A stretch of DNA of 64,000 bases from Methanomicrobia archaeon JdFR-19 (GCA_002010075.1 MTMG01000008.1:50149-114148), one strand, 5' to 3'. Numbered from the stretch's first letter, positions 1-64,000 are shown. Notes: a model not told the origin generated them from the sequence alone. Numbers and translations are program-made.

Positions 1-929
1 CCAGCCACATTTCCCTCTTTGTCTATGAGTCTTGCTTTCATGGTCTCTTTGAGCTCCTTGATGTGGTTTAAGAAGTGATTAGGTTCTCTCTCTGCTACTT
101 TCTGTTTTTTATGTCTTCGATACTGCTCCAGCGGAACTTTCTGTCTGAGAGCCTTCATAATCTCCTTTTGTACCAGCTCTTCAACACCCTTCCCCTCTGG
201 GGCCCTTGCTATGTAGTCGATGTCTGTAATCTCAAGAAGCTCTTTTATTATTAGCTCTCCACCTCTGTCACCATCTGTGAATGCGGTCACTTTCTTGTTT
301 CTGCACAACTCTGCTATCGATTTAGGAACGTTTGTCCCTCCAATGGCGATTGCGTTCTTTATACCATATCGGAGAAGGTTCAGAACGTCTGCCCTCCCTT
401 CAACGATTATTATCTCATCAGACTCATCGACATCAGGTCCTGCGGGAAGTTTCTCAGGCCCCCATTCAACGATGTTCTCAACTCTAATCGCTCTCTTCAC
501 TTCTTCAGTAATTTCTTGGCTTTCGGGTACACCTTCATCGAAGAGTCTGGTAAGAATCTCCTTAGCTCTCTCAATAATCTGGTTCCGCTTCGATTTCCTC
601 ACATCTTCAACCTTCTCAACCTCTATTTTTGCAACACATGGCCCTATTCTGTCTATAGTCTCAAGGGCAGCAGCGAGTATCGCAGTCTCAACTTTGTCGA
701 GGCTTGAGGGAATCTCAATCGTTCCACTCACTTTGCCATTCTTGAGTCTTAGCTTTACTTCAATCCTTCCAATCCTTCCCGTCTTCTGAAGCTCTCTTAG
801 GTCAAGGTCATCTCCGAGCAAGCCCTCTGTCTGACCAAATATGGCTCCAACTACATCAGGCCTCTCAACAACACCTTCCACATTTATTCTCGCATGGATG
901 AGATATTTAGTGGTATCTGGATTCTGCAT
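1..929 (-). CDS. dnaG: DNA primase-like protein DnaG, C-terminus cut by window edge
   Basis: This is archaeal DnaG, a TOPRIM-domain protein that in archaea is linked to the exosome and RNA processing and possibly to priming. About 309 codons are visible and the frame is still open at base 1, so the C-terminus is missing. The N-terminus carries the archaeal signature ([20 protein letters not shown]). The TOPRIM core follows near residues 172-222, with the acidic motif IIIVEGRAD and then AFTDGDRGG. The ATG at 929 is preceded by GGTGATG, a good ribosome-binding site. It is the leftmost gene seen and reads leftward, with a short gap to the nucleoside phosphorylase behind it. Confidence 0.93.
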
Positions 930-1017
930 TTACATCACCTTCTTTACAGAAAAGCCCATCTACGAGTGATTTGATGAGCGTGTTCTAATACTGTTTCTAA
1001 CATAAAACTAAATAAGG

Positions 1018-1710
1018 TTATCCTTCAGGGTATCTTGTTATGTACTTGTTTAGTACGCTCAGTATCTTCTGCTGATTTGTCTTTGCACTTTTGAATATTT
1101 CGTCCATTGTTATCCTGCCTTTTATTCCATGTGCATAGTTGTCCACAGAACATATGCTTGCTATCGGTATGCCAACCTCTGAACACAGTGTTGCCTCTGA
1201 TGCGAATGTCATCCCCACCACATCCCCAAACGTTGATAACACTCTAACCTCTGCCTTTGTTTCAAGTCTTGGACCTTTTGTCTGCACGTATACCCCATTC
1301 TCATACACATTTCCAATCCCATTCGCACTCTCTATCAATCTCTTTCTCATCTCTTCATCGATTTCTGGAAGTGCATGATGTACTCTGTCTTCGTAGAATG
1401 TAGGAACATCCCAGAAACAGACGAAATCATGGGGGATTAGAATCGAGTTTGGCTTGATTTCCTCTTTGAGTGAGCCAGTGGAATTTATGCTCACCACCTT
1501 CTCCACGCCCATCATTTTCAACGCCCATATGTTTGCTTTATGATTGACTCTGTGCGGGGGAATTTCTTGATTTGTACCGTGTCGCATCAAAACAACGAAA
1601 TCCCCCACATAACACTTCACATCACCGTATTTTGTACTCACCACCTTCTCTTCAAGCTCATGGATGATGTCTGAGCCAAGAAGTAAAGTACCACCAATAA
1701 CTCCGAGCAT
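1018..1710 (-). CDS. MTAP/MTIP-type purine nucleoside phosphorylase
   Basis: The 230-residue protein belongs to the PNP/MTAP phosphorylase family, which splits 6-oxopurine nucleosides or methylthio-nucleosides with phosphate. Visible family features are the N-terminal GVIGGT, the phosphate-binding MRHG around residue 43, the RVNHKANIWAL segment, and the C-terminal GMTFASEATLCSE and SVDNYAHG motifs. It is shorter than typical MTAP (about 260 residues), as is common for archaeal 6-oxopurine or methylthioinosine phosphorylases. The exact substrate cannot be read from the sequence. The ATG lies about 25 nt from a TATA box shared with mptE, so the transcript is probably leaderless. It ends in TAA. 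Confidence 0.88.
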   Translation of the reverse strand: MLGVIGGTLLLGSDIIHELEEKVVSTKYGDVKCYVGDFVVLMRHGTNQEIPPHRVNHKANIWALKMMGVEKVVSINSTGSLKEEIKPNSILIPHDFVCFWDVPTFYEDRVHHALPEIDEEMRKRLIESANGIGNVYENGVYVQTKGPRLETKAEVRVLSTFGDVVGMTFASEATLCSEVGIPIASICSVDNYAHGIKGRITMDEIFKSAKTNQQKILSVLNKYITRYPEG

Positions 1711-1728
1711 GATAATTCTTTAAGTGGG

Positions 1729-1740
1729 ATATATAAATAT
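1729..1740. promoter_or_regulatory. Shared bidirectional TATA box (phosphorylase / mptE)
   Basis: The AT-rich block ATATAAATA reads as a TATA element on both strands. Its centre (about 1735) is about 25 nt from the leftward ATG at 1710 and about 26 nt from the rightward ATG at 1761. That is the expected distance from an archaeal TATA box to the transcription start, so both mRNAs would be leaderless. The spacing also supports the ATG at 1761 as the mptE start, upstream of its in-frame TAG. Confidence 0.6.
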
Positions 1741-1760
1741 GGATGGTGATTTGTATTGGG

Positions 1761-2453
1761 ATGGTGTCTACACACATATCATGGGATGAAAATGGAAACA
1801 TAGATTTTGGGTGGTGGGAGCCCGTATATGAATAGATTTTGAAGGACATGGGTTTCAGTAGAAAGGATGATGAGAATTCGGCACGGTTGTTGTCAACCAT
1901 GGCTCTTGCTGATTCGTGTATCTTAAAAACAATTATCACGAGAGATGTAATCGTGTGTGGAGATGCAAAAGTTCTCAAAAGACACATCGAAAAACTAGAC
2001 AAGAATGAGAGTAATGGAAGGGTGATTATTAGTGCAGATGGTGCGACATCGAAACTGCTTGATGCGGGTTTGATTCCAGATATAATCGTGAGCGATCTTG
2101 ATGGGTGTGTTGAGGACATATTAGAGGCTAATCGAAAAGGAGCTGTTGTCGTTGTGCATGCTCACGGAGATAATATCCATCTGGTTCGTGATCATGTTCC
2201 AGCACTCACAAATGTGGTCGGAACAACCCAGTCGAAGCCTTTTGACACAGTGTACAACTTCGGTGGCTTCACAGATGGAGACAGATGTGCTTATATGGCA
2301 ACAGCATTCGGAGCAAATAACATCCTCTTGCTTGGCTTCGACTTTGATGATGCAAGCGTGTCGTATATGAAGAGGAAAAAGCTTAGATGGGCTTCTTACT
2401 TGCTCTCAATTCTCTCAGAGGTTGTTGATGTGCAGTGGATGGAGGTTTGTTGA
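1761..2453 (+). CDS. mptE: 6-hydroxymethyl-7,8-dihydropterin pyrophosphokinase MptE, with in-frame TAG
   Basis: MptE (DUF115 family) activates 6-hydroxymethyl-dihydropterin with ATP in tetrahydromethanopterin synthesis. The frame holds a TAG at 1833-1835 (codon 25). The sequence is continuous across it: WWEPVYE, then TAG, then ILKDMGFS, matching the family N-terminus of form W.P.Y..IL.DFGFS. Later motifs are ISADGATSKLL, DIIVSDLDG, HAHGDN, NFGGFTDGDR and LLGFDFD. Without readthrough the protein would start at a TTG at 1839 and lose the WEP segment. ATG 1761 sits at leaderless distance from a TATA box, giving 230 residues, the usual MptE length. Its TGA overlaps the hisS start (TGATG), so the two are co-transcribed. 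Confidence 0.9.
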
Positions 2454-3667
2454 TGATAAGGAGACCAAGAGGAACGAGGGATTTTGACCCAGAGGAGATG
2501 AGAAAGAGGCGTCATGTGGAGTCGATAATGAGGGATATTGTGGAAAGATGGGGATATGAGGAGGTTCTCACTCCAACATTCGAACATATCGAGCTATTCA
2601 CGATAAAATCTGGTGAAGAGATAAGGAACGAGATGTATGGGTTCATAGACAAAGGAGGGAGAGAGCTCGCCCTCCGCCCAGAACTTACCGCACCCGTTAT
2701 TAGGATGTATGTGGAGTCGATGGAGAAAAAACCAAAACCGCTGAGGTTGTATTACTTTGGAAACTGCTTCAGATATGAGCGCCCCCAAAAAGGAAGGTTC
2801 AGAGAGTTCTGGCAGTTCGGAGTTGAGCTGATAGGTGGCTCGGAGGTATATGCAAATGCAGAGGCGATAGCACTTGCACACACAATCCTCAGCACCGTGG
2901 GTTTAGAATGCCCTGTACGACTTAGCCATCTTGATGTGATGAACAAGCTTCTCTCTCAACTTTCTGAGGAACAGCAGAGAAAGGTGCTGAGGCAAATCGA
3001 TAAGAAGGAGACGAACATCGATGTTGAAGAGCCTCTTCTCTCATCTATTCGGTCTCTGCTCTCTCCAATGGAACCACACGAGGCGATTGAGGTTGCATCA
3101 GACATTGCACCTTGTGAGGGATTGAAAACTCTCTCAGAACTTGTGGAACTACTTGAATGTTATGGAGTTCCTTATCAAATCGATTTCAGTATTGTGAGGG
3201 GGTTGGAATACTACACAGGCATAGTTTTCGAGATGTATGCAGAGGGTCTTGGTGCTGAGAATCAGGTGTGTGGTGGTGGTTCGTATTCTCTTTCAGAGCT
3301 TTTTGGAGGGGAGAGTATTGAGAGCTGTGGGTTTGGTATAGGATTTGACAGGGTGATGGAGATATGTAAACTTGAGCCCCCCACGAGAACCAAATTGGTG
3401 GTTGTTAATGCTGGAGCGTATGATTATGCTGTAATGGTATCAAAGTTGTTGAGAGAACAGGGTGGCAACTTTTCAGTTGAGCTTGATGTTATGGAAAGAA
3501 AGCTCAGAGAACAGCTTGAGAGAGCAAACACAATTGGGGCGAAGTATGCCATTGTAGTGGGAGAGAGAGAGCGAAAGGAGAAGCTCGTGAGTTTGAGGGA
3601 TATGGAGACAGGAGAACAGACAAAGCTGAGCATTGATGAGCTTGTTAAGTTTGTACGCAACTTATAA
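2453..3667 (+). CDS. hisS: Histidyl-tRNA synthetase
   Basis: This class II synthetase charges tRNA-His. The 404-residue protein shows the N-terminal RGTRDF, motif 2 (RYERPQKGRFREFWQFGVE), the histidine-binding GLEYYTGIVFE near residue 250, motif 3 region GGGSY...GFGIGFDR, and a C-terminal anticodon-binding domain. An in-frame GTG lies 18 nt upstream, but ATG 2453 follows a GGAGG site (2441-2445) at 7 nt, overlaps the mptE stop, and gives the normal N-terminus MIRRPRGTRD. It ends in TAA. Confidence 0.95.
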   Translation: MIRRPRGTRDFDPEEMRKRRHVESIMRDIVERWGYEEVLTPTFEHIELFTIKSGEEIRNEMYGFIDKGGRELALRPELTAPVIRMYVESMEKKPKPLRLYYFGNCFRYERPQKGRFREFWQFGVELIGGSEVYANAEAIALAHTILSTVGLECPVRLSHLDVMNKLLSQLSEEQQRKVLRQIDKKETNIDVEEPLLSSIRSLLSPMEPHEAIEVASDIAPCEGLKTLSELVELLECYGVPYQIDFSIVRGLEYYTGIVFEMYAEGLGAENQVCGGGSYSLSELFGGESIESCGFGIGFDRVMEICKLEPPTRTKLVVVNAGAYDYAVMVSKLLREQGGNFSVELDVMERKLREQLERANTIGAKYAIVVGERERKEKLVSLRDMETGEQTKLSIDELVKFVRNL

Positions 3668-3720
3668 CCTTAACCCACCTAATCACTACTAAATCTAAAA
3701 ATAAATCAAAAAATAGATAA

Positions 3721-3760
3721 TATTATATACAACCACTTTAAAATCTCTTTCAAGAGGTGG
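3721..3760 (+). promoter_or_regulatory. Histone promoter and ribosome-binding site
   Basis: A TATA element (TTATATAC, about 3723-3730) in a very AT-rich gap is followed about 25 nt later by GAGGTGG (3754-3760), five bases before the TTG start. This implies a very short leader that carries a strong Shine-Dalgarno, fitting a highly expressed chromatin gene with a TTG start codon. Confidence 0.55.
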
Positions 3761-3765
3761 TTTGA

Positions 3766-4005
3766 TTGGCAAAGAGAAAGACAATAATTCCTCTTGCATC
3801 TGTTGAGAGGTTAATTAGGGAAGTAGGCGGAGGAAAGGTGAGAGTCAGCGAAAGTGGCAGAGCGACACTTGCGAAGATACTCGAAATGTACGCAAGAGAT
3901 GTGGCAGAGGAAGCAATAAAACTCGCACATCACGCAAAGAGGAAGACCGTCAGAGGAGAAGACGTTGAACTTGCCTACGAGAGAGTTTACAGAGGCATAA
4001 GATAA
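3766..4005 (+). CDS. Archaeal histone
   Basis: This 79-residue protein is a single-domain HMf-type histone that wraps DNA. It runs through the complete histone fold: PLASVERLIREVG (helix 1), RVSESGRATLAKILEMYARDVAEE.. (long central helix) and KTVRGEDVELAYERV (helix 3). It starts with TTG, supported by the GAGGTGG site just upstream, and ends in TAA. The HD gene follows 16 nt downstream with its own AAAGGAGGAG site, so the two may share a transcript. Confidence 0.95.
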   Translation: MAKRKTIIPLASVERLIREVGGGKVRVSESGRATLAKILEMYARDVAEEAIKLAHHAKRKTVRGEDVELAYERVYRGIR

Positions 4006-4021
4006 AGGAGGAGTAGTATAA

Positions 4022-5206
4022 ATTGGGGAGAAAGTCGTTATAAGGGATTCTCTGTATGGGCATGTTGAAGTTGAGGAGGTGGCTCTATCAATACTTGATT
4101 CTCCTCAACTTCAACGCTTGAGAAGAGTATCTCAGCTTGGATTTTGTTCACTCGTCTATCCTTGTGCCAATCATACTCGGTTTGAACATTCTCTCGGAGT
4201 TTATTATCTTGCATCAAGGCTTTCAAAGAGGTTAGATGACATCTCAGAAGATGAGCTTGTCGATTTTAGGTTGGCATGTTTGATTCACGATGTGGGTCAT
4301 CCACCATTTTCACATACGTTCGAAGATATCCTTTTCAGGTATGACGGACTTCACCACACTGACATACTCAAAATTTTTGGAAGGTGTGAGATGGCTGACA
4401 TACTCAGTGAGCATGGTATCTCGCTTAGAGTAATCGAAAACATGGTTCATGGCAATGGTATGTTTGGCCCTCTGTTATCGAGTGAAATAGATTTAGACCG
4501 CATGGACTATCTTAGGAGAGATGCGTACTATACTGGAGTAGGGTATGGGCTTGTTGATGTGGAACATCTCCTACACGAGATAGCTCTGAAAAATGGCAGG
4601 GCGGTTATAGGTAAGGGGGGGTTGCATGCGGGCGAGTCCCTCCTCATCTCAAGGTTCCTCATGTATCCAACAGTATATGCTCACCATGTTCCGAGAATCG
4701 CCGGATGTATGCTTTCTCATGCTCTCTCAGAGATGCTTGAAGAAAAGGAGCTGAAACCAAATGAGGCGAGGATGATGTGTGATTGGGAATTGTTAGAAAG
4801 CATGAGGGGTAAGAAGATTGTTGAGGATGTGTTGAGAAGAAGACTCTACAAGAGAGCGTTATTTGTGGGGCTGAAAGATGTTGGTGAAAATGTGGTTGAA
4901 TACAGGGGGAGGGAGAGAAGATTGGCATACGAGATAGCTGAAGAGGCAGGAATTGAGCCAGAAAACGTTCTGGTTGACATCCCTCCATACCCAGAAATGG
5001 AGGAGAAGAGAGCAAGGATTGAAATAGCAGAAGGGGAGTTCAAGCAACTCTTTGAGTTATCCCCTCTCGTGAGAGCTCTCGAGAAAGCCCATATCGAAAG
5101 TTGGAGGATGGGAGTGTATTCTCCCAAAGAATATGTGGATAGGGTGTCAAAGAAAGCAAAAGATATTTTAGGTGTCTCTTCTTCGGTACAGCAAACACTG
5201 TGGTGA
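4022..5206 (+). CDS. HD-domain phosphohydrolase, probable ATT start
   Basis: This is a 394-residue metal-dependent HD phosphohydrolase of the dGTPase/SpoT-like superfamily (COG1078). The metal site is visible as HTRFEHSLG (about residues 57-65), LIHDVGHPPFSH (about 90-101) and a later SEIDLDRMDYL. The first usable ATG/GTG/TTG in frame is GTG 4079, but family homology clearly begins earlier (VIRDSLYGHVEVEE matches the usual I.DP.HG.IE.. start). The frame closes upstream at TAA 4019-4021, leaving ATT 4022 as the likely start, 8-9 nt after AAAGGAGGAG. The substrate is unknown. It ends in TGA. Confidence 0.82.
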   Translation: MGEKVVIRDSLYGHVEVEEVALSILDSPQLQRLRRVSQLGFCSLVYPCANHTRFEHSLGVYYLASRLSKRLDDISEDELVDFRLACLIHDVGHPPFSHTFEDILFRYDGLHHTDILKIFGRCEMADILSEHGISLRVIENMVHGNGMFGPLLSSEIDLDRMDYLRRDAYYTGVGYGLVDVEHLLHEIALKNGRAVIGKGGLHAGESLLISRFLMYPTVYAHHVPRIAGCMLSHALSEMLEEKELKPNEARMMCDWELLESMRGKKIVEDVLRRRLYKRALFVGLKDVGENVVEYRGRERRLAYEIAEEAGIEPENVLVDIPPYPEMEEKRARIEIAEGEFKQLFELSPLVRALEKAHIESWRMGVYSPKEYVDRVSKKAKDILGVSSSVQQTLW

Positions 5207-5210
5207 TGAT

Positions 5211-6371
5211 ATGAAACGACTTGAGGGGAAGAAGATAGTTGTGGGGGTGAGCGGAAGTATAGCTGCAGTGAAGTGTGTTGAACTCATCAGAGAGCTCAGA
5301 AGGAGAGGGGCAGAAGTTTTTTGTGTGATGAGCGAGGAAGCTCAGAGAATAATACATCCGAACGCCCTTGAATATGCTTCTGGGAACAAGGTTGTGTGTG
5401 AGATAGGAGGGGGGGTCGAGCATGTCAGTCTGTGTATGGAATGTGATTTATTTTTGATAGCTCCCGCAACTGCAAATACGATATCCAAGATAGCTTGTGG
5501 CATAGCAGACACTCCAATCACAACGTTTGCAACATCTTTCCTAAAATCTCCCTCCTCAGTTGTAATAGCTCCAGCAATGCACGAATCGATGTTTCAGAAT
5601 CCAATCCTTGCTGAGAACATCAAGAAGTTGAAATCATTCGGAGTTGGATTTGTGAATCCTGTTGCTGGGGAGGGAAGTGCGAAGCTTGCACCCACCCCCA
5701 CAATCATTTTAGAGGTTGAGAGGGCTATTTTGAAGGGAGAGCTTTCTGGGAAAAAGATGGTAATAACAGCGGGTGCGACCACCGAACCAATCGACCCGGT
5801 GAGGGTGATAACAAGCAGAGCATCTGGAAAGACAGGGATTGAAATAGCTCTTGAGCTGTACAGGAGAGGGGCAGATGTTGTACTGATTTCATCTGTATCG
5901 CCCCCATTTGATATCCCGTTCAAATTCGTATATGTCGAGAGTGTTGAGGATATGCTCAACGCTTGTTTGGAAGAGTGTGGAAAAGGGTGTGATTTACTCA
6001 TTTGCTCGGCGGCAGTGTCAGACTTTGTACCCTCTTATTTCGAGAGCAAGCTGTCTTCTGATAGAGAATTGACAATAAAACTCAAACCAGCAAAAAAGGT
6101 GCTTGCTGAAGTAAGGAAAAGCTTTCCTGACTTACCCATTGTTGGATTTAAAGCAGAGACACATGTGAGCGATGAAGAACTCGAGAAAGAGGCAAATCAT
6201 CTAAAAGAGAAATATTCACTCCTGATGGTTGTTGCGAACGATGTTGGCAGATTCAGGATGGGGGAGGATTACAATCGAGTCATCATACTCTCTGACAGGA
6301 AGAGGATTGTTGATGGAGCAAAGGATGTAGTTGCTTACAATATAGTGAGCGAACTCGTTAGATTGATGTAA
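5211..6371 (+). CDS. coaBC: Bifunctional phosphopantothenoylcysteine decarboxylase / phosphopantothenate-cysteine ligase
   Basis: This Dfp fusion makes 4'-phosphopantetheine for coenzyme A. The CoaC flavoprotein half holds GSIAAVK, the active-site histidine segment VEHVSL and PAMHESMFQNP (about residues 1-180). The CoaB ligase half holds ITAGATTEPIDPVR.IT, ASGKTG and the lysine motif LKPAKKVL (about residues 183-386). ATG 5211 is chosen over a longer in-frame start because it gives the standard MKRLEGKKIVVGVSGS N-terminus just after the HD stop codon. It ends in TAA and is probably co-transcribed with the HD gene. Confidence 0.95.
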   Translation: MKRLEGKKIVVGVSGSIAAVKCVELIRELRRRGAEVFCVMSEEAQRIIHPNALEYASGNKVVCEIGGGVEHVSLCMECDLFLIAPATANTISKIACGIADTPITTFATSFLKSPSSVVIAPAMHESMFQNPILAENIKKLKSFGVGFVNPVAGEGSAKLAPTPTIILEVERAILKGELSGKKMVITAGATTEPIDPVRVITSRASGKTGIEIALELYRRGADVVLISSVSPPFDIPFKFVYVESVEDMLNACLEECGKGCDLLICSAAVSDFVPSYFESKLSSDRELTIKLKPAKKVLAEVRKSFPDLPIVGFKAETHVSDEELEKEANHLKEKYSLLMVVANDVGRFRMGEDYNRVIILSDRKRIVDGAKDVVAYNIVSELVRLM

Positions 6372-6408
6372 GAAAAACTTTTTATCAGAATTGGAATAGG
6401 TTGGTAGG

Positions 6409-7488
6409 ATGTACCACACCATGTACAACTCTGTGATGGGTTTGGAGGACGGCACGATAGTGTATGGTTGTTCTGTCGGGGCCGAGGGTGTTGTTTGTGG
6501 AGAGCTTGTATTCACAACCCAATTCACCGGCTATGAAGAAGCTCTCACTGACCCATCGTACAAAGGGCAGATTCTGATGTTCACTTATCCCCTCATAGGA
6601 AACTATGGGGTGAGTGGGAGGAAGTTTCAGTCAGATGGAATAAAGGCGGAGGCAGTGGTTGTGAGGGAAGCCTGTCAGTCTCCGTCTCATTACACCTCCC
6701 AGCTAACGTTCAGAGAGTGGCTCAAAAAAGAAGGAAAGGTTTGTATTGAGGGTGTGGATACCAGAGAATTGACAATAAAGCTGAGAAGTTATGGAACTCT
6801 GAGAGCATGCATAATCACGAACTCCCTCGATGGTGAGGAGGCGGTTAAGCTTGCCAGACGACATCCTATGATTTCAGAACTTGAACTCGTGAGTGATGTT
6901 ACTTGCCCAGAACATTACGTGATTGGGAAAGGTGATAAGAAGATAGGTATCCTCGATTTGGGTGTGAAACGGAATATAATAACGAATGTTCTGAAAAGAG
7001 AGTGTGAAGTTCATGTATTTCCAGCAGACACCTCTCCTGATGTTATTGTTGAGAGTGAGGTGGATGCCCTTCTCATTTCAAATGGTCCTGGAGACCCAAA
7101 ACGGGCAAAGAATGCCATAAGGTGTGTGAAGGAGATTGTAGGGCAGATTCCCATTTACGGGATATGTTTCGGACATCAGATAATCTCTCTCGGGCTTGGT
7201 GGTGACACGTACAAGCTGAAATTTGGTCACAGGGGTGCCAACCAACCTGTCAGGGACTCAGATGGAAAGGTGATGATAACTTCTCAGAACCATGGATTTG
7301 CTGTTGATGAGTTTTCGTTAGATGGAACAGGACTTGGAGTTAGCTATGTGAATCTGAACGATGGGACGGTTGAGGGCGTGGAGTGTCGTGAGTTGATGGT
7401 GAAAGCTGTTCAGTTCCATCCTGAAGCCTCTCCCGGACCACACGACAGTGAAGCATTCTTTGATAAGATTGTGAGGTGTGAGTTCTAA
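6409..7488 (+). CDS. carA: Carbamoyl-phosphate synthase small subunit
   Basis: CarA is the glutaminase that feeds ammonia to CarB for arginine and pyrimidine synthesis. The protein is up to 359 residues. The N-terminal CarA domain ([29 protein letters not shown]) is followed by a class I amidotransferase with the nucleophile in [10 protein letters not shown] and the His/Glu pair in [12 protein letters not shown]. Three in-frame ATG codons (6409, 6421, 6436) are possible; the last gives the tightest match to family length. The TAA overlaps the carB ATG (TAATG), showing coupling. It lies 37 nt after coaBC. Confidence 0.95.
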
Positions 7489-10400
7489 TGCCGAAAAGAG
7501 AGGATGTTGAGAGTGTCCTTCTGATAGGCTCAGGTCCAATTGTGATAGGGCAAGCTGCCGAGTTCGACTTTTCTGGTAGTCAGGCTTGTAGAGCTCTCAA
7601 GGAAGAGGGTGTTAAGGTTGTGCTTGTGAACTCGAATCCAGCGACCATCATGACAGACCCAGAGATGGCGGACAAAGTATACATCGAACCCCTCACACCT
7701 GAAATTGTTGAGAGGGTGATAGAGCAGGAAAGACCAGATGGCATAATAGCGGGGCTTGGAGGTCAGACAGGTCTTAACATATCGTCTGCACTTGCAGATA
7801 TGGGTGTTCTTGAGAAGTATGGAGTAGAGCTTCTTGGAACACCACTTAAAGCGATAAGACAGGCAGAGGATAGACAACTCTTCAAGAATATGTTGGAGAG
7901 TATAGGTGAACCTGTGCCGAGAAGCAGGGCTGTTTATTGTGTGGATGAGGCTATTGAGTTTGCGGATGATATTGGACTCCCTCTCATAATAAGACCTGCC
8001 TACACTCTGGGTGGGTTCGGAGGAGGTATAGCCCGCACACTTGAGGAGTTAAAGGATATAGTGGAAAAAGGACTCAAGAGGTCGATGATCCATCAAGTTC
8101 TCGTAGAAGAAAGTGTGCTTGGCTGGAAGGAAATCGAGTATGAGGTGATGAGGGACGGAAAGGATACGTGCATCACGATTTGTAATATGGAGAATATGGA
8201 CCCCATGGGCATACACACTGGAGACTCGATAGTTATCACACCTTCACAGACATTGACAGACGAGGAGCATCAGATGCTGAGAGATGCCTCCCTACGAATC
8301 ATAAGGGCTTTGAGAATAGAAGGAGGTTGCAACATTCAGTTCGCCATAAAAGAAGGGAGATATGTAGTGGTGGAGGTAAATCCCAGAGTATCAAGGTCAT
8401 CTGCTCTCGCCTCAAAAGCCACAGGCTATCCAATAGCGAGAGTGAGTGCAAAGATTGCAATTGGTTTGCACCTCGACGAAATCGTGAATGATGTAACAAA
8501 ACAGACTCCTGCATCCTTTGAACCTACAATAGATTATGTGGTTGTGAAAATTCCACGTTGGCCCTTCGACAAGTTCAAGCAAGCAGACAGGACACTGACA
8601 ACATCCATGAAGAGCACCGGTGAGGTGATGGCAATAGGGCGTACGCTTGAGGAGGCGTTTATGAAGGCTGTAAGGTGCCTTGAAATAGGGAAGGAACTTG
8701 GCTGGTGGGATGAGAGCCTGGATATTGAGCATCATTTGAAAGTCCCCACAGACATTCGTCTCTTCGCAATATACCATGCTCTTGAGAGAGGAATGGGTGT
8801 GGAGGAGGTTGCCCAACTAACAGATATCGACCCATTCTTCATACGCAAAATAGATAACATTAGGAGAATGAGCGAGGAACTCAAAAATTCAAAGTTCCCA
8901 CCCTCAAAAGAACTGCTTTTAAGGGCAAAGAGAATGGGCTTTACAGATGAACACATAGCGGGGTTGCTCGGTGTATCGAGAGAAGAGATTACAGATTTGA
9001 GACTATCGTATGGAATCAAAGCAACGTACAAGATGGTTGATACATGTGCAGCAGAGTTCGAGGCTGCAACCCCCTATTACTATTCCACATATGAGAGTGA
9101 ATGCGAAACTCGCCCATCCAAGAAAAGAAAAGTCCTGATAATAGGTTCTGGGCCAATAAGGATAGGACAGGGAATCGAGTTCGACTACTGCACAGTTCAT
9201 GCTGTTTCAGCTCTAAAAGAAGAAGGTTTTGAGACACTGATAATAAACAACAACCCTGAAACAGTTTCCACTGATTATGACACGTCTGATAAGCTTTTTT
9301 TCGAGCCGATCACGCTTGAAGATGTTATGAATGTAATCGAGACTGAGAAGCCAGAGGGAGTGTTGGTTCAGTTTGGGGGGCAGACGTCTGTTAATCTTGC
9401 TGTACCACTCGAAAGAGAACTCGAAAGGAGGAGATTGCCCACAAAGGTCATGGGCACATCACCAGACAGCATAGACATTGCAGAGGATAGAAAGCGTTTC
9501 AATATGTTATTGACAGAGCTCGGAATACCACAGCCGAGGGCAGGAATAGCAACTTCGAGAGAGGAAGCCAAAGAGGTAGCTAAAAAAATAGGATATCCTG
9601 TCCTTGTTCGCCCCTCTTATGTTTTGGGTGGTAGGGCTATGGAGATTGTGTATGATGATAATGAGCTTGAGAGGTACATAACTGAGGCAACTGCTGTATC
9701 ACCAAATCACCCTATCCTCATAGATGAGTTCCTTGAAGGGGCGATTGAAATCGATGTGGATGCAGTTTGTGATGGAAGGGATGTCTTCATAGGAGCGGTG
9801 ATGGAGCATATCGAAGAGGCTGGGATTCATTCGGGAGATTCCGCATGTGTCATTCCACCTCAGTCTCTTCCTCAATCTGTTGTTGATAAGGCGAAGGAGT
9901 ATGTGAGAAGCATTGCACTTGCGTTGGGTGTGAAGGGATTGATAAATATACAGATGGCATACAAGGATGGCGTTGTTTATGTTCTTGAGGCGAATCCGAG
10001 AAGTAGTCGTACAATTCCATACGTTTCGAAGGCGACTGGGATTCCACTTGCAAAGATAGCAGCCAAGGCTATAATGGGAAAATCGTTGAGTGAGATGGGA
10101 TACACAGAGGAAGAACCTCCAAAATGCATTTCTGTGAAAGAAGTTGTGCTTCCGTTCAACAAACTTCCAGGGGCAGACCCGATCTTGGGACCAGAGATGA
10201 GAAGTACTGGTGAGGTAATGGGTGTTGATTATGATTTTGGATTGGCTTTCTACAAAGCTGAGCTTGCTGCAGGCAATCCCATTACACTCAATGGAACAGC
10301 TTTCATCTCTGTGAACGATGCAGACAAACCCAAGATTTTGGAGGTTGTGGAGGCGTTGACATCAGTGGGACTCTCAATCATCGCAACAAAAGGCACCGCC

Positions 10401-10685
10401 AAATTTCTGCGGGAGAATGGATTTCAGACAGATGAGATAAACAAGGTTTCAGAAGGACACCCCAATGTTGTTGATTTGATAAAAGAGGGAAAAATCCAGC
10501 TTGTAATAAACACGCCAACAAGCAAAATGGCAGTCAGAGATGGATATGAGATAAGAAGAGCCGCGGTTGATTACGACATACCATACATAACAACAATACA
10601 GGCTGCCCAAGCCGCCGCAACTGCAATAATTGCAGTAAAGAGCGGAAAACTTTCAGTTGAACCCATAACTAAGTACCATGGATAA
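7488..10685 (+). CDS. carB: Carbamoyl-phosphate synthase large subunit
   Basis: The complete 1065-residue synthetase has two homologous ATP-grasp halves and a C-terminal regulatory domain. The N-half begins [16 protein letters not shown] and has [11 protein letters not shown]; the C-half repeats this with [17 protein letters not shown] (near residue 550) and [12 protein letters not shown]. The MGS-like allosteric domain occupies about the last 130 residues ([21 protein letters not shown]). The intact single chain is notable because some archaea split it. It ends in TAA; the next gene is convergent after 14 nt. Confidence 0.97.
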
Positions 10686-10699
10686 TTCACATAGATAAG

Positions 10700-11110
10700 T
10701 CAGGTTGTTTCTCCCAATGATTTTGCTATCTCTTTTATGATATCACTTGCACTTATCACTCCAACCGGCCTTGTACCACACCCCATTCTCTCAGAGAGAA
10801 CGAGGAGTCTGTGTACTCTTCTCTTTACCATGTGCCTTGCAGCCTCTTCCAGAGTGGTTGTTGGCTTTAACGATTCTATGTGAGGCGTCATGATATCTTC
10901 TGCAACTGCATGTTCGAGTTGCATCCTCTCATAAGCCTCAAGAATATCCATCTCAGAAATCACACCTGCAACACTCCCATCAGGATACACAACTGCAACC
11001 GCAGATACGTTGTACTCGGCCATTGTCTTGGCAACCTCAATAGCTGGCACGTCCCAGCTGACGGTCACAACTCCCCTTGTCATTACATCTCTTACCATTT
11101 TCTGTTTCAT
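10700..11110 (-). CDS. CBS-domain pair protein
   Basis: This 136-residue protein consists of two tandem CBS motifs (VRDVMTRGVVTV..., then AEDIMTPHIESLKP...), which usually form one Bateman module binding adenine nucleotides. Each ends in the typical GVIS.MDI / GVISASDI strand. No catalytic or DNA-binding domain is attached, so it is probably a ligand-sensing subunit for an unknown partner. Its ATG overlaps the stop of the TatD-like gene (ATGA), so both come from one leftward transcript. It ends in TGA. Confidence 0.85.
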   Translation of the reverse strand: MKQKMVRDVMTRGVVTVSWDVPAIEVAKTMAEYNVSAVAVVYPDGSVAGVISEMDILEAYERMQLEHAVAEDIMTPHIESLKPTTTLEEAARHMVKRRVHRLLVLSERMGCGTRPVGVISASDIIKEIAKSLGETT

Positions 11111-11964
11111 ACGACCACCTCTACATTATATGCTCTCTCCACATTCTCACAATGTATTTTCCATAGAGCATCTTCATATCCTTTTTTTAAAGCAGAAAGT
11201 GTTCTTTTTGGTACTATCTTCGGACCAAGAACAGCACCCGGTCTTTTTGGGTCATCTATATAGTCTGTTTCAATGAAGAAGTCATCTCCCTGTTCAAGTG
11301 CCTTTTCAACCGCCCCATCGACCGCAAGAACGCTTGGAAAAACTCCTCCTTTTCTGAACATCTGGAGTTGAGGAGGAGAGTAATGTTTTATTACTTTATG
11401 GGTGGGAAGACCAACCTTCTTTGCGATACTGCCGATATGAGATATCCCTTCTTCGGTTGCTCCTTCTGTATGGAGTTGGACAGGGCAGTTCACCTCCTTT
11501 GCAAGTCTCATGGCGTACTCCATGACTTCACAAGACAGCTCCCACTCCTCTTCACTCACTTTCCAGTGCGGTCTCCCACTCTTTATGCCAACACATTTTC
11601 CCTCTACAACAAGTTTCTGTGCTCTCTCAAGTGCCCCCTTCATCACTTCAACCGCCTCGCTTATTTTCATTCTACCCTTCAACTTAATGAGTTCTGCGGG
11701 ATGGACTCCAACCACAGCCCACGCCTTCACACCAGTCTCTTTATTCACTCTCTCAACCATTCTGATCGTTGCTTCATATCCCACATCGTAATCCTCTGGG
11801 CATTTTGCAATTACACCATACATCCATGAAGGAAGGGAAACTACAATTGCGTGTGTACCTCCAGCTCTCTCGAAATCCCGTATTGCCTCTATCCCCCTCC
11901 CCCTTTCTGAGAGATGGAGATGATTGTCTGTTATTGGAATCTTTTTCACAACTGTCAAAATCAT
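11107..11964 (-). CDS. TatD-related TIM-barrel metal-dependent hydrolase
   Basis: This protein of about 285 residues is similar to archaeal COG1099, related to TatD DNases and amidohydrolases. The metal-binding DNHLHL lies near the N-terminus; later segments include WAVVGVHPAE, PVQLHTEGA and IETDYIDDPKRPGAVLGP, the last resembling the TatD ETD motif. The start is either ATG 11964 or GTG 11949. The GTG is about 26 nt from the shared TATA box, which suits a leaderless message and gives MKKIPITDNHLHL. Longer in-frame starts reach into non-homologous sequence over the gins51 promoter and were dropped. Substrate unknown. Confidence 0.82.
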   Translation of the reverse strand: MILTVVKKIPITDNHLHLSERGRGIEAIRDFERAGGTHAIVVSLPSWMYGVIAKCPEDYDVGYEATIRMVERVNKETGVKAWAVVGVHPAELIKLKGRMKISEAVEVMKGALERAQKLVVEGKCVGIKSGRPHWKVSEEEWELSCEVMEYAMRLAKEVNCPVQLHTEGATEEGISHIGSIAKKVGLPTHKVIKHYSPPQLQMFRKGGVFPSVLAVDGAVEKALEQGDDFFIETDYIDDPKRPGAVLGPKIVPKRTLSALKKGYEDALWKIHCENVERAYNVEVVV

Positions 11965-11970
11965 CACTTT

Positions 11971-11982
11971 AAAATATAAAAG
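11971..11982. promoter_or_regulatory. Shared TATA box (TatD-like / gins51)
   Basis: The 35-bp gap between the divergent starts contains AAAATATAAAAG. Its centre (about 11975) is 25 nt from the gins51 ATG at 12000 and about 26 nt from GTG 11949 of the leftward gene. One TATA box could therefore serve two leaderless transcripts. Confidence 0.5.
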
Positions 11983-11999
11983 CAGTGTTGTTAGTATAT

Positions 12000-12608
12000 A
12001 TGGTTGAAAGTCCAAGTGATATTGTCGAGGCAATGAGAGTATCCAAAACAGGCGTACTTGGCGAGCTTGAACGGGATTTCTATGAGCAGGCAAGAAAGCT
12101 GATAGAAAACTTAGAGGATACTTTCTCAACCCTCGAAGCCAACTCGAGAGAAGCTATCAGACTTTCTGATCAGCTTAGAACAGCCAAGAAATCACTCTCA
12201 AATTTGTTCAGAAACAGAATGCTCATCGTTTGTAAGTTGGCTGTGAAGGATGCTACTCAGGGGAGAATGGGTGATTACAGCAATATGCTTGAAATAGAGA
12301 GAGAAACGTATGAAAGAGTGTATGAAGCTATCAGAAAAGCAAAAGAAAGCTCTATTGAGTTCAAAAAGGATGCAGAGGATAAGGGCGGGGAGAAAAAGGT
12401 GGTAAAAAAATCCAAGGTAGTTGAAGGAGTATCCACAAACAATATAAAGTATGTTGTTGTGCGAGTTTTAAGAGACATCCCAACATTTTTGGGTGGGGAT
12501 GGACTCTCATATACTCTGAAGGCTGAGGATGTGGCGACATTGCCGAGAAGTAATGCAGAAGTGCTTATGAAAAAAGGGATTGCAATGCAGATAGAACTGA
12601 AGGGGTGA
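12000..12608 (+). CDS. GINS complex subunit, Gins51 type
   Basis: The 202-residue replication factor is a likely Gins51 (Sld5/Psf1-like) subunit that joins MCM helicase and Cdc45/GAN. The N-terminal alpha-helical A domain (about residues 1-115) precedes a charged linker ([12 protein letters not shown]) and a C-terminal beta-rich B domain ([13 protein letters not shown]... near residues 145-200). That A-then-B order is the Gins51 arrangement. ATG 12000 is chosen over an upstream start because it sits at leaderless distance from a TATA box. It heads the ribosomal/translation operon below and ends in TGA. Confidence 0.85.
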
Positions 12609-12613
12609 TAGTG

Positions 12614-12892
12614 ATGAAAGTACCAAAGTTAATAAGGACATACTGTCCGTTTTGCAGGAAACACACCGAGCACACACTTGAAAAGGTGAAGAAGGGAAGA
12701 CCCTCCTCTCTTAACAGAATAGTCAGACAGAAACACAGGCAAGAAGGGATCGGAAACGCCGGAAAGTTCTCGAAGGTGCCGGGAGGAGACAAGCCAACCA
12801 AGAGACCCCATATAAGGTTGAAATGCTCGGAGTGCAACAAGTCTCATCAGAAAAAGGGTGTTAGAGTAAAGAGGTTTGAGATAGCGGGGTGA
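12614..12892 (+). CDS. rpl44e: 50S ribosomal protein L44e
   Basis: This 92-residue zinc-ribbon protein of the large subunit is full length. Zinc ligands appear as [10 protein letters not shown] near the N-terminus and CSECNKSHQ near residue 75. ATG 12614 gives the usual MKVPK..RTYCPFC start; an in-frame GTG 9 nt upstream is less likely. It follows gins51 by 5 nt and precedes S27e by 6 nt. It ends in TGA. Confidence 0.96.
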
Positions 12893-12898
12893 GGCGGT

Positions 12899-13078
12899 AT
12901 GAAAGAGACTCCAAGAAGCAGATTTCTCAGAGTTAAATGCATGGATTGTGAGAATGAACAAGTGATATTTGGATGTGCAAGTACCGTCGTCAGGTGTGTG
13001 GTGTGTGGGAGAGTTTTGGCAGAGCCGAGGGGAGGAAAGGCTGAGATAAAGACCCCCATAATCGAGGTGCTTGAGTGA
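12899..13078 (+). CDS. rps27e: 30S ribosomal protein S27e
   Basis: This small zinc-ribbon ribosomal protein of 59 residues contains [20 protein letters not shown] followed by [11 protein letters not shown], which supplies the four-cysteine site. The sequence is complete from ATG to TGA. The TGA overlaps the aIF2alpha ATG (TGATG). L44e, S27e, aIF2alpha and Nop10 in this order form a well-known archaeal operon. Confidence 0.95.
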
Positions 13079-13857
13079 TGTCTGAATGGCCAGAGCCGGG
13101 AGAGTTCGTCGTCTGTACTGTTAAAGAGGTAAAGGATTTTGGAGCATTTGTTGAGCTGAACGAATATGAGGGGAAGGAAGGATTCATACACATATCTGAA
13201 GTTGCGTCTGGATGGATAAAATACATAAGAGACCACATACGTGAAGGTCAGAGGATTGTCTGTAAAGTTTTGGATGTTGAACCCTCAAAACACAGAATAG
13301 ATTTATCTTTAAAGGATGTGAATGAACATCAGAGGAGAGCAAAGATTCAAGAATGGAAGAATGAACAGAAGGCGATGAAATGGCTCTCCATTCTGAAGGA
13401 GAGGATTGGCCTCTCAGATGATGAAATAAATGATTTAAGAGATAAGTTGATAGAAAACTTCGGCCTTCTTTACACCGCTTTCGAGAAGGTTGCAACTAAT
13501 GGCCCAGAAGTGCTGGTCGAAATTGATGTCCCCAAGGAATGGGCACAGGAAATAGCTCTGATAGCTTCTGAGAACATAAAGCTACCCAAAGTCACTATAT
13601 CTGGTTATCTTGACCTCATATGCACAAAACCAGATGGTGTTGAAGTCATAAAAAAATCACTGAGAAAGGCATATGATGTTGATGATGAGGTCTCTCTTGA
13701 AATCACATACACCGGCGCCCCAAGATACAGGGTGAAGGTGATAGCACCCAATTATAAGTTGGCAGAGAATGTGTTAAAGAAAGTTGCCAAGAATGTGGTA
13801 TCATATATTCAGAAGAAGGGGGGCACGGGAGAGTTCCATAGGTACGATGAGAGGTGA
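13078..13857 (+). CDS. Translation initiation factor aIF2 subunit alpha
   Basis: The 259-residue alpha subunit of the factor that delivers initiator tRNA has the expected three parts: an S1 OB-fold (residues about 10-85: GEFVVCTVKEVKDFGAFVEL, EGFIHISEV, HRIDLSLKDV), a helical middle domain, and a C-terminal alpha-beta domain that binds aIF2gamma. ATG 13078 overlaps the S27e stop; an in-frame GTG lies one codon earlier. It ends in TGA. Confidence 0.95.
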   Translation: MSEWPEPGEFVVCTVKEVKDFGAFVELNEYEGKEGFIHISEVASGWIKYIRDHIREGQRIVCKVLDVEPSKHRIDLSLKDVNEHQRRAKIQEWKNEQKAMKWLSILKERIGLSDDEINDLRDKLIENFGLLYTAFEKVATNGPEVLVEIDVPKEWAQEIALIASENIKLPKVTISGYLDLICTKPDGVEVIKKSLRKAYDVDDEVSLEITYTGAPRYRVKVIAPNYKLAENVLKKVAKNVVSYIQKKGGTGEFHRYDER

Positions 13858-13863
13858 TTTTGT

Positions 13864-14025
13864 TTGCGCTCAAAAATTCTCAAATGCCCAGATTGTGGGA
13901 GATACACTTTGAAGGAGAACTGTCCTGTATGTGGCGCGAGGACAGTGTATTCAAGACCACCTAGGTTCTCTCCGAATGATAGATATGTGAAGTACAGAAG
14001 GATGTTGAAAAAGGTGATTGAATGA
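13864..14025 (+). CDS. nop10: H/ACA ribonucleoprotein protein Nop10
   Basis: This 53-residue protein belongs to the H/ACA RNP that guides pseudouridylation. The zinc ribbon is visible (LKCPDCGRYTL, then NCPVCGARTVYSRPPRFSP), as is the basic C-terminal helix (RYVKYRRMLKK). It starts at TTG 13864, six bases after the aIF2alpha stop, whose 3' end supplies a purine-rich site. Its TGA overlaps the next ATG (ATGA). This is the classical archaeal position of nop10. Confidence 0.94.
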   Translation: MRSKILKCPDCGRYTLKENCPVCGARTVYSRPPRFSPNDRYVKYRRMLKKVIE

Positions 14026-14786
14026 AGACAATTGTTAAGAAGCTGAAGGATATGGAATTCAAGAGTCCAATACTCATCGAGGGATTACCCGGCATAGGAC
14101 ATGTTGGAAAGCTGGTTGCAGATCACCTCGTTGAGGAATTGAAGGCTGAAAAAATAATCGAAATCATATCCCCTCATTTCCCACCCCAAGTGATTGTTGG
14201 GGAGGATGGGGTTGCAAGACTGGTTAGAAATGAGATTCATGCTGCAAAGGTTGATGATAAGGAGTTTCTAATCTTGGTTGGAGACTTTCAGAGCACAACT
14301 CCAGAGGGACATTATGAGATAGCGGAGCTTGTGCTGGACATCGCACATGAGTACAATGTAAAGATGATATACACGCTGGGAGGATATGGCATAGGTCATA
14401 TTGTTGAGAAGGAGGAGGTCATGGGGGCGGTAAATGACCCCTCTCTTATCGAGCCTTTGAAAGAAGCGGGTGTGGAGTTCAGACCGAATGAGCCGGGCGG
14501 GGGTATAGTTGGCATATCTGGCTTACTTCTCGGGCTTGCGGTTGAGCGTGGAATACCTGCAGTCTGTCTTATGGGCGTGACACCCGGTTACATGATAGAC
14601 CCAAAAGGAGCAAAGGGTGTTCTGAAAGTTCTCATGCGTTTGCTTGGTATTGAGGTTGGAACAGGAAAGCTCGATGAGAGAGCTAAGGAGATGGAAAAGG
14701 TCATCGCAAAACTGAGGGAGATGGAGAGAGCACAGCTCCCACCAGAGCTATCAACACGGGATGAGGAACTCAGATATATTGGGTGA
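14022..14786 (+). CDS. PAC2-family proteasome assembly chaperone-like protein
   Basis: The 254-residue protein belongs to COG2047/PAC2. Eukaryotic PAC2 helps assemble the proteasome, and archaeal members are thought to act similarly. Visible features are the glycine-rich ILIEGLPGIGHVGKL, the FPPQ segment, the YTLGGYG motif and the G.VGISGLLLGLA loop typical of the family. The C-terminus is a charged helix. It is translationally coupled to nop10 and followed 4 nt later by the PTPS gene. It ends in TGA. Confidence 0.85.
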   Translation: MKTIVKKLKDMEFKSPILIEGLPGIGHVGKLVADHLVEELKAEKIIEIISPHFPPQVIVGEDGVARLVRNEIHAAKVDDKEFLILVGDFQSTTPEGHYEIAELVLDIAHEYNVKMIYTLGGYGIGHIVEKEEVMGAVNDPSLIEPLKEAGVEFRPNEPGGGIVGISGLLLGLAVERGIPAVCLMGVTPGYMIDPKGAKGVLKVLMRLLGIEVGTGKLDERAKEMEKVIAKLREMERAQLPPELSTRDEELRYIG

Positions 14787-14790
14787 TTGA

Positions 14791-15261
14791 ATGTTCATAG
14801 AGCTCGATGGGTGGAGAGGAAAACTTAGATTTAGCTCTTGTCATCTGATACCCGGGCATCCCAAATGTGGACGCCTTCATGGGCATACGTATGCAGTCAG
14901 CGTCAGGCTCGAGGGAGAGCTTGAAAATGAGTTTCTCATAGATTTTTTTGAGCTGAAAGAAATCGTGAAAAAGATTTGTGATGAACTTGACCATCGGGTT
15001 TTAATAGCAGAAAAAGACCCAAGGTTGAAGATTCGGGATGAGGAGGATGGGTACAGCATAGTTGTAGGAAAGAAGCGTTATCTATTTCCAAAGGAGGATG
15101 TTGCACTCCTTCCCATAAACTCTGTTGCATCAGAATACCTTTCAAGGTACATAGCCGAAAGAATAGCATCACAGCTCTCTGGAATGAAAAATCTGAAACG
15201 TCTGCATGTGAGGGTTGATGAGGGAATGGGGCAGGGTGCAGGATGCACCCTTGAAGTTTGA
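14791..15261 (+). CDS. 6-pyruvoyl-tetrahydropterin synthase / QueD family protein
   Basis: This 156-residue T-fold enzyme acts on dihydroneopterin triphosphate. The zinc ligands are His18 (SSCHL), His30 and His32 (HGH), and the catalytic-type Cys26 precedes HGH (KCGRLHGHTY). The glutamate of the C-terminal segment (VRVDEGMG) is also present. Cys26 and overall layout fit QueD (6-carboxy-tetrahydropterin synthase, queuosine/archaeosine precursor route); a role in pterin synthesis is the alternative. It is the last gene of the rightward operon, with convergent mopB 7 nt beyond its TGA. Confidence 0.85.
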   Translation: MFIELDGWRGKLRFSSCHLIPGHPKCGRLHGHTYAVSVRLEGELENEFLIDFFELKEIVKKICDELDHRVLIAEKDPRLKIRDEEDGYSIVVGKKRYLFPKEDVALLPINSVASEYLSRYIAERIASQLSGMKNLKRLHVRVDEGMGQGAGCTLEV

Positions 15262-15268
15262 ACGGGTT

Positions 15269-16795
15269 TCACTCTTCCTTCTCTTCAGTCCATATCGTGT
15301 TTTCAATCTTTTCCAGAGGTGTTATGTTCTCTTTTGCGATGTCAATTCTCCCAAACGTAAGCACAACATCGTCTGCCACATCATCAGGTCTGAACGGATA
15401 TCTTCCTTCGTTTCCGTTTGCCCCAACTGTCACGAGGTTACCTTTCATGATTCCCTTGGATGCAATCGTGTTTATGCTCAGGCAGATGTACTGCCCTTCC
15501 ATGTCTCTCCATGTAAATGGTGTGTACACCTTCACGAGTGCCGTCTCGATATCGGATTCTTGCGCCTCTATGGATTGTGCTGGATACTCTTTCCTCTCGT
15601 AAGCGGGTACTGTATATTCATTCACCACGTCCACACCGACTTTCTCCAACACTTGTTTGTGTGCATCATCGAACTCTATCTTCTCTTTGCCAAGTGCCTC
15701 AGCCACCTTACAAAGTGCCTCGAATCCATCTGTTCTCTCTCCACCTACCTCGAGAATTCTTCCTTCGTTGTTGACAACAACTCCTTTCTTTTCCCAGAGT
15801 TGTTCTGGTGCGATGACAACATGTGCCATCTCAGTTATTGGACTTGCTCTAGAGGTTTGCACAACCAAGACCTCGAGCTTCTGCAAAGCCTCTTTTACTC
15901 TTTCACTGTCGGGCATCACTTCGATGAGGTCAGCCTCATGCACGAACAATGCCTTCACATTCCCCTCTTCGATCTCAGAGATCAGGTTGTCAAGTGTTCT
16001 ATCATCGGACACAGATGATTTCAATAACATCAGTCCAGTCAGATTGGCGAACGGCTTCAGGAAAAGTACATTTCCCTTACCAAGATTGAGTGCTGTTTTT
16101 ACTTGGGCTGGATGAACATGTGGATGCAAGTCAGATATTACCACACATCCCTCACCCAAGAACTCTGAGAGCTCATTTTCCAACTCTGCGAGTGTCTTTA
16201 TCCAAGTTGACGGCGATAACAGAATCACTTTATCTGCAAGATTCCTTGGTTTCCTCCATCCAACGTATGCAACTTTACACCCATTCTCTTTTGCCCTCAG
16301 TATCCTTCTGAGTATGAGAGGATACTGAGCATATGGGTCAACGTTTATCAGCACTATGCTATTAGCTTTTTCAATATCTTCGTACGGAATACCAACCGCC
16401 ATACACATGTATGCTGTCTCGTCTATATCAGAAAGAGCGCCCAATCCACTTTCTATCTTACCATCAGCAAGCTTGCTAAGTGCGATCAATTCTTCACATG
16501 TCGAGTCCCCAAAGCTCAGAAAGACTGCATCCTTTCCGGCAAGTCTCTTACCTGCCTCCTCAACTGCCTTTTCGAATTCAACTTCTGAACCATCTACTTT
16601 GCTCACAGCCTTGTTTGCATAGTATTCGGGAAGCTCCACCCCGAACTTGCATAACTTTCCTTCATTAACTTCAGAGCCTTTTTTGAAGTCCACTTCAAGT
16701 ATTCCACGACGATAATCGAGAGCTATCATCTCCTCATCCTTTGGCTGGAGATACAACCCACACCCAAAGTTACATCCCGGACACACACTCTTCAT
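15269..16795 (-). CDS. Molybdopterin-oxidoreductase (FdhA/FwdB-like) subunit, possibly non-catalytic
   Basis: The 508-residue protein resembles formate dehydrogenase alpha or formylmethanofuran dehydrogenase B. An N-terminal [4Fe-4S] motif (CPGCNFGC... then KLCKFG) is followed by a molybdopterin core and a C-terminal dinucleotide-binding domain (about the last 110 residues). It is shorter than FdhA (about 680-700). Where the metal-ligand Cys/Sec-His pair is expected, it reads AYMCMAVG, so the His after Cys is missing. It may be an electron-transfer or structural subunit rather than a formate dehydrogenase. It is the last gene of the hdr cluster and starts directly after the fdhB TAA. It ends in TGA. 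Confidence 0.75.
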   Translation of the reverse strand: MKSVCPGCNFGCGLYLQPKDEEMIALDYRRGILEVDFKKGSEVNEGKLCKFGVELPEYYANKAVSKVDGSEVEFEKAVEEAGKRLAGKDAVFLSFGDSTCEELIALSKLADGKIESGLGALSDIDETAYMCMAVGIPYEDIEKANSIVLINVDPYAQYPLILRRILRAKENGCKVAYVGWRKPRNLADKVILLSPSTWIKTLAELENELSEFLGEGCVVISDLHPHVHPAQVKTALNLGKGNVLFLKPFANLTGLMLLKSSVSDDRTLDNLISEIEEGNVKALFVHEADLIEVMPDSERVKEALQKLEVLVVQTSRASPITEMAHVVIAPEQLWEKKGVVVNNEGRILEVGGERTDGFEALCKVAEALGKEKIEFDDAHKQVLEKVGVDVVNEYTVPAYERKEYPAQSIEAQESDIETALVKVYTPFTWRDMEGQYICLSINTIASKGIMKGNLVTVGANGNEGRYPFRPDDVADDVVLTFGRIDIAKENITPLEKIENTIWTEEKEE

Positions 16796-17956
16796 TTATC
16801 TCACCTCGAAGAAGGGCGGTTTTTCAAGTGTCATCCCTGCAACATACTCCTTTTCCTCTTGGAATGGCAGGGAGAATCTTGCCTGAAGTTGGGACATCTT
16901 GATCTCTGCTGGACAGACATCAGTACACATTCCACACGCAACACAGGAATCCATGATGTGCAGGAATCTTATCAGATGATAGAGTGAAATCTTGTGATTG
17001 TCGAGTTCAGATATCATTGTAGTGCATTTTGAATCATCTCCACATGCACACACAGGACACACTGTCTTGCAAGCACCACATCCTATACAGTCCTCCAATT
17101 CTTTGATATAGAAGCTGAGTCTCTCCTCATCTGGTATCGATGGAAGGAGTTCTTCTCTCCATTTTGATGCCAAGTCTATCATTGCCTGTTCAACTTTCTT
17201 TCTTGCGTTGATGCCCTTCTCAGATGCTGACTCAAGCTCAATATATCCAGCATTCACAGCATTCTCAAGAAGCTCTATTCCCTTTTCAGAGCATACCTCG
17301 ACAAATGTTGCCTGCCCTTGTTTTGCTTTTGGCACCCCCCAGTTTCCACATGCTAAGTCTGCGTTGGTTGGAATCTTCACAAAACAGTAGCGACAGTTCT
17401 CTCTCCTTCCGTATCCCATCTCCTCAAGCTCGTCTATCTTCTTTGCAATCTCTTTTCCATCTTTGGTCTTGAATATCAACTCACCCTTTGCAATTTCCTC
17501 CTCAACAACTTCCTCCGGGTCGATTTCATAGACCTCTCTCAACATCTTTCTCGTTAGGATTGGAGGCATTGTTCCACCACAGTTCAGCCCAACTATGTAC
17601 GTGTTGTCGATGTTTATCTGGTCTCTGAGAGCCATTTCATACATTCCTCTGACATCACATGGTTTTCCAACCGTTGCTATCTTCTTTCCCAATCTTGTTA
17701 GCTGTAGCCCCAGCTTCTTTGAAAGTCCCACAGGTACTGCGTGCAAAGAGCCGGCAGATTCAAGAACCTCATCAACACTATCTGTAATTATTGGCTCAGC
17801 ATCGTACTCACTTATCTTCTTCAAAACGAGCACCTTCTCAACAAGCCCCTTCTCAAGGGCTGCAGCCAGCACAGATGTAACAAGACCACCAGATGCTCCC
17901 TTCTCCCTCACTTCGTCTTTGGTTGACCATCCAAGATAACATTCTCCAACGTTCAT
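16796..17956 (-). CDS. FrhB/FdhB-family F420-dependent iron-sulfur flavoprotein subunit
   Basis: This 386-residue protein matches the coenzyme F420 hydrogenase/dehydrogenase beta family, which moves electrons between F420 and iron-sulfur partners. The N-terminal part includes [19 protein letters not shown] and the [16 protein letters not shown] segment. The C-terminus adds two ferredoxin-type motifs ([14 protein letters not shown] near residue 292 and [12 protein letters not shown] near residue 340). In this cluster it likely links F420 to HdrA through MvhD. Its ATG overlaps the mvhD stop (ATGA). It ends in TAA. Confidence 0.87.
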
Positions 17957-18381
17957 TGCACTCCCTCCGGCTTAAGCGGTGAAGGCCCAAGCTTCTTTAT
18001 GTCCTCAGTCACTTGTTTAACGAAGTTGGCAAATTTCTCACCCTCCGATGCAGATATCCACTCGAGTCTGAGTCTTTCTGGCTCTATACCGAGTTCTTTC
18101 ACAACTCTTTCAAGGAATGAATAGCGGACTTTCGTCTTCTCATTTCCGTTGATGTAGTGACAGTCTCCGATATGACATCCTGTCACACATACTCCATCTG
18201 CACCCTCAAGAAATGCTTCAAGTACGAATGCAGGGTCGATTCTACCAGAACACATCACCCTGATGATACGGGTGGTTGGGGGTTGCTGGAATCTTGCGAC
18301 ACCAGCGGCATCAGACCCACCATATGAGCACCAGTTACAGGCAAACAAAACAATCTTTGGCTCCCATTCTTCAGCCATCAT
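17953..18381 (-). CDS. mvhD: MvhD-type [2Fe-2S] electron-transfer protein
   Basis: The 142-residue MvhD/HdrA-associated protein passes electrons between a hydrogenase- or dehydrogenase-type partner and HdrA. Five conserved cysteines are visible: CNWCSYGG (residues about 15-18), [20 protein letters not shown]. The start overlaps the HdrA stop, so the two are co-translated. No MvhA or MvhG hydrogenase subunits occur here; the neighbours are FdhB-like and MopB proteins, so the input is probably F420 or formate-type chemistry rather than H2. Confidence 0.93.
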
Positions 18382-21300
18382 GCACCACCTCCATTTTGGG
18401 AGAAGTTAAATGCAGCCTTCACTTGAGCAAGAATCTGGTTGTTCTGGAAGTGTCTCTGTTCTATCGCTCCTGGGTTGCACGCTGCAACACATGTTCCACA
18501 TCCTGTGCAGGCTGCTGGATTGATTGAAGACTTCTTTACAATCACCTTCTTACCATCCACCTCAACCTCTCTTTCACGCATCTCGATTGCGGTGTATGGA
18601 CACATCGGCACACACACCTCACATCCAATACACACATCCTCGTTCACACAGCTGACAATCCCCTCTGCCTCTATGAACTCTTTTGATAGGAGTGTGGCAG
18701 CTCTTGATGCGGCTGCAGAAGCCTGTGATAATGATTCTGGAATGTTTTTGGGTCCTTGGGCTGTACCACACAGATACACACCCGGAGTTGCAAAGTCAAC
18801 TGGTCTGAGTTTTACGTGTGCCTCAAAGAAGAAACCACTCACAACATCGATTGGAACTTTGAAGAGGAGCGAGGTCTCTTCTGCACCCTCAGGTGCAACC
18901 ATTGGTACAGAGAGTACTATGAGATCTGCAGGTATTGTCAGATTGCTTCTCAGAAGCCTGTCATATACAGATACATTGTCTTTTCCGACTACTGGGGGCT
19001 TGTCTGCGTCATACTTTATGAACACAACACCAAGCTCTCTTGCCCTCTGGTACAACTCCTCCATGAATCCATAGCTTCTTATGTCTCTGTAAATGATGTA
19101 CACCTGTGTATCGGGACTTTCCTCCTTTATACGGATAGCATTCTTGAGTGCTTCCATACAACAGGTTCTTGAACAGTATGTGCGTTCTGGACATCTTGCA
19201 CCAACGCACTGTATCATCACAACATTCTTTGCGTTTATCCCAGGCAGCCTCTTCTCAAGCTCCATCTGGGTAATCACATTCTCCTGTTCTCCATAGTGGT
19301 AGTATCCTTCTGGAACAAGCTCCCTCGCACCGGTTGCAACGATTGCAGCACCGAACTCTACGATCTTCTCTCCTTCTGGCGTCTCTATCTTACCTTCGAA
19401 GTTTCCTATGAATCCCTTTACCTCAACGAGCTTTGAGTTCAAGTAAAGTGTGATGTTTGGATGGTTCTTTACCTTCTCAATCAACGGCTCATATATTTCG
19501 GCTGGATTCCTGCCATCAGGAAGCTGGGTGATGTTTCTAAGATTCCCACCGAGTTCTCCTTCTCTCTCCACAAGATACACCGGGAAGCCCATATCTGCGA
19601 GGTCAAGTGCAGCAGTCATTCCAGATATACCACCGCCCAAAACAAGAGCAGAGTGGTTGAGAGGCAACCTCTCTCTATAAAGTGGGTTGAGCTTTACAGC
19701 CTTTGCAACCCCCATTCTAATAAGTTCCTTCGCCTTCTCAGTCGCTCTTTCTTTGTCTTCACGAGTTACCCATGAAACGTGCTCTCGAATGTTTACGAAT
19801 TCGAACAGATACGAGTTCAGTCCCGCCTCCCTCACAGTGTTCTGGAACAACGGCTCGTGAGTTCTTGGTGTGCATGCAGCAACCACAACTCTGTTCAGCT
19901 TGTATTTCTCTATTGCCTCCTTTATGAGCTCCTGGGTGTCTGAAGAGCACGAGTATTTGTTGTCCGTTGCATAGACAACATATGGTAAGCTCTTGGCGTA
20001 TTCTGCAACAGCCGGAACATCCACAACCCCTCCAATGTTCAGACCACAGTGGCACACAAACACTCCGACTCTTGGAATCTCACCACTCACGTCTCTCTCT
20101 GGTGGAAGCTCTGGCACTTCTATCATAGTTCCTCTTGCCTCAGCGAGCAAAGCCTCAGCTTTTGCAGCTGCACCCGAAGCCTGTGCAACCGTGTCTGGGA
20201 TGTCTTTTGGACCTTGTGCAGCTCCCAGAACGTACACACCCTCACGGGATGTACAGACAGGTGCCTCCATCTTTGTTTCCACAAACCCATACTCGTTCAG
20301 TTCGATTCCGAGAGCCTCTGCAAGCTCATATATCTTTGGATTCATATCTAGCCCAACAGACAGCACAACCATGTCTAAGTCCATGGTCTTTACCTTTCCA
20401 CTCTCATGGTCTTCGTACATCACATAGAGTGAGCCATCATCTCTGACACCAACTCCACTCGGCCTCGAGTCGATGTATTTTATGCCATAATCTTTCTGAG
20501 CTCTCTGGTAGAACTCCTCGAAACTCTTTCCAAATACCCTCACATCGATGTTGAAGATGTAGACCTCAAGTTCTGGGTCATGCTCAACAGCTATCATAGC
20601 TTCCTTGGTTGCATATGCACAGCACACACTCGAACAGTAGGGCTTACCCTCAGCAGTTGAGCGGGAGCCTATACATTGGATAAAACCAATCTTCTTTGGT
20701 TCTTTGTGGTCTGAACCCCTCACCACATGCCCAGCAGTTGGACCAGATGCGTTGAGGAGTCTCTCAAACTGCATCGATGTAACAACGTCGGGGTGTTCTG
20801 GATGGTATTGATAAAGTTTGGAAGGGTCATAGGCTTCGAATCCACTCGCAATTATCACCGCTCCAACATCAAGCAATATTTCCTTATCCTCATCCTCGTA
20901 ATTCACAGCATCAAACGGACAAACTTTTTTACACGCACCACACTTCCCCTTTGTCAAGTACAAACAGTGTTCAGGGTCGATTCTTGCAACTCTCGGAACA
21001 GCTTGTGGAAATGGTATGTATATTGCTTTTCTCTTGGCAAGCCCCTCTTCAAACTCTGCATCCACTTTAACAGGACACTTCTCCATACACAACCCACAGC
21101 CCGTACACTTCGTCTCATCCACATATCTCGCCTTTCTGACAACTTTGAGCTTGAAGTTTCCAGCCTCTCCACTCAGTCCTTTCACTTCAGAGAATGAGAG
21201 TAATTCGATGTTGGGGTGTCTTGCAGCCTCCACAAGCTTTGGTGAGAGAATACATATCGAACAGTCATTCGTTGGAAATGTTTTATCGAGTTGAGCCATC

Positions 21301-21425
21301 ACCCCTCCAATGGAGACATCAGATTCGATGAGATATACTTTGAATCCGCTGTCTGCGAGGTCAAGTGCAGCTTGTATTCCTCCCACTCCACCACCAGCGA
21401 CCGCAACAGCTCCAACCTTACTCAT
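18378..21425 (-). CDS. hdrA: Heterodisulfide reductase subunit A, double-length form
   Basis: The 1015-residue HdrA is about 350 residues longer than the methanogen type and contains two flavoprotein modules. The first FAD fold starts at AVAGGGVGG (residues 9-16) with iron-sulfur motifs [12 protein letters not shown] and [12 protein letters not shown] mid-protein [10 protein letters not shown] and a second FAD fold ([20 protein letters not shown], near residue 615) follow, then a ferredoxin tail ([12 protein letters not shown] and [14 protein letters not shown], about 930-985). HdrA is the flavin hub for electron bifurcation or confurcation. Overlaps with hdrB and mvhD show one transcript. 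It ends in TGA. Confidence 0.94.
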
Positions 21426-22309
21426 ACTCCTCCCTCCTTGGATATCTTGTTCAAAATATTCTCTGCTGGAACGATGTTCTTATCAAGTGCAACATCTGAC
21501 GAACTCAATCCCATTGCAACTCCCATGAGTTGGGTGAGGTAGAGAACAGGAATTCCGAATTTCTTTCCCATCTGGCTTTCTATCATAGCTTGCTGACCAT
21601 CCAGCATCGTGTGGCACATTGGACATACAACAGCTATGCAATCTGCTCCTTTTCTGACTGCCTCCTCCAGTATTTCAGCACTCAACTCGAACGATGTATC
21701 TCTATCGCCCATCAGAGTGGAGCCACCACAACATTTTACTTTATGTTCGAAGTTGATGACCTCGGCTCCGAGTGTCTCAAGTATGTTATCCATCGATGTA
21801 GGATTCACAGGATTCTCGAATGCGCATATCTTCGAAGGTCTCACGACAAGACAGCCATAATATGGAGCGACCTTTAAGCCTGAAAGCGGTTTTTTCACAT
21901 GCGCCTTTATTTCTTCAATGCCAACATCGTTTATCAGAACGTCAAGCAGATGTCTTATCGGAATCTTTGCTTCATAATTTATTCCAGCCTCTTTAAGAGC
22001 TTTGATTGCAATCTCTCCAACTTTTGTTTTGTTCTTTATTTCGTGTTCGGCTTTCCTCAGGTTGTTATAACATATATTACATGGAACAATACATTCGTAC
22101 CCCATTCTCTCTGCAATCGAGGCATTTCTGGCTGAAAGAGCAATAACAAGAGCTTTGTTGGTCGTTAGTTCGAGGGCACCACAGCAGTTCCAGTCCTCCA
22201 GCTCTTTGATTCCAATTCCGAGTTCATGGAAAACCTTCTCACACGACTTTGCATACTCCACTTCACTACCTTCAACGAAACACCCTGGATAAAAAGAATA
22301 TGTCTTCAA
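21422..22309 (-). CDS. hdrB: Heterodisulfide reductase subunit B
   Basis: The 295-residue HdrB reduces the CoM-S-S-CoB disulfide with two unusual [4Fe-4S] clusters held by CCG domains. Both are present: DWNCCGALE...CNICYNNL (about residues 40-85) and YYGCLV...VKCCGGS...CPMCHTMLD (about 153-240). The start codon is TTG, giving MKTYSFYPGC, overlapping the hdrC stop. It is cytoplasmic and partnered with HdrC and HdrA. It ends in TGA. Confidence 0.94.
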   Translation of the reverse strand: MKTYSFYPGCFVEGSEVEYAKSCEKVFHELGIGIKELEDWNCCGALELTTNKALVIALSARNASIAERMGYECIVPCNICYNNLRKAEHEIKNKTKVGEIAIKALKEAGINYEAKIPIRHLLDVLINDVGIEEIKAHVKKPLSGLKVAPYYGCLVVRPSKICAFENPVNPTSMDNILETLGAEVINFEHKVKCCGGSTLMGDRDTSFELSAEILEEAVRKGADCIAVVCPMCHTMLDGQQAMIESQMGKKFGIPVLYLTQLMGVAMGLSSSDVALDKNIVPAENILNKISKEGGV

Positions 22310-22872
22310 TGCTCTCCCTCCCTCACAATTTCGAATATCTTCTGAACTTGGTCCCTCTTTGAAATACTCTTTGCGAACAACGATATCTTCCCTTTGAAGA
22401 ACATCGCCTTACCAAGGGGCATGAATTCCATCAATCCTTTCAGCCCCTTGGTTTTCCATATGTGTTTTGCAATTACCATACTCTCATGAACACGTCCGTG
22501 TCTTCTCACAGACTCTGCAAATGCATTTTCAAATAGGTACAGTGGATTCTTTATTCTGACTCTACCCTTCTTCGCCTCTCTCTCTGAAAGAGACCTCAGA
22601 ACACTTATCAGTTCGGTCACCTTTACGTCTTGTGGACAATACTCATAACATGAATGACATTGCACACATCTCCAGAGATGCTCATCTCCAAGCACCTCAT
22701 CCCTCATTCCAACGAGTGTTTGGTGTATGTATCTTCTCGGATTGTACATTGGCTCAATTTCTGAAACAGGACAGCTGACAGTACACCCAGTGCAACTAAA
22801 ACACATCTTGAGTTGCTCTCCTCCTGGCTCCCTCATCACTTCGTACTTGAAACCTGGATCCAGTTCACCCAT
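22306..22872 (-). CDS. hdrC: Heterodisulfide reductase subunit C
   Basis: The 188-residue iron-sulfur subunit relays electrons from HdrA to HdrB. It has two [4Fe-4S] motifs, CFSCTGCTVSCPV (near residue 24) and CVQCHSCYEYCPQDV (near residue 70). ATG 22872 is preferred over an in-frame ATG 36 nt upstream because GGAGGG lies 8 nt before it. It is the first gene of the six-gene cluster hdrC-hdrB-hdrA-mvhD-fdhB-mopB. No membrane subunit (HdrDE) is present, so the complex is soluble. It ends in TGA. Confidence 0.93.
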   Translation of the reverse strand: MGELDPGFKYEVMREPGGEQLKMCFSCTGCTVSCPVSEIEPMYNPRRYIHQTLVGMRDEVLGDEHLWRCVQCHSCYEYCPQDVKVTELISVLRSLSEREAKKGRVRIKNPLYLFENAFAESVRRHGRVHESMVIAKHIWKTKGLKGLMEFMPLGKAMFFKGKISLFAKSISKRDQVQKIFEIVREGEH

Positions 22873-22879
22873 AGAATCA

Positions 22880-22952
22880 TCCCTCCATTGGATGCATAGA
22901 ACATGCATCCAAAATCATACTGAAAGCGATAAAACGACCACAATATTAAAAG
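22880..22952 (-). promoter_or_regulatory. Promoter and leader of the hdr cluster
   Basis: On the minus strand CTTTTAATATTG (complement of about 22941-22952) is a possible TATA box. A transcript starting about 25 nt downstream would have a leader of about 45 nt ending in GGAGGG (complement of 22881-22886), 8 nt before the hdrC ATG. The rnhB stop codon lies just upstream, so read-through from that operon is also possible. Confidence 0.4.
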
Positions 22953-22965
22953 CTTACGAAATAGC

Positions 22966-23580
22966 TCAGTTGTTTAAGAATCTCTTACATGTCTTCCATG
23001 ATGCCCTTGCGAAGGGGGGCAGCTCTCCCTTTTCTCTTACCCATTTTTCAAGAAATCGAATAGTTTTTACGTCGGTTGCGTACCCACTCCCAACCTCACC
23101 GTATATCTTTTTGATTTCCTCTATCTCCATGTCTCTCTAAACCTTTGCTACTATGGATGCTGCAGATACGACTGGAATCTTCTCATCTGCTTTGTGCATG
23201 CTTATTATCTTGATTTTCCGACCCACCAGCTCAGATATTCTTTTTCCGAATCTTTCAGCATTAACATCAGCTGCATCCACATATGCAACATCCACTCCCT
23301 TCACCAGATGTGCAAATGCATGAACCATAATCCAGTCCATACTCATTTCCTCTCTCATCTTGTCTATCTTCTGTGGAGAAATCTTCAGAACTCTTGTCTC
23401 AAACTTTTCCGTTATCTCCTCACAGATTTTTTTCCTTTTTTTTGGAGAGAGCTTTTTCGAGTCCCTCACGCCCATCTTCCTCAGCTCTTCCATTTCATTC
23501 TCATTAACAACAACACATGCAACACACATCGGCCCAAAGACAGGACCTTTTCCTGCCTCATCCACTCCCCCAATTTTCAT
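22966..23580 (-). CDS. rnhB: Ribonuclease HII, with in-frame TAG
   Basis: RNase HII removes RNA from RNA-DNA hybrids. The first 147 codons give GGVDEAGKGPVFGP (catalytic Asp-Glu), the DSKKLSPKKR motif, YVDAADVN and SAASIVAKV. Codon 148 (complement of 23137-23139) is TAG. The same frame then reads RDMEIEEIKKIYGEVGSGYATD, followed by GELPPFARASWKTC, exactly the family C-terminal region, and stops at TGA. The complete protein is 204 residues, the normal archaeal length. Truncation at TAG would remove the conserved GSGY.TD..T and SWKT segments. The ATG overlaps the znuB stop (ATGA); rnhB is the last gene of that operon. Confidence 0.92.
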
Positions 23581-24380
23581 GCCCTCACCTTGTTATAGAC
23601 GAAGAGTATTGTGAATACAAGTCCGCATACAAGCACGATGGTGCCTCCTGTTGCTATGTTCAGATAGTACGATGTCATAAGCCCGCACATCACAGCCCCA
23701 ACACCTATTAGGAGTGAGGTGAGGATACAGAGTGTCAGACTTCTGAACAATTGGAGTGAGGCAGCTGCTGGAATTATGAGAAGTGCTGAGACGAGTACAA
23801 TTCCAACGACCTTCATTGCACCCACCACAGTTATGGATATTAGTATTAGGAGGAGATAGTGCAATCTCTCGGTCTTTATGCCAGATGCCTTTGCACTCTC
23901 CTCATCGAAGCAGATGTAGATAAACTGTCTGTAAAAAACAACAACGCAGGCAAGTACAAATACCCCGAGCAGAATGATATAGTTGAGGTCTGAAGACGTG
24001 ACTGTAAGTATGTTTCCGAATAAATACCCGAACAAGTTCATTGTGTATCCCTTTGTCAGTCCGATAAGTACAACGCCAAAAGCCATCGAGATTGGGAATG
24101 CTATTCCTATTGCCGAGTCCTCAGATATCCTCCCCCCTCTGCTAACAGCACCTATCAATAATGCAATACAGATGGAGAACAGGAACGCCACTATGATAGG
24201 ATTCATACCGAGAAATATTCCGAGTGCCACCCCTCCAAACGCAGAGTGAGCTATGCCAGCACCCATGAAAGATATTCCCCTCAGCACAACAAACATCCCA
24301 ACAAGCGCACACAGAATAGCAACGAAAACACCTGCAACAATGGCTCTCTGCATGAATTCGTAGCTTAAAAGCTCAATCAT
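23577..24380 (-). CDS. znuB: Zinc/manganese-type ABC transporter permease
   Basis: The 267-residue membrane protein has about eight hydrophobic segments and belongs to the ABC-3 family (ZnuB/MntB/TroC). The conserved stretch GISFMGAGIAHSAFGGVALG occurs near residues 34-53, and a polar loop FDEESAKASGIK connects to the C-terminal helices. It forms the channel for the binding protein and ATPase encoded just upstream. It overlaps znuC by 8 nt and ends in TGA. Confidence 0.88.
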   Translation of the reverse strand: MIELLSYEFMQRAIVAGVFVAILCALVGMFVVLRGISFMGAGIAHSAFGGVALGIFLGMNPIIVAFLFSICIALLIGAVSRGGRISEDSAIGIAFPISMAFGVVLIGLTKGYTMNLFGYLFGNILTVTSSDLNYIILLGVFVLACVVVFYRQFIYICFDEESAKASGIKTERLHYLLLILISITVVGAMKVVGIVLVSALLIIPAAASLQLFRSLTLCILTSLLIGVGAVMCGLMTSYYLNIATGGTIVLVCGLVFTILFVYNKVRA

Positions 24381-25134
24381 GTTCCCTCAACCTCACACCC
24401 TTTCCCTCGCCATGCGTAAGGAAACCCACATCTCCACCGTACAATTCACACAAATGATCCTCATCAAACTCTCCAAGATGTGCATGCACCCTTTTGTTCA
24501 CGCACACTATCCTCTGAACGATCTTTGATACCACACCGATATCGTGAGATACCAACACGATCGTTGTTCCATTTTCATGGAGTTCTTTCAGAATGTTTTG
24601 GAGAATATGCTGAAACCTTATATCCACCCCAGTGGTTGGCTCGTCAAGCAAAAGAAGTTTTGGCTCTTTTGCAATTGCTCTTGCTATGAACACTCTCTGT
24701 TGCTCCCCTCCCGATAATTCTCCAATTGGTCTCTTTCTTAAATGGAAAATTCCAAGTTTTTTAAGTGCTTGATTTACCATGTCTCTCTCGTTATTGGTTG
24801 CTCTTCTGAGGAATGGCTTCCTTGCCAAGATGTCCATCAAAACAACATCCTCCACCCTTATGGGAAATCTCCAATCAACATTCGACCGCTGGGGGACATA
24901 TCCTACCCAGTCCCATTCCCTGTCAAGCTCTTGTGGATTTTTCCCAAATACTTTTACCTCCCCCCTTGTTGGTTTTATTATTCCTAGGATGAGTTTGAGT
25001 ATTGTTGTCTTGCCACCACCATTTGGTCCTATGAGCGACACGAACTCACCTTCTTCCACCCACAGATTAACATTCTCAAGAACTGGGTGTACATCATAGC
25101 TCATCCAAACATCCTTCAGTTCAATGATCTTCAT
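24373..25134 (-). CDS. znuC: Zinc/manganese-type ABC transporter ATP-binding protein
   Basis: The 253-residue ATPase has Walker A (GPNGGGKTT, about residues 36-44), the signature LSGGEQQR, Walker B (LLLLDEPTTGVD) and the switch His in VLVSHD. ATG 25134 is chosen because GGAGGG lies just before it; an in-frame TTG lies 12 nt upstream. It overlaps the end of znuA. Together with znuA and znuB it makes a complete importer, probably for zinc or manganese. It ends in TGA. Confidence 0.9.
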   Translation of the reverse strand: MKIIELKDVWMSYDVHPVLENVNLWVEEGEFVSLIGPNGGGKTTILKLILGIIKPTRGEVKVFGKNPQELDREWDWVGYVPQRSNVDWRFPIRVEDVVLMDILARKPFLRRATNNERDMVNQALKKLGIFHLRKRPIGELSGGEQQRVFIARAIAKEPKLLLLDEPTTGVDIRFQHILQNILKELHENGTTIVLVSHDIGVVSKIVQRIVCVNKRVHAHLGEFDEDHLCELYGGDVGFLTHGEGKGVRLREHD

Positions 25135-25984
25135 TCTTCCCTCCAAGTCCTTTCTTTAACTGAGCAAGATTATATTCCATCAGTTTTATGTACGTATCCC
25201 TTTGCGGGTCTTTGGGATCTCCAATTGGGTCAAGCGTGAGTACTTCTACATCGAGCTCGTTTGCAACTGTCAGTGCAAGTTGCGGATTTTGTTGTGGCTC
25301 AATAAATACCACCCCTGCATCGAGTTTCTTTGCCATCTCAATAACTTCTCTCAGTCTTGCAGGTGTAATCTCCTTCTCAGGTGTCTCTTCAATCGGTATC
25401 TCAGTGAGGTTGTATCTCATACACATGTATTCCCATGTGGGGTGAGTACTCACAAACACTTTCTTTGAGACGTTTTCAAAGGTTTCTCTGTACTCCATGT
25501 CAAGTTGTTGAAGTTGGAGGAGATAGCTCTGTGCTCTTTTTTCATAGTATTCCTCCCCTTCAGGGTCTATGTCGGATAGAGCGTCTTTTAATCTCACAAC
25601 AAAATCCTCAGCAAGCATCGGATCAAGCCACACATGTGGATTTCGGCCGGGTTGATAATCCTTTGTGAAGGTCAGAACTCTGACGCCGGTCTCCTTAACG
25701 AAATCCTCTGCCCAAAATTCGAGTCCTGTTCCAGTCTCAACAAACAAATCAGCTCTCTCAAAAACCTTTATTTGCTGTGGGGTTGGTTCCCAGGTGTGAG
25801 GATCTGCCCCTGGCGGGAGAAGAACAACAACGTCCACCCTTTCCCCCCCCACTTGCTTTACCATGTCCCCTATTGGATATATGGATACTATCACAGATAC
25901 CGTCGTGGTATTCTCTCCAGTACCTTCTTGTTCAATACAGCCCAACACACTCAACGTTATTGCAACCGCCAAGAGCCACTTCAC
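25121..25984 (-). CDS. znuA: Zinc/manganese-type ABC transporter substrate-binding lipoprotein
   Basis: The 287-residue cluster-A binding protein starts with a short hydrophobic signal and a lipobox ending in Cys16 (SVLGC), so it is likely anchored outside the cell membrane. Metal ligands are suggested by PGADPHTWEPTP (His about 62), NPHVWLDP (His about 115), STHPTW (His about 179) and the C-terminal acidic segment. The His-rich loop common in zinc-specific ZnuA is absent, so manganese or another metal is possible. It overlaps the mobA stop (ATGA) and ends in TGA. Confidence 0.88.
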   Translation of the reverse strand: MKWLLAVAITLSVLGCIEQEGTGENTTTVSVIVSIYPIGDMVKQVGGERVDVVVLLPPGADPHTWEPTPQQIKVFERADLFVETGTGLEFWAEDFVKETGVRVLTFTKDYQPGRNPHVWLDPMLAEDFVVRLKDALSDIDPEGEEYYEKRAQSYLLQLQQLDMEYRETFENVSKKVFVSTHPTWEYMCMRYNLTEIPIEETPEKEITPARLREVIEMAKKLDAGVVFIEPQQNPQLALTVANELDVEVLTLDPIGDPKDPQRDTYIKLMEYNLAQLKKGLGGKNEDH

Positions 25985-26586
25985 GATATTTCCCTCTCAA
26001 TGTTCAGTTCTTCGAGTATTGCAAGCTCCAACGGTGTATTGAAGCTCAGAGTTGCAGGCACACCTACGAGTCGTGCATCAACAAAAACTATCTCAAGCCC
26101 TTCAAGTACGTCAAGGATACTCACACCTCTTTCACTTCTTCCAACCTTATTAACAGTTCTCTCGATTCCAGCGAGCACGTTCTCCCTTCTATACATCGCA
26201 CACATTGGCTGGTGTGAAATCCAACAAGGTATGACCGCATCAGCCTCATTTGTGAAACTCAATAGCTTATTTGCAAACTCTTTCGAGCAAAAGGGATGGT
26301 CACATCCCACCACAAACACAACATCAGAAGAACACTCACGAAGACCGACCCTCAATCCCTCAACTGGCCCAATACCCTCAACCTCATCAACAACAGCTTT
26401 CGGAACCTCTTGAATCTTCTCAATCTTTGTTAGCTGTTCACACGTTCCCACACTCACAATCACATTACAGCCCCTAAAATTTTTTAACATTCTTTTTATC
26501 AATGGTTCCCCTCTGAACGTTGCAAGTGCTTTATTCACCCCAAATCTTTTACTCTCACCTCCCGCCATTATGAGCACATCGTACAT
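25981..26586 (-). CDS. mobA: Molybdenum cofactor guanylyltransferase (MobA-like)
   Basis: This 201-residue nucleotidyltransferase adds GMP to molybdopterin. Supporting motifs are the N-terminal LIMAGGESKRFGVNKAL (GTP loop), GIGPVEGLRVGL, VVGCDHPF and the C-terminal FNTPLEL. A CobY or CofC-like relative is less likely given the C-terminal motif. Its product could serve the molybdopterin subunit of the hdr cluster, but that is an inference. It heads the overlapping operon mobA-znuA-znuC-znuB-rnhB, and its ATG is about 27 nt from the TATA shared with gatE. It ends in TGA. Confidence 0.82.
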   Translation of the reverse strand: MYDVLIMAGGESKRFGVNKALATFRGEPLIKRMLKNFRGCNVIVSVGTCEQLTKIEKIQEVPKAVVDEVEGIGPVEGLRVGLRECSSDVVFVVGCDHPFCSKEFANKLLSFTNEADAVIPCWISHQPMCAMYRRENVLAGIERTVNKVGRSERGVSILDVLEGLEIVFVDARLVGVPATLSFNTPLELAILEELNIEREIS

Positions 26587-26607
26587 TTACATCAACATTG
26601 AGCAAAA

Positions 26608-26619
26608 CTCTATATCTAA
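26608..26619. promoter_or_regulatory. Shared TATA box (mobA / gatE)
   Basis: The block CTCTATATCTAA lies in the 52-bp divergent gap. Its centre (about 26613) is about 26 nt from the gatE ATG at 26639 and about 27 nt from the mobA ATG at 26586. Neither gene has a Shine-Dalgarno close to its start, in line with two leaderless transcripts from one TATA region. Confidence 0.45.
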
Positions 26620-26638
26620 CTTACCAAAACTACAGAAC

Positions 26639-28546
26639 ATGGAATTCATCAAAGACCCAGAGGAACTCGATTACAACTCTCTCGGACTTGTTGCAGGTCT
26701 TGAGATTCATCAGCAATTAAAAACATCCCATAAACTATTTTGCAGATGTCCTCTTGTTCTGAATCCTGTCGAAGAATCTTCATACGAACTTCTCAGATAT
26801 CTGAGGGCAGGCAAGGGTGAACTCGGTGAGACAGATGTTGCAGCACTCACAGAGGTAAAGAAAGCAAAGAAGCACATATACAAAGGGTATGATACAACCT
26901 GTCTCGTTGAGAATGACGAAGAACCTCCTTCTGTTCTCAACACTGAAGCTCTTGAATTAACGCTTCTGATAGCAAAGATGCTTCACTCAACCCCAGTTGA
27001 TCAAGTGCATACGATGAGGAAGACAGTTGTGGATGGCTCAAATACAACAGGGTTTCAGAGAACAGCTCTCGTTGCCATGGATGGATGGATCGAATCTTCA
27101 ATGGGAAGGGTGGGGATAGAGACCATATGTCTTGAAGAGGAGGCGTGTCAGAAGGTTGAGGAGAGGGGAAGTGAGGTTGTGTGGTCTCTTGATAGACTTG
27201 GAATACCTCTTGTTGAGATATGCACATCTCCAGATTTGAAAACGCCTGAACATGTGAAGGAGGTAGCCCTCAAGATAGGCATGCTACTTCGTTCCACTCG
27301 AAAGGTGAGGAGGGGAATAGGTACGATAAGGCAGGATGTGAATGTTTCTGTGAGGGACGGGGCAAGGGTTGAGATAAAGGGTGTTCAAGAACTTGGTTTG
27401 ATAGATAGGGTGGTTGCTTATGAGGCAATGAGACAGCATAACCTTCTTGTTATCAGGGACATCCTCAGAAAAAGGAACGCAAGTGTCAGAGATACCATAT
27501 ATGACATCACAGACGTGTTTTCATCCACGAGATCAAAGGTGTTGAAAAAAGCAGGGAAACCCATAGTTGCAATCGTTTTAGAAAAATTCGGTGGGCTTGT
27601 TGGATGTGAAATCCAGCCCAATAGGAGATTTGGCTCTGAACTTGCAGATTATGCGAGGTCGATGGGGGTAGGAGGAATATTCCACACAGATGAACTTCCT
27701 TCCTATGGCATAACTGATGAGGAAGTTATGAGAGTGAGGGAGAGGGTGGATGCTGGTGAGGAGGACTGTGTTGTTTTTGTGTGTGGCCCTCGTGCTTATC
27801 AGGCCATAGAAGCTGTGAGGGAGAGAGCGAAGCATGCGATTTTTGGCATACCCAACGAGACAAGAAGGGCATTACCCGATGGCTGTACCTCGTACATGAG
27901 ACCTCTTCCAGGTGCCGCCCGCATGTATCCTGAAACAGATGTCCCTCCTGTGGATGTGGATTTTGAGTGGTTTGAATCACTTGAACTTCCTGAGACACTT
28001 GAGGAAAGGGTTGAGAATCTCACTTCGTATGGAATCTCCTCTGAGATGGCTCATCAGCTTGTGGATTCTGAGATGGACGACTTGTTTGAGGAAATACTCG
28101 AGGAAGTTGGAGGGGTCAGGGGCGAGGTTTCATCAACAGTGATTGCCAGAACCCTCACATCCACGCTTTCTGAGTTGAGAAGAGAGGGTGTTGATGTGGC
28201 ACGCATCACCCACGAGCATCTACGAGATGTGATTAAAGCTGTTGCAAATGGGATGATGGCAAAGGAAGGAATACCAGAGTTATTGAAGAAGATTGCAGAA
28301 ACGAGAGCATCGGTTGGCGAGCTTTTGAGTGAAGTGAGAAAAGAGGAAGTGGATGTTGAAGGGTTGATAAGGAAAGTCGTTGAGGAGAGAAAGGAGTTTG
28401 TACTGGATAGAGGCGAAATGGCACTTGGCCCATTGATGGGAGTTGTGATGAAAGAGCTCAGGGGAAAGGTAGATGGGAAGGTTGTCAGTCAGATACTAAA
28501 AAAGGTGATTGAGGGGACTATTGAATATGCCGGAAAGAAAAGGTGA
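26639..28546 (+). CDS. gatE: Glutamyl-tRNA(Gln) amidotransferase subunit E
   Basis: The archaea-specific GatE (635 residues) works with GatD to convert Glu-tRNA(Gln) to Gln-tRNA(Gln). The cradle domain begins LVAGLEIHQQL..HKLFCRCP (about residues 18-40) and continues with IRQDVNVSVRDGARVEIKGVQEL, then an inserted AspRS-like domain and a C-terminal YqeY-like helical tail. ATG 26639 is chosen over an upstream start because of its leaderless distance from the TATA box. The 3' end overlaps nog1 by 20 nt. It ends in TGA. Confidence 0.95.
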   Translation: MEFIKDPEELDYNSLGLVAGLEIHQQLKTSHKLFCRCPLVLNPVEESSYELLRYLRAGKGELGETDVAALTEVKKAKKHIYKGYDTTCLVENDEEPPSVLNTEALELTLLIAKMLHSTPVDQVHTMRKTVVDGSNTTGFQRTALVAMDGWIESSMGRVGIETICLEEEACQKVEERGSEVVWSLDRLGIPLVEICTSPDLKTPEHVKEVALKIGMLLRSTRKVRRGIGTIRQDVNVSVRDGARVEIKGVQELGLIDRVVAYEAMRQHNLLVIRDILRKRNASVRDTIYDITDVFSSTRSKVLKKAGKPIVAIVLEKFGGLVGCEIQPNRRFGSELADYARSMGVGGIFHTDELPSYGITDEEVMRVRERVDAGEEDCVVFVCGPRAYQAIEAVRERAKHAIFGIPNETRRALPDGCTSYMRPLPGAARMYPETDVPPVDVDFEWFESLELPETLEERVENLTSYGISSEMAHQLVDSEMDDLFEEILEEVGGVRGEVSSTVIARTLTSTLSELRREGVDVARITHEHLRDVIKAVANGMMAKEGIPELLKKIAETRASVGELLSEVRKEEVDVEGLIRKVVEERKEFVLDRGEMALGPLMGVVMKELRGKVDGKVVSQILKKVIEGTIEYAGKKR

Positions 28547-29513
28547 GCTCTCTGTTGTGTATGTGCCGAATGCAGAAGAGCTCATAGATAAGGCATTTAG
28601 AAGGGGTGCGAGAGCAAGGAAAGGAAAGCCAAAGAGAACGAGGATTGAGAGAGCTAAGGCAGAAGAGTCTATGGTGCTGACGGTTGGAAACATTCTCTCT
28701 GACAATCTAATGATGGTTGTGAGGAGTTTTCCCTCAATCGATTCATTACCTCCTCTGTATAAAGAACTCATAGACGTGCTTGTTGGCGTGGTTGAACTGA
28801 AAAAAGCGCTCTCATCTGTCAATTGGGCATCAAAAAAAGTATCAGAATTAAAAAAATCAGCAATTCTGAGAATAAGATACTCAGAAGACCCTTCGAGGAT
28901 TAGGAGAGAAGCACTTGGAAGGATGGCATCTGTTGTAAAGGGTATTGACCCCGCTCTCGGCAAGTTGAGGGAAGCGAGAAAGCATATGAGGAACATTCCA
29001 GATGTGGGGGATTATCAGACGATTGTCGTTGCTGGCTATCCAAACGTTGGGAAGTCGAGCTTTGTAAGAGCCATTACAAAAGCAAAGCCTGAGATCGCTC
29101 CTTATCCCTTCACAACCAAAGGAATCGTAGTTGGACACTTTGTTCATGATGGTATTAGATATCAAGTAATCGACACTCCTGGCCTTCTGGACAGACCTCT
29201 TTCGAAAAGGAACTGGATAGAGAGACAGGCTATTGCAGTGCTTGGGAATGTGGGGGATGTTGTGCTGTACATGGTTGACCCCACAGAGAGTTGTGGGTAT
29301 TCTGTGAACGAACAACTGTCTTTACTGTCTGAGATAAGGGAGAACTTCTCGAAACCAATTCTGGTTGTGGCGACCAAGAGAGATATTCCAGCACCATTGC
29401 CCCCAGAGTGTGAATTGGAGCTCACAATAAAGGATGAGAAGAGTGTTGAGAATGTGAAAAGGGCGTTGATAGAAAAGATAGGGGATAGAAAAGATAGAAA
29501 TATGAAGAGTTAA
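28527..29513 (+). CDS. Nog1-type GTPase
   Basis: This 328-residue GTPase of the Obg/NOG1 group is linked to large-subunit ribosome assembly. An N-terminal helical region (about 1-160) precedes the G domain with G1 GYPNVGKSS, the TTKGI switch, G3 DTPGLLDRP and G4 ATKRD. ATG 28527 starts inside the gatE 3' end. It is archaeal length and lacks the eukaryotic C-terminal extensions. It ends in TAA, 11 nt before korA. Confidence 0.9.
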   Translation: MPERKGELSVVYVPNAEELIDKAFRRGARARKGKPKRTRIERAKAEESMVLTVGNILSDNLMMVVRSFPSIDSLPPLYKELIDVLVGVVELKKALSSVNWASKKVSELKKSAILRIRYSEDPSRIRREALGRMASVVKGIDPALGKLREARKHMRNIPDVGDYQTIVVAGYPNVGKSSFVRAITKAKPEIAPYPFTTKGIVVGHFVHDGIRYQVIDTPGLLDRPLSKRNWIERQAIAVLGNVGDVVLYMVDPTESCGYSVNEQLSLLSEIRENFSKPILVVATKRDIPAPLPPECELELTIKDEKSVENVKRALIEKIGDRKDRNMKS

Positions 29514-29524
29514 AACATTAGAAT

Positions 29525-31171
29525 ATGAGAGAAATATCTATAATGGTGGGAGGGAAGGCGGGAGATGGTGTGAGGTTGGCTACAACCCTCATTGCAAGAA
29601 TTCTATCCAATTACGGATACAGAGTCTTCGTTTATGATGACTATCCTTCCATCATCAGAGGGGGACATAACTTTTCGATTGTGAGAGCTTCAGAGAAAAA
29701 GATTCAGGCGAACAGAGGACTCGTTGATTTGTTGGTAGCTCTGGACATCAAGAGCGTGGAGAAGCATGCTCACGAGATTGTGAAAGGAGGACTCCTTGTC
29801 TACGACAGCTCAGATAAAAAGATGGAAAAAGCGGTTGAGGATTTGGATGTGGAGCCGAATGGCCTACCTTTCTCTCAAATCGTGAAGGAACTCAATGGAA
29901 AGCCGATTATGAGAAACAGTGCTGCCATAGGTGCAATCTCAAAAATAATCGGAATCGATTTCGAGGTAGTTGAAAGGGTTTTCAGGAAGTTTGTTCCAAA
30001 GGAAACAGGGTTGAACATAAAAATAGCCAAGAGGTCTTACGAACTCCCGACCACATCCATGAGAGTTGAGAGGTTGAATCAGGAAGTGCTTCCTGTTCTG
30101 TTGGGGAATGAGGCGATAGCGTTGGGGGCAATCATGGCTGGGCTTGATGTATATTATGCCTATCCCATGACTCCGTCCACTTCCATACTCCATTATCTTG
30201 CAAAGATTGGAAAAAAGCTTGGAATTCTTGTCGTTCAACCAGAGAATGAGATTGCTGTAATGCTCATGGCTCTCGGCTCTGCCTATGCAGGCAAGAAAAC
30301 GATGGTTGCATCTTCAGGAGGGGGCTTTGCCCTCATGGTTGAGGGTCTGAGCCTTTCTGGACAGGCAGAGATTCCCATGACAATAGTTGTCTCTCAACGT
30401 GCAGGACCGAGTACTGGTGTCCCAACATATACAATGCAGGCAGACCTCCATTTTGTTCTGAATGCAGGGCATGGAGAGTTTCCAAGGTTTGTTGTTGCTC
30501 CTGGAGATGCAGAAGAGGCGTATTATTATACAGCACTTGCAATGAATATGGCATGGAAGTATCAGATTCCATCTTTTGTTTTGAGTGATAAACATCTCTC
30601 TGAAAGTCTTTTCAGTTTTGAGCCGAAGGAGGTGGAGGAAGAAGAGCCTCTGCTTTGGGATGGCGAGGGAGAATACAAGAGATACAGAATCACTGAGAAT
30701 GGGGTCTCGCCACTCGCTTTTCCGGGCGAGACCATCGTAAAGTCGAATAGCTACACTCATGATGAGTATGGTATTACAACAGAAGAAGCTGAGAAAGTTG
30801 AGATGATGCAGGAGAAGAGGCAGATAAAGAGAAAACAGCTTGAAGAGGAAGTAAAGAAGATGGAAGCAGTCAAGGTGTATGGAGAAGCAAACGAAGCAAT
30901 AATCACATGGGGTTCAACAAAGGGAGTGTGTGTTGAGGCTGCTGAAGAGTTGGGACTGATGGTTATACAGCCAGTTGTTCTTGAGCCGTTTCCTGATTTT
31001 AAAAAATATGAGAATCTGGAAAAGAAGATAGTGGTTGAAGTTAATTCAACTGGTCAGCTTATGAGGTTGCTGAAAAATAATGGAGTAGAGGTGGATGAGA
31101 CGATATTGAAGTACAATGCAAGGCCATTTTTCTTGGAGGAACTGGTCGAAAGGTTGAAGGAGGTTCTGTGA
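29525..31171 (+). CDS. korA: 2-oxoacid:ferredoxin oxidoreductase, fused gamma-alpha subunit
   Basis: This 548-residue chain joins the gamma domain (residues about 1-180: GGKAGDGV, YDDYPSIIRGGHN) to the alpha domain (NEAIALGAIMAGLDVYYAYPMTPST, from about residue 195). It belongs to the 2-oxoglutarate-type oxidoreductases that form acyl-CoA and reduced ferredoxin. The substrate (2-oxoglutarate or a branched 2-oxoacid) cannot be fixed from sequence. No ferredoxin delta subunit adjoins. Its TGA overlaps the korB ATG (TGATG). Confidence 0.9.
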   Translation: MREISIMVGGKAGDGVRLATTLIARILSNYGYRVFVYDDYPSIIRGGHNFSIVRASEKKIQANRGLVDLLVALDIKSVEKHAHEIVKGGLLVYDSSDKKMEKAVEDLDVEPNGLPFSQIVKELNGKPIMRNSAAIGAISKIIGIDFEVVERVFRKFVPKETGLNIKIAKRSYELPTTSMRVERLNQEVLPVLLGNEAIALGAIMAGLDVYYAYPMTPSTSILHYLAKIGKKLGILVVQPENEIAVMLMALGSAYAGKKTMVASSGGGFALMVEGLSLSGQAEIPMTIVVSQRAGPSTGVPTYTMQADLHFVLNAGHGEFPRFVVAPGDAEEAYYYTALAMNMAWKYQIPSFVLSDKHLSESLFSFEPKEVEEEEPLLWDGEGEYKRYRITENGVSPLAFPGETIVKSNSYTHDEYGITTEEAEKVEMMQEKRQIKRKQLEEEVKKMEAVKVYGEANEAIITWGSTKGVCVEAAEELGLMVIQPVVLEPFPDFKKYENLEKKIVVEVNSTGQLMRLLKNNGVEVDETILKYNARPFFLEELVERLKEVL

Positions 31172-31986
31172 TGAGTTTGAGAACATATGCGGAAATTACT
31201 TGGTGTCCGGGTTGTGGGAATTTTGCTATCCTGAATGTTGTCAGAAAGGTTTTCGCAAGGCTGGACACACCCGTGGTTATGGTTTCTGGGATAGGATGTC
31301 ATGCTAAGATAGTTGATTACGTGAATGTTAGTAGCTTCTATTCTATCCATGGACGTGTTCCTCCAGCAGCAACAGGTATAAAACTTGCAAACCCAAAACT
31401 CGCAGTTGTTGGATTCGCAGGTGATGGTGATGCATATGGAGAAGGACTTGAGCATCTGGTATTTGCCGCAAAGCGAAATGTCGATATAACTATGATAATA
31501 CATAACAACAGGATTTATGCACTGACAACAGGACAATTCACACCTACCAGTCCCAAGGGCTTCAGAGGAAAATCGACACCAGAGGGGAGTGTTGAGAAGC
31601 CGTTCAATCCTCTGGAACTGATGTTTTCTGCGGGGGCGACATTCATTGCAAGATCATACTCAAATAGACAGAAAAACCTTGAAATGGTCATTGAGGAGGC
31701 GATAAAACACAGAGGTTTTTCTTTCGTTGACGTCCTTCAACCATGCTACACCTTCTTCAACACGTATGATTACTACAACGAGAGGGTTTACGAACTCAAG
31801 GAACATGACCCATACAGCAGAGAGGAGGCAGAGAAGAGAATAAAAGAGTGGGATTACAACTCAGACAACAGAATTCCAATAGGCATATTCTATAGAGAAG
31901 AGAAGGAAGTATTCGAAGGTGAAGAATTCGAAGAGAGAAAACCGTCAAAGAAACAGTTGTTCGAGATTTTGGAGCAACACCGCTGA
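31171..31986 (+). CDS. korB: 2-oxoacid:ferredoxin oxidoreductase, beta subunit
   Basis: The 271-residue thiamine-diphosphate subunit shows CPGCGNFAIL near the N-terminus, SGIGCHAK, the HGRVPPAATGIKLANP segment and the cofactor motif GDGDAYGEG...NNRIYALTTGQ.TPTS (about residues 85-125). It pairs with the fused gamma-alpha chain. An in-frame GTG one codon earlier is less likely than ATG 31171. It ends in TGA, only 3 nt before the convergent DNA ligase gene. Confidence 0.92.
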   Translation: MSLRTYAEITWCPGCGNFAILNVVRKVFARLDTPVVMVSGIGCHAKIVDYVNVSSFYSIHGRVPPAATGIKLANPKLAVVGFAGDGDAYGEGLEHLVFAAKRNVDITMIIHNNRIYALTTGQFTPTSPKGFRGKSTPEGSVEKPFNPLELMFSAGATFIARSYSNRQKNLEMVIEEAIKHRGFSFVDVLQPCYTFFNTYDYYNERVYELKEHDPYSREEAEKRIKEWDYNSDNRIPIGIFYREEKEVFEGEEFEERKPSKKQLFEILEQHR

Positions 31987-31989
31987 CGT

Positions 31990-33660
31990 TCATTGATATT
32001 TTCTATAGAGTTCTTCAATCCTTGAGAGATTGTCTGCCTCTTCTGGACTCTTATCGTCTCTCACCCTCACAAACCGCGGGAATCTGAGAGCATAACCTGA
32101 GGGGTAGTTTGGGCTCTTCTGAATCTCCTCGTATGCGACCTCGAAAACAATCTTTGGCTCAAGCTTCACATACGTGCCTTTCTGCTCGATAATGAGTTCA
32201 GACAGGATGTTTGTGAGCTCTTTCAGTTCATCTTCGGTTGGGCCAGTTGCAACTTTTCCAACCTCCAAAAGCTCTCCAGTGTTCTCATCTATGCATGCAA
32301 GATAGAATGATGATAGTAGATGAGCATGCTTCCCTTTTCCCCAGTCAGCTCCAACCACCACGAGGTCGAGGGTCTCCATAATCGGCTTATGCTTTAACCA
32401 GTGTTTTCCCCGTCTTCCCGGTATGTAGGGCGAGGATAGGTTTTTCAACATTATCCCTTCATGTCCAGCATCAAGAGCATCTCTATACACCTTCTCTGCG
32501 ACACTAACCTCACCCGTTATCGTCTGAGTAGCGACAGATATTCTCTTCCCACCCCTCACGATCCTCTCAAGCTTTGACCTCCTTTCTTTTAGTGGCTTGT
32601 CTATGAGAGATTCGCCATCCACATACAAGCAATCGAAGAGGAATATGTGGATAGGTATTTCCTCTTTCTTTTCCTCTATCCCATATTTCCTTCTTAGTCT
32701 TCTCAATATGTACTGAAACGCCTTTGGTTTTCCTGATTTATCGTATGCTACCGCCTCCCCATCCAGTATTGCCTTCTCCACCCCAACAACCTCTTTTATT
32801 TCCTCCACAACATCCACCAATGGTTTTGTGAGGTCTTCGAATCTTCTCGAAAACACCTTTACCCCCTCATTTCCAACATGAATTTGGACTCTTGCTCCAT
32901 CGTACTTCCATTCAACCGCACAAGTTCCCATCTCCTTCATAGCTTCTTCCAGATCTGGTGATATCTGAGCTAGCATCATCTTTACAGGTCTGAAAAGTGT
33001 GATTCCTATCTTGTCAAGTTCTCCTTTCTTGGTCGCTATCGCAACTTCTCCGAAGTCTGTTATGAACATGTATGCTCTCTCAACTTCCTCTGGCGTTTTT
33101 CCAAATGCCTTGGCTATTGCATCTCTCATTATTCCCTCCCCAACCTTTATTCTCATCTCTCCCATCACGAGTCTGGCAAGATATCTTGCCTCTTTTGGGC
33201 TGGACGAAGAAAATAGATACTCAAGATACCTGACTTTTGTTGTTTGTGATCCTTTTCCAGAAGCCTCGGCAATCTTCTCAAGCGTTTTGTAAATTTCGAC
33301 AATCGTCAGCTTCTCCTCCCCACCTAGAAATAGTGTCTGTTGAGTTCTTCTATGCATGGCAACCTCAGCAACCTTTCCTATATCTCCTGTCTCTCTGAGA
33401 AGTTCTTCAAGCTCTGTTTCATTCCTGCCAGAGGCTCTTGAGAGTGCGTTATAAAGAAGACTCTTTCCAACACCCAATTCTCTGTCCATCCATTCTGGGA
33501 ATATTTTGCCCATTAAGAGGTATGGGCATATCCTCAACTCCTCCTCCTCAAGCTCTTTTAAGAAGTCTGCAACCATGTCTGTTATTACAAGACTCGAACT
33601 CTCCTTTTCGATTCTCTCACATACCTCTGCAAACTCAAAAAACGTCTTCAGAGTTTCCAC
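31990..33660 (-). CDS. lig: ATP-dependent DNA ligase
   Basis: The 556-residue replicative ligase has an N-terminal DNA-binding domain (about 1-210), the adenylation domain with nucleophile Lys252 in motif I (EWKYDGAR), motif III IFLFDCLYVDG, motif IV EGIMLKNL, motif V HWLKHK and a C-terminal OB-fold. The start is GTG 33660, giving an N-terminus (LKTFFEFAEVCERIE) typical of archaeal Lig. It lies 8 nt downstream of MBF1 and is probably co-transcribed. It ends in TGA. Confidence 0.95.
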   Translation of the reverse strand: METLKTFFEFAEVCERIEKESSSLVITDMVADFLKELEEEELRICPYLLMGKIFPEWMDRELGVGKSLLYNALSRASGRNETELEELLRETGDIGKVAEVAMHRRTQQTLFLGGEEKLTIVEIYKTLEKIAEASGKGSQTTKVRYLEYLFSSSSPKEARYLARLVMGEMRIKVGEGIMRDAIAKAFGKTPEEVERAYMFITDFGEVAIATKKGELDKIGITLFRPVKMMLAQISPDLEEAMKEMGTCAVEWKYDGARVQIHVGNEGVKVFSRRFEDLTKPLVDVVEEIKEVVGVEKAILDGEAVAYDKSGKPKAFQYILRRLRRKYGIEEKKEEIPIHIFLFDCLYVDGESLIDKPLKERRSKLERIVRGGKRISVATQTITGEVSVAEKVYRDALDAGHEGIMLKNLSSPYIPGRRGKHWLKHKPIMETLDLVVVGADWGKGKHAHLLSSFYLACIDENTGELLEVGKVATGPTEDELKELTNILSELIIEQKGTYVKLEPKIVFEVAYEEIQKSPNYPSGYALRFPRFVRVRDDKSPEEADNLSRIEELYRKYQ

Positions 33661-33668
33661 CCCTTGTT

Positions 33669-34148
33669 TTATTTTCTCTTAATCTTCACAATATCCCCAA
33701 GGGTGAGCTCTCCACCTCTCTCCTCTTTCTTCCATTCAACATTGGAGACGTGTGTGATGAGCTTCACATCCAGCTCCCTCTCAAGCTTCTTTCTCACTTT
33801 ATCCTCAGGTATAATTTCTCCCCTCTCTATCTTCTTTATCAACGAAAGCTTCTCGTTTATTATCTCAGCCAGCTTATCCTGAGTAAGTCCCTTTGCCTCC
33901 CTTGCACCTCTAATCACCTCTGCATAATCCTCTCTAATCTCTTCACCGGTATCGAGGATGTCTCTTTTCTTTGGATGTATTTTGATGAGGCGCCCCTTGT
34001 ACTCGTATGTTGTGCTCTCTTCTTTCATCTCCTTCATCTTTGTTCCAAGCTCTGCACATCTTCCACACACTTCAAGTTCTGCACCCTCAACAAGAATTCT
34101 GTATCCCTTTTCAATCTCCCTACCACAGATCTCACATGTCTTTGGCAT
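33669..34148 (-). CDS. Multiprotein bridging factor 1 homologue (aMBF1)
   Basis: This 159-residue transcription or translation-associated protein has an N-terminal zinc ribbon (CEICGREIE...CGRCAEL, residues 5-33), a linker, and a Cro-type helix-turn-helix (IRGAREAKGLTQDKLAEIINEK, then RGEIIPEDKVRKKLE, about 78-125). It sits just upstream of the DNA ligase gene. It ends in TAA. Confidence 0.92.
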   Translation of the reverse strand: MPKTCEICGREIEKGYRILVEGAELEVCGRCAELGTKMKEMKEESTTYEYKGRLIKIHPKKRDILDTGEEIREDYAEVIRGAREAKGLTQDKLAEIINEKLSLIKKIERGEIIPEDKVRKKLERELDVKLITHVSNVEWKKEERGGELTLGDIVKIKRK

Positions 34149-34200
34149 TCAACCCAACTCTCGTCCATTTTACATTTTAATGATTTTAATGTGTAGAATT

Positions 34201-34212
34201 CTTATATATATA
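34201..34212 (+). promoter_or_regulatory. TATA box of the DUF22 operon
   Basis: CTTATATATATA lies 20-28 nt before ATG 34231, the spacing expected for a leaderless transcript. No Shine-Dalgarno is evident. The promoter probably drives the DUF22 and ACT genes and perhaps the glycogen cluster that follows without clear breaks. Confidence 0.55.
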
Positions 34213-34230
34213 CCCACCACTTTATACTTG

Positions 34231-34677
34231 ATGAAACTTGAGAGGATAAATGTCCTGAGACTAAAGAATGGAAAGCTTGTTAGGGAAGTAGTTGAGACCG
34301 CACCTTATGAGTTTGCAATAAGTACGATGGCTAAATGGGAGATGGTAATTGCAGATGAAGATGCAGATTTTAGGAGGGGAGAGATTCGGAAACTGAGGGT
34401 GAGACCGATATATCTGAGAGAAGAGAGTGTTAGTGTTCCGTGTGCCTTCAACCACCATGCTCTTGTGTCCGTGCTTAGGATTGGGGAAGAAGGAGGACCA
34501 AAGCCCGTTGAGAGTGAGAGGAAGATAGAGTATGCAATCGTGATAGCTCACAGAGATGGAAAAGTTCTCAGGGGAGATTTACTGGCTGTATTAAACGTAT
34601 TTCCTGTTGTTTTTACAAAGTACGCTCATAGACCAAAGAAGGTAGGGTTGGCAGATGTGGAGAAAGATACTCAATAA
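34231..34677 (+). CDS. DUF22-type protein of unknown function
   Basis: This 148-residue protein is recognised as resembling the archaeal DUF22 group; its role is unknown. It is mostly beta-strand in character, with motifs ETAPYEFAIS, MVIADED and SVPCAFNHHALVS. No catalytic motif or membrane segment is visible. A longer in-frame extension runs back over the MBF1 gene and was rejected because the TATA box sits directly before ATG 34231. Its 3' end overlaps the ACT gene by 23 nt. It ends in TAA. Confidence 0.75.
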   Translation: MKLERINVLRLKNGKLVREVVETAPYEFAISTMAKWEMVIADEDADFRRGEIRKLRVRPIYLREESVSVPCAFNHHALVSVLRIGEEGGPKPVESERKIEYAIVIAHRDGKVLRGDLLAVLNVFPVVFTKYAHRPKKVGLADVEKDTQ

Positions 34678-35155
34678 ATTTGAGAGATACCCTGCTCAGG
34701 AAAGAGTTGTAAGATTGATACTTGAGAGGGGCTTCCAAGTGAAGGATGGAAAGGTGATTTCTGGGGGCATAGAAATCCCCCATACCCACATAGCAAGAGA
34801 AGTTGGAGTGGACAGAAGGGTTGTTGATGCTGCCGCCCACCACATCTCATATGATGAGGAGTTAAAAGAAATCTTTAGCAGGTTATCGTCTGTACTCTTT
34901 CTGAGAGACATTGCTCCACTTCTTGGATTGGGTGTTCTGATAATCACTCCCTCAGATGCTTCTGAAGTTGGGATTGTGAGAGATGTGACTGATGTTATTG
35001 CCAGATATGGGATAAGTGTGAGACAAGTTGTGACAGATGACCCTTACTTTGTTGAATCCCCAAGGCTCACAGTGATAACAGAGAATAAGATACCCGGAGA
35101 AGCGATAGAGGAGATTCTGAAGTTGAGAACTGTACGGGCTGTAAGTGTTTTATGA
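34655..35155 (+). CDS. ACT-domain regulator with DNA-binding-like N-terminus (COG2150-like)
   Basis: The 166-residue protein has an N-terminal helix-turn-helix-like region (IPHTHIAREVGVDRRVVDAAAHH, about 42-64) and a C-terminal ACT domain (GVLIITPSDASEVGIVRDVTDVIARYGI..., about 93-166). Proteins of this layout are predicted regulators of amino-acid metabolism that sense a small ligand. The first gene of the glycogen cluster starts 2 nt after its TGA, so it may control or simply precede that cluster. Confidence 0.8.
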   Translation: MWRKILNKFERYPAQERVVRLILERGFQVKDGKVISGGIEIPHTHIAREVGVDRRVVDAAAHHISYDEELKEIFSRLSSVLFLRDIAPLLGLGVLIITPSDASEVGIVRDVTDVIARYGISVRQVVTDDPYFVESPRLTVITENKIPGEAIEEILKLRTVRAVSVL

Positions 35156-35156
35156 G

Positions 35157-36134
35157 ATGGATAGTATGAATAAAATATCGCTTTGCTTCTATGCACATCA
35201 GCCAACAAGACTTAGGAGGTTCTATCCACTCGAAGGATACCTTTCTGAGCTTTCCCGTTCTCTTTATTTTGACATTGCTCAGGATTATTCGGTGTTTATG
35301 AGGATGAATTATGAAAAGGCTTTGAATCACATATTAGAGTGGCTGGAAAAGGATAGCGTGAGTTTATGTGTATATGTGAGTGGGATATTCACAGAGCAAT
35401 GTACTTGGTCTCCCGAGCTGATGGAGATACTGAAGAGAGTTATGAAAATCGCAGAACCTGTTTGCTCTCCGTACTATTACTCTCTCTCATGTTTTTATCC
35501 CCTCCTCACAGAGTTCTGCCATCAGGTAAAACTCCATATTTCCAAGATTGAGGACATATTTGGAAAGAGTTCGTCTGTTTTCGTCAATCCTCATTTGACA
35601 TACACACCTGAGCTCAACAATGTGTTGGGAGACATGGGGGTGGATTACGTGATTGCAAGGCACGGTGAATTTACGGGAAAACAAGATACCTCAGCCCCCC
35701 CAAAATTAGTATCACCCAGGATGTATGAAGATAGGAACTGGTCTGGAGGAGTTCTTTGGATGGATCTCGCCTCGCCCAATATATACTCTCTTCCGGATGA
35801 GATTGAGAGGAGAGGAGTTGATATTGTGCCGATATGGGAGCTTGCTGAGAACTCTGGTGGTAGAGAAAACAACTGTATCTCTCCCATCTCGCCATCACAC
35901 CCCTCAAAAACATTAACCCAGCCCCCCCTCAAGAACCATGCTCAGAGTCTCTTTTATTATGAACTCTCGTCGTTATGCACCTACCCGATGTCTTCCCTCG
36001 AGAGAGACATATACGGGAGACTTCAGCAGTTTGATATACTGCTTGAGATGGGCTCTCCACCCCCCACCTCAGTGATATACACATTGAATGCACTTTCTAT
36101 TTTATCTGACTTCAAAAGAAGGTTGTGGAGGTGA
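35157..36134 (+). CDS. GH57-family paralogue lacking the catalytic glutamate
   Basis: The 325-residue protein aligns by eye with the GH57 amylase directly downstream: region 1 FYAHQP, then YYYSLSCF, VFVNPHLTYTPEL and a shortened C-terminal half with WMDLASPNIYSL. At the position of the catalytic nucleophile (FRNTEL in the neighbour) it has FVNPHL, so Glu146 is replaced by His146. The Glu of the neighbour's LLGETYYHS is also lost, and the C-terminal part is about 70 residues shorter. It is probably a non-catalytic carbohydrate-binding or regulatory partner rather than a decaying gene, since the frame is intact. Two in-frame ATGs (35157, 35166) are possible. It ends in TGA. Confidence 0.75.
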   Translation: MDSMNKISLCFYAHQPTRLRRFYPLEGYLSELSRSLYFDIAQDYSVFMRMNYEKALNHILEWLEKDSVSLCVYVSGIFTEQCTWSPELMEILKRVMKIAEPVCSPYYYSLSCFYPLLTEFCHQVKLHISKIEDIFGKSSSVFVNPHLTYTPELNNVLGDMGVDYVIARHGEFTGKQDTSAPPKLVSPRMYEDRNWSGGVLWMDLASPNIYSLPDEIERRGVDIVPIWELAENSGGRENNCISPISPSHPSKTLTQPPLKNHAQSLFYYELSSLCTYPMSSLERDIYGRLQQFDILLEMGSPPPTSVIYTLNALSILSDFKRRLWR

Positions 36135-36138
36135 AGAG

Positions 36139-37332
36139 TTGGCTGATTCGTTGTGTATGTACTTTCAGCTCCACCAGCCATGGAGACTGAAATGGTTCTG
36201 GCCCGGAGACCCCTATGACAACAGAGAACGTTATTTTGATTATCCTCTAACACGTTCGATATTTGAGAAGGTTGCATCAAGATGTTATTTTCCAGCTACT
36301 CAACTCCTTCTCGATATGGTAAGAGAACACGATTTCAAATTCTCTCTTTCGATCACTGGTACCCTTATTGAACAGTGTGAGTTGTGGGAACCAAAACTGA
36401 TAAGGCTGTTTGAAGACCTCGTCTCGACAGAGAAAGTCGAGTTATTGGGCGAGACTTATTATCATTCACTGTCATCTCTGTTTGAAGATAGAGCAGAATT
36501 CAGGGATGAGATTTAGGAACATAGAAATGCACTCCTCAAATTAGGATACGAACCCACAGGATTCAGAAATACCGAACTTGTATACAACAACTCGATTGCC
36601 TCACTTGCCTGTGAGATGGGATACAAGAGTATTATGACCGAAGGAGTGGGGTGGGTGCTTGGTAATCGTTCCCCCAACCATGTTTACAAGGCAAAAGGTT
36701 CAAACATCAGGGTGCTACCGAGAAACTACATGCTTTCTGATGATATAGGGTATAGGTTCTCTGCAAAATGGTGGAGTGAGTATCCACTCACAGCAACGAA
36801 ATGGGCTCAATGGGTTGCAGAGTGCGAGGGTGATGTAGTTTTTGTGTTTATCGACTATGAAACGTTTGGAGAACACCATCCACAAGACACTGGTATCTTC
36901 GATTTCTTACGTCATCTTCCGACCGAGCTTGAGAGAGCTGGTGTAAGTTCTCTCACCCCATCAGAGGTTGTTGAGGAGTATGCACCTGTGGGGGAAATCG
37001 ATGTGCCCGAATTCAGCACGATATCTTGGGCAGATAGTGAGAGGGATGTGAGTGCTTGGCTTGGCAATGAGATGCAGAGAATGTGTTTTGAGGAGGCAAA
37101 GCTACTCAGACCCTATGTGATTGAGAGTGTGCCAGAGCTCGTCTGGATATGGAGAAGACTTCTGACATCAGACCACCTCTACTATATGAGTACAAAAGCA
37201 CTTTCGGATGGCGACGTCCATGCATACTTTAGCACCTACCCTTCTCCATTTGATGCAGCGCTGAACTATATGGCTTGTGTATGTGATTTAAAGGCAAAGG
37301 TATTTAGAGAAAAAGCAGAGAGGATGAAATAA
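36139..37332 (+). CDS. GH57 alpha-amylase-like glycoside hydrolase, with in-frame TAG
   Basis: This 397-residue GH57 enzyme should act on alpha-1,4-glucans in the cytoplasm. It has region 1 FQLHQPW, LLGETYYHS, the nucleophile segment GFRNTELVYNN (Glu146) and the acid/base region FIDYETFGEHH. Codon 126 (36514-36516) is TAG, between EFRDEI and EHRNALLKLGYEP. The amylase fold needs both sides, and the family reads straight through here. The start is TTG 36139, 7 nt after GGAGG (36127-36131) in the end of the preceding gene. It ends in TAA with ATG of the next gene immediately after. Confidence 0.88.
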
Positions 37333-38169
37333 ATGGATAATAAATAGATCAATAGGTTGAAAGAGGAGTTGGGGGAGAAATGGGAGGGGAGAGATGTTGC
37401 ATTATGGCACAGAGGAAAAACACTTGCATGGTTGAAGATTCTGACTTTTGATAGGATAGGGGTTGTGCATCGAATCAGTGATGTACTTGTTTCTCATGAT
37501 GTGAACCAGAGGTTCGGTTATTTCACAGCTTTTGACAAAAACGGTAAGTATGTGTCTCTTGTTGAATTGCCTCCGAACGTTGATGTTGTGGAGCTTGTGA
37601 ATGAACTAAAGAAGGTTGATGATGTTTTGGATGTGGAGTATGAGCTCAGAGAGGGATTTTGCTTCCAGAACAATGAGTTCCCCCTCTATATTTTGGGTGA
37701 GAGGGCTGTAATCTTCAGGGCGGAAATGATATCAGAGCTGTTTGGGATGATATCTGCGACTTTCCCGCAAGCAGAGGGTTTCATGAATCTGTGTGGTATG
37801 AAAAGTGGTGTGAGAGTTGCACAGATTATCGAGGGAATGATTGAAGTTGAGCCAAGCAAGAGATTGAAGCTTCTTGAGGAAATAGTTCCTTTTGTGGGCT
37901 GGGGAAGATGTGAAGTAGTTTTTGAAAGCCATGGAAGTGAAGGAAAAGGTGAAGAATCTTTTTCACTTGCGATAATCACACACGATTCATTCCTAACGAG
38001 TTGTATAGAGTCTCATCATCCGGTGTGTGTTTATCTGGGTGGGTTCTATACAGGATACGTGAGCTATGTGTTGGGTAGAAGGGTATACGCTCGTGAGACA
38101 ATGTGTATGGCGAAGGGAGACCCGTACTGTTAGCATGTGCTTAAGAGTGTTAGCAAATTTGATAAGTAA
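37333..38169 (+). CDS. ACT-V4R ligand-sensing regulator, two in-frame TAG codons
   Basis: The N-terminal half resembles an ACT domain (LKILTFDRIGVVHRISDVLVSHD, residues about 32-110). The C-terminal half is a V4R (4-vinyl reductase) domain (GMKSGVRVAQI, then VFESH, GGFYTGYVSYVLGR and CMAKGDPYC), a small-molecule-sensing fold. TAG occurs at codon 5 (37345-37347) and codon 267 (38131-38133). Reading the second gives CxHVL after GDPYC, as V4R domains normally continue with a short strand, and ends at TAA 38167-38169 (278 residues). If the first TAG is not read, the start would be TTG 37357; ATG 37333 has a GAGAGG site. It probably regulates the glycogen cluster. Confidence 0.75.
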
Positions 38170-38186
38170 TTTTGTGGTTGATTAAA

Positions 38187-40025
38187 ATGGAGCTAAGACA
38201 TCCGAATGCCATCATCGGAAACGAGAGCACACTTGTGGGGGTTGGTGAACGAGGGGAGATATTCTGTTTATTCGCCCCCAGAAAGGATTAGTCCCAACAC
38301 GTTCATGACCTTCTTTTCTGTGTGCATGATGGCACGCCACACTGGACAAACGACCCAGAATGGCATACACATCAGAATTATGTGGGGGACAGTGCTGTCC
38401 TGAGAACAGAGCTTTATCGCAATGGCATGAATCTTGAGTTTTTGGATTTTGTGCCCCCTCATCTTCCCGTATTTGTGAGAAGGGTGAGAATAACCTCGGA
38501 CACAGAGTTCTCTGGAAAGCTATTTTGTTATGTTGATTTGAATGTATGCGAGAGGACGGAGAAGAATGCAGCGTATTATTCAAAGCCAATGTTTGTTCAG
38601 TACTGGCACAAGTATTACATTGGTGTTCTTCCCTCCCCTCCACCAGACGAATGGCAGGTTGGAAAGCTACTCCATCGCATGTGGTGGGTGGATGCCAGAC
38701 AAGAGATTGAGGAAGGAAAGCTTGGGGGATTACTGGAAAATTTGGGGAATGTGAATGCAGGTTTGGGATGGAGGTTGGAGCTATCTCCAAATGATGTTTT
38801 TGAGCTTTATCTCTATGTTGGATATGCAGAAAAGAGAGGTATAGTAGAGAGTACATTACAAGGAATCGAATTTAAACCATTGTTAGAGAGAACTTTGGAT
38901 TATTGGAGAGGAGTTATGTCCTGCCCATCAACAATCTTATCTGGTTCACACCTTCCTATCTCCGACCTTCCTCTTTCATACAAAAAGCTCTACAACCGCT
39001 CAATAATCACTTTGCACCTCTTGTTAGATTCAGGTGGAGGCTTCATAGCCTCTCCCGAGTTTGACCATTACTATGAGGTTAGTGGTGGGTATGGTTATTG
39101 CTGGAACAGAGATGGCGTGGAGATGGCAAGAGCGTTGTGGAAGGCAGGGTTTGAACATCCACTCATATCATTTCTAAGTTGGTGTAAGAGAACACAACTA
39201 CCCAATGGTTCATGGTTTCAGAGATACTGGCTCGATGGTGAGCCAGCTCCTTCATGGGGGAATTTTGAACACTCAACACAGCTCGATGAGACCGCATCCA
39301 CAGTCCATTTAATGGCGAAATATGCACTCTCACTGCCAGAGGAGAGGAAAAAAAGTTTTATGAGGTCTTATGGAGGGTGCATAGAGAAAGCTTGCGATTA
39401 TCTGATGGAAAAAACGTCTGACACCCTTCACGATCCCTGTATAGATTTGTGGGAGAGTAGTTATGGTGTGTTTACATATACAACTGCATCGATCATCGCA
39501 GCTCTACGAGATGCTGGCACCTTCATGGATAGGGAGGATTGGGTTGGGAAGTCTGAGCATCTAAGAGAAGGGATGGAAGAACTTTGGCTAGGGGATTATT
39601 ATGCGAAGGGCATGGTGGATGAAGAGTTGTGTGAAGAGACAGATGCGAGCATACTCGGTACAATCACACCTTTTGAGATAGTTGGGGGAGATAAAGCTCT
39701 GAAAATTATTGATAGTGTTGAGAGAAATCTGGGTGTCGAGACTGCGAAGGGAAGAGCAATCAAGAGATACGAGAGTGATGGGTATGTGGGAGGAAATCCA
39801 TGGGTTGTAACAACGCTTTGGCTTGCAAAAGCCATGCTCAAATTGGGTTTGAGGGATAGAGCTATGGAGTACATGGAATGGGCCTCGAAGACGACCACAT
39901 CCACTGGTCTTCTTGCAGAGCAGGTGAATCTGAGTGGAGAGCCAGTGTGGGCGATTCCGCTTGGCTGGAGTTGTTCTGAGTTCATTGAGTGTGTTATTGA
40001 GGCGACACAACATGTTCGTATTTGA
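38187..40025 (+). CDS. GH15 glucoamylase-like glycoside hydrolase, with in-frame TAG
   Basis: This 612-residue enzyme of the glucoamylase/glucodextranase family releases glucose from glucan ends. The N-terminal beta-domain begins LRHPNAIIGNESTLVGV and is interrupted at codon 35 (38289-38291, TAG) between FAPRKD and SQHVHDLLF; relatives read about RxDYPQHV here. The catalytic (alpha/alpha)6 barrel includes GYGYCWNRDGVEMARAL, NFEHSTQLDETA and DLWESSYGVFTYTTAS. Without readthrough the protein would begin at an internal GTG (38322) and lose conserved N-terminal sequence. Its end overlaps the debranching gene by 14 nt. It ends in TGA. Confidence 0.85.
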
Positions 40026-41853
40026 TTCTCCGGGGCTGGACGAGAGAGAATGGCTCATTACGAATGGCATTGGGGGGTATGCTTCTTCCACACTTGTGTG
40101 TGCAAACACAAGAACGTATCATGGTCTGCTTATTGCATCACTTCCTTATTTGAGGAGGTACATGGTTCTTAGTTCTCTTGATGAGGTTGTTGATGGGCAT
40201 GAACTTGCAACACACTTCTATGTCGGTGCAACCCATCCCCAAGGCTACAAATTGATCAAAAGAGTGGAAGTGATGCCAAAGAAGGTGAGATGGGTATATG
40301 CACTGAGAAAGAACTCGGATGAAAATGTTGTTAAGGAATTGAGTATGTTGCATGGCAGAAACTCGGTTGTTGTTGATTACTGGGTGCCGAGGAGTTCTGT
40401 GTGGGTGAACCCTCTCGTAGGATTTAGGAGCATACATGCCACAATGGAAGACACAACATTCGAACAGATACCACGAAAGCACTCTGTGTATGTAAAGTTT
40501 GGAGGATATGAGCTGAGGTTGTGTGCGAGCAGAGGCGCATATCACCCAGAGGGTTGCATATACTACAACTTCAGATACCCAAGAGAGGAGGAAAGAGAAT
40601 TGAACAGTGTTGAGAATCTTTTTTGTCCTGGAGCATTTATTTTGGAGGATGTTGAATCATTCAGAATAACAGCTACTTTTGTGAATAGCAGTGCGTATAA
40701 TACACTCAATATCGACTCTCACCAACGTGATTCGTAGTTCGTTGTTAGAATACCGCACACAACCATAATTGCGGGATACCACTGGTTTTCTGAGTGGGGG
40801 AGAGATGCGTTGATATCTTTACCGGGATTGACTCTTGTTTAGGACAGATTTGATACTGCCAAGCAAATCCTTTCACACTTCTCCTCCCACATCAAAAAAG
40901 GACTTGTTCCACTGTACTTTGACGAGAATGGAACTCCCCATTACAATTCAGTCGATACTTCTTTATGGTTTGTATATGCACTCGATAGGTACATAGACTA
41001 TACGGGAGATGTATCCTTTGGGGTAGAGTTGCTCCCTCGTCTTCTTGAAATCATAAGATGGTATGTAGATGGGACAGACCACGGTATAAAGGTGGATGAT
41101 GACGGACTTGTGTCGTGTGGAGCAAGATTGACATGGATGGATGGGGATGTTGATGGGATGCCAGTGACACCAAGAAATGGGAAGCCATGTGAGGTTAATG
41201 CACTCTGGCACAATGCTCTTTGTGTGGTTTCAGCTCTGTGTGAGGAAGCAGAGAGGGATGTGTGGTTTGGGGAGTACATTGACAGAGTGAGGGAAAACTA
41301 CTGGAAGTTTTGGAATGATGAGTTTGAATGTCTTTTTGATGTAATAGACCCACATGATGAATCTCCAAGGCCGAATCAGGTAATTGGGTTTTTGTTTGAA
41401 TTGAAAAACAATCATAAGTCGAAAAACAATCAGAAAAACATTATCCCACACCCAAAGAAAGTTGTTGAGTTCGTTCAGGAGAATCTTCTAACACTCAGAG
41501 GATTAAGAACGCTTGCTCCGTGGTACAGAGGATATAAGGGGAGGTACGTAGGAGGATGGAATGATAGAAATATTGCATACCATCAGGGAAGTGTATGGGT
41601 ATGGCTTCTCGGACCGTTTGTAAAGGGGTACACTGGGGTAAAATCCACAACACAATTGCCCAAGAAACTTCTCCTTGGCTTTCTCCCACATCTTGAAGAG
41701 GCAGGGATAGGCACAGTCTCTGAACTTTTTGATGGAGACGAGCCCCACATCCCGAGGGGATGTATTTCACAGGCGTGGAGTGTTGCCGAGTTGTTGAGGT
41801 GCTGTGTGGAGGATGTGTAGGGTGGAGCCCCTGAAAGCTGGAGAGCAAAATAA
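40012..41853 (+). CDS. Glycogen debranching enzyme (amylo-1,6-glucosidase), three in-frame TAG codons
   Basis: The N-terminal domain starts [22 protein letters not shown] with the TRTYHGLL motif, typical of archaeal/bacterial AGL-type debranching enzymes. TAG appears at codon 242 (40735-40737), directly before [17 protein letters not shown], and at codon 277 (40840-40842), within LTLV-TAG-DRFDTA. The [22 protein letters not shown] core lies between them. The catalytic barrel continues with [10 protein letters not shown] and [15 protein letters not shown] third TAG (41818-41820) adds ten residues before TAA at 41851-41853. The whole is 613 residues, normal for the family. It cleaves alpha-1,6 branches so that GH57 and GH15 can finish glycogen degradation. 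Confidence 0.88.
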
Positions 41854-41891
41854 ACAAAAAATACTTAACCAACCCAGTAGATATCTCAACG

Positions 41892-43241
41892 ATGAAGGTG
41901 CTAGTCGTTGATGACGAGGCAAGCGTTCGAACATATTTGAAGACTCTACTCGAGAGTGATGGGTATGAGGTTTTGACAGCCTCGTCTATTGAGGATGCCA
42001 TTAAGAAATTTGAGAAAGAAGAATTTGATGTTGTGATTCTTGATTTAGTTCTCGATAAGGAAGACGGTTATGAGTTGCTCAAGGTGATGAAGAGAAAAGA
42101 TCCGAGCGTCCCCGTAATCGTCATAACAGGTTATGCTTCAATCGATAGTGCTGTTTCAACCCTCAAAGAAGGTGCATACGATTATATAACAAAGCCATTC
42201 AAGGCTGAAACGATACTGAACACTGTCAGAAAAGCTGTTGAATGGAGAGAGATGTTCCTCGAGCTTGAACAGAGGAGGAAAGAGTTGTCAGAGTCAAAGA
42301 AAAGATATCAGACGTTGTTTGATGAGATATCTGATGCTGTTCTCGTTTTTGACTCGGTTGGAAGGATTGTTGATGCAAACGTGTTTGCAACCCGTCTTTT
42401 CGGATATTCGAAGGAAGAACTTCTTGGTATGAACATATTTGATTTGTATGGAGAAGAGGGTTATGCAGAGGTCTCTCCTTCCATTATGAAAGGATTTTCA
42501 GCTTACTTTGAACTCGAACTGAAAAGAAAAGATGGCTCCACAATCGTGGGCGAGATGAGTGCGAGAGGACTTGAACTTGGTGGGGAGAGATACTATCAGG
42601 CAGTAATAAGAGACATAACACAGAGAAAGTCTCTTGAACAGACTCTCGAGAGGGAGAAAGAAGAGAGCAAAGAATATGCTGAGATTGTGAAGAATTTTGT
42701 TAGTTCTGAGCTCAAAAAGGCTGTTGAATATGTTGAGAATGAACTTGCCCGCGAGCGTATAGAGAGAGTAATATCGTTTGTAGAAAATACACATCTCTGG
42801 AGAAAGGAACATCCAGTAGTTGAGATGGAGTTGGATGAGGTGATAGAGAGGGCGGTTCAACGTTTTAAGCGGTTCTATCCTAGGGCAAGCGTTTGGGTTG
42901 AGCAAAGTGGCCTTTCTGTTATGGCAAACCCTCTGTTTGAGGAGGTGATTCTTCAGCTCCTCGAATATTCTGCTGAGAGAGGAGAGGGGGTTGTACATGT
43001 TGATATAACTGCAAAGAGCCTCAATGACGAAATAATACTTACAATGACAGACAATGCTCCAGCCCCACCAGAGGAGGAAAGAGAAAGATTACAGAAAAAT
43101 CCGAGAGAATTGTCAGATTTTCATCTCTATCTGGCAAAGAAGTTGGGGGAGGACATTGTGGATGTGAAGATGGAGGAGCTTGTTGAAGGAGAACCGAACA
43201 GAGGCACGAAAACAACACTCATATTGAAGAGAGAGTTGTAA
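41892..43241 (+). CDS. Response regulator-PAS protein with degenerate kinase-like C-terminus
   Basis: The 449-residue signalling protein has a receiver domain (MKVLVVDDEA, phospho-acceptor Asp51 in VVILDLVL, Thr/Lys in VITGY...TKPF; residues 1-120), a short coiled coil, a PAS domain (RYQTLFDEISDAVLVFD, about 140-255), a second helical linker and a C-terminal region resembling a histidine-kinase ATPase. That last domain looks inactive: no phospho-His box is seen, the N-box reads QLLEYSAE, and TMTDNAPAPP replaces the DxGxG loop. It may be a scaffold or output module. A TATA-like ATACTTAA lies about 25 nt upstream. It ends in TAA, and its last 23 nt overlap the convergent RPA gene. Confidence 0.82.
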   Translation: MKVLVVDDEASVRTYLKTLLESDGYEVLTASSIEDAIKKFEKEEFDVVILDLVLDKEDGYELLKVMKRKDPSVPVIVITGYASIDSAVSTLKEGAYDYITKPFKAETILNTVRKAVEWREMFLELEQRRKELSESKKRYQTLFDEISDAVLVFDSVGRIVDANVFATRLFGYSKEELLGMNIFDLYGEEGYAEVSPSIMKGFSAYFELELKRKDGSTIVGEMSARGLELGGERYYQAVIRDITQRKSLEQTLEREKEESKEYAEIVKNFVSSELKKAVEYVENELARERIERVISFVENTHLWRKEHPVVEMELDEVIERAVQRFKRFYPRASVWVEQSGLSVMANPLFEEVILQLLEYSAERGEGVVHVDITAKSLNDEIILTMTDNAPAPPEEERERLQKNPRELSDFHLYLAKKLGEDIVDVKMEELVEGEPNRGTKTTLILKREL

Positions 43242-44271
43242 GACTTGTGCTACTAAGCTCGTTTTCATGGCAGAGGCAGAACATCACCTTTATCATCTCT
43301 CCAAGTTCAACATCGGTTAAAAGGTCAATAGCATCATCCCACATGGTCAATCTCACTCGCGCATCTGGTTTATTGGCGTCTGATAGATAAATTGTACATC
43401 TTCTCCCTTGTGTTCCATCCCTTCTTGTGAAAACTCGCTCCTCATCGATTCCAGTAAGCACACCCTCAACACAGACCAGTCCATCTTCAAGTTTTGAGGG
43501 TGTGAGATATTCCACATTTTGTCCTGCCCCTTTTTGTTCCACACCTTTCTCACTCCTCTTTACACCACCAAATGCATGTAGTCTCATATTCCTCAACATC
43601 GCCCCCCTCACCTCAATTGTGTCCCCTTCCTTGATTTCTACATCATCACCCCACAAAACGAGTAGTGCCAACCTTTTTCCATCCTCCACAGCCACCTCTC
43701 TGAACCTCTTTGAGTTTCTTACCATGGGTTTTGATATTTTGACAACCCTTACAAGCAAATCAACCTTAGAACCATCCTCGATTTCTTTTAGTCTCTCGAT
43801 AGATATCGGTTCAAACGAAGGTTCGAGAAAATGGTCGAGGGGAGTTATATTCCCATCCTTAGATATATGCAGTTCTCCATCTCTCAACGAGCCAGTAAAT
43901 GTGTAGCTCACCCCCTCTTTTATAACTCCTTGAGAAACGAGGTCTGAAACCTCGTCCCATAGAACAACTCTGAGCCTTGCTCCCTCATCTCCGACCATAA
44001 GGCTGGCAACCTTTCCCTGTGAGCCATCTTTTCGTATGAATGTTCTAACTCCTCCAATCGATATCACACAGCCATCAACCGATACCCATCCCTTTTCAGG
44101 AAGTCCATCTATAGATGAGGAGCTGATTTTGAGGTCATGTGCTATCAACATCAGTGCAGTCTCCTCATCACACAGTCCACCCAGTCTCTTGAATTTCTCT
44201 TCCATAAGAGCTGACAACTCGTCTTCAGATATAACCGCGAGAATCCTCTTTTTCAGGCTCTCGGTGTCCAT
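43219..44271 (-). CDS. Single-stranded DNA-binding protein RPA
   Basis: This protein of about 350 residues contains at least two clear OB-folds with the archaeal RPA pattern: ISIGGVRTFIRKDGSQGKVASLMVGD (about 70-150) and CVEGVLTGIDEERVFTRRDGTQGRRCTIYLSD (near the C-terminus), with a degenerate OB-fold between. It protects single-stranded DNA in replication and repair. No zinc finger is seen. Several starts are possible; ATG 44271 has a GAGG site at 9 nt, while GTG 44286 and ATG 44280 overlap the alaS stop. It is probably co-transcribed with alaS. It ends in TGA. Confidence 0.88.
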   Translation of the reverse strand: MDTESLKKRILAVISEDELSALMEEKFKRLGGLCDEETALMLIAHDLKISSSSIDGLPEKGWVSVDGCVISIGGVRTFIRKDGSQGKVASLMVGDEGARLRVVLWDEVSDLVSQGVIKEGVSYTFTGSLRDGELHISKDGNITPLDHFLEPSFEPISIERLKEIEDGSKVDLLVRVVKISKPMVRNSKRFREVAVEDGKRLALLVLWGDDVEIKEGDTIEVRGAMLRNMRLHAFGGVKRSEKGVEQKGAGQNVEYLTPSKLEDGLVCVEGVLTGIDEERVFTRRDGTQGRRCTIYLSDANKPDARVRLTMWDDAIDLLTDVELGEMIKVMFCLCHENELSSTSLTTLSSI

Positions 44272-44282
44272 TGTTTTCATCC

Positions 44283-46991
44283 TCACAACAGTGTTCTAAC
44301 TACATCTTTCACTTCATCCACAGAGGGTATCACTCTCAGTTTTCCCTGAGCAAGCGTTTCATTCCCGCCCCCTCCCCCTCCGAATCTCTTGGCAAGTTCT
44401 CTCATGAATATGGAGGCGTTTATCGTGTCTCTGGGAGAAGCAATTACAATTTTTCCATCCTTTCCAATCTCACACGCAACCACTTTATTCTCACTTGCCA
44501 GTTTTGTCGCCATTTTTATCATCTCTTGCATATCCGTAGTATCCTCAATTCCCACATACAACTTCACACCGTCTACCTCTTCGATTTCGGATGACTTGAG
44601 TTTTGATTTGAGTTCTGCTATCTCCTCCTTCAACCTCTCAACTTCCTTTCTCAACTCCTTCCATTCTTCAAAGAATCTGTTTGCAGTCTGCTCAAGCACG
44701 TCTATCGGGACTGAAAACACCTTTGACGTTCTTTGGAGTATTGTATCCCTTCTCTGTATCTCGTTGATGGCAGCCATGCCTGCTGAAAATTCGAGTCTCT
44801 CAACTCCATCTTGAATTCTTTCAGACCTTATCATTTTGATTGGGCCAATCCTTCCAGTCTCCTCACAGTGTATCCCACCACATGCCTCAACCTCTTCTCC
44901 CACCTTCACAATCCTGATTTTCTCGCCCGGTGGAACCCCACCTTGGTATATTGAGAAGCCGAACTTGTTCTCTGCTTCTGTTCTACCCATCCAGAAAATC
45001 TCGACCCCCTTATCCTCCATCACGATTTCATTTGCCAGTTTTTCAATCTCAAAAAGCTCTTCTTCACTGATTCGTTTGTAGTGAGATATGTCGAGTCTTG
45101 CTCTGTCTTCGAGTTTCTGGGCACCAGCCTGCCACACATGTTTTCCCAACACCTGTTTGGCAGCCCAATTCACTATGTGGGTGGCGGTATGATGTCTTGA
45201 AAGTGCTATTCTTCTTTCTCGATTCACAACTCCTTTAACAACCGTTCCCTTTGGTGGAATTTCACCCGAGACCGTGTGGACTATCACATTCTCATACATC
45301 TGAACATCCACAACTTCACATTTCCCTCCACCCCATCTCAAGGTTCCATGGTCTGCTGGTTGTCCTCCCCCTTCAGGGTAGAAGAGTGTATGCTCAAGCA
45401 CAACATACTTATCAAACGAATCGAGAACAACCGATTCAAATTCGTACTCATTTGGTCTTTCATAGTATGTTCTTTTGGTTGGGGGGAGCTCTCTTATCCT
45501 ATCGATATGTTCGAAAACTTTTATCTCCACTTTCTCCCTTGAGTGTCTCTCAGCAACCAGCGAATAGAAGTTTGCTGGGACCTCCACCTCAACACCATAT
45601 TCATTGGCAACCTCTGAAACAATTTCAGGCGGAATTCCGTGTGTGTCATACATATCTATCAGCTTTTCAGTTCCGATTCTTGCATCCTTCTTCAACATCC
45701 TTCTCAGCATCCCCCTCCCCCTTTCTATTGTTTCCTTGTATTTTTCCTCCTCTCTCTCAAGAACTTCAAGCACGATGTCCCTCATTTCAAGAAGTTCTGG
45801 GAAGTCTTTTAACGAAAGGAGATGAAGGTCAACTATCTCATAGAGTGGGGCAGAGATTCCGAGTTCTTTCATCATCCTGAGCGTTCTTCTTATCACAAGC
45901 CTTGCAAGGTATCCTTCTTTTACATTGGATGGTACGATTCCATCACCCAGCATGAATGCAAGACATCTTGTGTGGTCTGCTATTGCATTTGCAAGCTCTA
46001 TGGGTCTAAGTATCTTTTCAAGCTCTTCGACATCTATCCCAATTTCGGATGCTATGCTTTTCCTCAATTTCTTGAGCTCAACACGACCGCTGACATCCAT
46101 CGAGCCAGCGAGTCTCGCACTCATTGAGGTAATCTCCTCTGCTCTTTCGAGCTCAAGTCCAGCATATTCTGCAACCTTCTCAAGAACATGTGGGAAAGTC
46201 GCTTCGTATATGGTTGAACAACCCTGAGAAGCCCAGACCATTCTCTCAAGTCCGTAGCCGGTATCAACTATGTAGTTCTTCATCCTTCTGTATCTCTCCC
46301 CCTTTATCACAATATCCCCGTGCGGATGTACTTCAAGGTTCATGAACACGAGTGTGGCAATCTCAAGTCCACCGACAAGCACCTCAAGACAAGGACCTGC
46401 ATTTCCACCTCCAGCCCATGGTTCTTCTTTGTATGTCACCTACCCTTTTCGTATGCCGAGCGATTTCAGCAACTCATCACAGAGTGCAACAGTCTCTTCC
46501 TTCCAGTAAATCTCGTTTTCAGGATAGTTGAAGGTGTGGTGTGCCATCATTTCAAATAGTGTGAGATGCCTTCCACTCATCCCCACCGAGTCCAAATCAT
46601 CCAGTCGTATACAGGGCTGGGATATGGTCAATGGGTTGGCTGGGGGAGGAACAAGCCCAGAGGTTACGAATGGCTGGAAGTCTGCTATGGAAGCAATCGT
46701 CAGATATATATCATCTCTCCATCTCGCTACAACCGGGTATCTTTCTATTCTCTCGTGATTCCTTTTCTCGAAGAATGAAAGATAGTACTCTCTCATTTCA
46801 GAGATTGTAAAAGGTTTTGAGAACACTGGATTATCTATAAATGAATACGGGTCACATGGTGCATCTCCACATGTTTCTCTCTTCTCGTCTTGTGTCCAGA
46901 AAAACTTCCCGCACTTAGAACACTTCCTTCTCATGAAATCGTGCTCTTTGAAATAGTTTAGGTCGTACTCATCATCCATATTTCCAGACAT
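44283..46991 (-). CDS. alaS: Alanyl-tRNA synthetase, with in-frame TAG
   Basis: The 902-residue archaeal AlaRS begins [19 protein letters not shown] with the zinc-type CSKCGKFF...CGDAPC insert. Class II core motifs follow ([37 protein letters not shown]), then the editing domain (HHTATH and CGGIHC) and the C-terminal DHHA1-like domain (FGGGGGGNE). Codon 184 (complement of 46440-46442) is TAG. The frame reads [21 protein letters not shown], then [20 protein letters not shown], exactly the family sequence. Neither half could work alone: the alanine-binding site is split. The start has AAGGT upstream. It ends in TGA. Confidence 0.95.
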
Positions 46992-47026
46992 GACAATACC
47001 TTAACAAACTTAAAGTAAATAAAAGG

Positions 47027-47078
47027 AGGGGCAAAATGCCACAGAGGGGATGGATAGATTTTTATGGCGTTTGCCCCT
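47027..47078 (-). terminator. GC-rich hairpin upstream of alaS: terminator or leader element
   Basis: In the 133-nt gap, AGGGGCAAA (complement of 47070-47078) pairs perfectly with TTTGCCCCT (complement of 47027-47035), and an inner GCC/GGC extends the stem to 12 pairs around a 25-nt loop. CCTTTTATTT follows on the minus strand. It could end the kae1 transcript 47 nt after its stop codon. Alternatively, a TATA box at 47099-47110 would place the alaS mRNA 5' end close to the first base of the hairpin, making it a structured leader. Confidence 0.5.
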
Positions 47079-47124
47079 GATATCAATTTTCCTAGATTTT
47101 TATATATAAACCTATCTTCTAAAA

Positions 47125-48099
47125 TTACCAAACAACTTCGACCATCTCTGGTCTGAACCCCGGAATCACACTCGACTCATCAAGAGGAGTTCTAATCCCC
47201 ACCAAAAACATCTTCAATCCGAGGTAAGCTATCATTGTTCCATTGTCTCCCAAATATTTTTTCGCGGGTCTGTAGTACGATACACCTCTGTCCTCACACA
47301 TAATCGAGAGCATTTCCGACAGTCTATCATTGGCACCTACTCCTCCCACCAGCATAACCTCATCAAGGGAAGTATGGGCGAGAGCTCTCTCACTGACCTC
47401 GGTTAGCATTGCAAATGCAACCTCTTGAAGAGAGAAACAGACATCTTCGACTGGGTTATTCTTTACAGCTCTGAGTGCGGATGTCAGAAGTCCCGAGAAT
47501 GCAAGGTCCATTCCCTTCACTGTGTATGGCAATTCTATGTATTTTGATGATTTCTTTGCCAACTCTTCTATCTTCGGTCCACCAGGATGTGAGAGTCCAA
47601 CTTCTCTTGCAAACTTGTCAAGTGCGTTTCCAAGACCTACATCTATTGTCTCTCCAAATATTCTATATCTCTTCTGTTTCAGAGCAAGTATCTGTGTATT
47701 TGCTCCACTTGCATACACAACCAGTGGATTCTCTGCCCCAGTCTCCCATTTTCCAATCTCGATGTGTGCAATACAGTGGTTAACACCCACCAATGGTTTT
47801 TTCAGAAGGAGAGAAAGTGTGCGTGATGCAGTTGCCACCACTCTTAAACATGGACCAAGCCCTGGACCCTGTGAGAATGCTATTGCATCTATCTCATCTG
47901 CACTCACCTTTTCAAAGACTCTCCTCAGCAAATCAGCTATGTGAGAGGAGTGGTGCTGTGCAGCTTCTCTTGGATGTATCCCCCCCTTTTCAGGGATGTA
48001 TGGATGCGAAACCTCGCATATTTCCTCTGTTTCTCCATTTTCCTGTCTGACTACCCCCACACTCAGACTCCATGCTGTCCCCTCTATTCCAAGCACCAT
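47125..48099 (-). CDS. kae1: tRNA threonylcarbamoyladenosine synthase Kae1 (KEOPS subunit)
   Basis: This 324-residue universal protein carries out t6A modification of tRNA within KEOPS. Visible motifs are LGIEGTAWSLSVG, the metal-binding HHSSH and HCIAHIEIG, ASGANTQI, the GNALDKFAREVGL segment and the C-terminal GGVGANDRL. It is not fused to a Bud32 kinase. ATG 48099 is chosen over a TTG 12 nt upstream. It lies 4 nt after the DUF116 stop and is likely co-transcribed. It ends in TAA. Confidence 0.94.
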   Translation of the reverse strand: MVLGIEGTAWSLSVGVVRQENGETEEICEVSHPYIPEKGGIHPREAAQHHSSHIADLLRRVFEKVSADEIDAIAFSQGPGLGPCLRVVATASRTLSLLLKKPLVGVNHCIAHIEIGKWETGAENPLVVYASGANTQILALKQKRYRIFGETIDVGLGNALDKFAREVGLSHPGGPKIEELAKKSSKYIELPYTVKGMDLAFSGLLTSALRAVKNNPVEDVCFSLQEVAFAMLTEVSERALAHTSLDEVMLVGGVGANDRLSEMLSIMCEDRGVSYYRPAKKYLGDNGTMIAYLGLKMFLVGIRTPLDESSVIPGFRPEMVEVVW

Positions 48100-48103
48100 T
48101 ATA

Positions 48104-48766
48104 TCATCCAAGCTCTTCTATGACTTCATAGAACTCTCTCCAGTCCAATAAAGTCTCAACACACCCATCTCTTGTGAGAGGAATACCTAATGTAGGTATA
48201 CCATAAGAACCGCACAATTCAAGTCCCTCTCTTACTTCACGGTTGCACGCAACTCCAATCACTCCCTTTATGTCATATTTCTTTATCATCCTCTTTATCA
48301 CACTTGAGCCAGGTGCAATAAATACCTTGTATCCTTCTTTCTCACTCACTTTCTTTGCCTTGCCTATCTCACACCTTCCGCATCCAATACATTCAACGCC
48401 TTCTGGCGTCAGTCTTGCTGGGCATTCTTTTGACCTCAGACACTGAGGGAAAAATACGGCTCTTTTGTTTTTTGGAACTGCTTGGAGTCTTGGAAGCGAT
48501 ACTCTATTCCTCAATTCAATCCCTATCCTATCCACTGACGAGGAATCGATTGAGAACAGTCTGAGCGTTGGTCTAACTACCCCCTCAAGAACAGATATCC
48601 CAAAGAGCATGAGTCTCGGGAAATAAACTTTCCCTCGCTTGAAGGACAGTGCAATTATGAGTGATATTAGAAAAGTGATAGTGAAGAATATGGCAAGTAT
48701 TACGAGAACCACAAATGCAAGGTCTACAACTATCCTCCCTATTGTGGTATACACAAACTCGTTCAT
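48104..48766 (-). CDS. DUF116 membrane protein
   Basis: The 220-residue protein of the DUF116 family has an N-terminal membrane region (about residues 10-45, one long or two short helices) and a cytoplasmic domain with cysteines FPQCLRSKECPARLTPEG and CIGCGRCEIGKAKK, suggesting an iron-sulfur or zinc site. Its function is unknown. Its ATG overlaps the stop of the COG1665 gene, so it belongs to the leftward group COG1665-DUF116-kae1. It ends in TGA. Confidence 0.82.
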   Translation of the reverse strand: MNEFVYTTIGRIVVDLAFVVLVILAIFFTITFLISLIIALSFKRGKVYFPRLMLFGISVLEGVVRPTLRLFSIDSSSVDRIGIELRNRVSLPRLQAVPKNKRAVFFPQCLRSKECPARLTPEGVECIGCGRCEIGKAKKVSEKEGYKVFIAPGSSVIKRMIKKYDIKGVIGVACNREVREGLELCGSYGIPTLGIPLTRDGCVETLLDWREFYEVIEELG

Positions 48767-49722
48767 TTACACCCCTCCAAAAGAGTAAGTGATCTTATCC
48801 ACTCCCCTTTAGCCTCACGTGTCGTTCCCACAACGAGTTGAATCCCCTTTTCAGTCTCCTCAAGCATCCCTCTTGCCTCGAGGGTCTCCCCCTCAAAAAC
48901 CTGCCCAGCATATGTATGCGTATAGGAGAGAACTCTGTCAACCATAGGATGCTCTATTTCAAATACAGAGGGTGAATCGAACGCATATTTGGCGGACAGA
49001 ACTACTCCTCTTATCGTTCTTTTTTCAACTCTCCGTCTGTGCTTAGGAGGTCTGTACTCTCCTTCCCCCACATACAAGAGGTCGAAGTATGTGTCTTCCC
49101 ACATTGCTCTGTTATACTTTCTCACTTCGTGTATAAGAAACTCTTGGAATCCTATTTCAGGTACTCTTTTTTTGTATATTTTCTGCCATACGTCCTATGG
49201 TATTGGTTTCAGATCTGGTCTGTTTTGGTCGGTTGAAATAGCTTCACTCAAAATTTCTCTTGCTCTCCACCACTCTTTCCCATATACGACCAAATCGATA
49301 TCAGAATTCGCCTGCGATAGCGATGTGAGTCTTGAACCAGTAATTCCCATGCTCTTTCTTCGCACACCCATATCTTCAAGTGTGTCAATGAGTCTACTAA
49401 CCTTTTCATCTTCTTGACACACTCTCTCAAGTTCTTTTTCGGGCCTCAAATACTCTTGTATCTCGTCGTATGGAACAGCAAAAACATCGTACACCCAGCT
49501 GGGGTGGTGTAGTTTCATGTACTCGAAAGCCTCTTCAGTCCCTAACTTTCTGTATCTGATACCCCTCTTTTTGTTCATCCTCTCCCCCTTTTCATCCGGG
49601 ACATACCTCAACATCGCCCTAACACCCTCTCCCCCGCCGTAGTACTCTTGTGGAACATAATCTACAACAGAGAACACAAGCCCATCTTTGGTGAATAGGA
49701 AGTCCCTTATCCTCTGCTTCAT
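48763..49722 (-). CDS. Predicted nucleotidyltransferase (COG1665-like), with in-frame TAG
   Basis: The 319-residue protein contains a nucleotidyltransferase signature (GITGSRLTSLSQANSDIDLVVYG, about residues 123-147) after a mixed N-terminal domain. Codon 176 (complement of 49195-49197) is TAG. The same frame continues DVWQKIYKKRVPEIGFQEFL, HEVRKYNRAM and then a C-terminal beta-rich domain to TGA. The two pieces keep one frame with no other stop, and the post-TAG piece has no convincing start of its own. The combined length suits the archaeal family, whose substrate is unknown. Confidence 0.8.
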
Positions 49723-49726
49723 GCTC

Positions 49727-51277
49727 TCACTTCGTTAGTCCATTTATATAAGGTCCAACAATCATGAGAACGATAGAGCCGAAGATTATGTATGCGAACA
49801 TGAATGCGAGAAACTCGACCATTCTCTCTGCTCTCTCCCTATACACGAATCGTTCGAGCAGTGTTGCGACAGAGTCGCGAAACACGTGTCCACCATCGAG
49901 GGGGACAGCTGGAAGGCAGTTGAATAGTCCAACGTTGAAGTTTATCCATCCTATCCAGAACAATGCTGAAGCAGCCCACATATACAGGTTTCCTCCCATT
50001 ATTGGTTCATACAATTCGTTGAGAAGTCCTGTGAATCCCGTGAAACCACCAAGACCGAGTCCGCCCAATATCGGTAGCGTAATGAGGAGGAGCCATCCCC
50101 CTACTGTGTCAAGTTGGTGGGGTATTGATTTTAGAAGAGAAAGGTAGGAGTCTGCTGGAAACTCCATAAGCAAAAGCCCAAGTTTTCTTGCAGCAACATC
50201 ATCCTGGACATACACACCCATAAATCCTTTTCCATCTGCAGATGCGAGCTTGAATTCGAACATACCTTTGTCAGTTACAACCTTCACTTTTTGTCCAGGT
50301 TTTGTACTGTTCATAAAATCTCTAAAATCTTCAACCCCCCTTATCTCTTTGTTGTCTATTTTTTTTATTATCATTCCACTCTTTATTCCCGCTTTCTGGG
50401 CAGGAGCTCCATCTACAACTCCCCTGACTTTCATACCGTTTACATGTTCCTCTCTCGCAACCACAAAACTCTCCATATCATCCACTCTGATTCGAACGTT
50501 CTCCCCTTCCTGAACGTTCTCGAGTAGAGAATACACATCACTCAAAGAATACACCTCGACTCCGTTCACCTCTTTTATTACACCGATGTTCACACCAGCT
50601 AAATCGGCGGGAGACCCCTCCTCCACTCCTACTATCACCACATTATGGTTGGTGGGCGATATTCCATGAAGCATTGCAAAGAAAAGTGTGAAGGTTATCA
50701 AGGCAATCACAAAGTTCGACATAACTCCGGCTGTTAGCACCCTCATCCTCTCTCTCCTCTTGGCAGAGAAGAGTTCACCCTCGTCAGGTTCAGCAAAGCC
50801 ACCTACTGGGACAAGAAGTAGAAGCAAACCCATCGACTTTACTCTGATACCCTCAACCTTACACAGTACAGCATGTGAGACCTCATGAACTACAAGCGTT
50901 ATGAAAAGTGCGATAAGACCATATCCAAGAGGTATGAATTCATTCACACCCGGTATGAGCAGTATGTTTCTTGGTTCGTTCAGTGCGGTTGGTTGCGGGT
51001 GGGTGGTGAAGAAAATAATGTCAAAAGATATCAGAACGAGCGTCATACACAACATCCCAATCATCATGAGCGGAATACCAAACTCTGCATATAGTCTCCA
51101 GAATCTTCGGTGGGTTGCAAGTTTTTCAAGTAAATGTTGTCCCCTTTCAGTCCTTATCATCAAAAGGGGGCCATGTGCTGTGATTCCATATTTCTCGAGC
51201 ACCCCTCTTCTTGATAGCTCTCTAACGATTACCCAGTACGATACAAACACAGCCAGCACATACCACAGAGCGTTCAT
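49727..51277 (-). CDS. PDZ-containing M50 site-2-type intramembrane metalloprotease
   Basis: The 516-residue multi-spanning protease has the zinc motif HEVSH in a membrane helix (about residue 132) and the third ligand in NCLPAVPLDGGH near residue 460. Two PDZ domains lie between (about 205-275 and 275-350; the second begins VRGVVDGAPAQKAGIKSGMII). Several transmembrane helices flank each part. Site-2 proteases release membrane-bound regulators or clear signal peptides; the target is unknown. ATG 51277 follows AGGTAGG. It ends in TGA and reads into the COG1665 gene 4 nt later. Confidence 0.9.
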   Translation of the reverse strand: MNALWYVLAVFVSYWVIVRELSRRGVLEKYGITAHGPLLMIRTERGQHLLEKLATHRRFWRLYAEFGIPLMMIGMLCMTLVLISFDIIFFTTHPQPTALNEPRNILLIPGVNEFIPLGYGLIALFITLVVHEVSHAVLCKVEGIRVKSMGLLLLLVPVGGFAEPDEGELFSAKRRERMRVLTAGVMSNFVIALITFTLFFAMLHGISPTNHNVVIVGVEEGSPADLAGVNIGVIKEVNGVEVYSLSDVYSLLENVQEGENVRIRVDDMESFVVAREEHVNGMKVRGVVDGAPAQKAGIKSGMIIKKIDNKEIRGVEDFRDFMNSTKPGQKVKVVTDKGMFEFKLASADGKGFMGVYVQDDVAARKLGLLLMEFPADSYLSLLKSIPHQLDTVGGWLLLITLPILGGLGLGGFTGFTGLLNELYEPIMGGNLYMWAASALFWIGWINFNVGLFNCLPAVPLDGGHVFRDSVATLLERFVYRERAERMVEFLAFMFAYIIFGSIVLMIVGPYINGLTK

Positions 51278-51349
51278 CACACCTACCTAAACGTATGTGT
51301 TATTAATATTTGGGAAATTTTTTATGGTATGGGTGCGTGCTTGAAGTGA

Positions 51350-51670
51350 ATGCTCTCAGTTGTGTACACCACCGCTCCAAGAAAGAACGCACTTGAGCTT
51401 GCAAGGGCTTTGGTTGAGAGGAAGTTGGCTGGATGTGTGAATGTGCATGACATATCTTCAGTATATTGGTGGGGCGAGAAGGTAGAGGAGGATGAGGAGG
51501 CTGGTCTGTTGATAAAAACAACTCCCGAACTGGTGGAGGATGTTGTGAGGGTTTTGAAGGAGTTGCATCCTTACGAGATACCTGTGATACTACGCTGGGA
51601 TGTTGAGGCAAACAGGGATTATGAGAAATGGCTGAAAGGTGTGGTTGTAAATGGAAATGAGGGAGATTGA
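51350..51670 (+). CDS. cutA: CutA1 divalent-cation tolerance protein
   Basis: This 106-residue trimeric CutA1 protein starts LSVVYTTAPRKNALELARALVERKLAGCVNV and has the ISSVYWWGEKVEEDEEAGLLIKT and ELHPYEIPVIL segments that define the family. Its exact role (metal tolerance or ligand binding) is unsettled. It overlaps the next gene by 20 nt. It ends in TGA. Confidence 0.93.
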   Translation: MLSVVYTTAPRKNALELARALVERKLAGCVNVHDISSVYWWGEKVEEDEEAGLLIKTTPELVEDVVRVLKELHPYEIPVILRWDVEANRDYEKWLKGVVVNGNEGD

Positions 51671-52862
51671 ACTGTTCTCGATGAAGGGACTCAAAATCAG
51701 TGTGGATGTAGATGGGAACAGAGTAGTAAGTGCCAGAGCCGAAGGTCCACTTTCAAAAGTAGCCTCTCCAGTAATGAGGTTAATAGATGAGTTCATGGTA
51801 AAGGAAAGACCTGCTTACATCGGTGAAGATTTTGTGGTTCCGTCTCTTTTTTTCCCACCAATACCATCAAAAGCATTCAGACGTGCGATGAGAACACAAC
51901 TCGTGACAAGACTGAAGAAAAAGGTTCCTGAGATACTTTCTGTCTCGATAACAGACTACTGCACAGCCAACTGTCCAATGTGTGGGCATGGAGAGAGGGC
52001 AAAAGAGCCAATGCTCACAACAGAGGAGATGAAGAAGCTGATAGATGATGCACTGGCTCTTGGCACATACACTTTCCTGTTTACGGGTGGCGACCCTGTG
52101 CTTAGAAGTGATTTGCCAGAACTCATCGAGTACGTTCCAAAGGAAAAGGCGGTTGTTATCATGTTCACACCAGCGCAGACTCTCTACAAGAGAGCAAAGG
52201 AGCTTAAGGAAGCTGGTTTGCATTCGGTCTTTGTTGTATTGCATGATGCAGACCCAGATGTGCATAATGCGATGATGGGTACTGAAGGGGCTTTTGAAAA
52301 AGCAGTTAGAAGTGTAAAGGCTTGTTTGGATGAAGGAATTCTTACTGGAATCGTGGCAATACTGACAAAAGAACGCCTTTCCCATATTCATGAATTAATC
52401 GACTTCGCCTCTGAGCTTGGTGTGTATGAACTTTTGCTTTCAGACCCACTTCCAACTGGCAGAGTTCTACATAGAGAAGATATTATGCTCACACCAGAGG
52501 AAAGGGAATTCGTTGCGAAACTTCAAGAAGAACACAACTCAAAGGGAGAAGGCGTTAAGATATTTGCAAATGCAAGGGTCAAGGGATGTAGTGGAGTGGG
52601 CTGTGTTGCAGGTTCGAGATGGCTCCACATCACAAGCACGGGAGAATCTCAGGCATGCGATTATATACCACTCTCTTTTGGAAACATAAGAACGAATAAG
52701 TTATCCGATATTTGGAAGAAGATAACAACACACCCATGGTTTGCAAAGCATACGGATTTGTGCAGAATTCAGGATATGGAGTTCAGAAAACGCTATTTCC
52801 ACAACATACCCGCTAATACGCTTCTACCATATCCAATAGAAAAAATAGACAGTAAAAAATAA
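51651..52862 (+). CDS. Radical SAM protein of unknown substrate
   Basis: The 403-residue protein has a radical SAM core with the [4Fe-4S] motif CTANCPMC (Cys104, Cys108, Cys111), FLFTGGDPVL (GGE-like motif) and a TIM-barrel continuing to about residue 300. Extra cysteines follow near the C-terminus (KGCSGVGC, ESQACDYIP, HTDLCRI), as in SPASM-like proteins binding a second cluster. The N-terminal 90 residues are a family-specific extension. No peptide substrate gene is adjacent, so function is open. It ends in TAA. Confidence 0.82.
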   Translation: MEMREIELFSMKGLKISVDVDGNRVVSARAEGPLSKVASPVMRLIDEFMVKERPAYIGEDFVVPSLFFPPIPSKAFRRAMRTQLVTRLKKKVPEILSVSITDYCTANCPMCGHGERAKEPMLTTEEMKKLIDDALALGTYTFLFTGGDPVLRSDLPELIEYVPKEKAVVIMFTPAQTLYKRAKELKEAGLHSVFVVLHDADPDVHNAMMGTEGAFEKAVRSVKACLDEGILTGIVAILTKERLSHIHELIDFASELGVYELLLSDPLPTGRVLHREDIMLTPEEREFVAKLQEEHNSKGEGVKIFANARVKGCSGVGCVAGSRWLHITSTGESQACDYIPLSFGNIRTNKLSDIWKKITTHPWFAKHTDLCRIQDMEFRKRYFHNIPANTLLPYPIEKIDSKK

Positions 52863-52870
52863 CCAAAAAA

Positions 52871-53050
52871 TCAATCACTCATCCATATTGCGATGATTTT
52901 ATCAATCGCTATGTGTGTGTATTTGTCGTCTTTTTCAAGTGTTAAAACGCCATCGGCACACGCAATTACCTTTCCATTGAATGTGTCTTTAATCCCACAG
53001 TATACGTCCACATTCTTGCCCATATAATGTTCCGCAATGAATGCCTGCAT
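52871..53050 (-). CDS. Small MM0924-like protein with Sm-like beta character
   Basis: This 59-residue protein reads MQAFIAEHYMGKNVDVYCG, then DTFNGKVIACADGVLTLEK and THIAIDKIIAIW, a pattern of alternating beta strands like a small Sm/LSm-type barrel. I recall similar small proteins in Methanosarcina (MM0924 type), often annotated without function. ATG 53050 follows GGAGGTGAT at 6-7 nt; an in-frame TTG lies 15 nt upstream. It is convergent with the radical SAM gene and divergent from cdhA. It ends in TGA. Confidence 0.7.
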   Translation of the reverse strand: MQAFIAEHYMGKNVDVYCGIKDTFNGKVIACADGVLTLEKDDKYTHIAIDKIIAIWMSD

Positions 53051-53199
53051 TTTTATCACCTCCAATCATAATTGTCTTTGCATGAATAAATATTTTCTCT
53101 AAAAACTCAAAATAAAAATTAAAATTTTTTACAAGTTTATTTTAGGTATAAAAAAGAAAAATTGTTGATTTATCACATAGTATCTCTATATCGAAAGCA

Positions 53200-53246
53200 T
53201 TATATAATAATGAGAATAGGTGAATACCTCACAATTATTAGGGAGG
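53200..53246 (+). promoter_or_regulatory. cdh operon promoter and ribosome-binding site
   Basis: In a very AT-rich 200-nt gap, TTATATAATA (53200-53209) is a TATA box. A transcript from about 53228 would have a leader of about 25 nt ending in GGGAGG (53241-53246), 6 nt before ATG 53253. A short inverted repeat AGGT-GAAT-ACCT sits at about 53217-53228 near the predicted start. The rest of the gap holds only A/T runs and the promoter of the small leftward gene. Confidence 0.55.
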
Positions 53247-53252
53247 TTTTTG

Positions 53253-55583
53253 ATGGAGGGCGTTTTTACAATAAAAGGTCTCGAAAACGTCAAGATATAC
53301 ATCGGAAAGTTCACCGAAGAGGAGCCTCAGGGAATAACTCCGATGCCGAATATTGAGGACCTGAGAGAATGGGATATGAAACTCCTCAAGAGATATAAAC
53401 CGCTATACACTCCCATGAGTGAGAGATGTACTTTTTGCACATATGGCCCATGCGATTTGTCGAAGGGAAAAGAAGGAGCATGTGGAATCGATTTGAAAAC
53501 ACAGCAGGCAAGACTTCTCCTCCTCACAACCATCATGGGCGCATCTGCCCATGCAACACATGGAAGACACATACTCGAGCATCTGATACACATGTACGGT
53601 CGAGACCATCAGATAGAGGTTGGTGCGAGCGAGGACAAGACACCTAATATTAGTCTGGTGGCAGGTATAGTACCTAAGACACTTGGAGACCTTGAGAGTA
53701 TTATGACATATGTTGAGGGACAGCTCTCCCATCTTCTTGCCTCTCTGCATACTGGACAAGAGGGCTCATACCTCGATTTTGAATCGAAGGCTCTGCATGC
53801 GGGTATGCTTGACCATGTTGGTATGGAGGTTGCAGATGTAGCTCAAGTCTCTGCTTTGAACATGCCGAAGGCAGATGAAAATGCACAACTCGTTGACATA
53901 GGGCTGGATGTACTCGACACCTCAAAACCTGTCATCGTTTGCATAGGGCATAATGTTGCTGCAGCATATCATATAATGGAATACATGGAAGAGCATGGTT
54001 ATGATATAGAGTTGGGGGGTCTTTGCTGTACTGCAATCGATACAACAAGGGTTGATCCAAAGAGGAAGATTGTTGGCTCACTATCGAGTCAGCTTCGTTT
54101 CATAAGGAGTGGTGTGCCGGATGTTGTGGTTGTGGATGAGCAGTGTGTGAGAGTGGATACTGTGAAGGAGGCATCAAAGCTCCGCATACCAGTCATAGCA
54201 ACCTCAAACAAAATAATGTATGGGTTGAGAGACAGGACAAACGATGCTGTTGATGAGATAGTCGAGGATTTGGTTTCTGGCAAGGAGAAGGGCGTTTTGA
54301 TTTTTGATCTTAAAAAGGCAGGAGAGGTTGCGGTTAAGACTGCTGTTGCAATCCATCCCCTGAGAAAGGATTATCGTCTTTCTGACCCAGAAAGAATATC
54401 TGAGCTGGTTGCAGATTGTACAGAGTGTGGTAATTGCAACTTCCAGTGTCCTGAGGAACTTAGGATATCTGAAGCTATGGGGGCTGCAAAGCGGGGGGAC
54501 ATAACTCTTCTGCAGAAGCTGGACGAATGTTGCATTGCGTGTGGTAGATGTGAACAAGAATGCCCGAAGGGCATACCCATAGTTGATGTAATCCAGTTGT
54601 CTGTTCTTCCGATAAGAGAAGACAGGAGTAAGGTGAGAGCAGGAAGAGGACAGGTAAGCGACCCAGAGATAAGAGAAGAGGGAAGGAACCTTGTGCTTGG
54701 CGTTACCCCAGGAGCAGTTGCCATGGTTGGCTGTCCGAACTTTCCAGGTGGAGCTCGTGAATTGTACGAAGTGGCTGAGGAGCTTGTCAAGCGTTCGTAT
54801 ATAGTGCTGGTGAATGGTTGCACTGCGATGGAGATATCGAGGTTCAAGGATGATGAAGGAAAATCCCTGTTTGAAAGATATCCCGCCCGTTTTCTCAAGG
54901 GCAATATTCTGAACACAGGTTCTTGTGTCTCTAACTCGGCAATCACGGGTGCTGTTATAAAAGTGGCAACCATATTCGCAAAGAAACAGCTCCTTGGGAA
55001 CTATGAGGAGATAGCAGATTACATACTCAACAGAGTTGGGGCGGTTGGTGTTGCATGGGGCGCATACTCACAGAAGGCACAGTCCATAGGACTGGGATGT
55101 GTCAGGCTCGGGGTACCTGTCATTCTTGGGCCACATGGAGTAAAGTATAGGAGAGTGTATGTCGGGCATACCTACAATAAGGACGAGTGGTGGGTTTATG
55201 ATGCGAGGGATGGTTCAAAGGTTGAGATAGAGCCAGCACCAGAACATCTGATGATAACGGTTGATTCGAAGGAGGAACTGCTTCCCATGATAGCCAAGCT
55301 GTGCATAAGACCCTCTGATAATAACTTTGGGAGAATGATAAAGCTCACAAACTACATCGAACTCTCTGAGAAATACCTTGGCAGACTACCAGACGACTGG
55401 CATGTGTTTGTGAGAACAGAGGGAGACCTGCCTCTTGCATATAAGGATAGGCTATTGAAGATTCTTGAGGATGAACATGGATGGAAGATAGACTGGACAT
55501 CGAAGAAGATAATAGAGGGACCGACGAGGAGGTTGGATGTCTCGTTCCAGCCAACTAATCTTAAGAAGGAGGGCAAGGAATGA
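53253..55583 (+). CDS. cdhA: Acetyl-CoA decarbonylase/synthase alpha subunit (CO dehydrogenase)
   Basis: The 776-residue CdhA interconverts CO and CO2 at a nickel-iron-sulfur C-cluster. N-terminal cluster cysteines lie in RCTFCTYGPCDLSKGKEGACG. Two ferredoxin-type motifs occur mid-chain (CTECGNCNFQCPEE and CCIACGRCEQECPKG), and C-cluster ligands in GLCCTAID, NGCTAM, TGSCVSNS and the later SIGLGCVR region. The start is ATG 53253 (MEGVFTIKGLENVKIYIGK) with GGGAGG at 6 nt; a longer in-frame start is not needed. Length is normal for archaeal CdhA. Its TGA overlaps cdhB (ATGA). Confidence 0.97.
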   Translation: MEGVFTIKGLENVKIYIGKFTEEEPQGITPMPNIEDLREWDMKLLKRYKPLYTPMSERCTFCTYGPCDLSKGKEGACGIDLKTQQARLLLLTTIMGASAHATHGRHILEHLIHMYGRDHQIEVGASEDKTPNISLVAGIVPKTLGDLESIMTYVEGQLSHLLASLHTGQEGSYLDFESKALHAGMLDHVGMEVADVAQVSALNMPKADENAQLVDIGLDVLDTSKPVIVCIGHNVAAAYHIMEYMEEHGYDIELGGLCCTAIDTTRVDPKRKIVGSLSSQLRFIRSGVPDVVVVDEQCVRVDTVKEASKLRIPVIATSNKIMYGLRDRTNDAVDEIVEDLVSGKEKGVLIFDLKKAGEVAVKTAVAIHPLRKDYRLSDPERISELVADCTECGNCNFQCPEELRISEAMGAAKRGDITLLQKLDECCIACGRCEQECPKGIPIVDVIQLSVLPIREDRSKVRAGRGQVSDPEIREEGRNLVLGVTPGAVAMVGCPNFPGGARELYEVAEELVKRSYIVLVNGCTAMEISRFKDDEGKSLFERYPARFLKGNILNTGSCVSNSAITGAVIKVATIFAKKQLLGNYEEIADYILNRVGAVGVAWGAYSQKAQSIGLGCVRLGVPVILGPHGVKYRRVYVGHTYNKDEWWVYDARDGSKVEIEPAPEHLMITVDSKEELLPMIAKLCIRPSDNNFGRMIKLTNYIELSEKYLGRLPDDWHVFVRTEGDLPLAYKDRLLKILEDEHGWKIDWTSKKIIEGPTRRLDVSFQPTNLKKEGKE

Positions 55584-56122
55584 GTCCGAGCGAGGGCAAG
55601 GATAAGTTGGATACAACCAGAAGAGCACACCCTTATGATAGAGCTGACTTCGTGGGCACTAAAAGTGCAAGAGCAGTAAAGCCAGAAGTGATAGCAAAAA
55701 CTATTAAGAAAATGAAGAGGGCGTTGCTTGTAATAGGTTCAAACCTTTCAGATGAAGAGCTTGCAAAGGTCGTCGAATTTGCAAAGGTGTCTGGTCTTGA
55801 GGTTGTTGGTGCAGGTGGTGTTGCTGGCAGATTAAAAGATATACCGAACCATTATATGAATCTCCACCTACTCGTTGGCTACATCATAGAGGGGTGGAAA
55901 GGCTTTGATGGAAACGGAAAGTATGACGCTCTTGTGTTCGTCGGACACATATATTATCATCTTTCTCCGATGCTCAGAGCTTTATCGAACTTCTCATCCA
56001 CAAGACTAATATCGATAGACAGATATTATTACCCGTCTGCAGACATGACGTTCGGCAATCTGAGCGATAAAGAGTTCATTCAAGCTCTTGATAAACTTGT
56101 AAGTGTTATGAGGGAGGAGTGA
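55580..56122 (+). CDS. cdhB: Acetyl-CoA decarbonylase/synthase epsilon subunit
   Basis: The 180-residue CdhB forms the alpha2-epsilon2 CO dehydrogenase with CdhA. It is a Rossmann-like fold with the stretches RALLVIGSNLSDEEL, GAGGVAGRL and YDALVFVGHIYYHLSPMLRALS. It overlaps cdhA and cdhC at its ends, showing coupled translation. It ends in TGA. Confidence 0.95.
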   Translation: MSPSEGKDKLDTTRRAHPYDRADFVGTKSARAVKPEVIAKTIKKMKRALLVIGSNLSDEELAKVVEFAKVSGLEVVGAGGVAGRLKDIPNHYMNLHLLVGYIIEGWKGFDGNGKYDALVFVGHIYYHLSPMLRALSNFSSTRLISIDRYYYPSADMTFGNLSDKEFIQALDKLVSVMREE

Positions 56123-57549
56123 TGATGGAGGAATTTCCTTTTGATATATCCCCGATGTATGAGGGTGAGCGAGTAAGAAAAGGAGAGTATTATGTTGAGC
56201 TTGCTGGACCAAAGAGCATAGGGTTCGAACTTGTGAGAGCTTGTTCTCCTGACGAGGTTGATGATGGAAAGTTCACGCTCATTGGTCCAGACATCGCCGA
56301 TATGGAGGAAGAGGGAAGATACCCCTTTGCCATGATATACAAGATAGCTGGAGAACAGGTTGAAGAAGATTTGGAGGCTATTGTGGAGAGAAGGAACCAC
56401 GATTTTCAGAACTACTTCCATGGATACATGCATCTGAACCAGAGATACGATATATGGATAAGAATTCACAAGGACATGGTAAAGAATGGTCTGAAATCAC
56501 TTGAACAGATTGCACGCGCCACTATGATGCTCTTCAAGAACGAATTGCCCTTCATAGAGAAGATTGAGGCGATATACATAACAGATGAGGATGCGGTGAA
56601 GGAGGAACTCGACAAGGCAATGGAAATATATCGTAAGAGGGATGAGAGAACGAGAAACCTCCATGATGAAGATGTTGATACGTTTTATGGTTGTCTTCTC
56701 TGTCAGTCGTTTGCTCCCACAAACGTGTGTGTGATAACTCCCGACAGAGTATCACTCTGTGGCGCAATCAACTGGTTTGACGGTCGGGCAGCAGCGAAGG
56801 TTGACCCAGAGGGTCCAAACTTTCCGATTTCTAAGGGAGAGTGCATAGACCCCGTAGGTGGGGAGTATACAGGGGTGAATGAGGTTGCAGCTGAGCTTTC
56901 AGGTGGTGAGTACACCCGCATAAAACTCCATTCGTTCTTTGAGTATCCTCACACCTCATGTGGTTGTTTTGAGGTTGTTGGTTTTTATATGCCAGAAGTA
57001 GATGGCATAGGCTGGGTTGATAGAAACTTTTCAGGAATAGCACCGAATGGTCTTCCATTCTCAACGATGGCTGGACAGACAGGTGGAGGAAAGCAAGTGG
57101 TTGGTTTTTTGGGTATAGGTGTGAACTACTTTAGGTCGCCGAAGTTTATTCAGGCAGACGGGGGATGGAACAGAGTTGTCTGGATGAACAGGACTTTGAA
57201 GGACAGGGTTTATGATGACATTCCTGAGGATATAAGAGACAAGATAGCAACTGAAGATGAAGCTCCAGACCTTGAATCACTCAGGAAATTCTTGATCGAG
57301 AAGGGGCACCCTGTCGTTGAGAGATGGGAGAAGGAAGAGGAGGAAAAGGAAATAAGAGAAGAGAAACCACAGCCAACACAACCCACACAACCCCTTCCAT
57401 CACCTTCCACTGTATCGCTTCCCACCATACCTCAGTCTTCTCAGTTCCCAATCTTCCAAGACTCTGGCAAGATAAAGATAACATTTAAGAACGCCACAAT
57501 CAGAATAGGTAAAGTGGTGATAGAGAGGGAGGAGGAGAAGAGTGGCTAA
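56122..57549 (+). CDS. cdhC: Acetyl-CoA decarbonylase/synthase beta subunit
   Basis: The 475-residue CdhC makes or cleaves the acetyl C-C bond at the A-cluster. The nickel/iron ligands are visible in FYGCLLCQSFAPTNVCV (near residue 190) and LCGAINW, with the later HTSCGCFEVVGF. A proline-rich and acidic linker of about 50 residues (from EKEEEEKEIRE) leads to a short C-terminal strand pair. The start is the first or second ATG (56122 or 56125) after GGGAGG. cdhD and cdhE, which usually follow, are not here. It ends in TAA, overlapping sec61beta. Confidence 0.96.
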   Translation: MMEEFPFDISPMYEGERVRKGEYYVELAGPKSIGFELVRACSPDEVDDGKFTLIGPDIADMEEEGRYPFAMIYKIAGEQVEEDLEAIVERRNHDFQNYFHGYMHLNQRYDIWIRIHKDMVKNGLKSLEQIARATMMLFKNELPFIEKIEAIYITDEDAVKEELDKAMEIYRKRDERTRNLHDEDVDTFYGCLLCQSFAPTNVCVITPDRVSLCGAINWFDGRAAAKVDPEGPNFPISKGECIDPVGGEYTGVNEVAAELSGGEYTRIKLHSFFEYPHTSCGCFEVVGFYMPEVDGIGWVDRNFSGIAPNGLPFSTMAGQTGGGKQVVGFLGIGVNYFRSPKFIQADGGWNRVVWMNRTLKDRVYDDIPEDIRDKIATEDEAPDLESLRKFLIEKGHPVVERWEKEEEEKEIREEKPQPTQPTQPLPSPSTVSLPTIPQSSQFPIFQDSGKIKITFKNATIRIGKVVIEREEEKSG

Positions 57550-57718
57550 AAAGAAGAAAAAAGACTCACCCGGATTGATATCCTCTGCAGGTCTCATGAG
57601 GTATATGGAGGCAGAGGACAGTGTCCTTAAACTTGAACCGAAAACGGTATTGATGATAGGCGTTCTGGTGGGACTTGGTATTCTCGCACTCAATTTCCAA
57701 TTTGGAGGATGGCCATAA
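57542..57718 (+). CDS. Preprotein translocase Sec61 beta subunit
   Basis: This 58-residue single-pass membrane protein is the archaeal Sec61beta/SecG. The N-terminus is MAKKKKKDSPGLISSAGLMRY, followed by a short amphipathic part and one transmembrane helix (VLMIGVLVGLGILALNF, about residues 36-52). The start is GTG 57542 inside the cdhC 3' end. Its TAA abuts the reverse-complement stop of the convergent endonuclease gene with no gap. Confidence 0.9.
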   Translation: MAKKKKKDSPGLISSAGLMRYMEAEDSVLKLEPKTVLMIGVLVGLGILALNFQFGGWP

Positions 57719-58330
57719 TTACAGTTTCAGGTGTTTGACTATACAGTCTTCACACATATTTTTTGAACATGCGTTCTTTCCATGGGCAACGAGTAGTGCA
57801 TGATACTCTTTGTATAGCTCAACATCTGTGGGAAGTGAGCTCTCAAACAATTTTCTTACCTCTTCGTACCTCTTGACACTCACTCCCGCACACTGGAGTA
57901 TTCTTAGAGTGTATGCATCCACAACAAAAACAGGCCGTTCGAACGCATACAATAATATGCTGTCTGCCGTCTCCTTCCCAACTCCCTCAACCGAAAGGAG
58001 AGCTTTTCTTAAAGACAAGGTGTCCATCTTCCAAAGTTCATCCCCTTTTTCAATCAGAAACCGAGACAGAGCTTTCAATCTCTTTTCTTTTTGACGATAA
58101 AATCCAGTTATTCTTATACACTCTGTAAGTTCTTCCCCTGCTTTTATTATCTTCTCAGGACTCAACAACCCCTTTATTTTCATACATTCTATCGCCTTTT
58201 CCACATTTTCCCATCTTGTTTGTTGTGTTAGAATTGCCCCAACCATCATCTCAAATGGAGTGTCAGCTGGCCACCATCTTTGAGGCCCATATCTGTTATA
58301 GAGCCAATTGTAAAGAGAAATCAGAGTCAT
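57719..58330 (-). CDS. Endonuclease III-like DNA glycosylase
   Basis: The 203-residue HhH-GPD protein has the LTQQTRWENVEKAI segment, the helix-hairpin-helix LLSVEGVGKETADSILLYAF with catalytic-type Asp in VFVVDAYTLR, and a C-terminal iron-sulfur motif HGKNACSKNMCEDC. The Lys of bifunctional Nth (LPGVGxKTA) is replaced, since the hairpin reads VEGVGKETAD, so it may be a monofunctional glycosylase of the MutY/Mig-like group. It lies 6 nt downstream of aRF1. It ends in TAA. Confidence 0.87.
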   Translation of the reverse strand: MTLISLYNWLYNRYGPQRWWPADTPFEMMVGAILTQQTRWENVEKAIECMKIKGLLSPEKIIKAGEELTECIRITGFYRQKEKRLKALSRFLIEKGDELWKMDTLSLRKALLSVEGVGKETADSILLYAFERPVFVVDAYTLRILQCAGVSVKRYEEVRKLFESSLPTDVELYKEYHALLVAHGKNACSKNMCEDCIVKHLKL

Positions 58331-58336
58331 ACATAC

Positions 58337-59581
58337 TTAGGATGATCTGTATCTGAGGATGGCTGCAACTCCACCAAATGCGTTGTATAGCTGGTTTCCC
58401 TCCTCGTACTCGGTGGATACGAATACAACCTCTGTTCCCATTCTCTCGGCTGTTGAGACCAGCTCTTCAACAACGTCCACTTTATCCACGATTTCCATAG
58501 TCCCCCCACATTTTGGACAACTCTCTGGCTCTGGCTCCACAATTCTACCGGGTTTGTGCTTGATAGTTATGTTCTTGGTATATCCACACGAGCATTTGAG
58601 CGTGTATCTCATTCTCCTCAAATCCTCTGAGATGAAGAGGGTGCTGACAGCCCCCATTTCAAGATTCCTTCTCACCTCATCCTCACCATAGGATGCGAGT
58701 CCACTGTCTTTGACAAGCTCCTCAAAAAACTTTCTCAGCTTTGCTTTCTCCTCAAGAACTTCTATGTTGAGAAGTGCCTCTTGAGCTTTATCAACGAGTT
58801 CATACAAGCCACTTTCATCGGTGTATGCTACATCAAACACTCCAATCACCTTTTTGGCAATCTCGTGATGGAGGTACTCCCCATCAAGGAATTCTTCTTT
58901 GGTAGGAGAAGGTCCCCCTATGAGTATGCCTTTTAACTCCTCTCGTGGAACTTGGAGAAAAGTCTCTGATGCTGCCTTCCCAATTCTTTCATAGAACGCA
59001 TCTATTGCTATCAGCCTCAATCTCTGAAATCTCATCGCACTCTGTCCACCTTTTCTTTGTTTCCCCGGAACGTTTGATGTGAGATGCTTCACAACTTCTA
59101 TCCTCTTTCCCATGAGAAGTCCTACTGTTGCTTCTCTTCTGTCCAGAACCAACAGCCCATATGTGTCTTTGTCTCTCAACATTTCGAGGAGAGGGTCAAG
59201 GTAAAATTCAGATGCACAGTGGTACTTATAGAGGGTGATGGGTTCGGGAGGCTCAAGTACAACACTCATAGTGTCTGTTCTTCCTCCCCCTAGGTCTATT
59301 GTCCCAACGAAGATGACCATCCCGTTTGGCGGGGGGAATTTGTAGTACTTGAGCTTTGCAAGAATCGACTCAATAGCACTCATCACATTTACACGCGTAC
59401 TTTTGCTTTTGATGTTGGACGCTTGACTGTACTCCTGTTTAAGGTCAGCTACCACCTCATGTATCGGCTTCCCCGGGGGTATGTATAGAGAGACAAGTTC
59501 AGTCCCTCTGCCAGATTTACTCTGTAGTTCTTCGAGCTGTCTTTTGAACTCGTATTTCTTAATTTCCACGCTTGAACTCAC
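58337..59581 (-). CDS. prf1: Peptide chain release factor aRF1
   Basis: The 414-residue archaeal release factor recognises stop codons and triggers peptide release. Domain 1 has GTELVSLYIPPG (near residue 26), the NIKS loop as QASNIKS (residues 53-59) and YxCxxxF as YHCASEF (120-126). Domain 2 has GGQ (178-180, KGGQSAMRFQR). Domain 3 has a zinc-like CSCG...CPKCGG insert. The NIKS loop has Gln where eukaryotic eRF1 has Thr, a change I believe is common in euryarchaea. The start is GTG 59581 or GTG 59569; AAAGGTG favours the latter. Its own stop is TAA. Confidence 0.95.
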   Translation of the reverse strand: MSSSVEIKKYEFKRQLEELQSKSGRGTELVSLYIPPGKPIHEVVADLKQEYSQASNIKSKSTRVNVMSAIESILAKLKYYKFPPPNGMVIFVGTIDLGGGRTDTMSVVLEPPEPITLYKYHCASEFYLDPLLEMLRDKDTYGLLVLDRREATVGLLMGKRIEVVKHLTSNVPGKQRKGGQSAMRFQRLRLIAIDAFYERIGKAASETFLQVPREELKGILIGGPSPTKEEFLDGEYLHHEIAKKVIGVFDVAYTDESGLYELVDKAQEALLNIEVLEEKAKLRKFFEELVKDSGLASYGEDEVRRNLEMGAVSTLFISEDLRRMRYTLKCSCGYTKNITIKHKPGRIVEPEPESCPKCGGTMEIVDKVDVVEELVSTAERMGTEVVFVSTEYEEGNQLYNAFGGVAAILRYRSS

Positions 59582-59631
59582 CTTTCCATTGGATTCTTCA
59601 GTTTTTTAGTTTAGGTTGTTTTGGGTGGGAG

Positions 59632-59642
59632 ACATATAAATG
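59632..59642 (-). promoter_or_regulatory. Probable TATA box of aRF1
   Basis: On the minus strand ATTTATATGTC (complement of about 59632-59642) would place the transcript start near 59610, giving a leader of 30-40 nt that includes AAAGGTGAG just before the possible GTG starts. The rest of the 123-nt gap shows no gene or clear structure. Confidence 0.4.
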
Positions 59643-59704
59643 ATTGCTATAATTCAGCTTTGAATAAATCTTTTATTTTCAACATTTCGTCGTTCCATAT
59701 CTTC

Positions 59705-61147
59705 TCATTCTTCTCTGACTCCCTCACCTATGAACGAAGTCAGTTTGGATATTATTACCTCTTCAACGAGTTTCAGCAACTCCTCCTTGTCCTCGATTTT
59801 TAATTCTGCGAACAGTCCGAGGGGAATCGTCGCACCTGCACTCATTGCATGTCCTCCCGCACTCCCTCCCATGTCTTTACTGAATATGTTTTCCATAATT
59901 TCTGCCATGTTCACACGCGTATCCTTTGTCCTTGCGGACACATAGATTTTATCCCCAACTATCCCAAACACAACGACTGTGAGAATACCTTCCAGATTTA
60001 TCAGATAGTCTGCCGCCTGTGAGATTGCATTTCTATCCCCAACAACACCCACCGTCGATATTAACCAAGGTCCTCTTATCTTTCTGCTCTGAATGGCGGT
60101 GGCAAGTGCATCCATGGTCTCGGTAGATACGACTTGATTGTAGATTTCAGATATCAGTACGTAATCCACATTTGGCATCAGGTATGAAACCGCATCGAAA
60201 TCAAGCTGAGAGACTTTCATTCTAAAGATACGTGTGTCAGTTGCTATGCCATATAAGAGGGCTGTCGCTGTCTCTTTTGAAATGTCTATGTCGAGCTCCA
60301 TCAGATATGATGTAAGTATGGAAGAGGTTGCACCCACCTCTGGTCTCACATCAACAAACTCAGCCTCAATCCCAGTAGGTTCGTGGTGGTCTATCACGAT
60401 TGAGACAGGAGCATCTGGGGGAAGACTGGTGTTCATACCTGGTTGAAAATCTACTGTTGCGAGGCTCTCGTATTCTGTGATATCAACCTCCGAGAGATGT
60501 TTCATCGAGAGATTGAGAACATTCACGAATGCTCTGTTACCATTTACCCCAATCGCTCCACCATATAATATATCGGCTTGCATACCCAAACCCTCAGCAA
60601 TCTCCAAAAGAGCCATTCCAGCACCAATTGCATCAGGGTCAGGGTTGTCATGGAGGACAATGCCGAGTTTCCCTTTTATATTTTTGAGTGTGTTGATAAG
60701 CTCCTCTGCTATGCTCTCTTTTTCCCACCTTTCTATCGATTTGAATATTTTTTCTGCAACCACAAGAGAAGGGACAACCACCAAGTCTGCACCCATTTCC
60801 TCTACGTCTCTCATTCTTAGTAGGTCAACTCTACATACTACATACACATCTGAACTGATTTTTTTCACGATTTCCAGTGCTCTTTTATTTACTTCCACAT
60901 CATTTGTGAGAATCAGTACCGCCTCGATTTCAGGGCTGATTAGTTCAGCAAGTAGGCTTTCGTCTCCAGCATCCCCAACAACTGCTTCTATTCCTTGGTC
61001 TATGAGCGTATTCACTTTCTTCTCGTCAATGTCCACCACTAGCACTTTTCCCCTCTGCATTAACTCTTTTGCAGAGGAGAGACCTATCGCCCCTCCACCA
61101 AGTATTAGATACTTTGTATCCTCTTTTACTTCTTTTGCGATGGTCAT
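59705..61147 (-). CDS. TrkA-N/DHH-domain phosphoesterase
   Basis: The 480-residue protein fuses an N-terminal NAD-binding TrkA-N/RCK domain (LILGGGAIGLSSAKEL, residues about 13-130) to a DHH phosphoesterase (LHDNPDPDAIGAGMAL, VIDHHEPTG, about 160-340) and a DHHA1 domain ending GGSAGGHAMSAGAT. Such proteins hydrolyse short nucleic acids or cyclic dinucleotides, and the RCK part may bind the ligand; the exact substrate is unknown. A TATA-like ATTATATATT lies about 30 nt upstream. It ends in TGA. Confidence 0.88.
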   Translation of the reverse strand: MTIAKEVKEDTKYLILGGGAIGLSSAKELMQRGKVLVVDIDEKKVNTLIDQGIEAVVGDAGDESLLAELISPEIEAVLILTNDVEVNKRALEIVKKISSDVYVVCRVDLLRMRDVEEMGADLVVVPSLVVAEKIFKSIERWEKESIAEELINTLKNIKGKLGIVLHDNPDPDAIGAGMALLEIAEGLGMQADILYGGAIGVNGNRAFVNVLNLSMKHLSEVDITEYESLATVDFQPGMNTSLPPDAPVSIVIDHHEPTGIEAEFVDVRPEVGATSSILTSYLMELDIDISKETATALLYGIATDTRIFRMKVSQLDFDAVSYLMPNVDYVLISEIYNQVVSTETMDALATAIQSRKIRGPWLISTVGVVGDRNAISQAADYLINLEGILTVVVFGIVGDKIYVSARTKDTRVNMAEIMENIFSKDMGGSAGGHAMSAGATIPLGLFAELKIEDKEELLKLVEEVIISKLTSFIGEGVREE

Positions 61148-61220
61148 AAACTCACAGCCATAATACTATTCTATTATATATTCTCTACCATTTGTCTCAA
61201 TCGATATCTTTATTTGGTTT

Positions 61221-62120
61221 GTGTGGTTGAGCATTTGTGTGCAATCTGTCCGAGCTGAAGAGAGAATAAGGGAGTATATTGAGAAGGTGCAACTTAGACA
61301 GATGATAGTATTGCCGTTGTTAGTTCTTCTGATTGCATTTGGAATTGTTGGTGCAACCTATCTTACAACCGGTTATCCAGTACACATGGGGTATGAGTTC
61401 GTTGGAGGAACAGTTGTGAGTTTTGCAAGTGATAAAACACCTGATGAAATCATGAAAGAGTTTGAAGAATACAATCCTGTCAGCGTGAAGAACTATGGAC
61501 AGAGGAAGTTGATTGAGTTTCCACCGCTTACAGAAGAACAGCTCTCCTCTATCAGGTCAAAACTCTCTGGATACAAGGATGTGGAAATCAGACAAACATC
61601 TCCGTTGTTCGGGAAAACTCTTCAGGTTCAGGCAATCAAAGCTGTTTTGATTGCATTCTTTGGTATGGCAATCGTAGTCTTCATAATATTCAGAACATTT
61701 ATTCCTTCGGTTGCAGTCGTTCTGTCTGCTTTCTCAGATATAGTGATTTCAATAGCACTCATGAACATTTTTGGAATAAAACTAACACTTGCAACAGTTG
61801 CAGCTCTTCTAATGCTCATCGGTTATTCAGTGGACAGTGATATTCTGTTGACAAACAGATTGTTGAGAAGGAAGGGGGAATTTACAGACCGGTTGGTTGG
61901 AGCTATGAAAACAGGACTCACGATGACACTGACATCACTCTTTGCGGCGTTCATGCTCTTCATCGTTGCATCTTATTCGTATGTGGTATCCCCAGCCTAT
62001 ACGAGGATAGATATACTGGCTGATATTGCAGTCGTTCTGATATTCGGTTTGAGTGTGGACATCATGAACACATGGATGCTGAATGCAGGATTGCTGAGGT
62101 GGTATCTGACAAAGAAGTGA
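61221..62120 (+). CDS. secF: Protein-export membrane protein SecF
   Basis: The protein, up to 299 residues, has six predicted membrane helices and a first periplasmic loop (GYPVHMGYEFVGGTVVSF). The conserved SecF segments are SAFSDIVISIALMNIFGIKLTLATVAALLMLIGYSVDSDILL and RTFIPSVAVVL. It helps drive late stages of secretion with SecD. The start is uncertain: GTG 61221, TTG 61227 or GTG 61239, the last with GGTTGAG upstream. The stop codon lies in a 21-nt tandem duplication. It ends in TGA. Confidence 0.93.
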   Translation: MWLSICVQSVRAEERIREYIEKVQLRQMIVLPLLVLLIAFGIVGATYLTTGYPVHMGYEFVGGTVVSFASDKTPDEIMKEFEEYNPVSVKNYGQRKLIEFPPLTEEQLSSIRSKLSGYKDVEIRQTSPLFGKTLQVQAIKAVLIAFFGMAIVVFIIFRTFIPSVAVVLSAFSDIVISIALMNIFGIKLTLATVAALLMLIGYSVDSDILLTNRLLRRKGEFTDRLVGAMKTGLTMTLTSLFAAFMLFIVASYSYVVSPAYTRIDILADIAVVLIFGLSVDIMNTWMLNAGLLRWYLTKK

Positions 62121-62153
62121 TGGGAAAATGAGAAGAAGTGATGGGAAAATGAG
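62112..62153 (+). repeat. Exact 21-nt tandem duplication at the secF stop
   Basis: The 21-base unit AAGAAGTGATGGGAAAATGAG occurs twice without mismatch, the first copy containing the two last Lys codons and TGA of secF. The second copy lies wholly in the gap before secD and so carries a decoy stop and start. It lengthens the secF-secD spacer to 44 nt and looks like a recent slippage event. Confidence 0.9.
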
Positions 62154-62164
62154 GTGGAAGTTGG

Positions 62165-63850
62165 ATGGCTAAAAAATCAAAAAAACCTAAATCAACAAAA
62201 CCAATATCCAGACCACCTGCATTGAGTAAAGATAGCTTACTAAGGGATTTTCGAGTTCTTGCTCTGATATTGGCTGTTGTGATTTCCATCATTTTGATCC
62301 ACCCCTCATATTCAGATGGCGAGCTGAAGACAAATCTCCATTATGGTCTCGACCTCGTTGGAGGCTCCACCCTTCAGTTGAAAGTAGAGGGCGTAATAGT
62401 TGGTGTGAATACATCAAAGGAAAAGGTTGTGAGTTATGAGGTTGAAAGAATAACTGGTTTTAAACCACAGATTGTAAATTCTGCACAAGATACGATTACA
62501 CTTGCCATTCCGTCAACTATTTCAGCTGATGAGCTTGAGAGCTCTCTCAGTCTTTATGGATACACGGTGGATGTAACTCCCTCAGGGAATGTAAATCAGG
62601 TCACAATATGGGTGGATGACACAAGAGCAACCAAGTTATTCCTTGAGAGAGTTACAGGTTCTGAGATAACACCGTTTGAGGAAAATGATGAGGTGTTGTA
62701 TGAGATAAGGAGCAAGATATCTCAGCAAGAGCTTTCCTCGTTGGTTTCTCCCATTGGAACGGTTGTATCATACAGAGAAGGGGTTACACGCAACACACTC
62801 GAACTCACAAAGAGGGTGCTGGATGAGAAGCTGAACGCTCTTGGTCTCAAAGATATAAAAACGAGGACTGTGGGCGGGGAGTATATACTGATAGATATGG
62901 CTGGAGAGGAGAACCTGACAAGAGCAGAGAGAATAGTCACAACACCGGGCAAGTTCGAGGTGAAGTTCTACATCAATGACCAGTATATTCTCCTCTTTAC
63001 AGGTGAGGGTATTGAGTCAGTGGGGCAGGTTGTGTATGATGACCAGAGGGGGTGGGGAGTGGAGTTCAGAATAGACAGGGAAAGTGCAGATAAACTGAGG
63101 GACACAGCGATAAAGTATGGAGTGCTTGAGAACCCTTCAAACTATCCTCTTGTTATGTTTCTTGATGAGAAAGAGATTTTCAATGCGACAATCAGTCCTG
63201 AGCTTGCCGACACTCTAAGGCACGAGCCAGTCAGAAATCTGGTAGCAACAACTGGATTCGGAAGTGATGCGGAGCAGACTGCCCGAGACCTGCAGATACA
63301 TCTTAGAGTCGGAGCCCTTCCAGTGAAGGTGGATGTAATAGGGGCAGGACAAGTTCCTGCTGCCTTGGGCAGCCAGTTCAAGAAACAGTCTGTAATTGCT
63401 GGGTTGCTCGTCCTTATTGGCGTGCTGTTTGTTGTGTTCATAAGATACAGACAGAGTCGGATACTACTCCCCATGATCGGGACGAGTATATCTGAGGTAA
63501 TAATCATTCTTGGTTTTGCCTCTCTAATCAAATGGGAGCTTGATCTTGCATCGATTGCAGGAATAATAGCGACTATAGGAACCGGAGTTGACCACCTCGT
63601 GATAATAACGGATGAGGTTCTATCTGGGGGAAGGATGCCAACAACAAAACTCTACATGCAGAGACTTGGTAGAGCATTTGCAATCATACTTGCGGCAGCA
63701 TCAACTGTGCTGATTGCCATGTCCTCTTTATTCTTCATTGCGTTTGGCGCATTGAAAGGATTTGCCCTCATAACGATAGTGGGTGTGCTGATAGGTGTTC
63801 TGATAGCAAGACCTGCATATGGTCGTATCATAAAGGATTTGATAAAGTAA
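62165..63850 (+). CDS. secD: Protein-export membrane protein SecD
   Basis: The 561-residue SecD has an N-terminal helix, a large extracytoplasmic domain beginning NLHYGLDLVGGSTLQLKV (near residue 55), and five C-terminal helices including IKWELDLASIAGIIATIGTGVDHLVIITDE. The order secF then secD is the usual archaeal arrangement. The basic N-terminus MAKKSKKPKSTK follows GAGGTGG. It ends in TAA. Confidence 0.95.
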   Translation: MAKKSKKPKSTKPISRPPALSKDSLLRDFRVLALILAVVISIILIHPSYSDGELKTNLHYGLDLVGGSTLQLKVEGVIVGVNTSKEKVVSYEVERITGFKPQIVNSAQDTITLAIPSTISADELESSLSLYGYTVDVTPSGNVNQVTIWVDDTRATKLFLERVTGSEITPFEENDEVLYEIRSKISQQELSSLVSPIGTVVSYREGVTRNTLELTKRVLDEKLNALGLKDIKTRTVGGEYILIDMAGEENLTRAERIVTTPGKFEVKFYINDQYILLFTGEGIESVGQVVYDDQRGWGVEFRIDRESADKLRDTAIKYGVLENPSNYPLVMFLDEKEIFNATISPELADTLRHEPVRNLVATTGFGSDAEQTARDLQIHLRVGALPVKVDVIGAGQVPAALGSQFKKQSVIAGLLVLIGVLFVVFIRYRQSRILLPMIGTSISEVIIILGFASLIKWELDLASIAGIIATIGTGVDHLVIITDEVLSGGRMPTTKLYMQRLGRAFAIILAAASTVLIAMSSLFFIAFGALKGFALITIVGVLIGVLIARPAYGRIIKDLIK

Positions 63851-63876
63851 ATGTAAAATGAAGATGGTGAAGAGAT

Positions 63877-64000
63877 TTGCTTGTGTATGTGGTGAATAAT
63901 TACGGTCAGTTCAATCATCTGATACTCAGAGCCTTGAGAGACCTTGATATGTCTGATTTGGATGTGGAGCTTGTCTCCAACACCCTCTCCCCATCTGAAA
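63877..64000 (+). CDS. guaAA: GMP synthase glutamine amidotransferase subunit, cut by window edge
   Basis: The first 41 codons are visible. They read VVNNYGQFNHLILRALRDL then VELVSNTLSPSE, matching the N-terminus of the separate archaeal GuaA amidotransferase subunit (usual form VVNNYGQFNHLI). This subunit supplies ammonia for GMP synthesis. The start is TTG 63877 with GGTGA about 7 nt upstream, or GTG 63883. The catalytic Cys and His lie beyond the window. Confidence 0.8.
   Translation, partial: MLVYVVNNYGQFNHLILRALRDLDMSDLDVELVSNTLSPSE

Follow-up and report, generated by a model that had tools for sequence, protein, structure and literature searches.

In-frame TAG codons in conserved genes of Methanomicrobia archaeon JdFR-19 suggest a code in which TAG is generally read as pyrrolysine

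The analyzed window is a stretch of 64,000 nucleotides from the genome of Methanomicrobia archaeon JdFR-19. An earlier note on this DNA had claimed eleven in-frame TAG codons in eight genes, and all eleven were found at the positions it gave. They are listed below together with the corresponding codon in G001, a second species of the same genus.

1833-1835, plus strand: TAG in mptE (1743-2453), amino acid 31; alignment with a solved MptE spans the codon; TAG in G001.
23137-23139, minus strand: TAG in rnhB (22966-23580), amino acid 148; within the RNase_HII match (5-198); T in solved homologues; no match in G001.
36514-36516, plus strand: TAG in the GH57 gene (36088-37332), amino acid 143; within the Glyco_hydro_57 match (24-307); GAG in G001.
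37345-37347, plus strand: TAG in the ACT-V4R gene (37333-38169), amino acid 5; close to the start and weak when taken alone; TAG in G001.
38131-38133, plus strand: second TAG in the ACT-V4R gene, amino acid 267; within the V4R match (216-271); TAG in G001.
38289-38291, plus strand: TAG in the GH15 gene (38172-40025), amino acid 40; not within a Pfam match; TAG in G001.
40735-40737, plus strand: TAG in the debranching enzyme gene (39934-41853), amino acid 268; between GDE_N and GDE_C; TAG in G001.
40840-40842, plus strand: second TAG in the debranching enzyme gene, amino acid 303; within the GDE_C match (269-622); TAG in G001.
41818-41820, plus strand: third TAG in the debranching enzyme gene, amino acid 629, 10 codons upstream of TAA; weak when taken alone; TAG and the extension are kept in G001.
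46440-46442, minus strand: TAG in alaS (44283-46991), amino acid 184; within the tRNA-synt_2c match (65-592); GAG in G001.
49195-49197, minus strand: TAG in the COG1665-type gene (48763-49722), amino acid 176; within the NTP_transf_2 match (109-179); GAG in G001.

The claim that the frame past TAG continues into the expected protein family also stood. Pfam matches cross a TAG in rnhB, the GH57 gene, the V4R region, the debranching enzyme, AlaRS and the COG1665-type gene. For mptE, continuity follows from the alignment with the solved MptE 8sd5 (residues 21-208), in which the homologue has K at the TAG site. Seven of the ten sites that could be found in G001 are TAG there and three (GH57, alaS, COG1665) are GAG; class relatives mostly have Ala at the alaS site. 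The last TAG of the debranching enzyme gene (41818) may once have been a stop or may still act as one in part. We did not count three more apparent in-frame TAGs (6397, 48118 and 61166), as all of them precede the likely true starts; the earlier note was right to omit them. Seven of the eleven TAGs fall in a single run of sugar-polymer genes (36088-41853; GH57, ACT-V4R, GH15 and debranching enzyme).

The genome itself comprises 1.29 Mb in 27 contigs (89.75% complete). The organism is an uncultured archaeon from an order represented by two genomes, and its class looks to be Methanosarcinia. To see how far the use of TAG extends, we analyzed 339 kb of the genome (26%), the window included. Gene calling with table 11 yielded 329 coding segments, ending in TGA (187), TAA (107) or TAG (35). 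The median frame to the next TAA or TGA is 78 codons past TAG, compared with 15-16 codons past TAA/TGA. Coding-like sequence lies beyond the stop in 22 of 35 TAG-ended segments versus 29 of 294 ending in TAA/TGA (Fisher p ~6e-12), and the first 20 codons after TAG likewise differ from those after TAA/TGA (p ~3e-13). When TAG was treated as sense, the sample gave 318 genes, 60 of which (~19%) hold 80 TAGs in 102,000 codons, a count that takes in a few TAGs near gene starts, possibly upstream of the true start. By simple scaling, about 200-230 genes genome-wide would contain TAG.

Approximately 25 TAGs sit within single Pfam domains, among them those of ribonucleotide reductase, DHQ synthase II, NAD kinase, IGPD, ThiN, RNase HII and AlaRS. 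Domains of aldehyde dehydrogenase and of ADP-dependent phosphofructokinase/glucokinase hold two TAGs each. The presence of TAG in housekeeping genes, proposed at first from alaS and rnhB, is thus borne out for both by domain matches that cross the codon. About 10 of the 35 TAG-ended segments gain short extensions (2-28 codons to the next stop), so that some TAGs may still stop translation. These codons would fit either stops that are still active in part or former stops, past which a short C-terminal extension has arisen, and termination might occur part of the time at a few TAGs near C termini. The sample shows that TAG is used as sense genome-wide, and every TAG may be sense. A 616-aa frame with four in-frame TAGs (L003:8241-10091) probably encodes a secreted multidomain phosphoesterase-like protein.

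A scan of the named genomes for PylSc returned a sole match, the MAG 'Methanosarcinales archaeon isolate B74_G9' with scaffolds named 'Guay', which is the 59% complete G001 genome. We compared 415 kb of its sequence (~94% DNA identity) with JdFR-19. Of 40 in-frame TAGs aligned to G001, 32 are TAG, five GAG and three CAG. Changes in the reverse direction were seen as well: four sense codons of JdFR-19 (CAG, TCG, GAG and AAG), all in the middle of genes, are TAG in G001. Only four apparent internal TAA/TGA codons occur in the aligned G001 genes, three of them a few codons from the gene end, the fourth in a gene with a gapped alignment. At gene ends, TAA and TGA are swapped between the species in 8 of ~90 cases and TAG with TAA/TGA in 0 of 16, a contrast that on its own is not significant (p 0.35). 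Downstream of TAG the two species differ by 3.0% mismatches and 1.1% gaps, compared with 9-11% and 13-16% after TAA/TGA. The codons downstream of TAG show about 121 synonymous versus 60 nonsynonymous differences, which indicates purifying selection on this sequence. Assembly error had been named as an objection to the reading of TAG as sense; the recurrence of the TAGs in G001, whose genome is independent, speaks against such errors as their origin and excludes them for the conserved sites.

The genes expected of a pyrrolysine system, pylT, pylS and pylBCD, were all found, pylS being split into pylSn and pylSc. On contig C6 (L003:7000-8226), tRNA-Pyl with the anticodon cta (L003:7000-7070) is followed by pylSn and pylSc as separate genes. 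The adjoining pylB and pylC lie elsewhere on the same contig (L013:6155-8355), and pylD is on C18 (L014:1421-2209). The pyl genes are therefore spread over three places (pylT-Sn-Sc; pylB-C; pylD) and do not form a single cassette. All the proteins score above the NCBIfam cut-offs (PylSn 91.8, PylSc 297.9, PylB 417.9, PylC 335 and PylD 218.3 bits), and the tRNA match likewise passes its curated cut-off. None of the genes for these proteins, whether the tRNA-Pyl-linked pylSn and pylSc or pylB, pylC and pylD, contains an internal TAG. Other amber-decoding tRNAs were looked for, and tRNA-Pyl is the only one with a CUA anticodon among 45 Rfam tRNA matches; for three tRNAs that ARAGORN missed or probably misread, inspection by eye gave Ser-TGA, Ser-CGA and Tyr-GTA. 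At ~90% completeness, the genome could hold a further CUA tRNA or a second aRF1 that escaped the search.

In the class sample, PylS scores above the family cut-off in 61 of 120 genomes, namely those of family f3 and the two considered here. PylS frames are 406-553 aa long in family f3, where the enzyme is probably fused, and 282-286 aa in our two genomes. The PylSc sequence is 34-42% identical to the Methanosarcinia enzymes with long frames. The nearest PDB chains are 3dsq and 2zni, which we take to be the split enzyme of Desulfitobacterium hafniense. We found no viral contig with the tRNA-Pyl stretch of JdFR-19. The canonical pyrrolysine methyltransferases have their TAG: MtmB at residue 202, and MtbB and mttB one each. 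A homologue of MtmB without TAG (L022:18666-19994) adjoins the pyrrolysine-type mtmB and mtbB genes; it may be compared with the non-pyrrolysine MtmB that acts on tetramethylammonium and choline (PMC13044021).

The window also encodes the release factor.

58337-59581, minus strand: aRF1 (TIGR03676, 590 bits); no other full-length class-1 release factor turned up in the genome.
59204-59224, minus strand: the YxCxxxF motif of aRF1, here YHCASEF, with Ala where human eRF1 has D128, and with Glu two positions further.

A second full-length aRF1 was not found in a search of the ~90% complete genome, and another aRF1-type match (345 aa) is probably Pelota. Both JdFR-19 and G001 have Ala at the position equivalent to D128, where all 28 class relatives compared and the four solved homologues shown have Asp. 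The TASNIKS-type motif is ordinary (QASNIKS). In human eRF1, mutations in and around YxCxxxF selectively lower the response to UAG; with Y125F, 34% of it remains at UAG, and UAA and UGA keep 100% (PMC4698671). A loss of UAG recognition through Ala in the aRF1 motif is plausible. The accessible literature yielded no test of a mutation of D128 itself, and hence the loss of UAG release in this archaeon is something that we infer.

Overall, TAG is very probably a general sense codon read as pyrrolysine in this organism, with TAA and TGA as stops and an altered aRF1 that might lower release at UAG. The full set of pyrrolysine genes, the sole CUA tRNA, the 339 kb sample and the comparison with G001 all support the genome-wide TAG-to-pyrrolysine code proposed in the earlier note. 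According to this model, PylB, PylC and PylD would make pyrrolysine, the split PylSn/PylSc would charge tRNA-Pyl(CUA), and the charged tRNA would insert pyrrolysine at UAG, termination being left to TAA and TGA. As a weaker part of the proposal, the change in YxCxxxF of the sole aRF1 might lower or abolish release at UAG, and TAG would then no longer be an effective stop. The encoded machinery argues strongly for pyrrolysine as the residue predicted at TAG. At sites outside the methyltransferases, pyrrolysine is likewise the amino acid to be expected, and termination at TAG would be absent.

The alternative that survives best is ambiguous decoding as in Methanosarcina, where TAG would still be a stop and suppression by pyrrolysine would compete with aRF1 to give truncated and full-length products. 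It can draw on the presence of an aRF1 that is normal in its QASNIKS motif, on the short extensions in ~10 of 35 TAG-ended segments, and on M. acetivorans, in which translation mostly terminates at an introduced amber codon (PMC2933860). However, essential genes (for AlaRS, NAD kinase and ribonucleotide reductase, among others) contain TAGs, and no more than ~3-4% of genes could have TAG as their stop. Moreover, the extensions are kept between the species even where they are short, and the YxCxxxF motif of aRF1 is unusual. We therefore regard ambiguous decoding as unlikely. It might also be argued that an unseen suppressor tRNA reads TAG as one of the canonical amino acids, Gln or Glu for instance, since some sites are TAG in one species and GAG or CAG in the other. 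Yet GAG, CAG, AAG and TCG are single-step neighbours of TAG, and all of them are seen. The residue at TAG sites also varies among homologues (A, E, V, K, T, N or H), so that no single canonical residue is implied; the 45 tRNA matches include no further CUA tRNA, and both tRNA-Pyl and PylS are encoded. With variable orthologous residues and no matching tRNA found, we rejected this reading as very improbable. Pseudogenes, sequencing errors or assembly errors might be suspected in fragmented and incomplete genomes, but their probability is negligible: TAGs shared with the independent genome of another species, together with intact selection downstream, exclude decay and assembly error for the conserved sites, and internal TAA/TGA codons are almost lacking.

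Genes for methylamine methyltransferases and CODH/ACS-like genes occur, but mcrA was found in neither genome (JdFR-19 ~90%, G001 59% complete), which suggests that the lineage may not be methanogenic. A more far-reaching version of the main reading would be that a lineage possibly without methanogenesis finished the reassignment through its only aRF1 (with Ala replacing Asp and a Glu two positions further), so that TAG would be exclusively pyrrolysine and pyrrolysine would be needed for growth. We put this version forward tentatively and consider it somewhat doubtful.

If TAG is read in this way, an apparently separate lineage is added to the few with a code of 62 sense codons, along with a two-species comparison in which TAG acts as an ordinary sense codon. 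The candidate change in aRF1 offers a testable answer to the question of how UAG termination is given up. On the practical side, about one-fifth of the genes of this organism would come out truncated or split under standard gene calling, and protein engineering may benefit from a split PylSn/PylSc-tRNA set whose source genome is rich in TAG.

An archaeal 'Pyl code', in which TAG means pyrrolysine across the whole genome, has reportedly been described by Kivenson et al. in Science in 2025. JdFR-19 resembles it in having TAG as sense across many genes together with a full pyrrolysine set. Particular to the present case are an altered aRF1, a split synthetase and, in both genomes, an apparent lack of mcrA; all three are possibly new elements. 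Methanosarcina shares tRNA-Pyl, PylS, PylBCD and the TAGs in mtmB, mtbB and mttB. There, UAG is both stop and sense, and TAG ends ~4-5% of genes (PMC2933860, PMC4153887), whereas JdFR-19 has TAG within ~19% of the sampled genes and a split PylS in place of the fused one. 'Ca. Methanomethylophilus alvus' is similar in that pyrrolysine is predicted in proteins other than methyltransferases (16 extra proteins) and TAG stops are rare (1.6%) (PMC4153887). In contrast, the estimate for JdFR-19 is 200 or more genes, the class is different and PylSn is a separate gene. The Asgard Sifarchaeia are also archaea reported to be non-methanogenic with a full pyrrolysine system for methylamines; their recoding is described as localised and their use of UAG as a stop is unusually high (PMC9723677). 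Ciliates, with their altered stop recognition by eRF1 (PMC12440015, PMC4698671), likewise combine stop-codon reassignment with changed decoding motifs in the N domain. In JdFR-19 the change is Ala for the Asp of YxCxxxF, and its effect is putative. Among archaeal stop codons, just 9 were assigned to an amino acid in the Codetta screen (PMC8629427). Finally, G047, a pyrrolysine-encoding genome from another family of the class, also has an in-frame TAG in its AlaRS gene (C13:108488-111208), possibly an independent spread of TAG to housekeeping genes.
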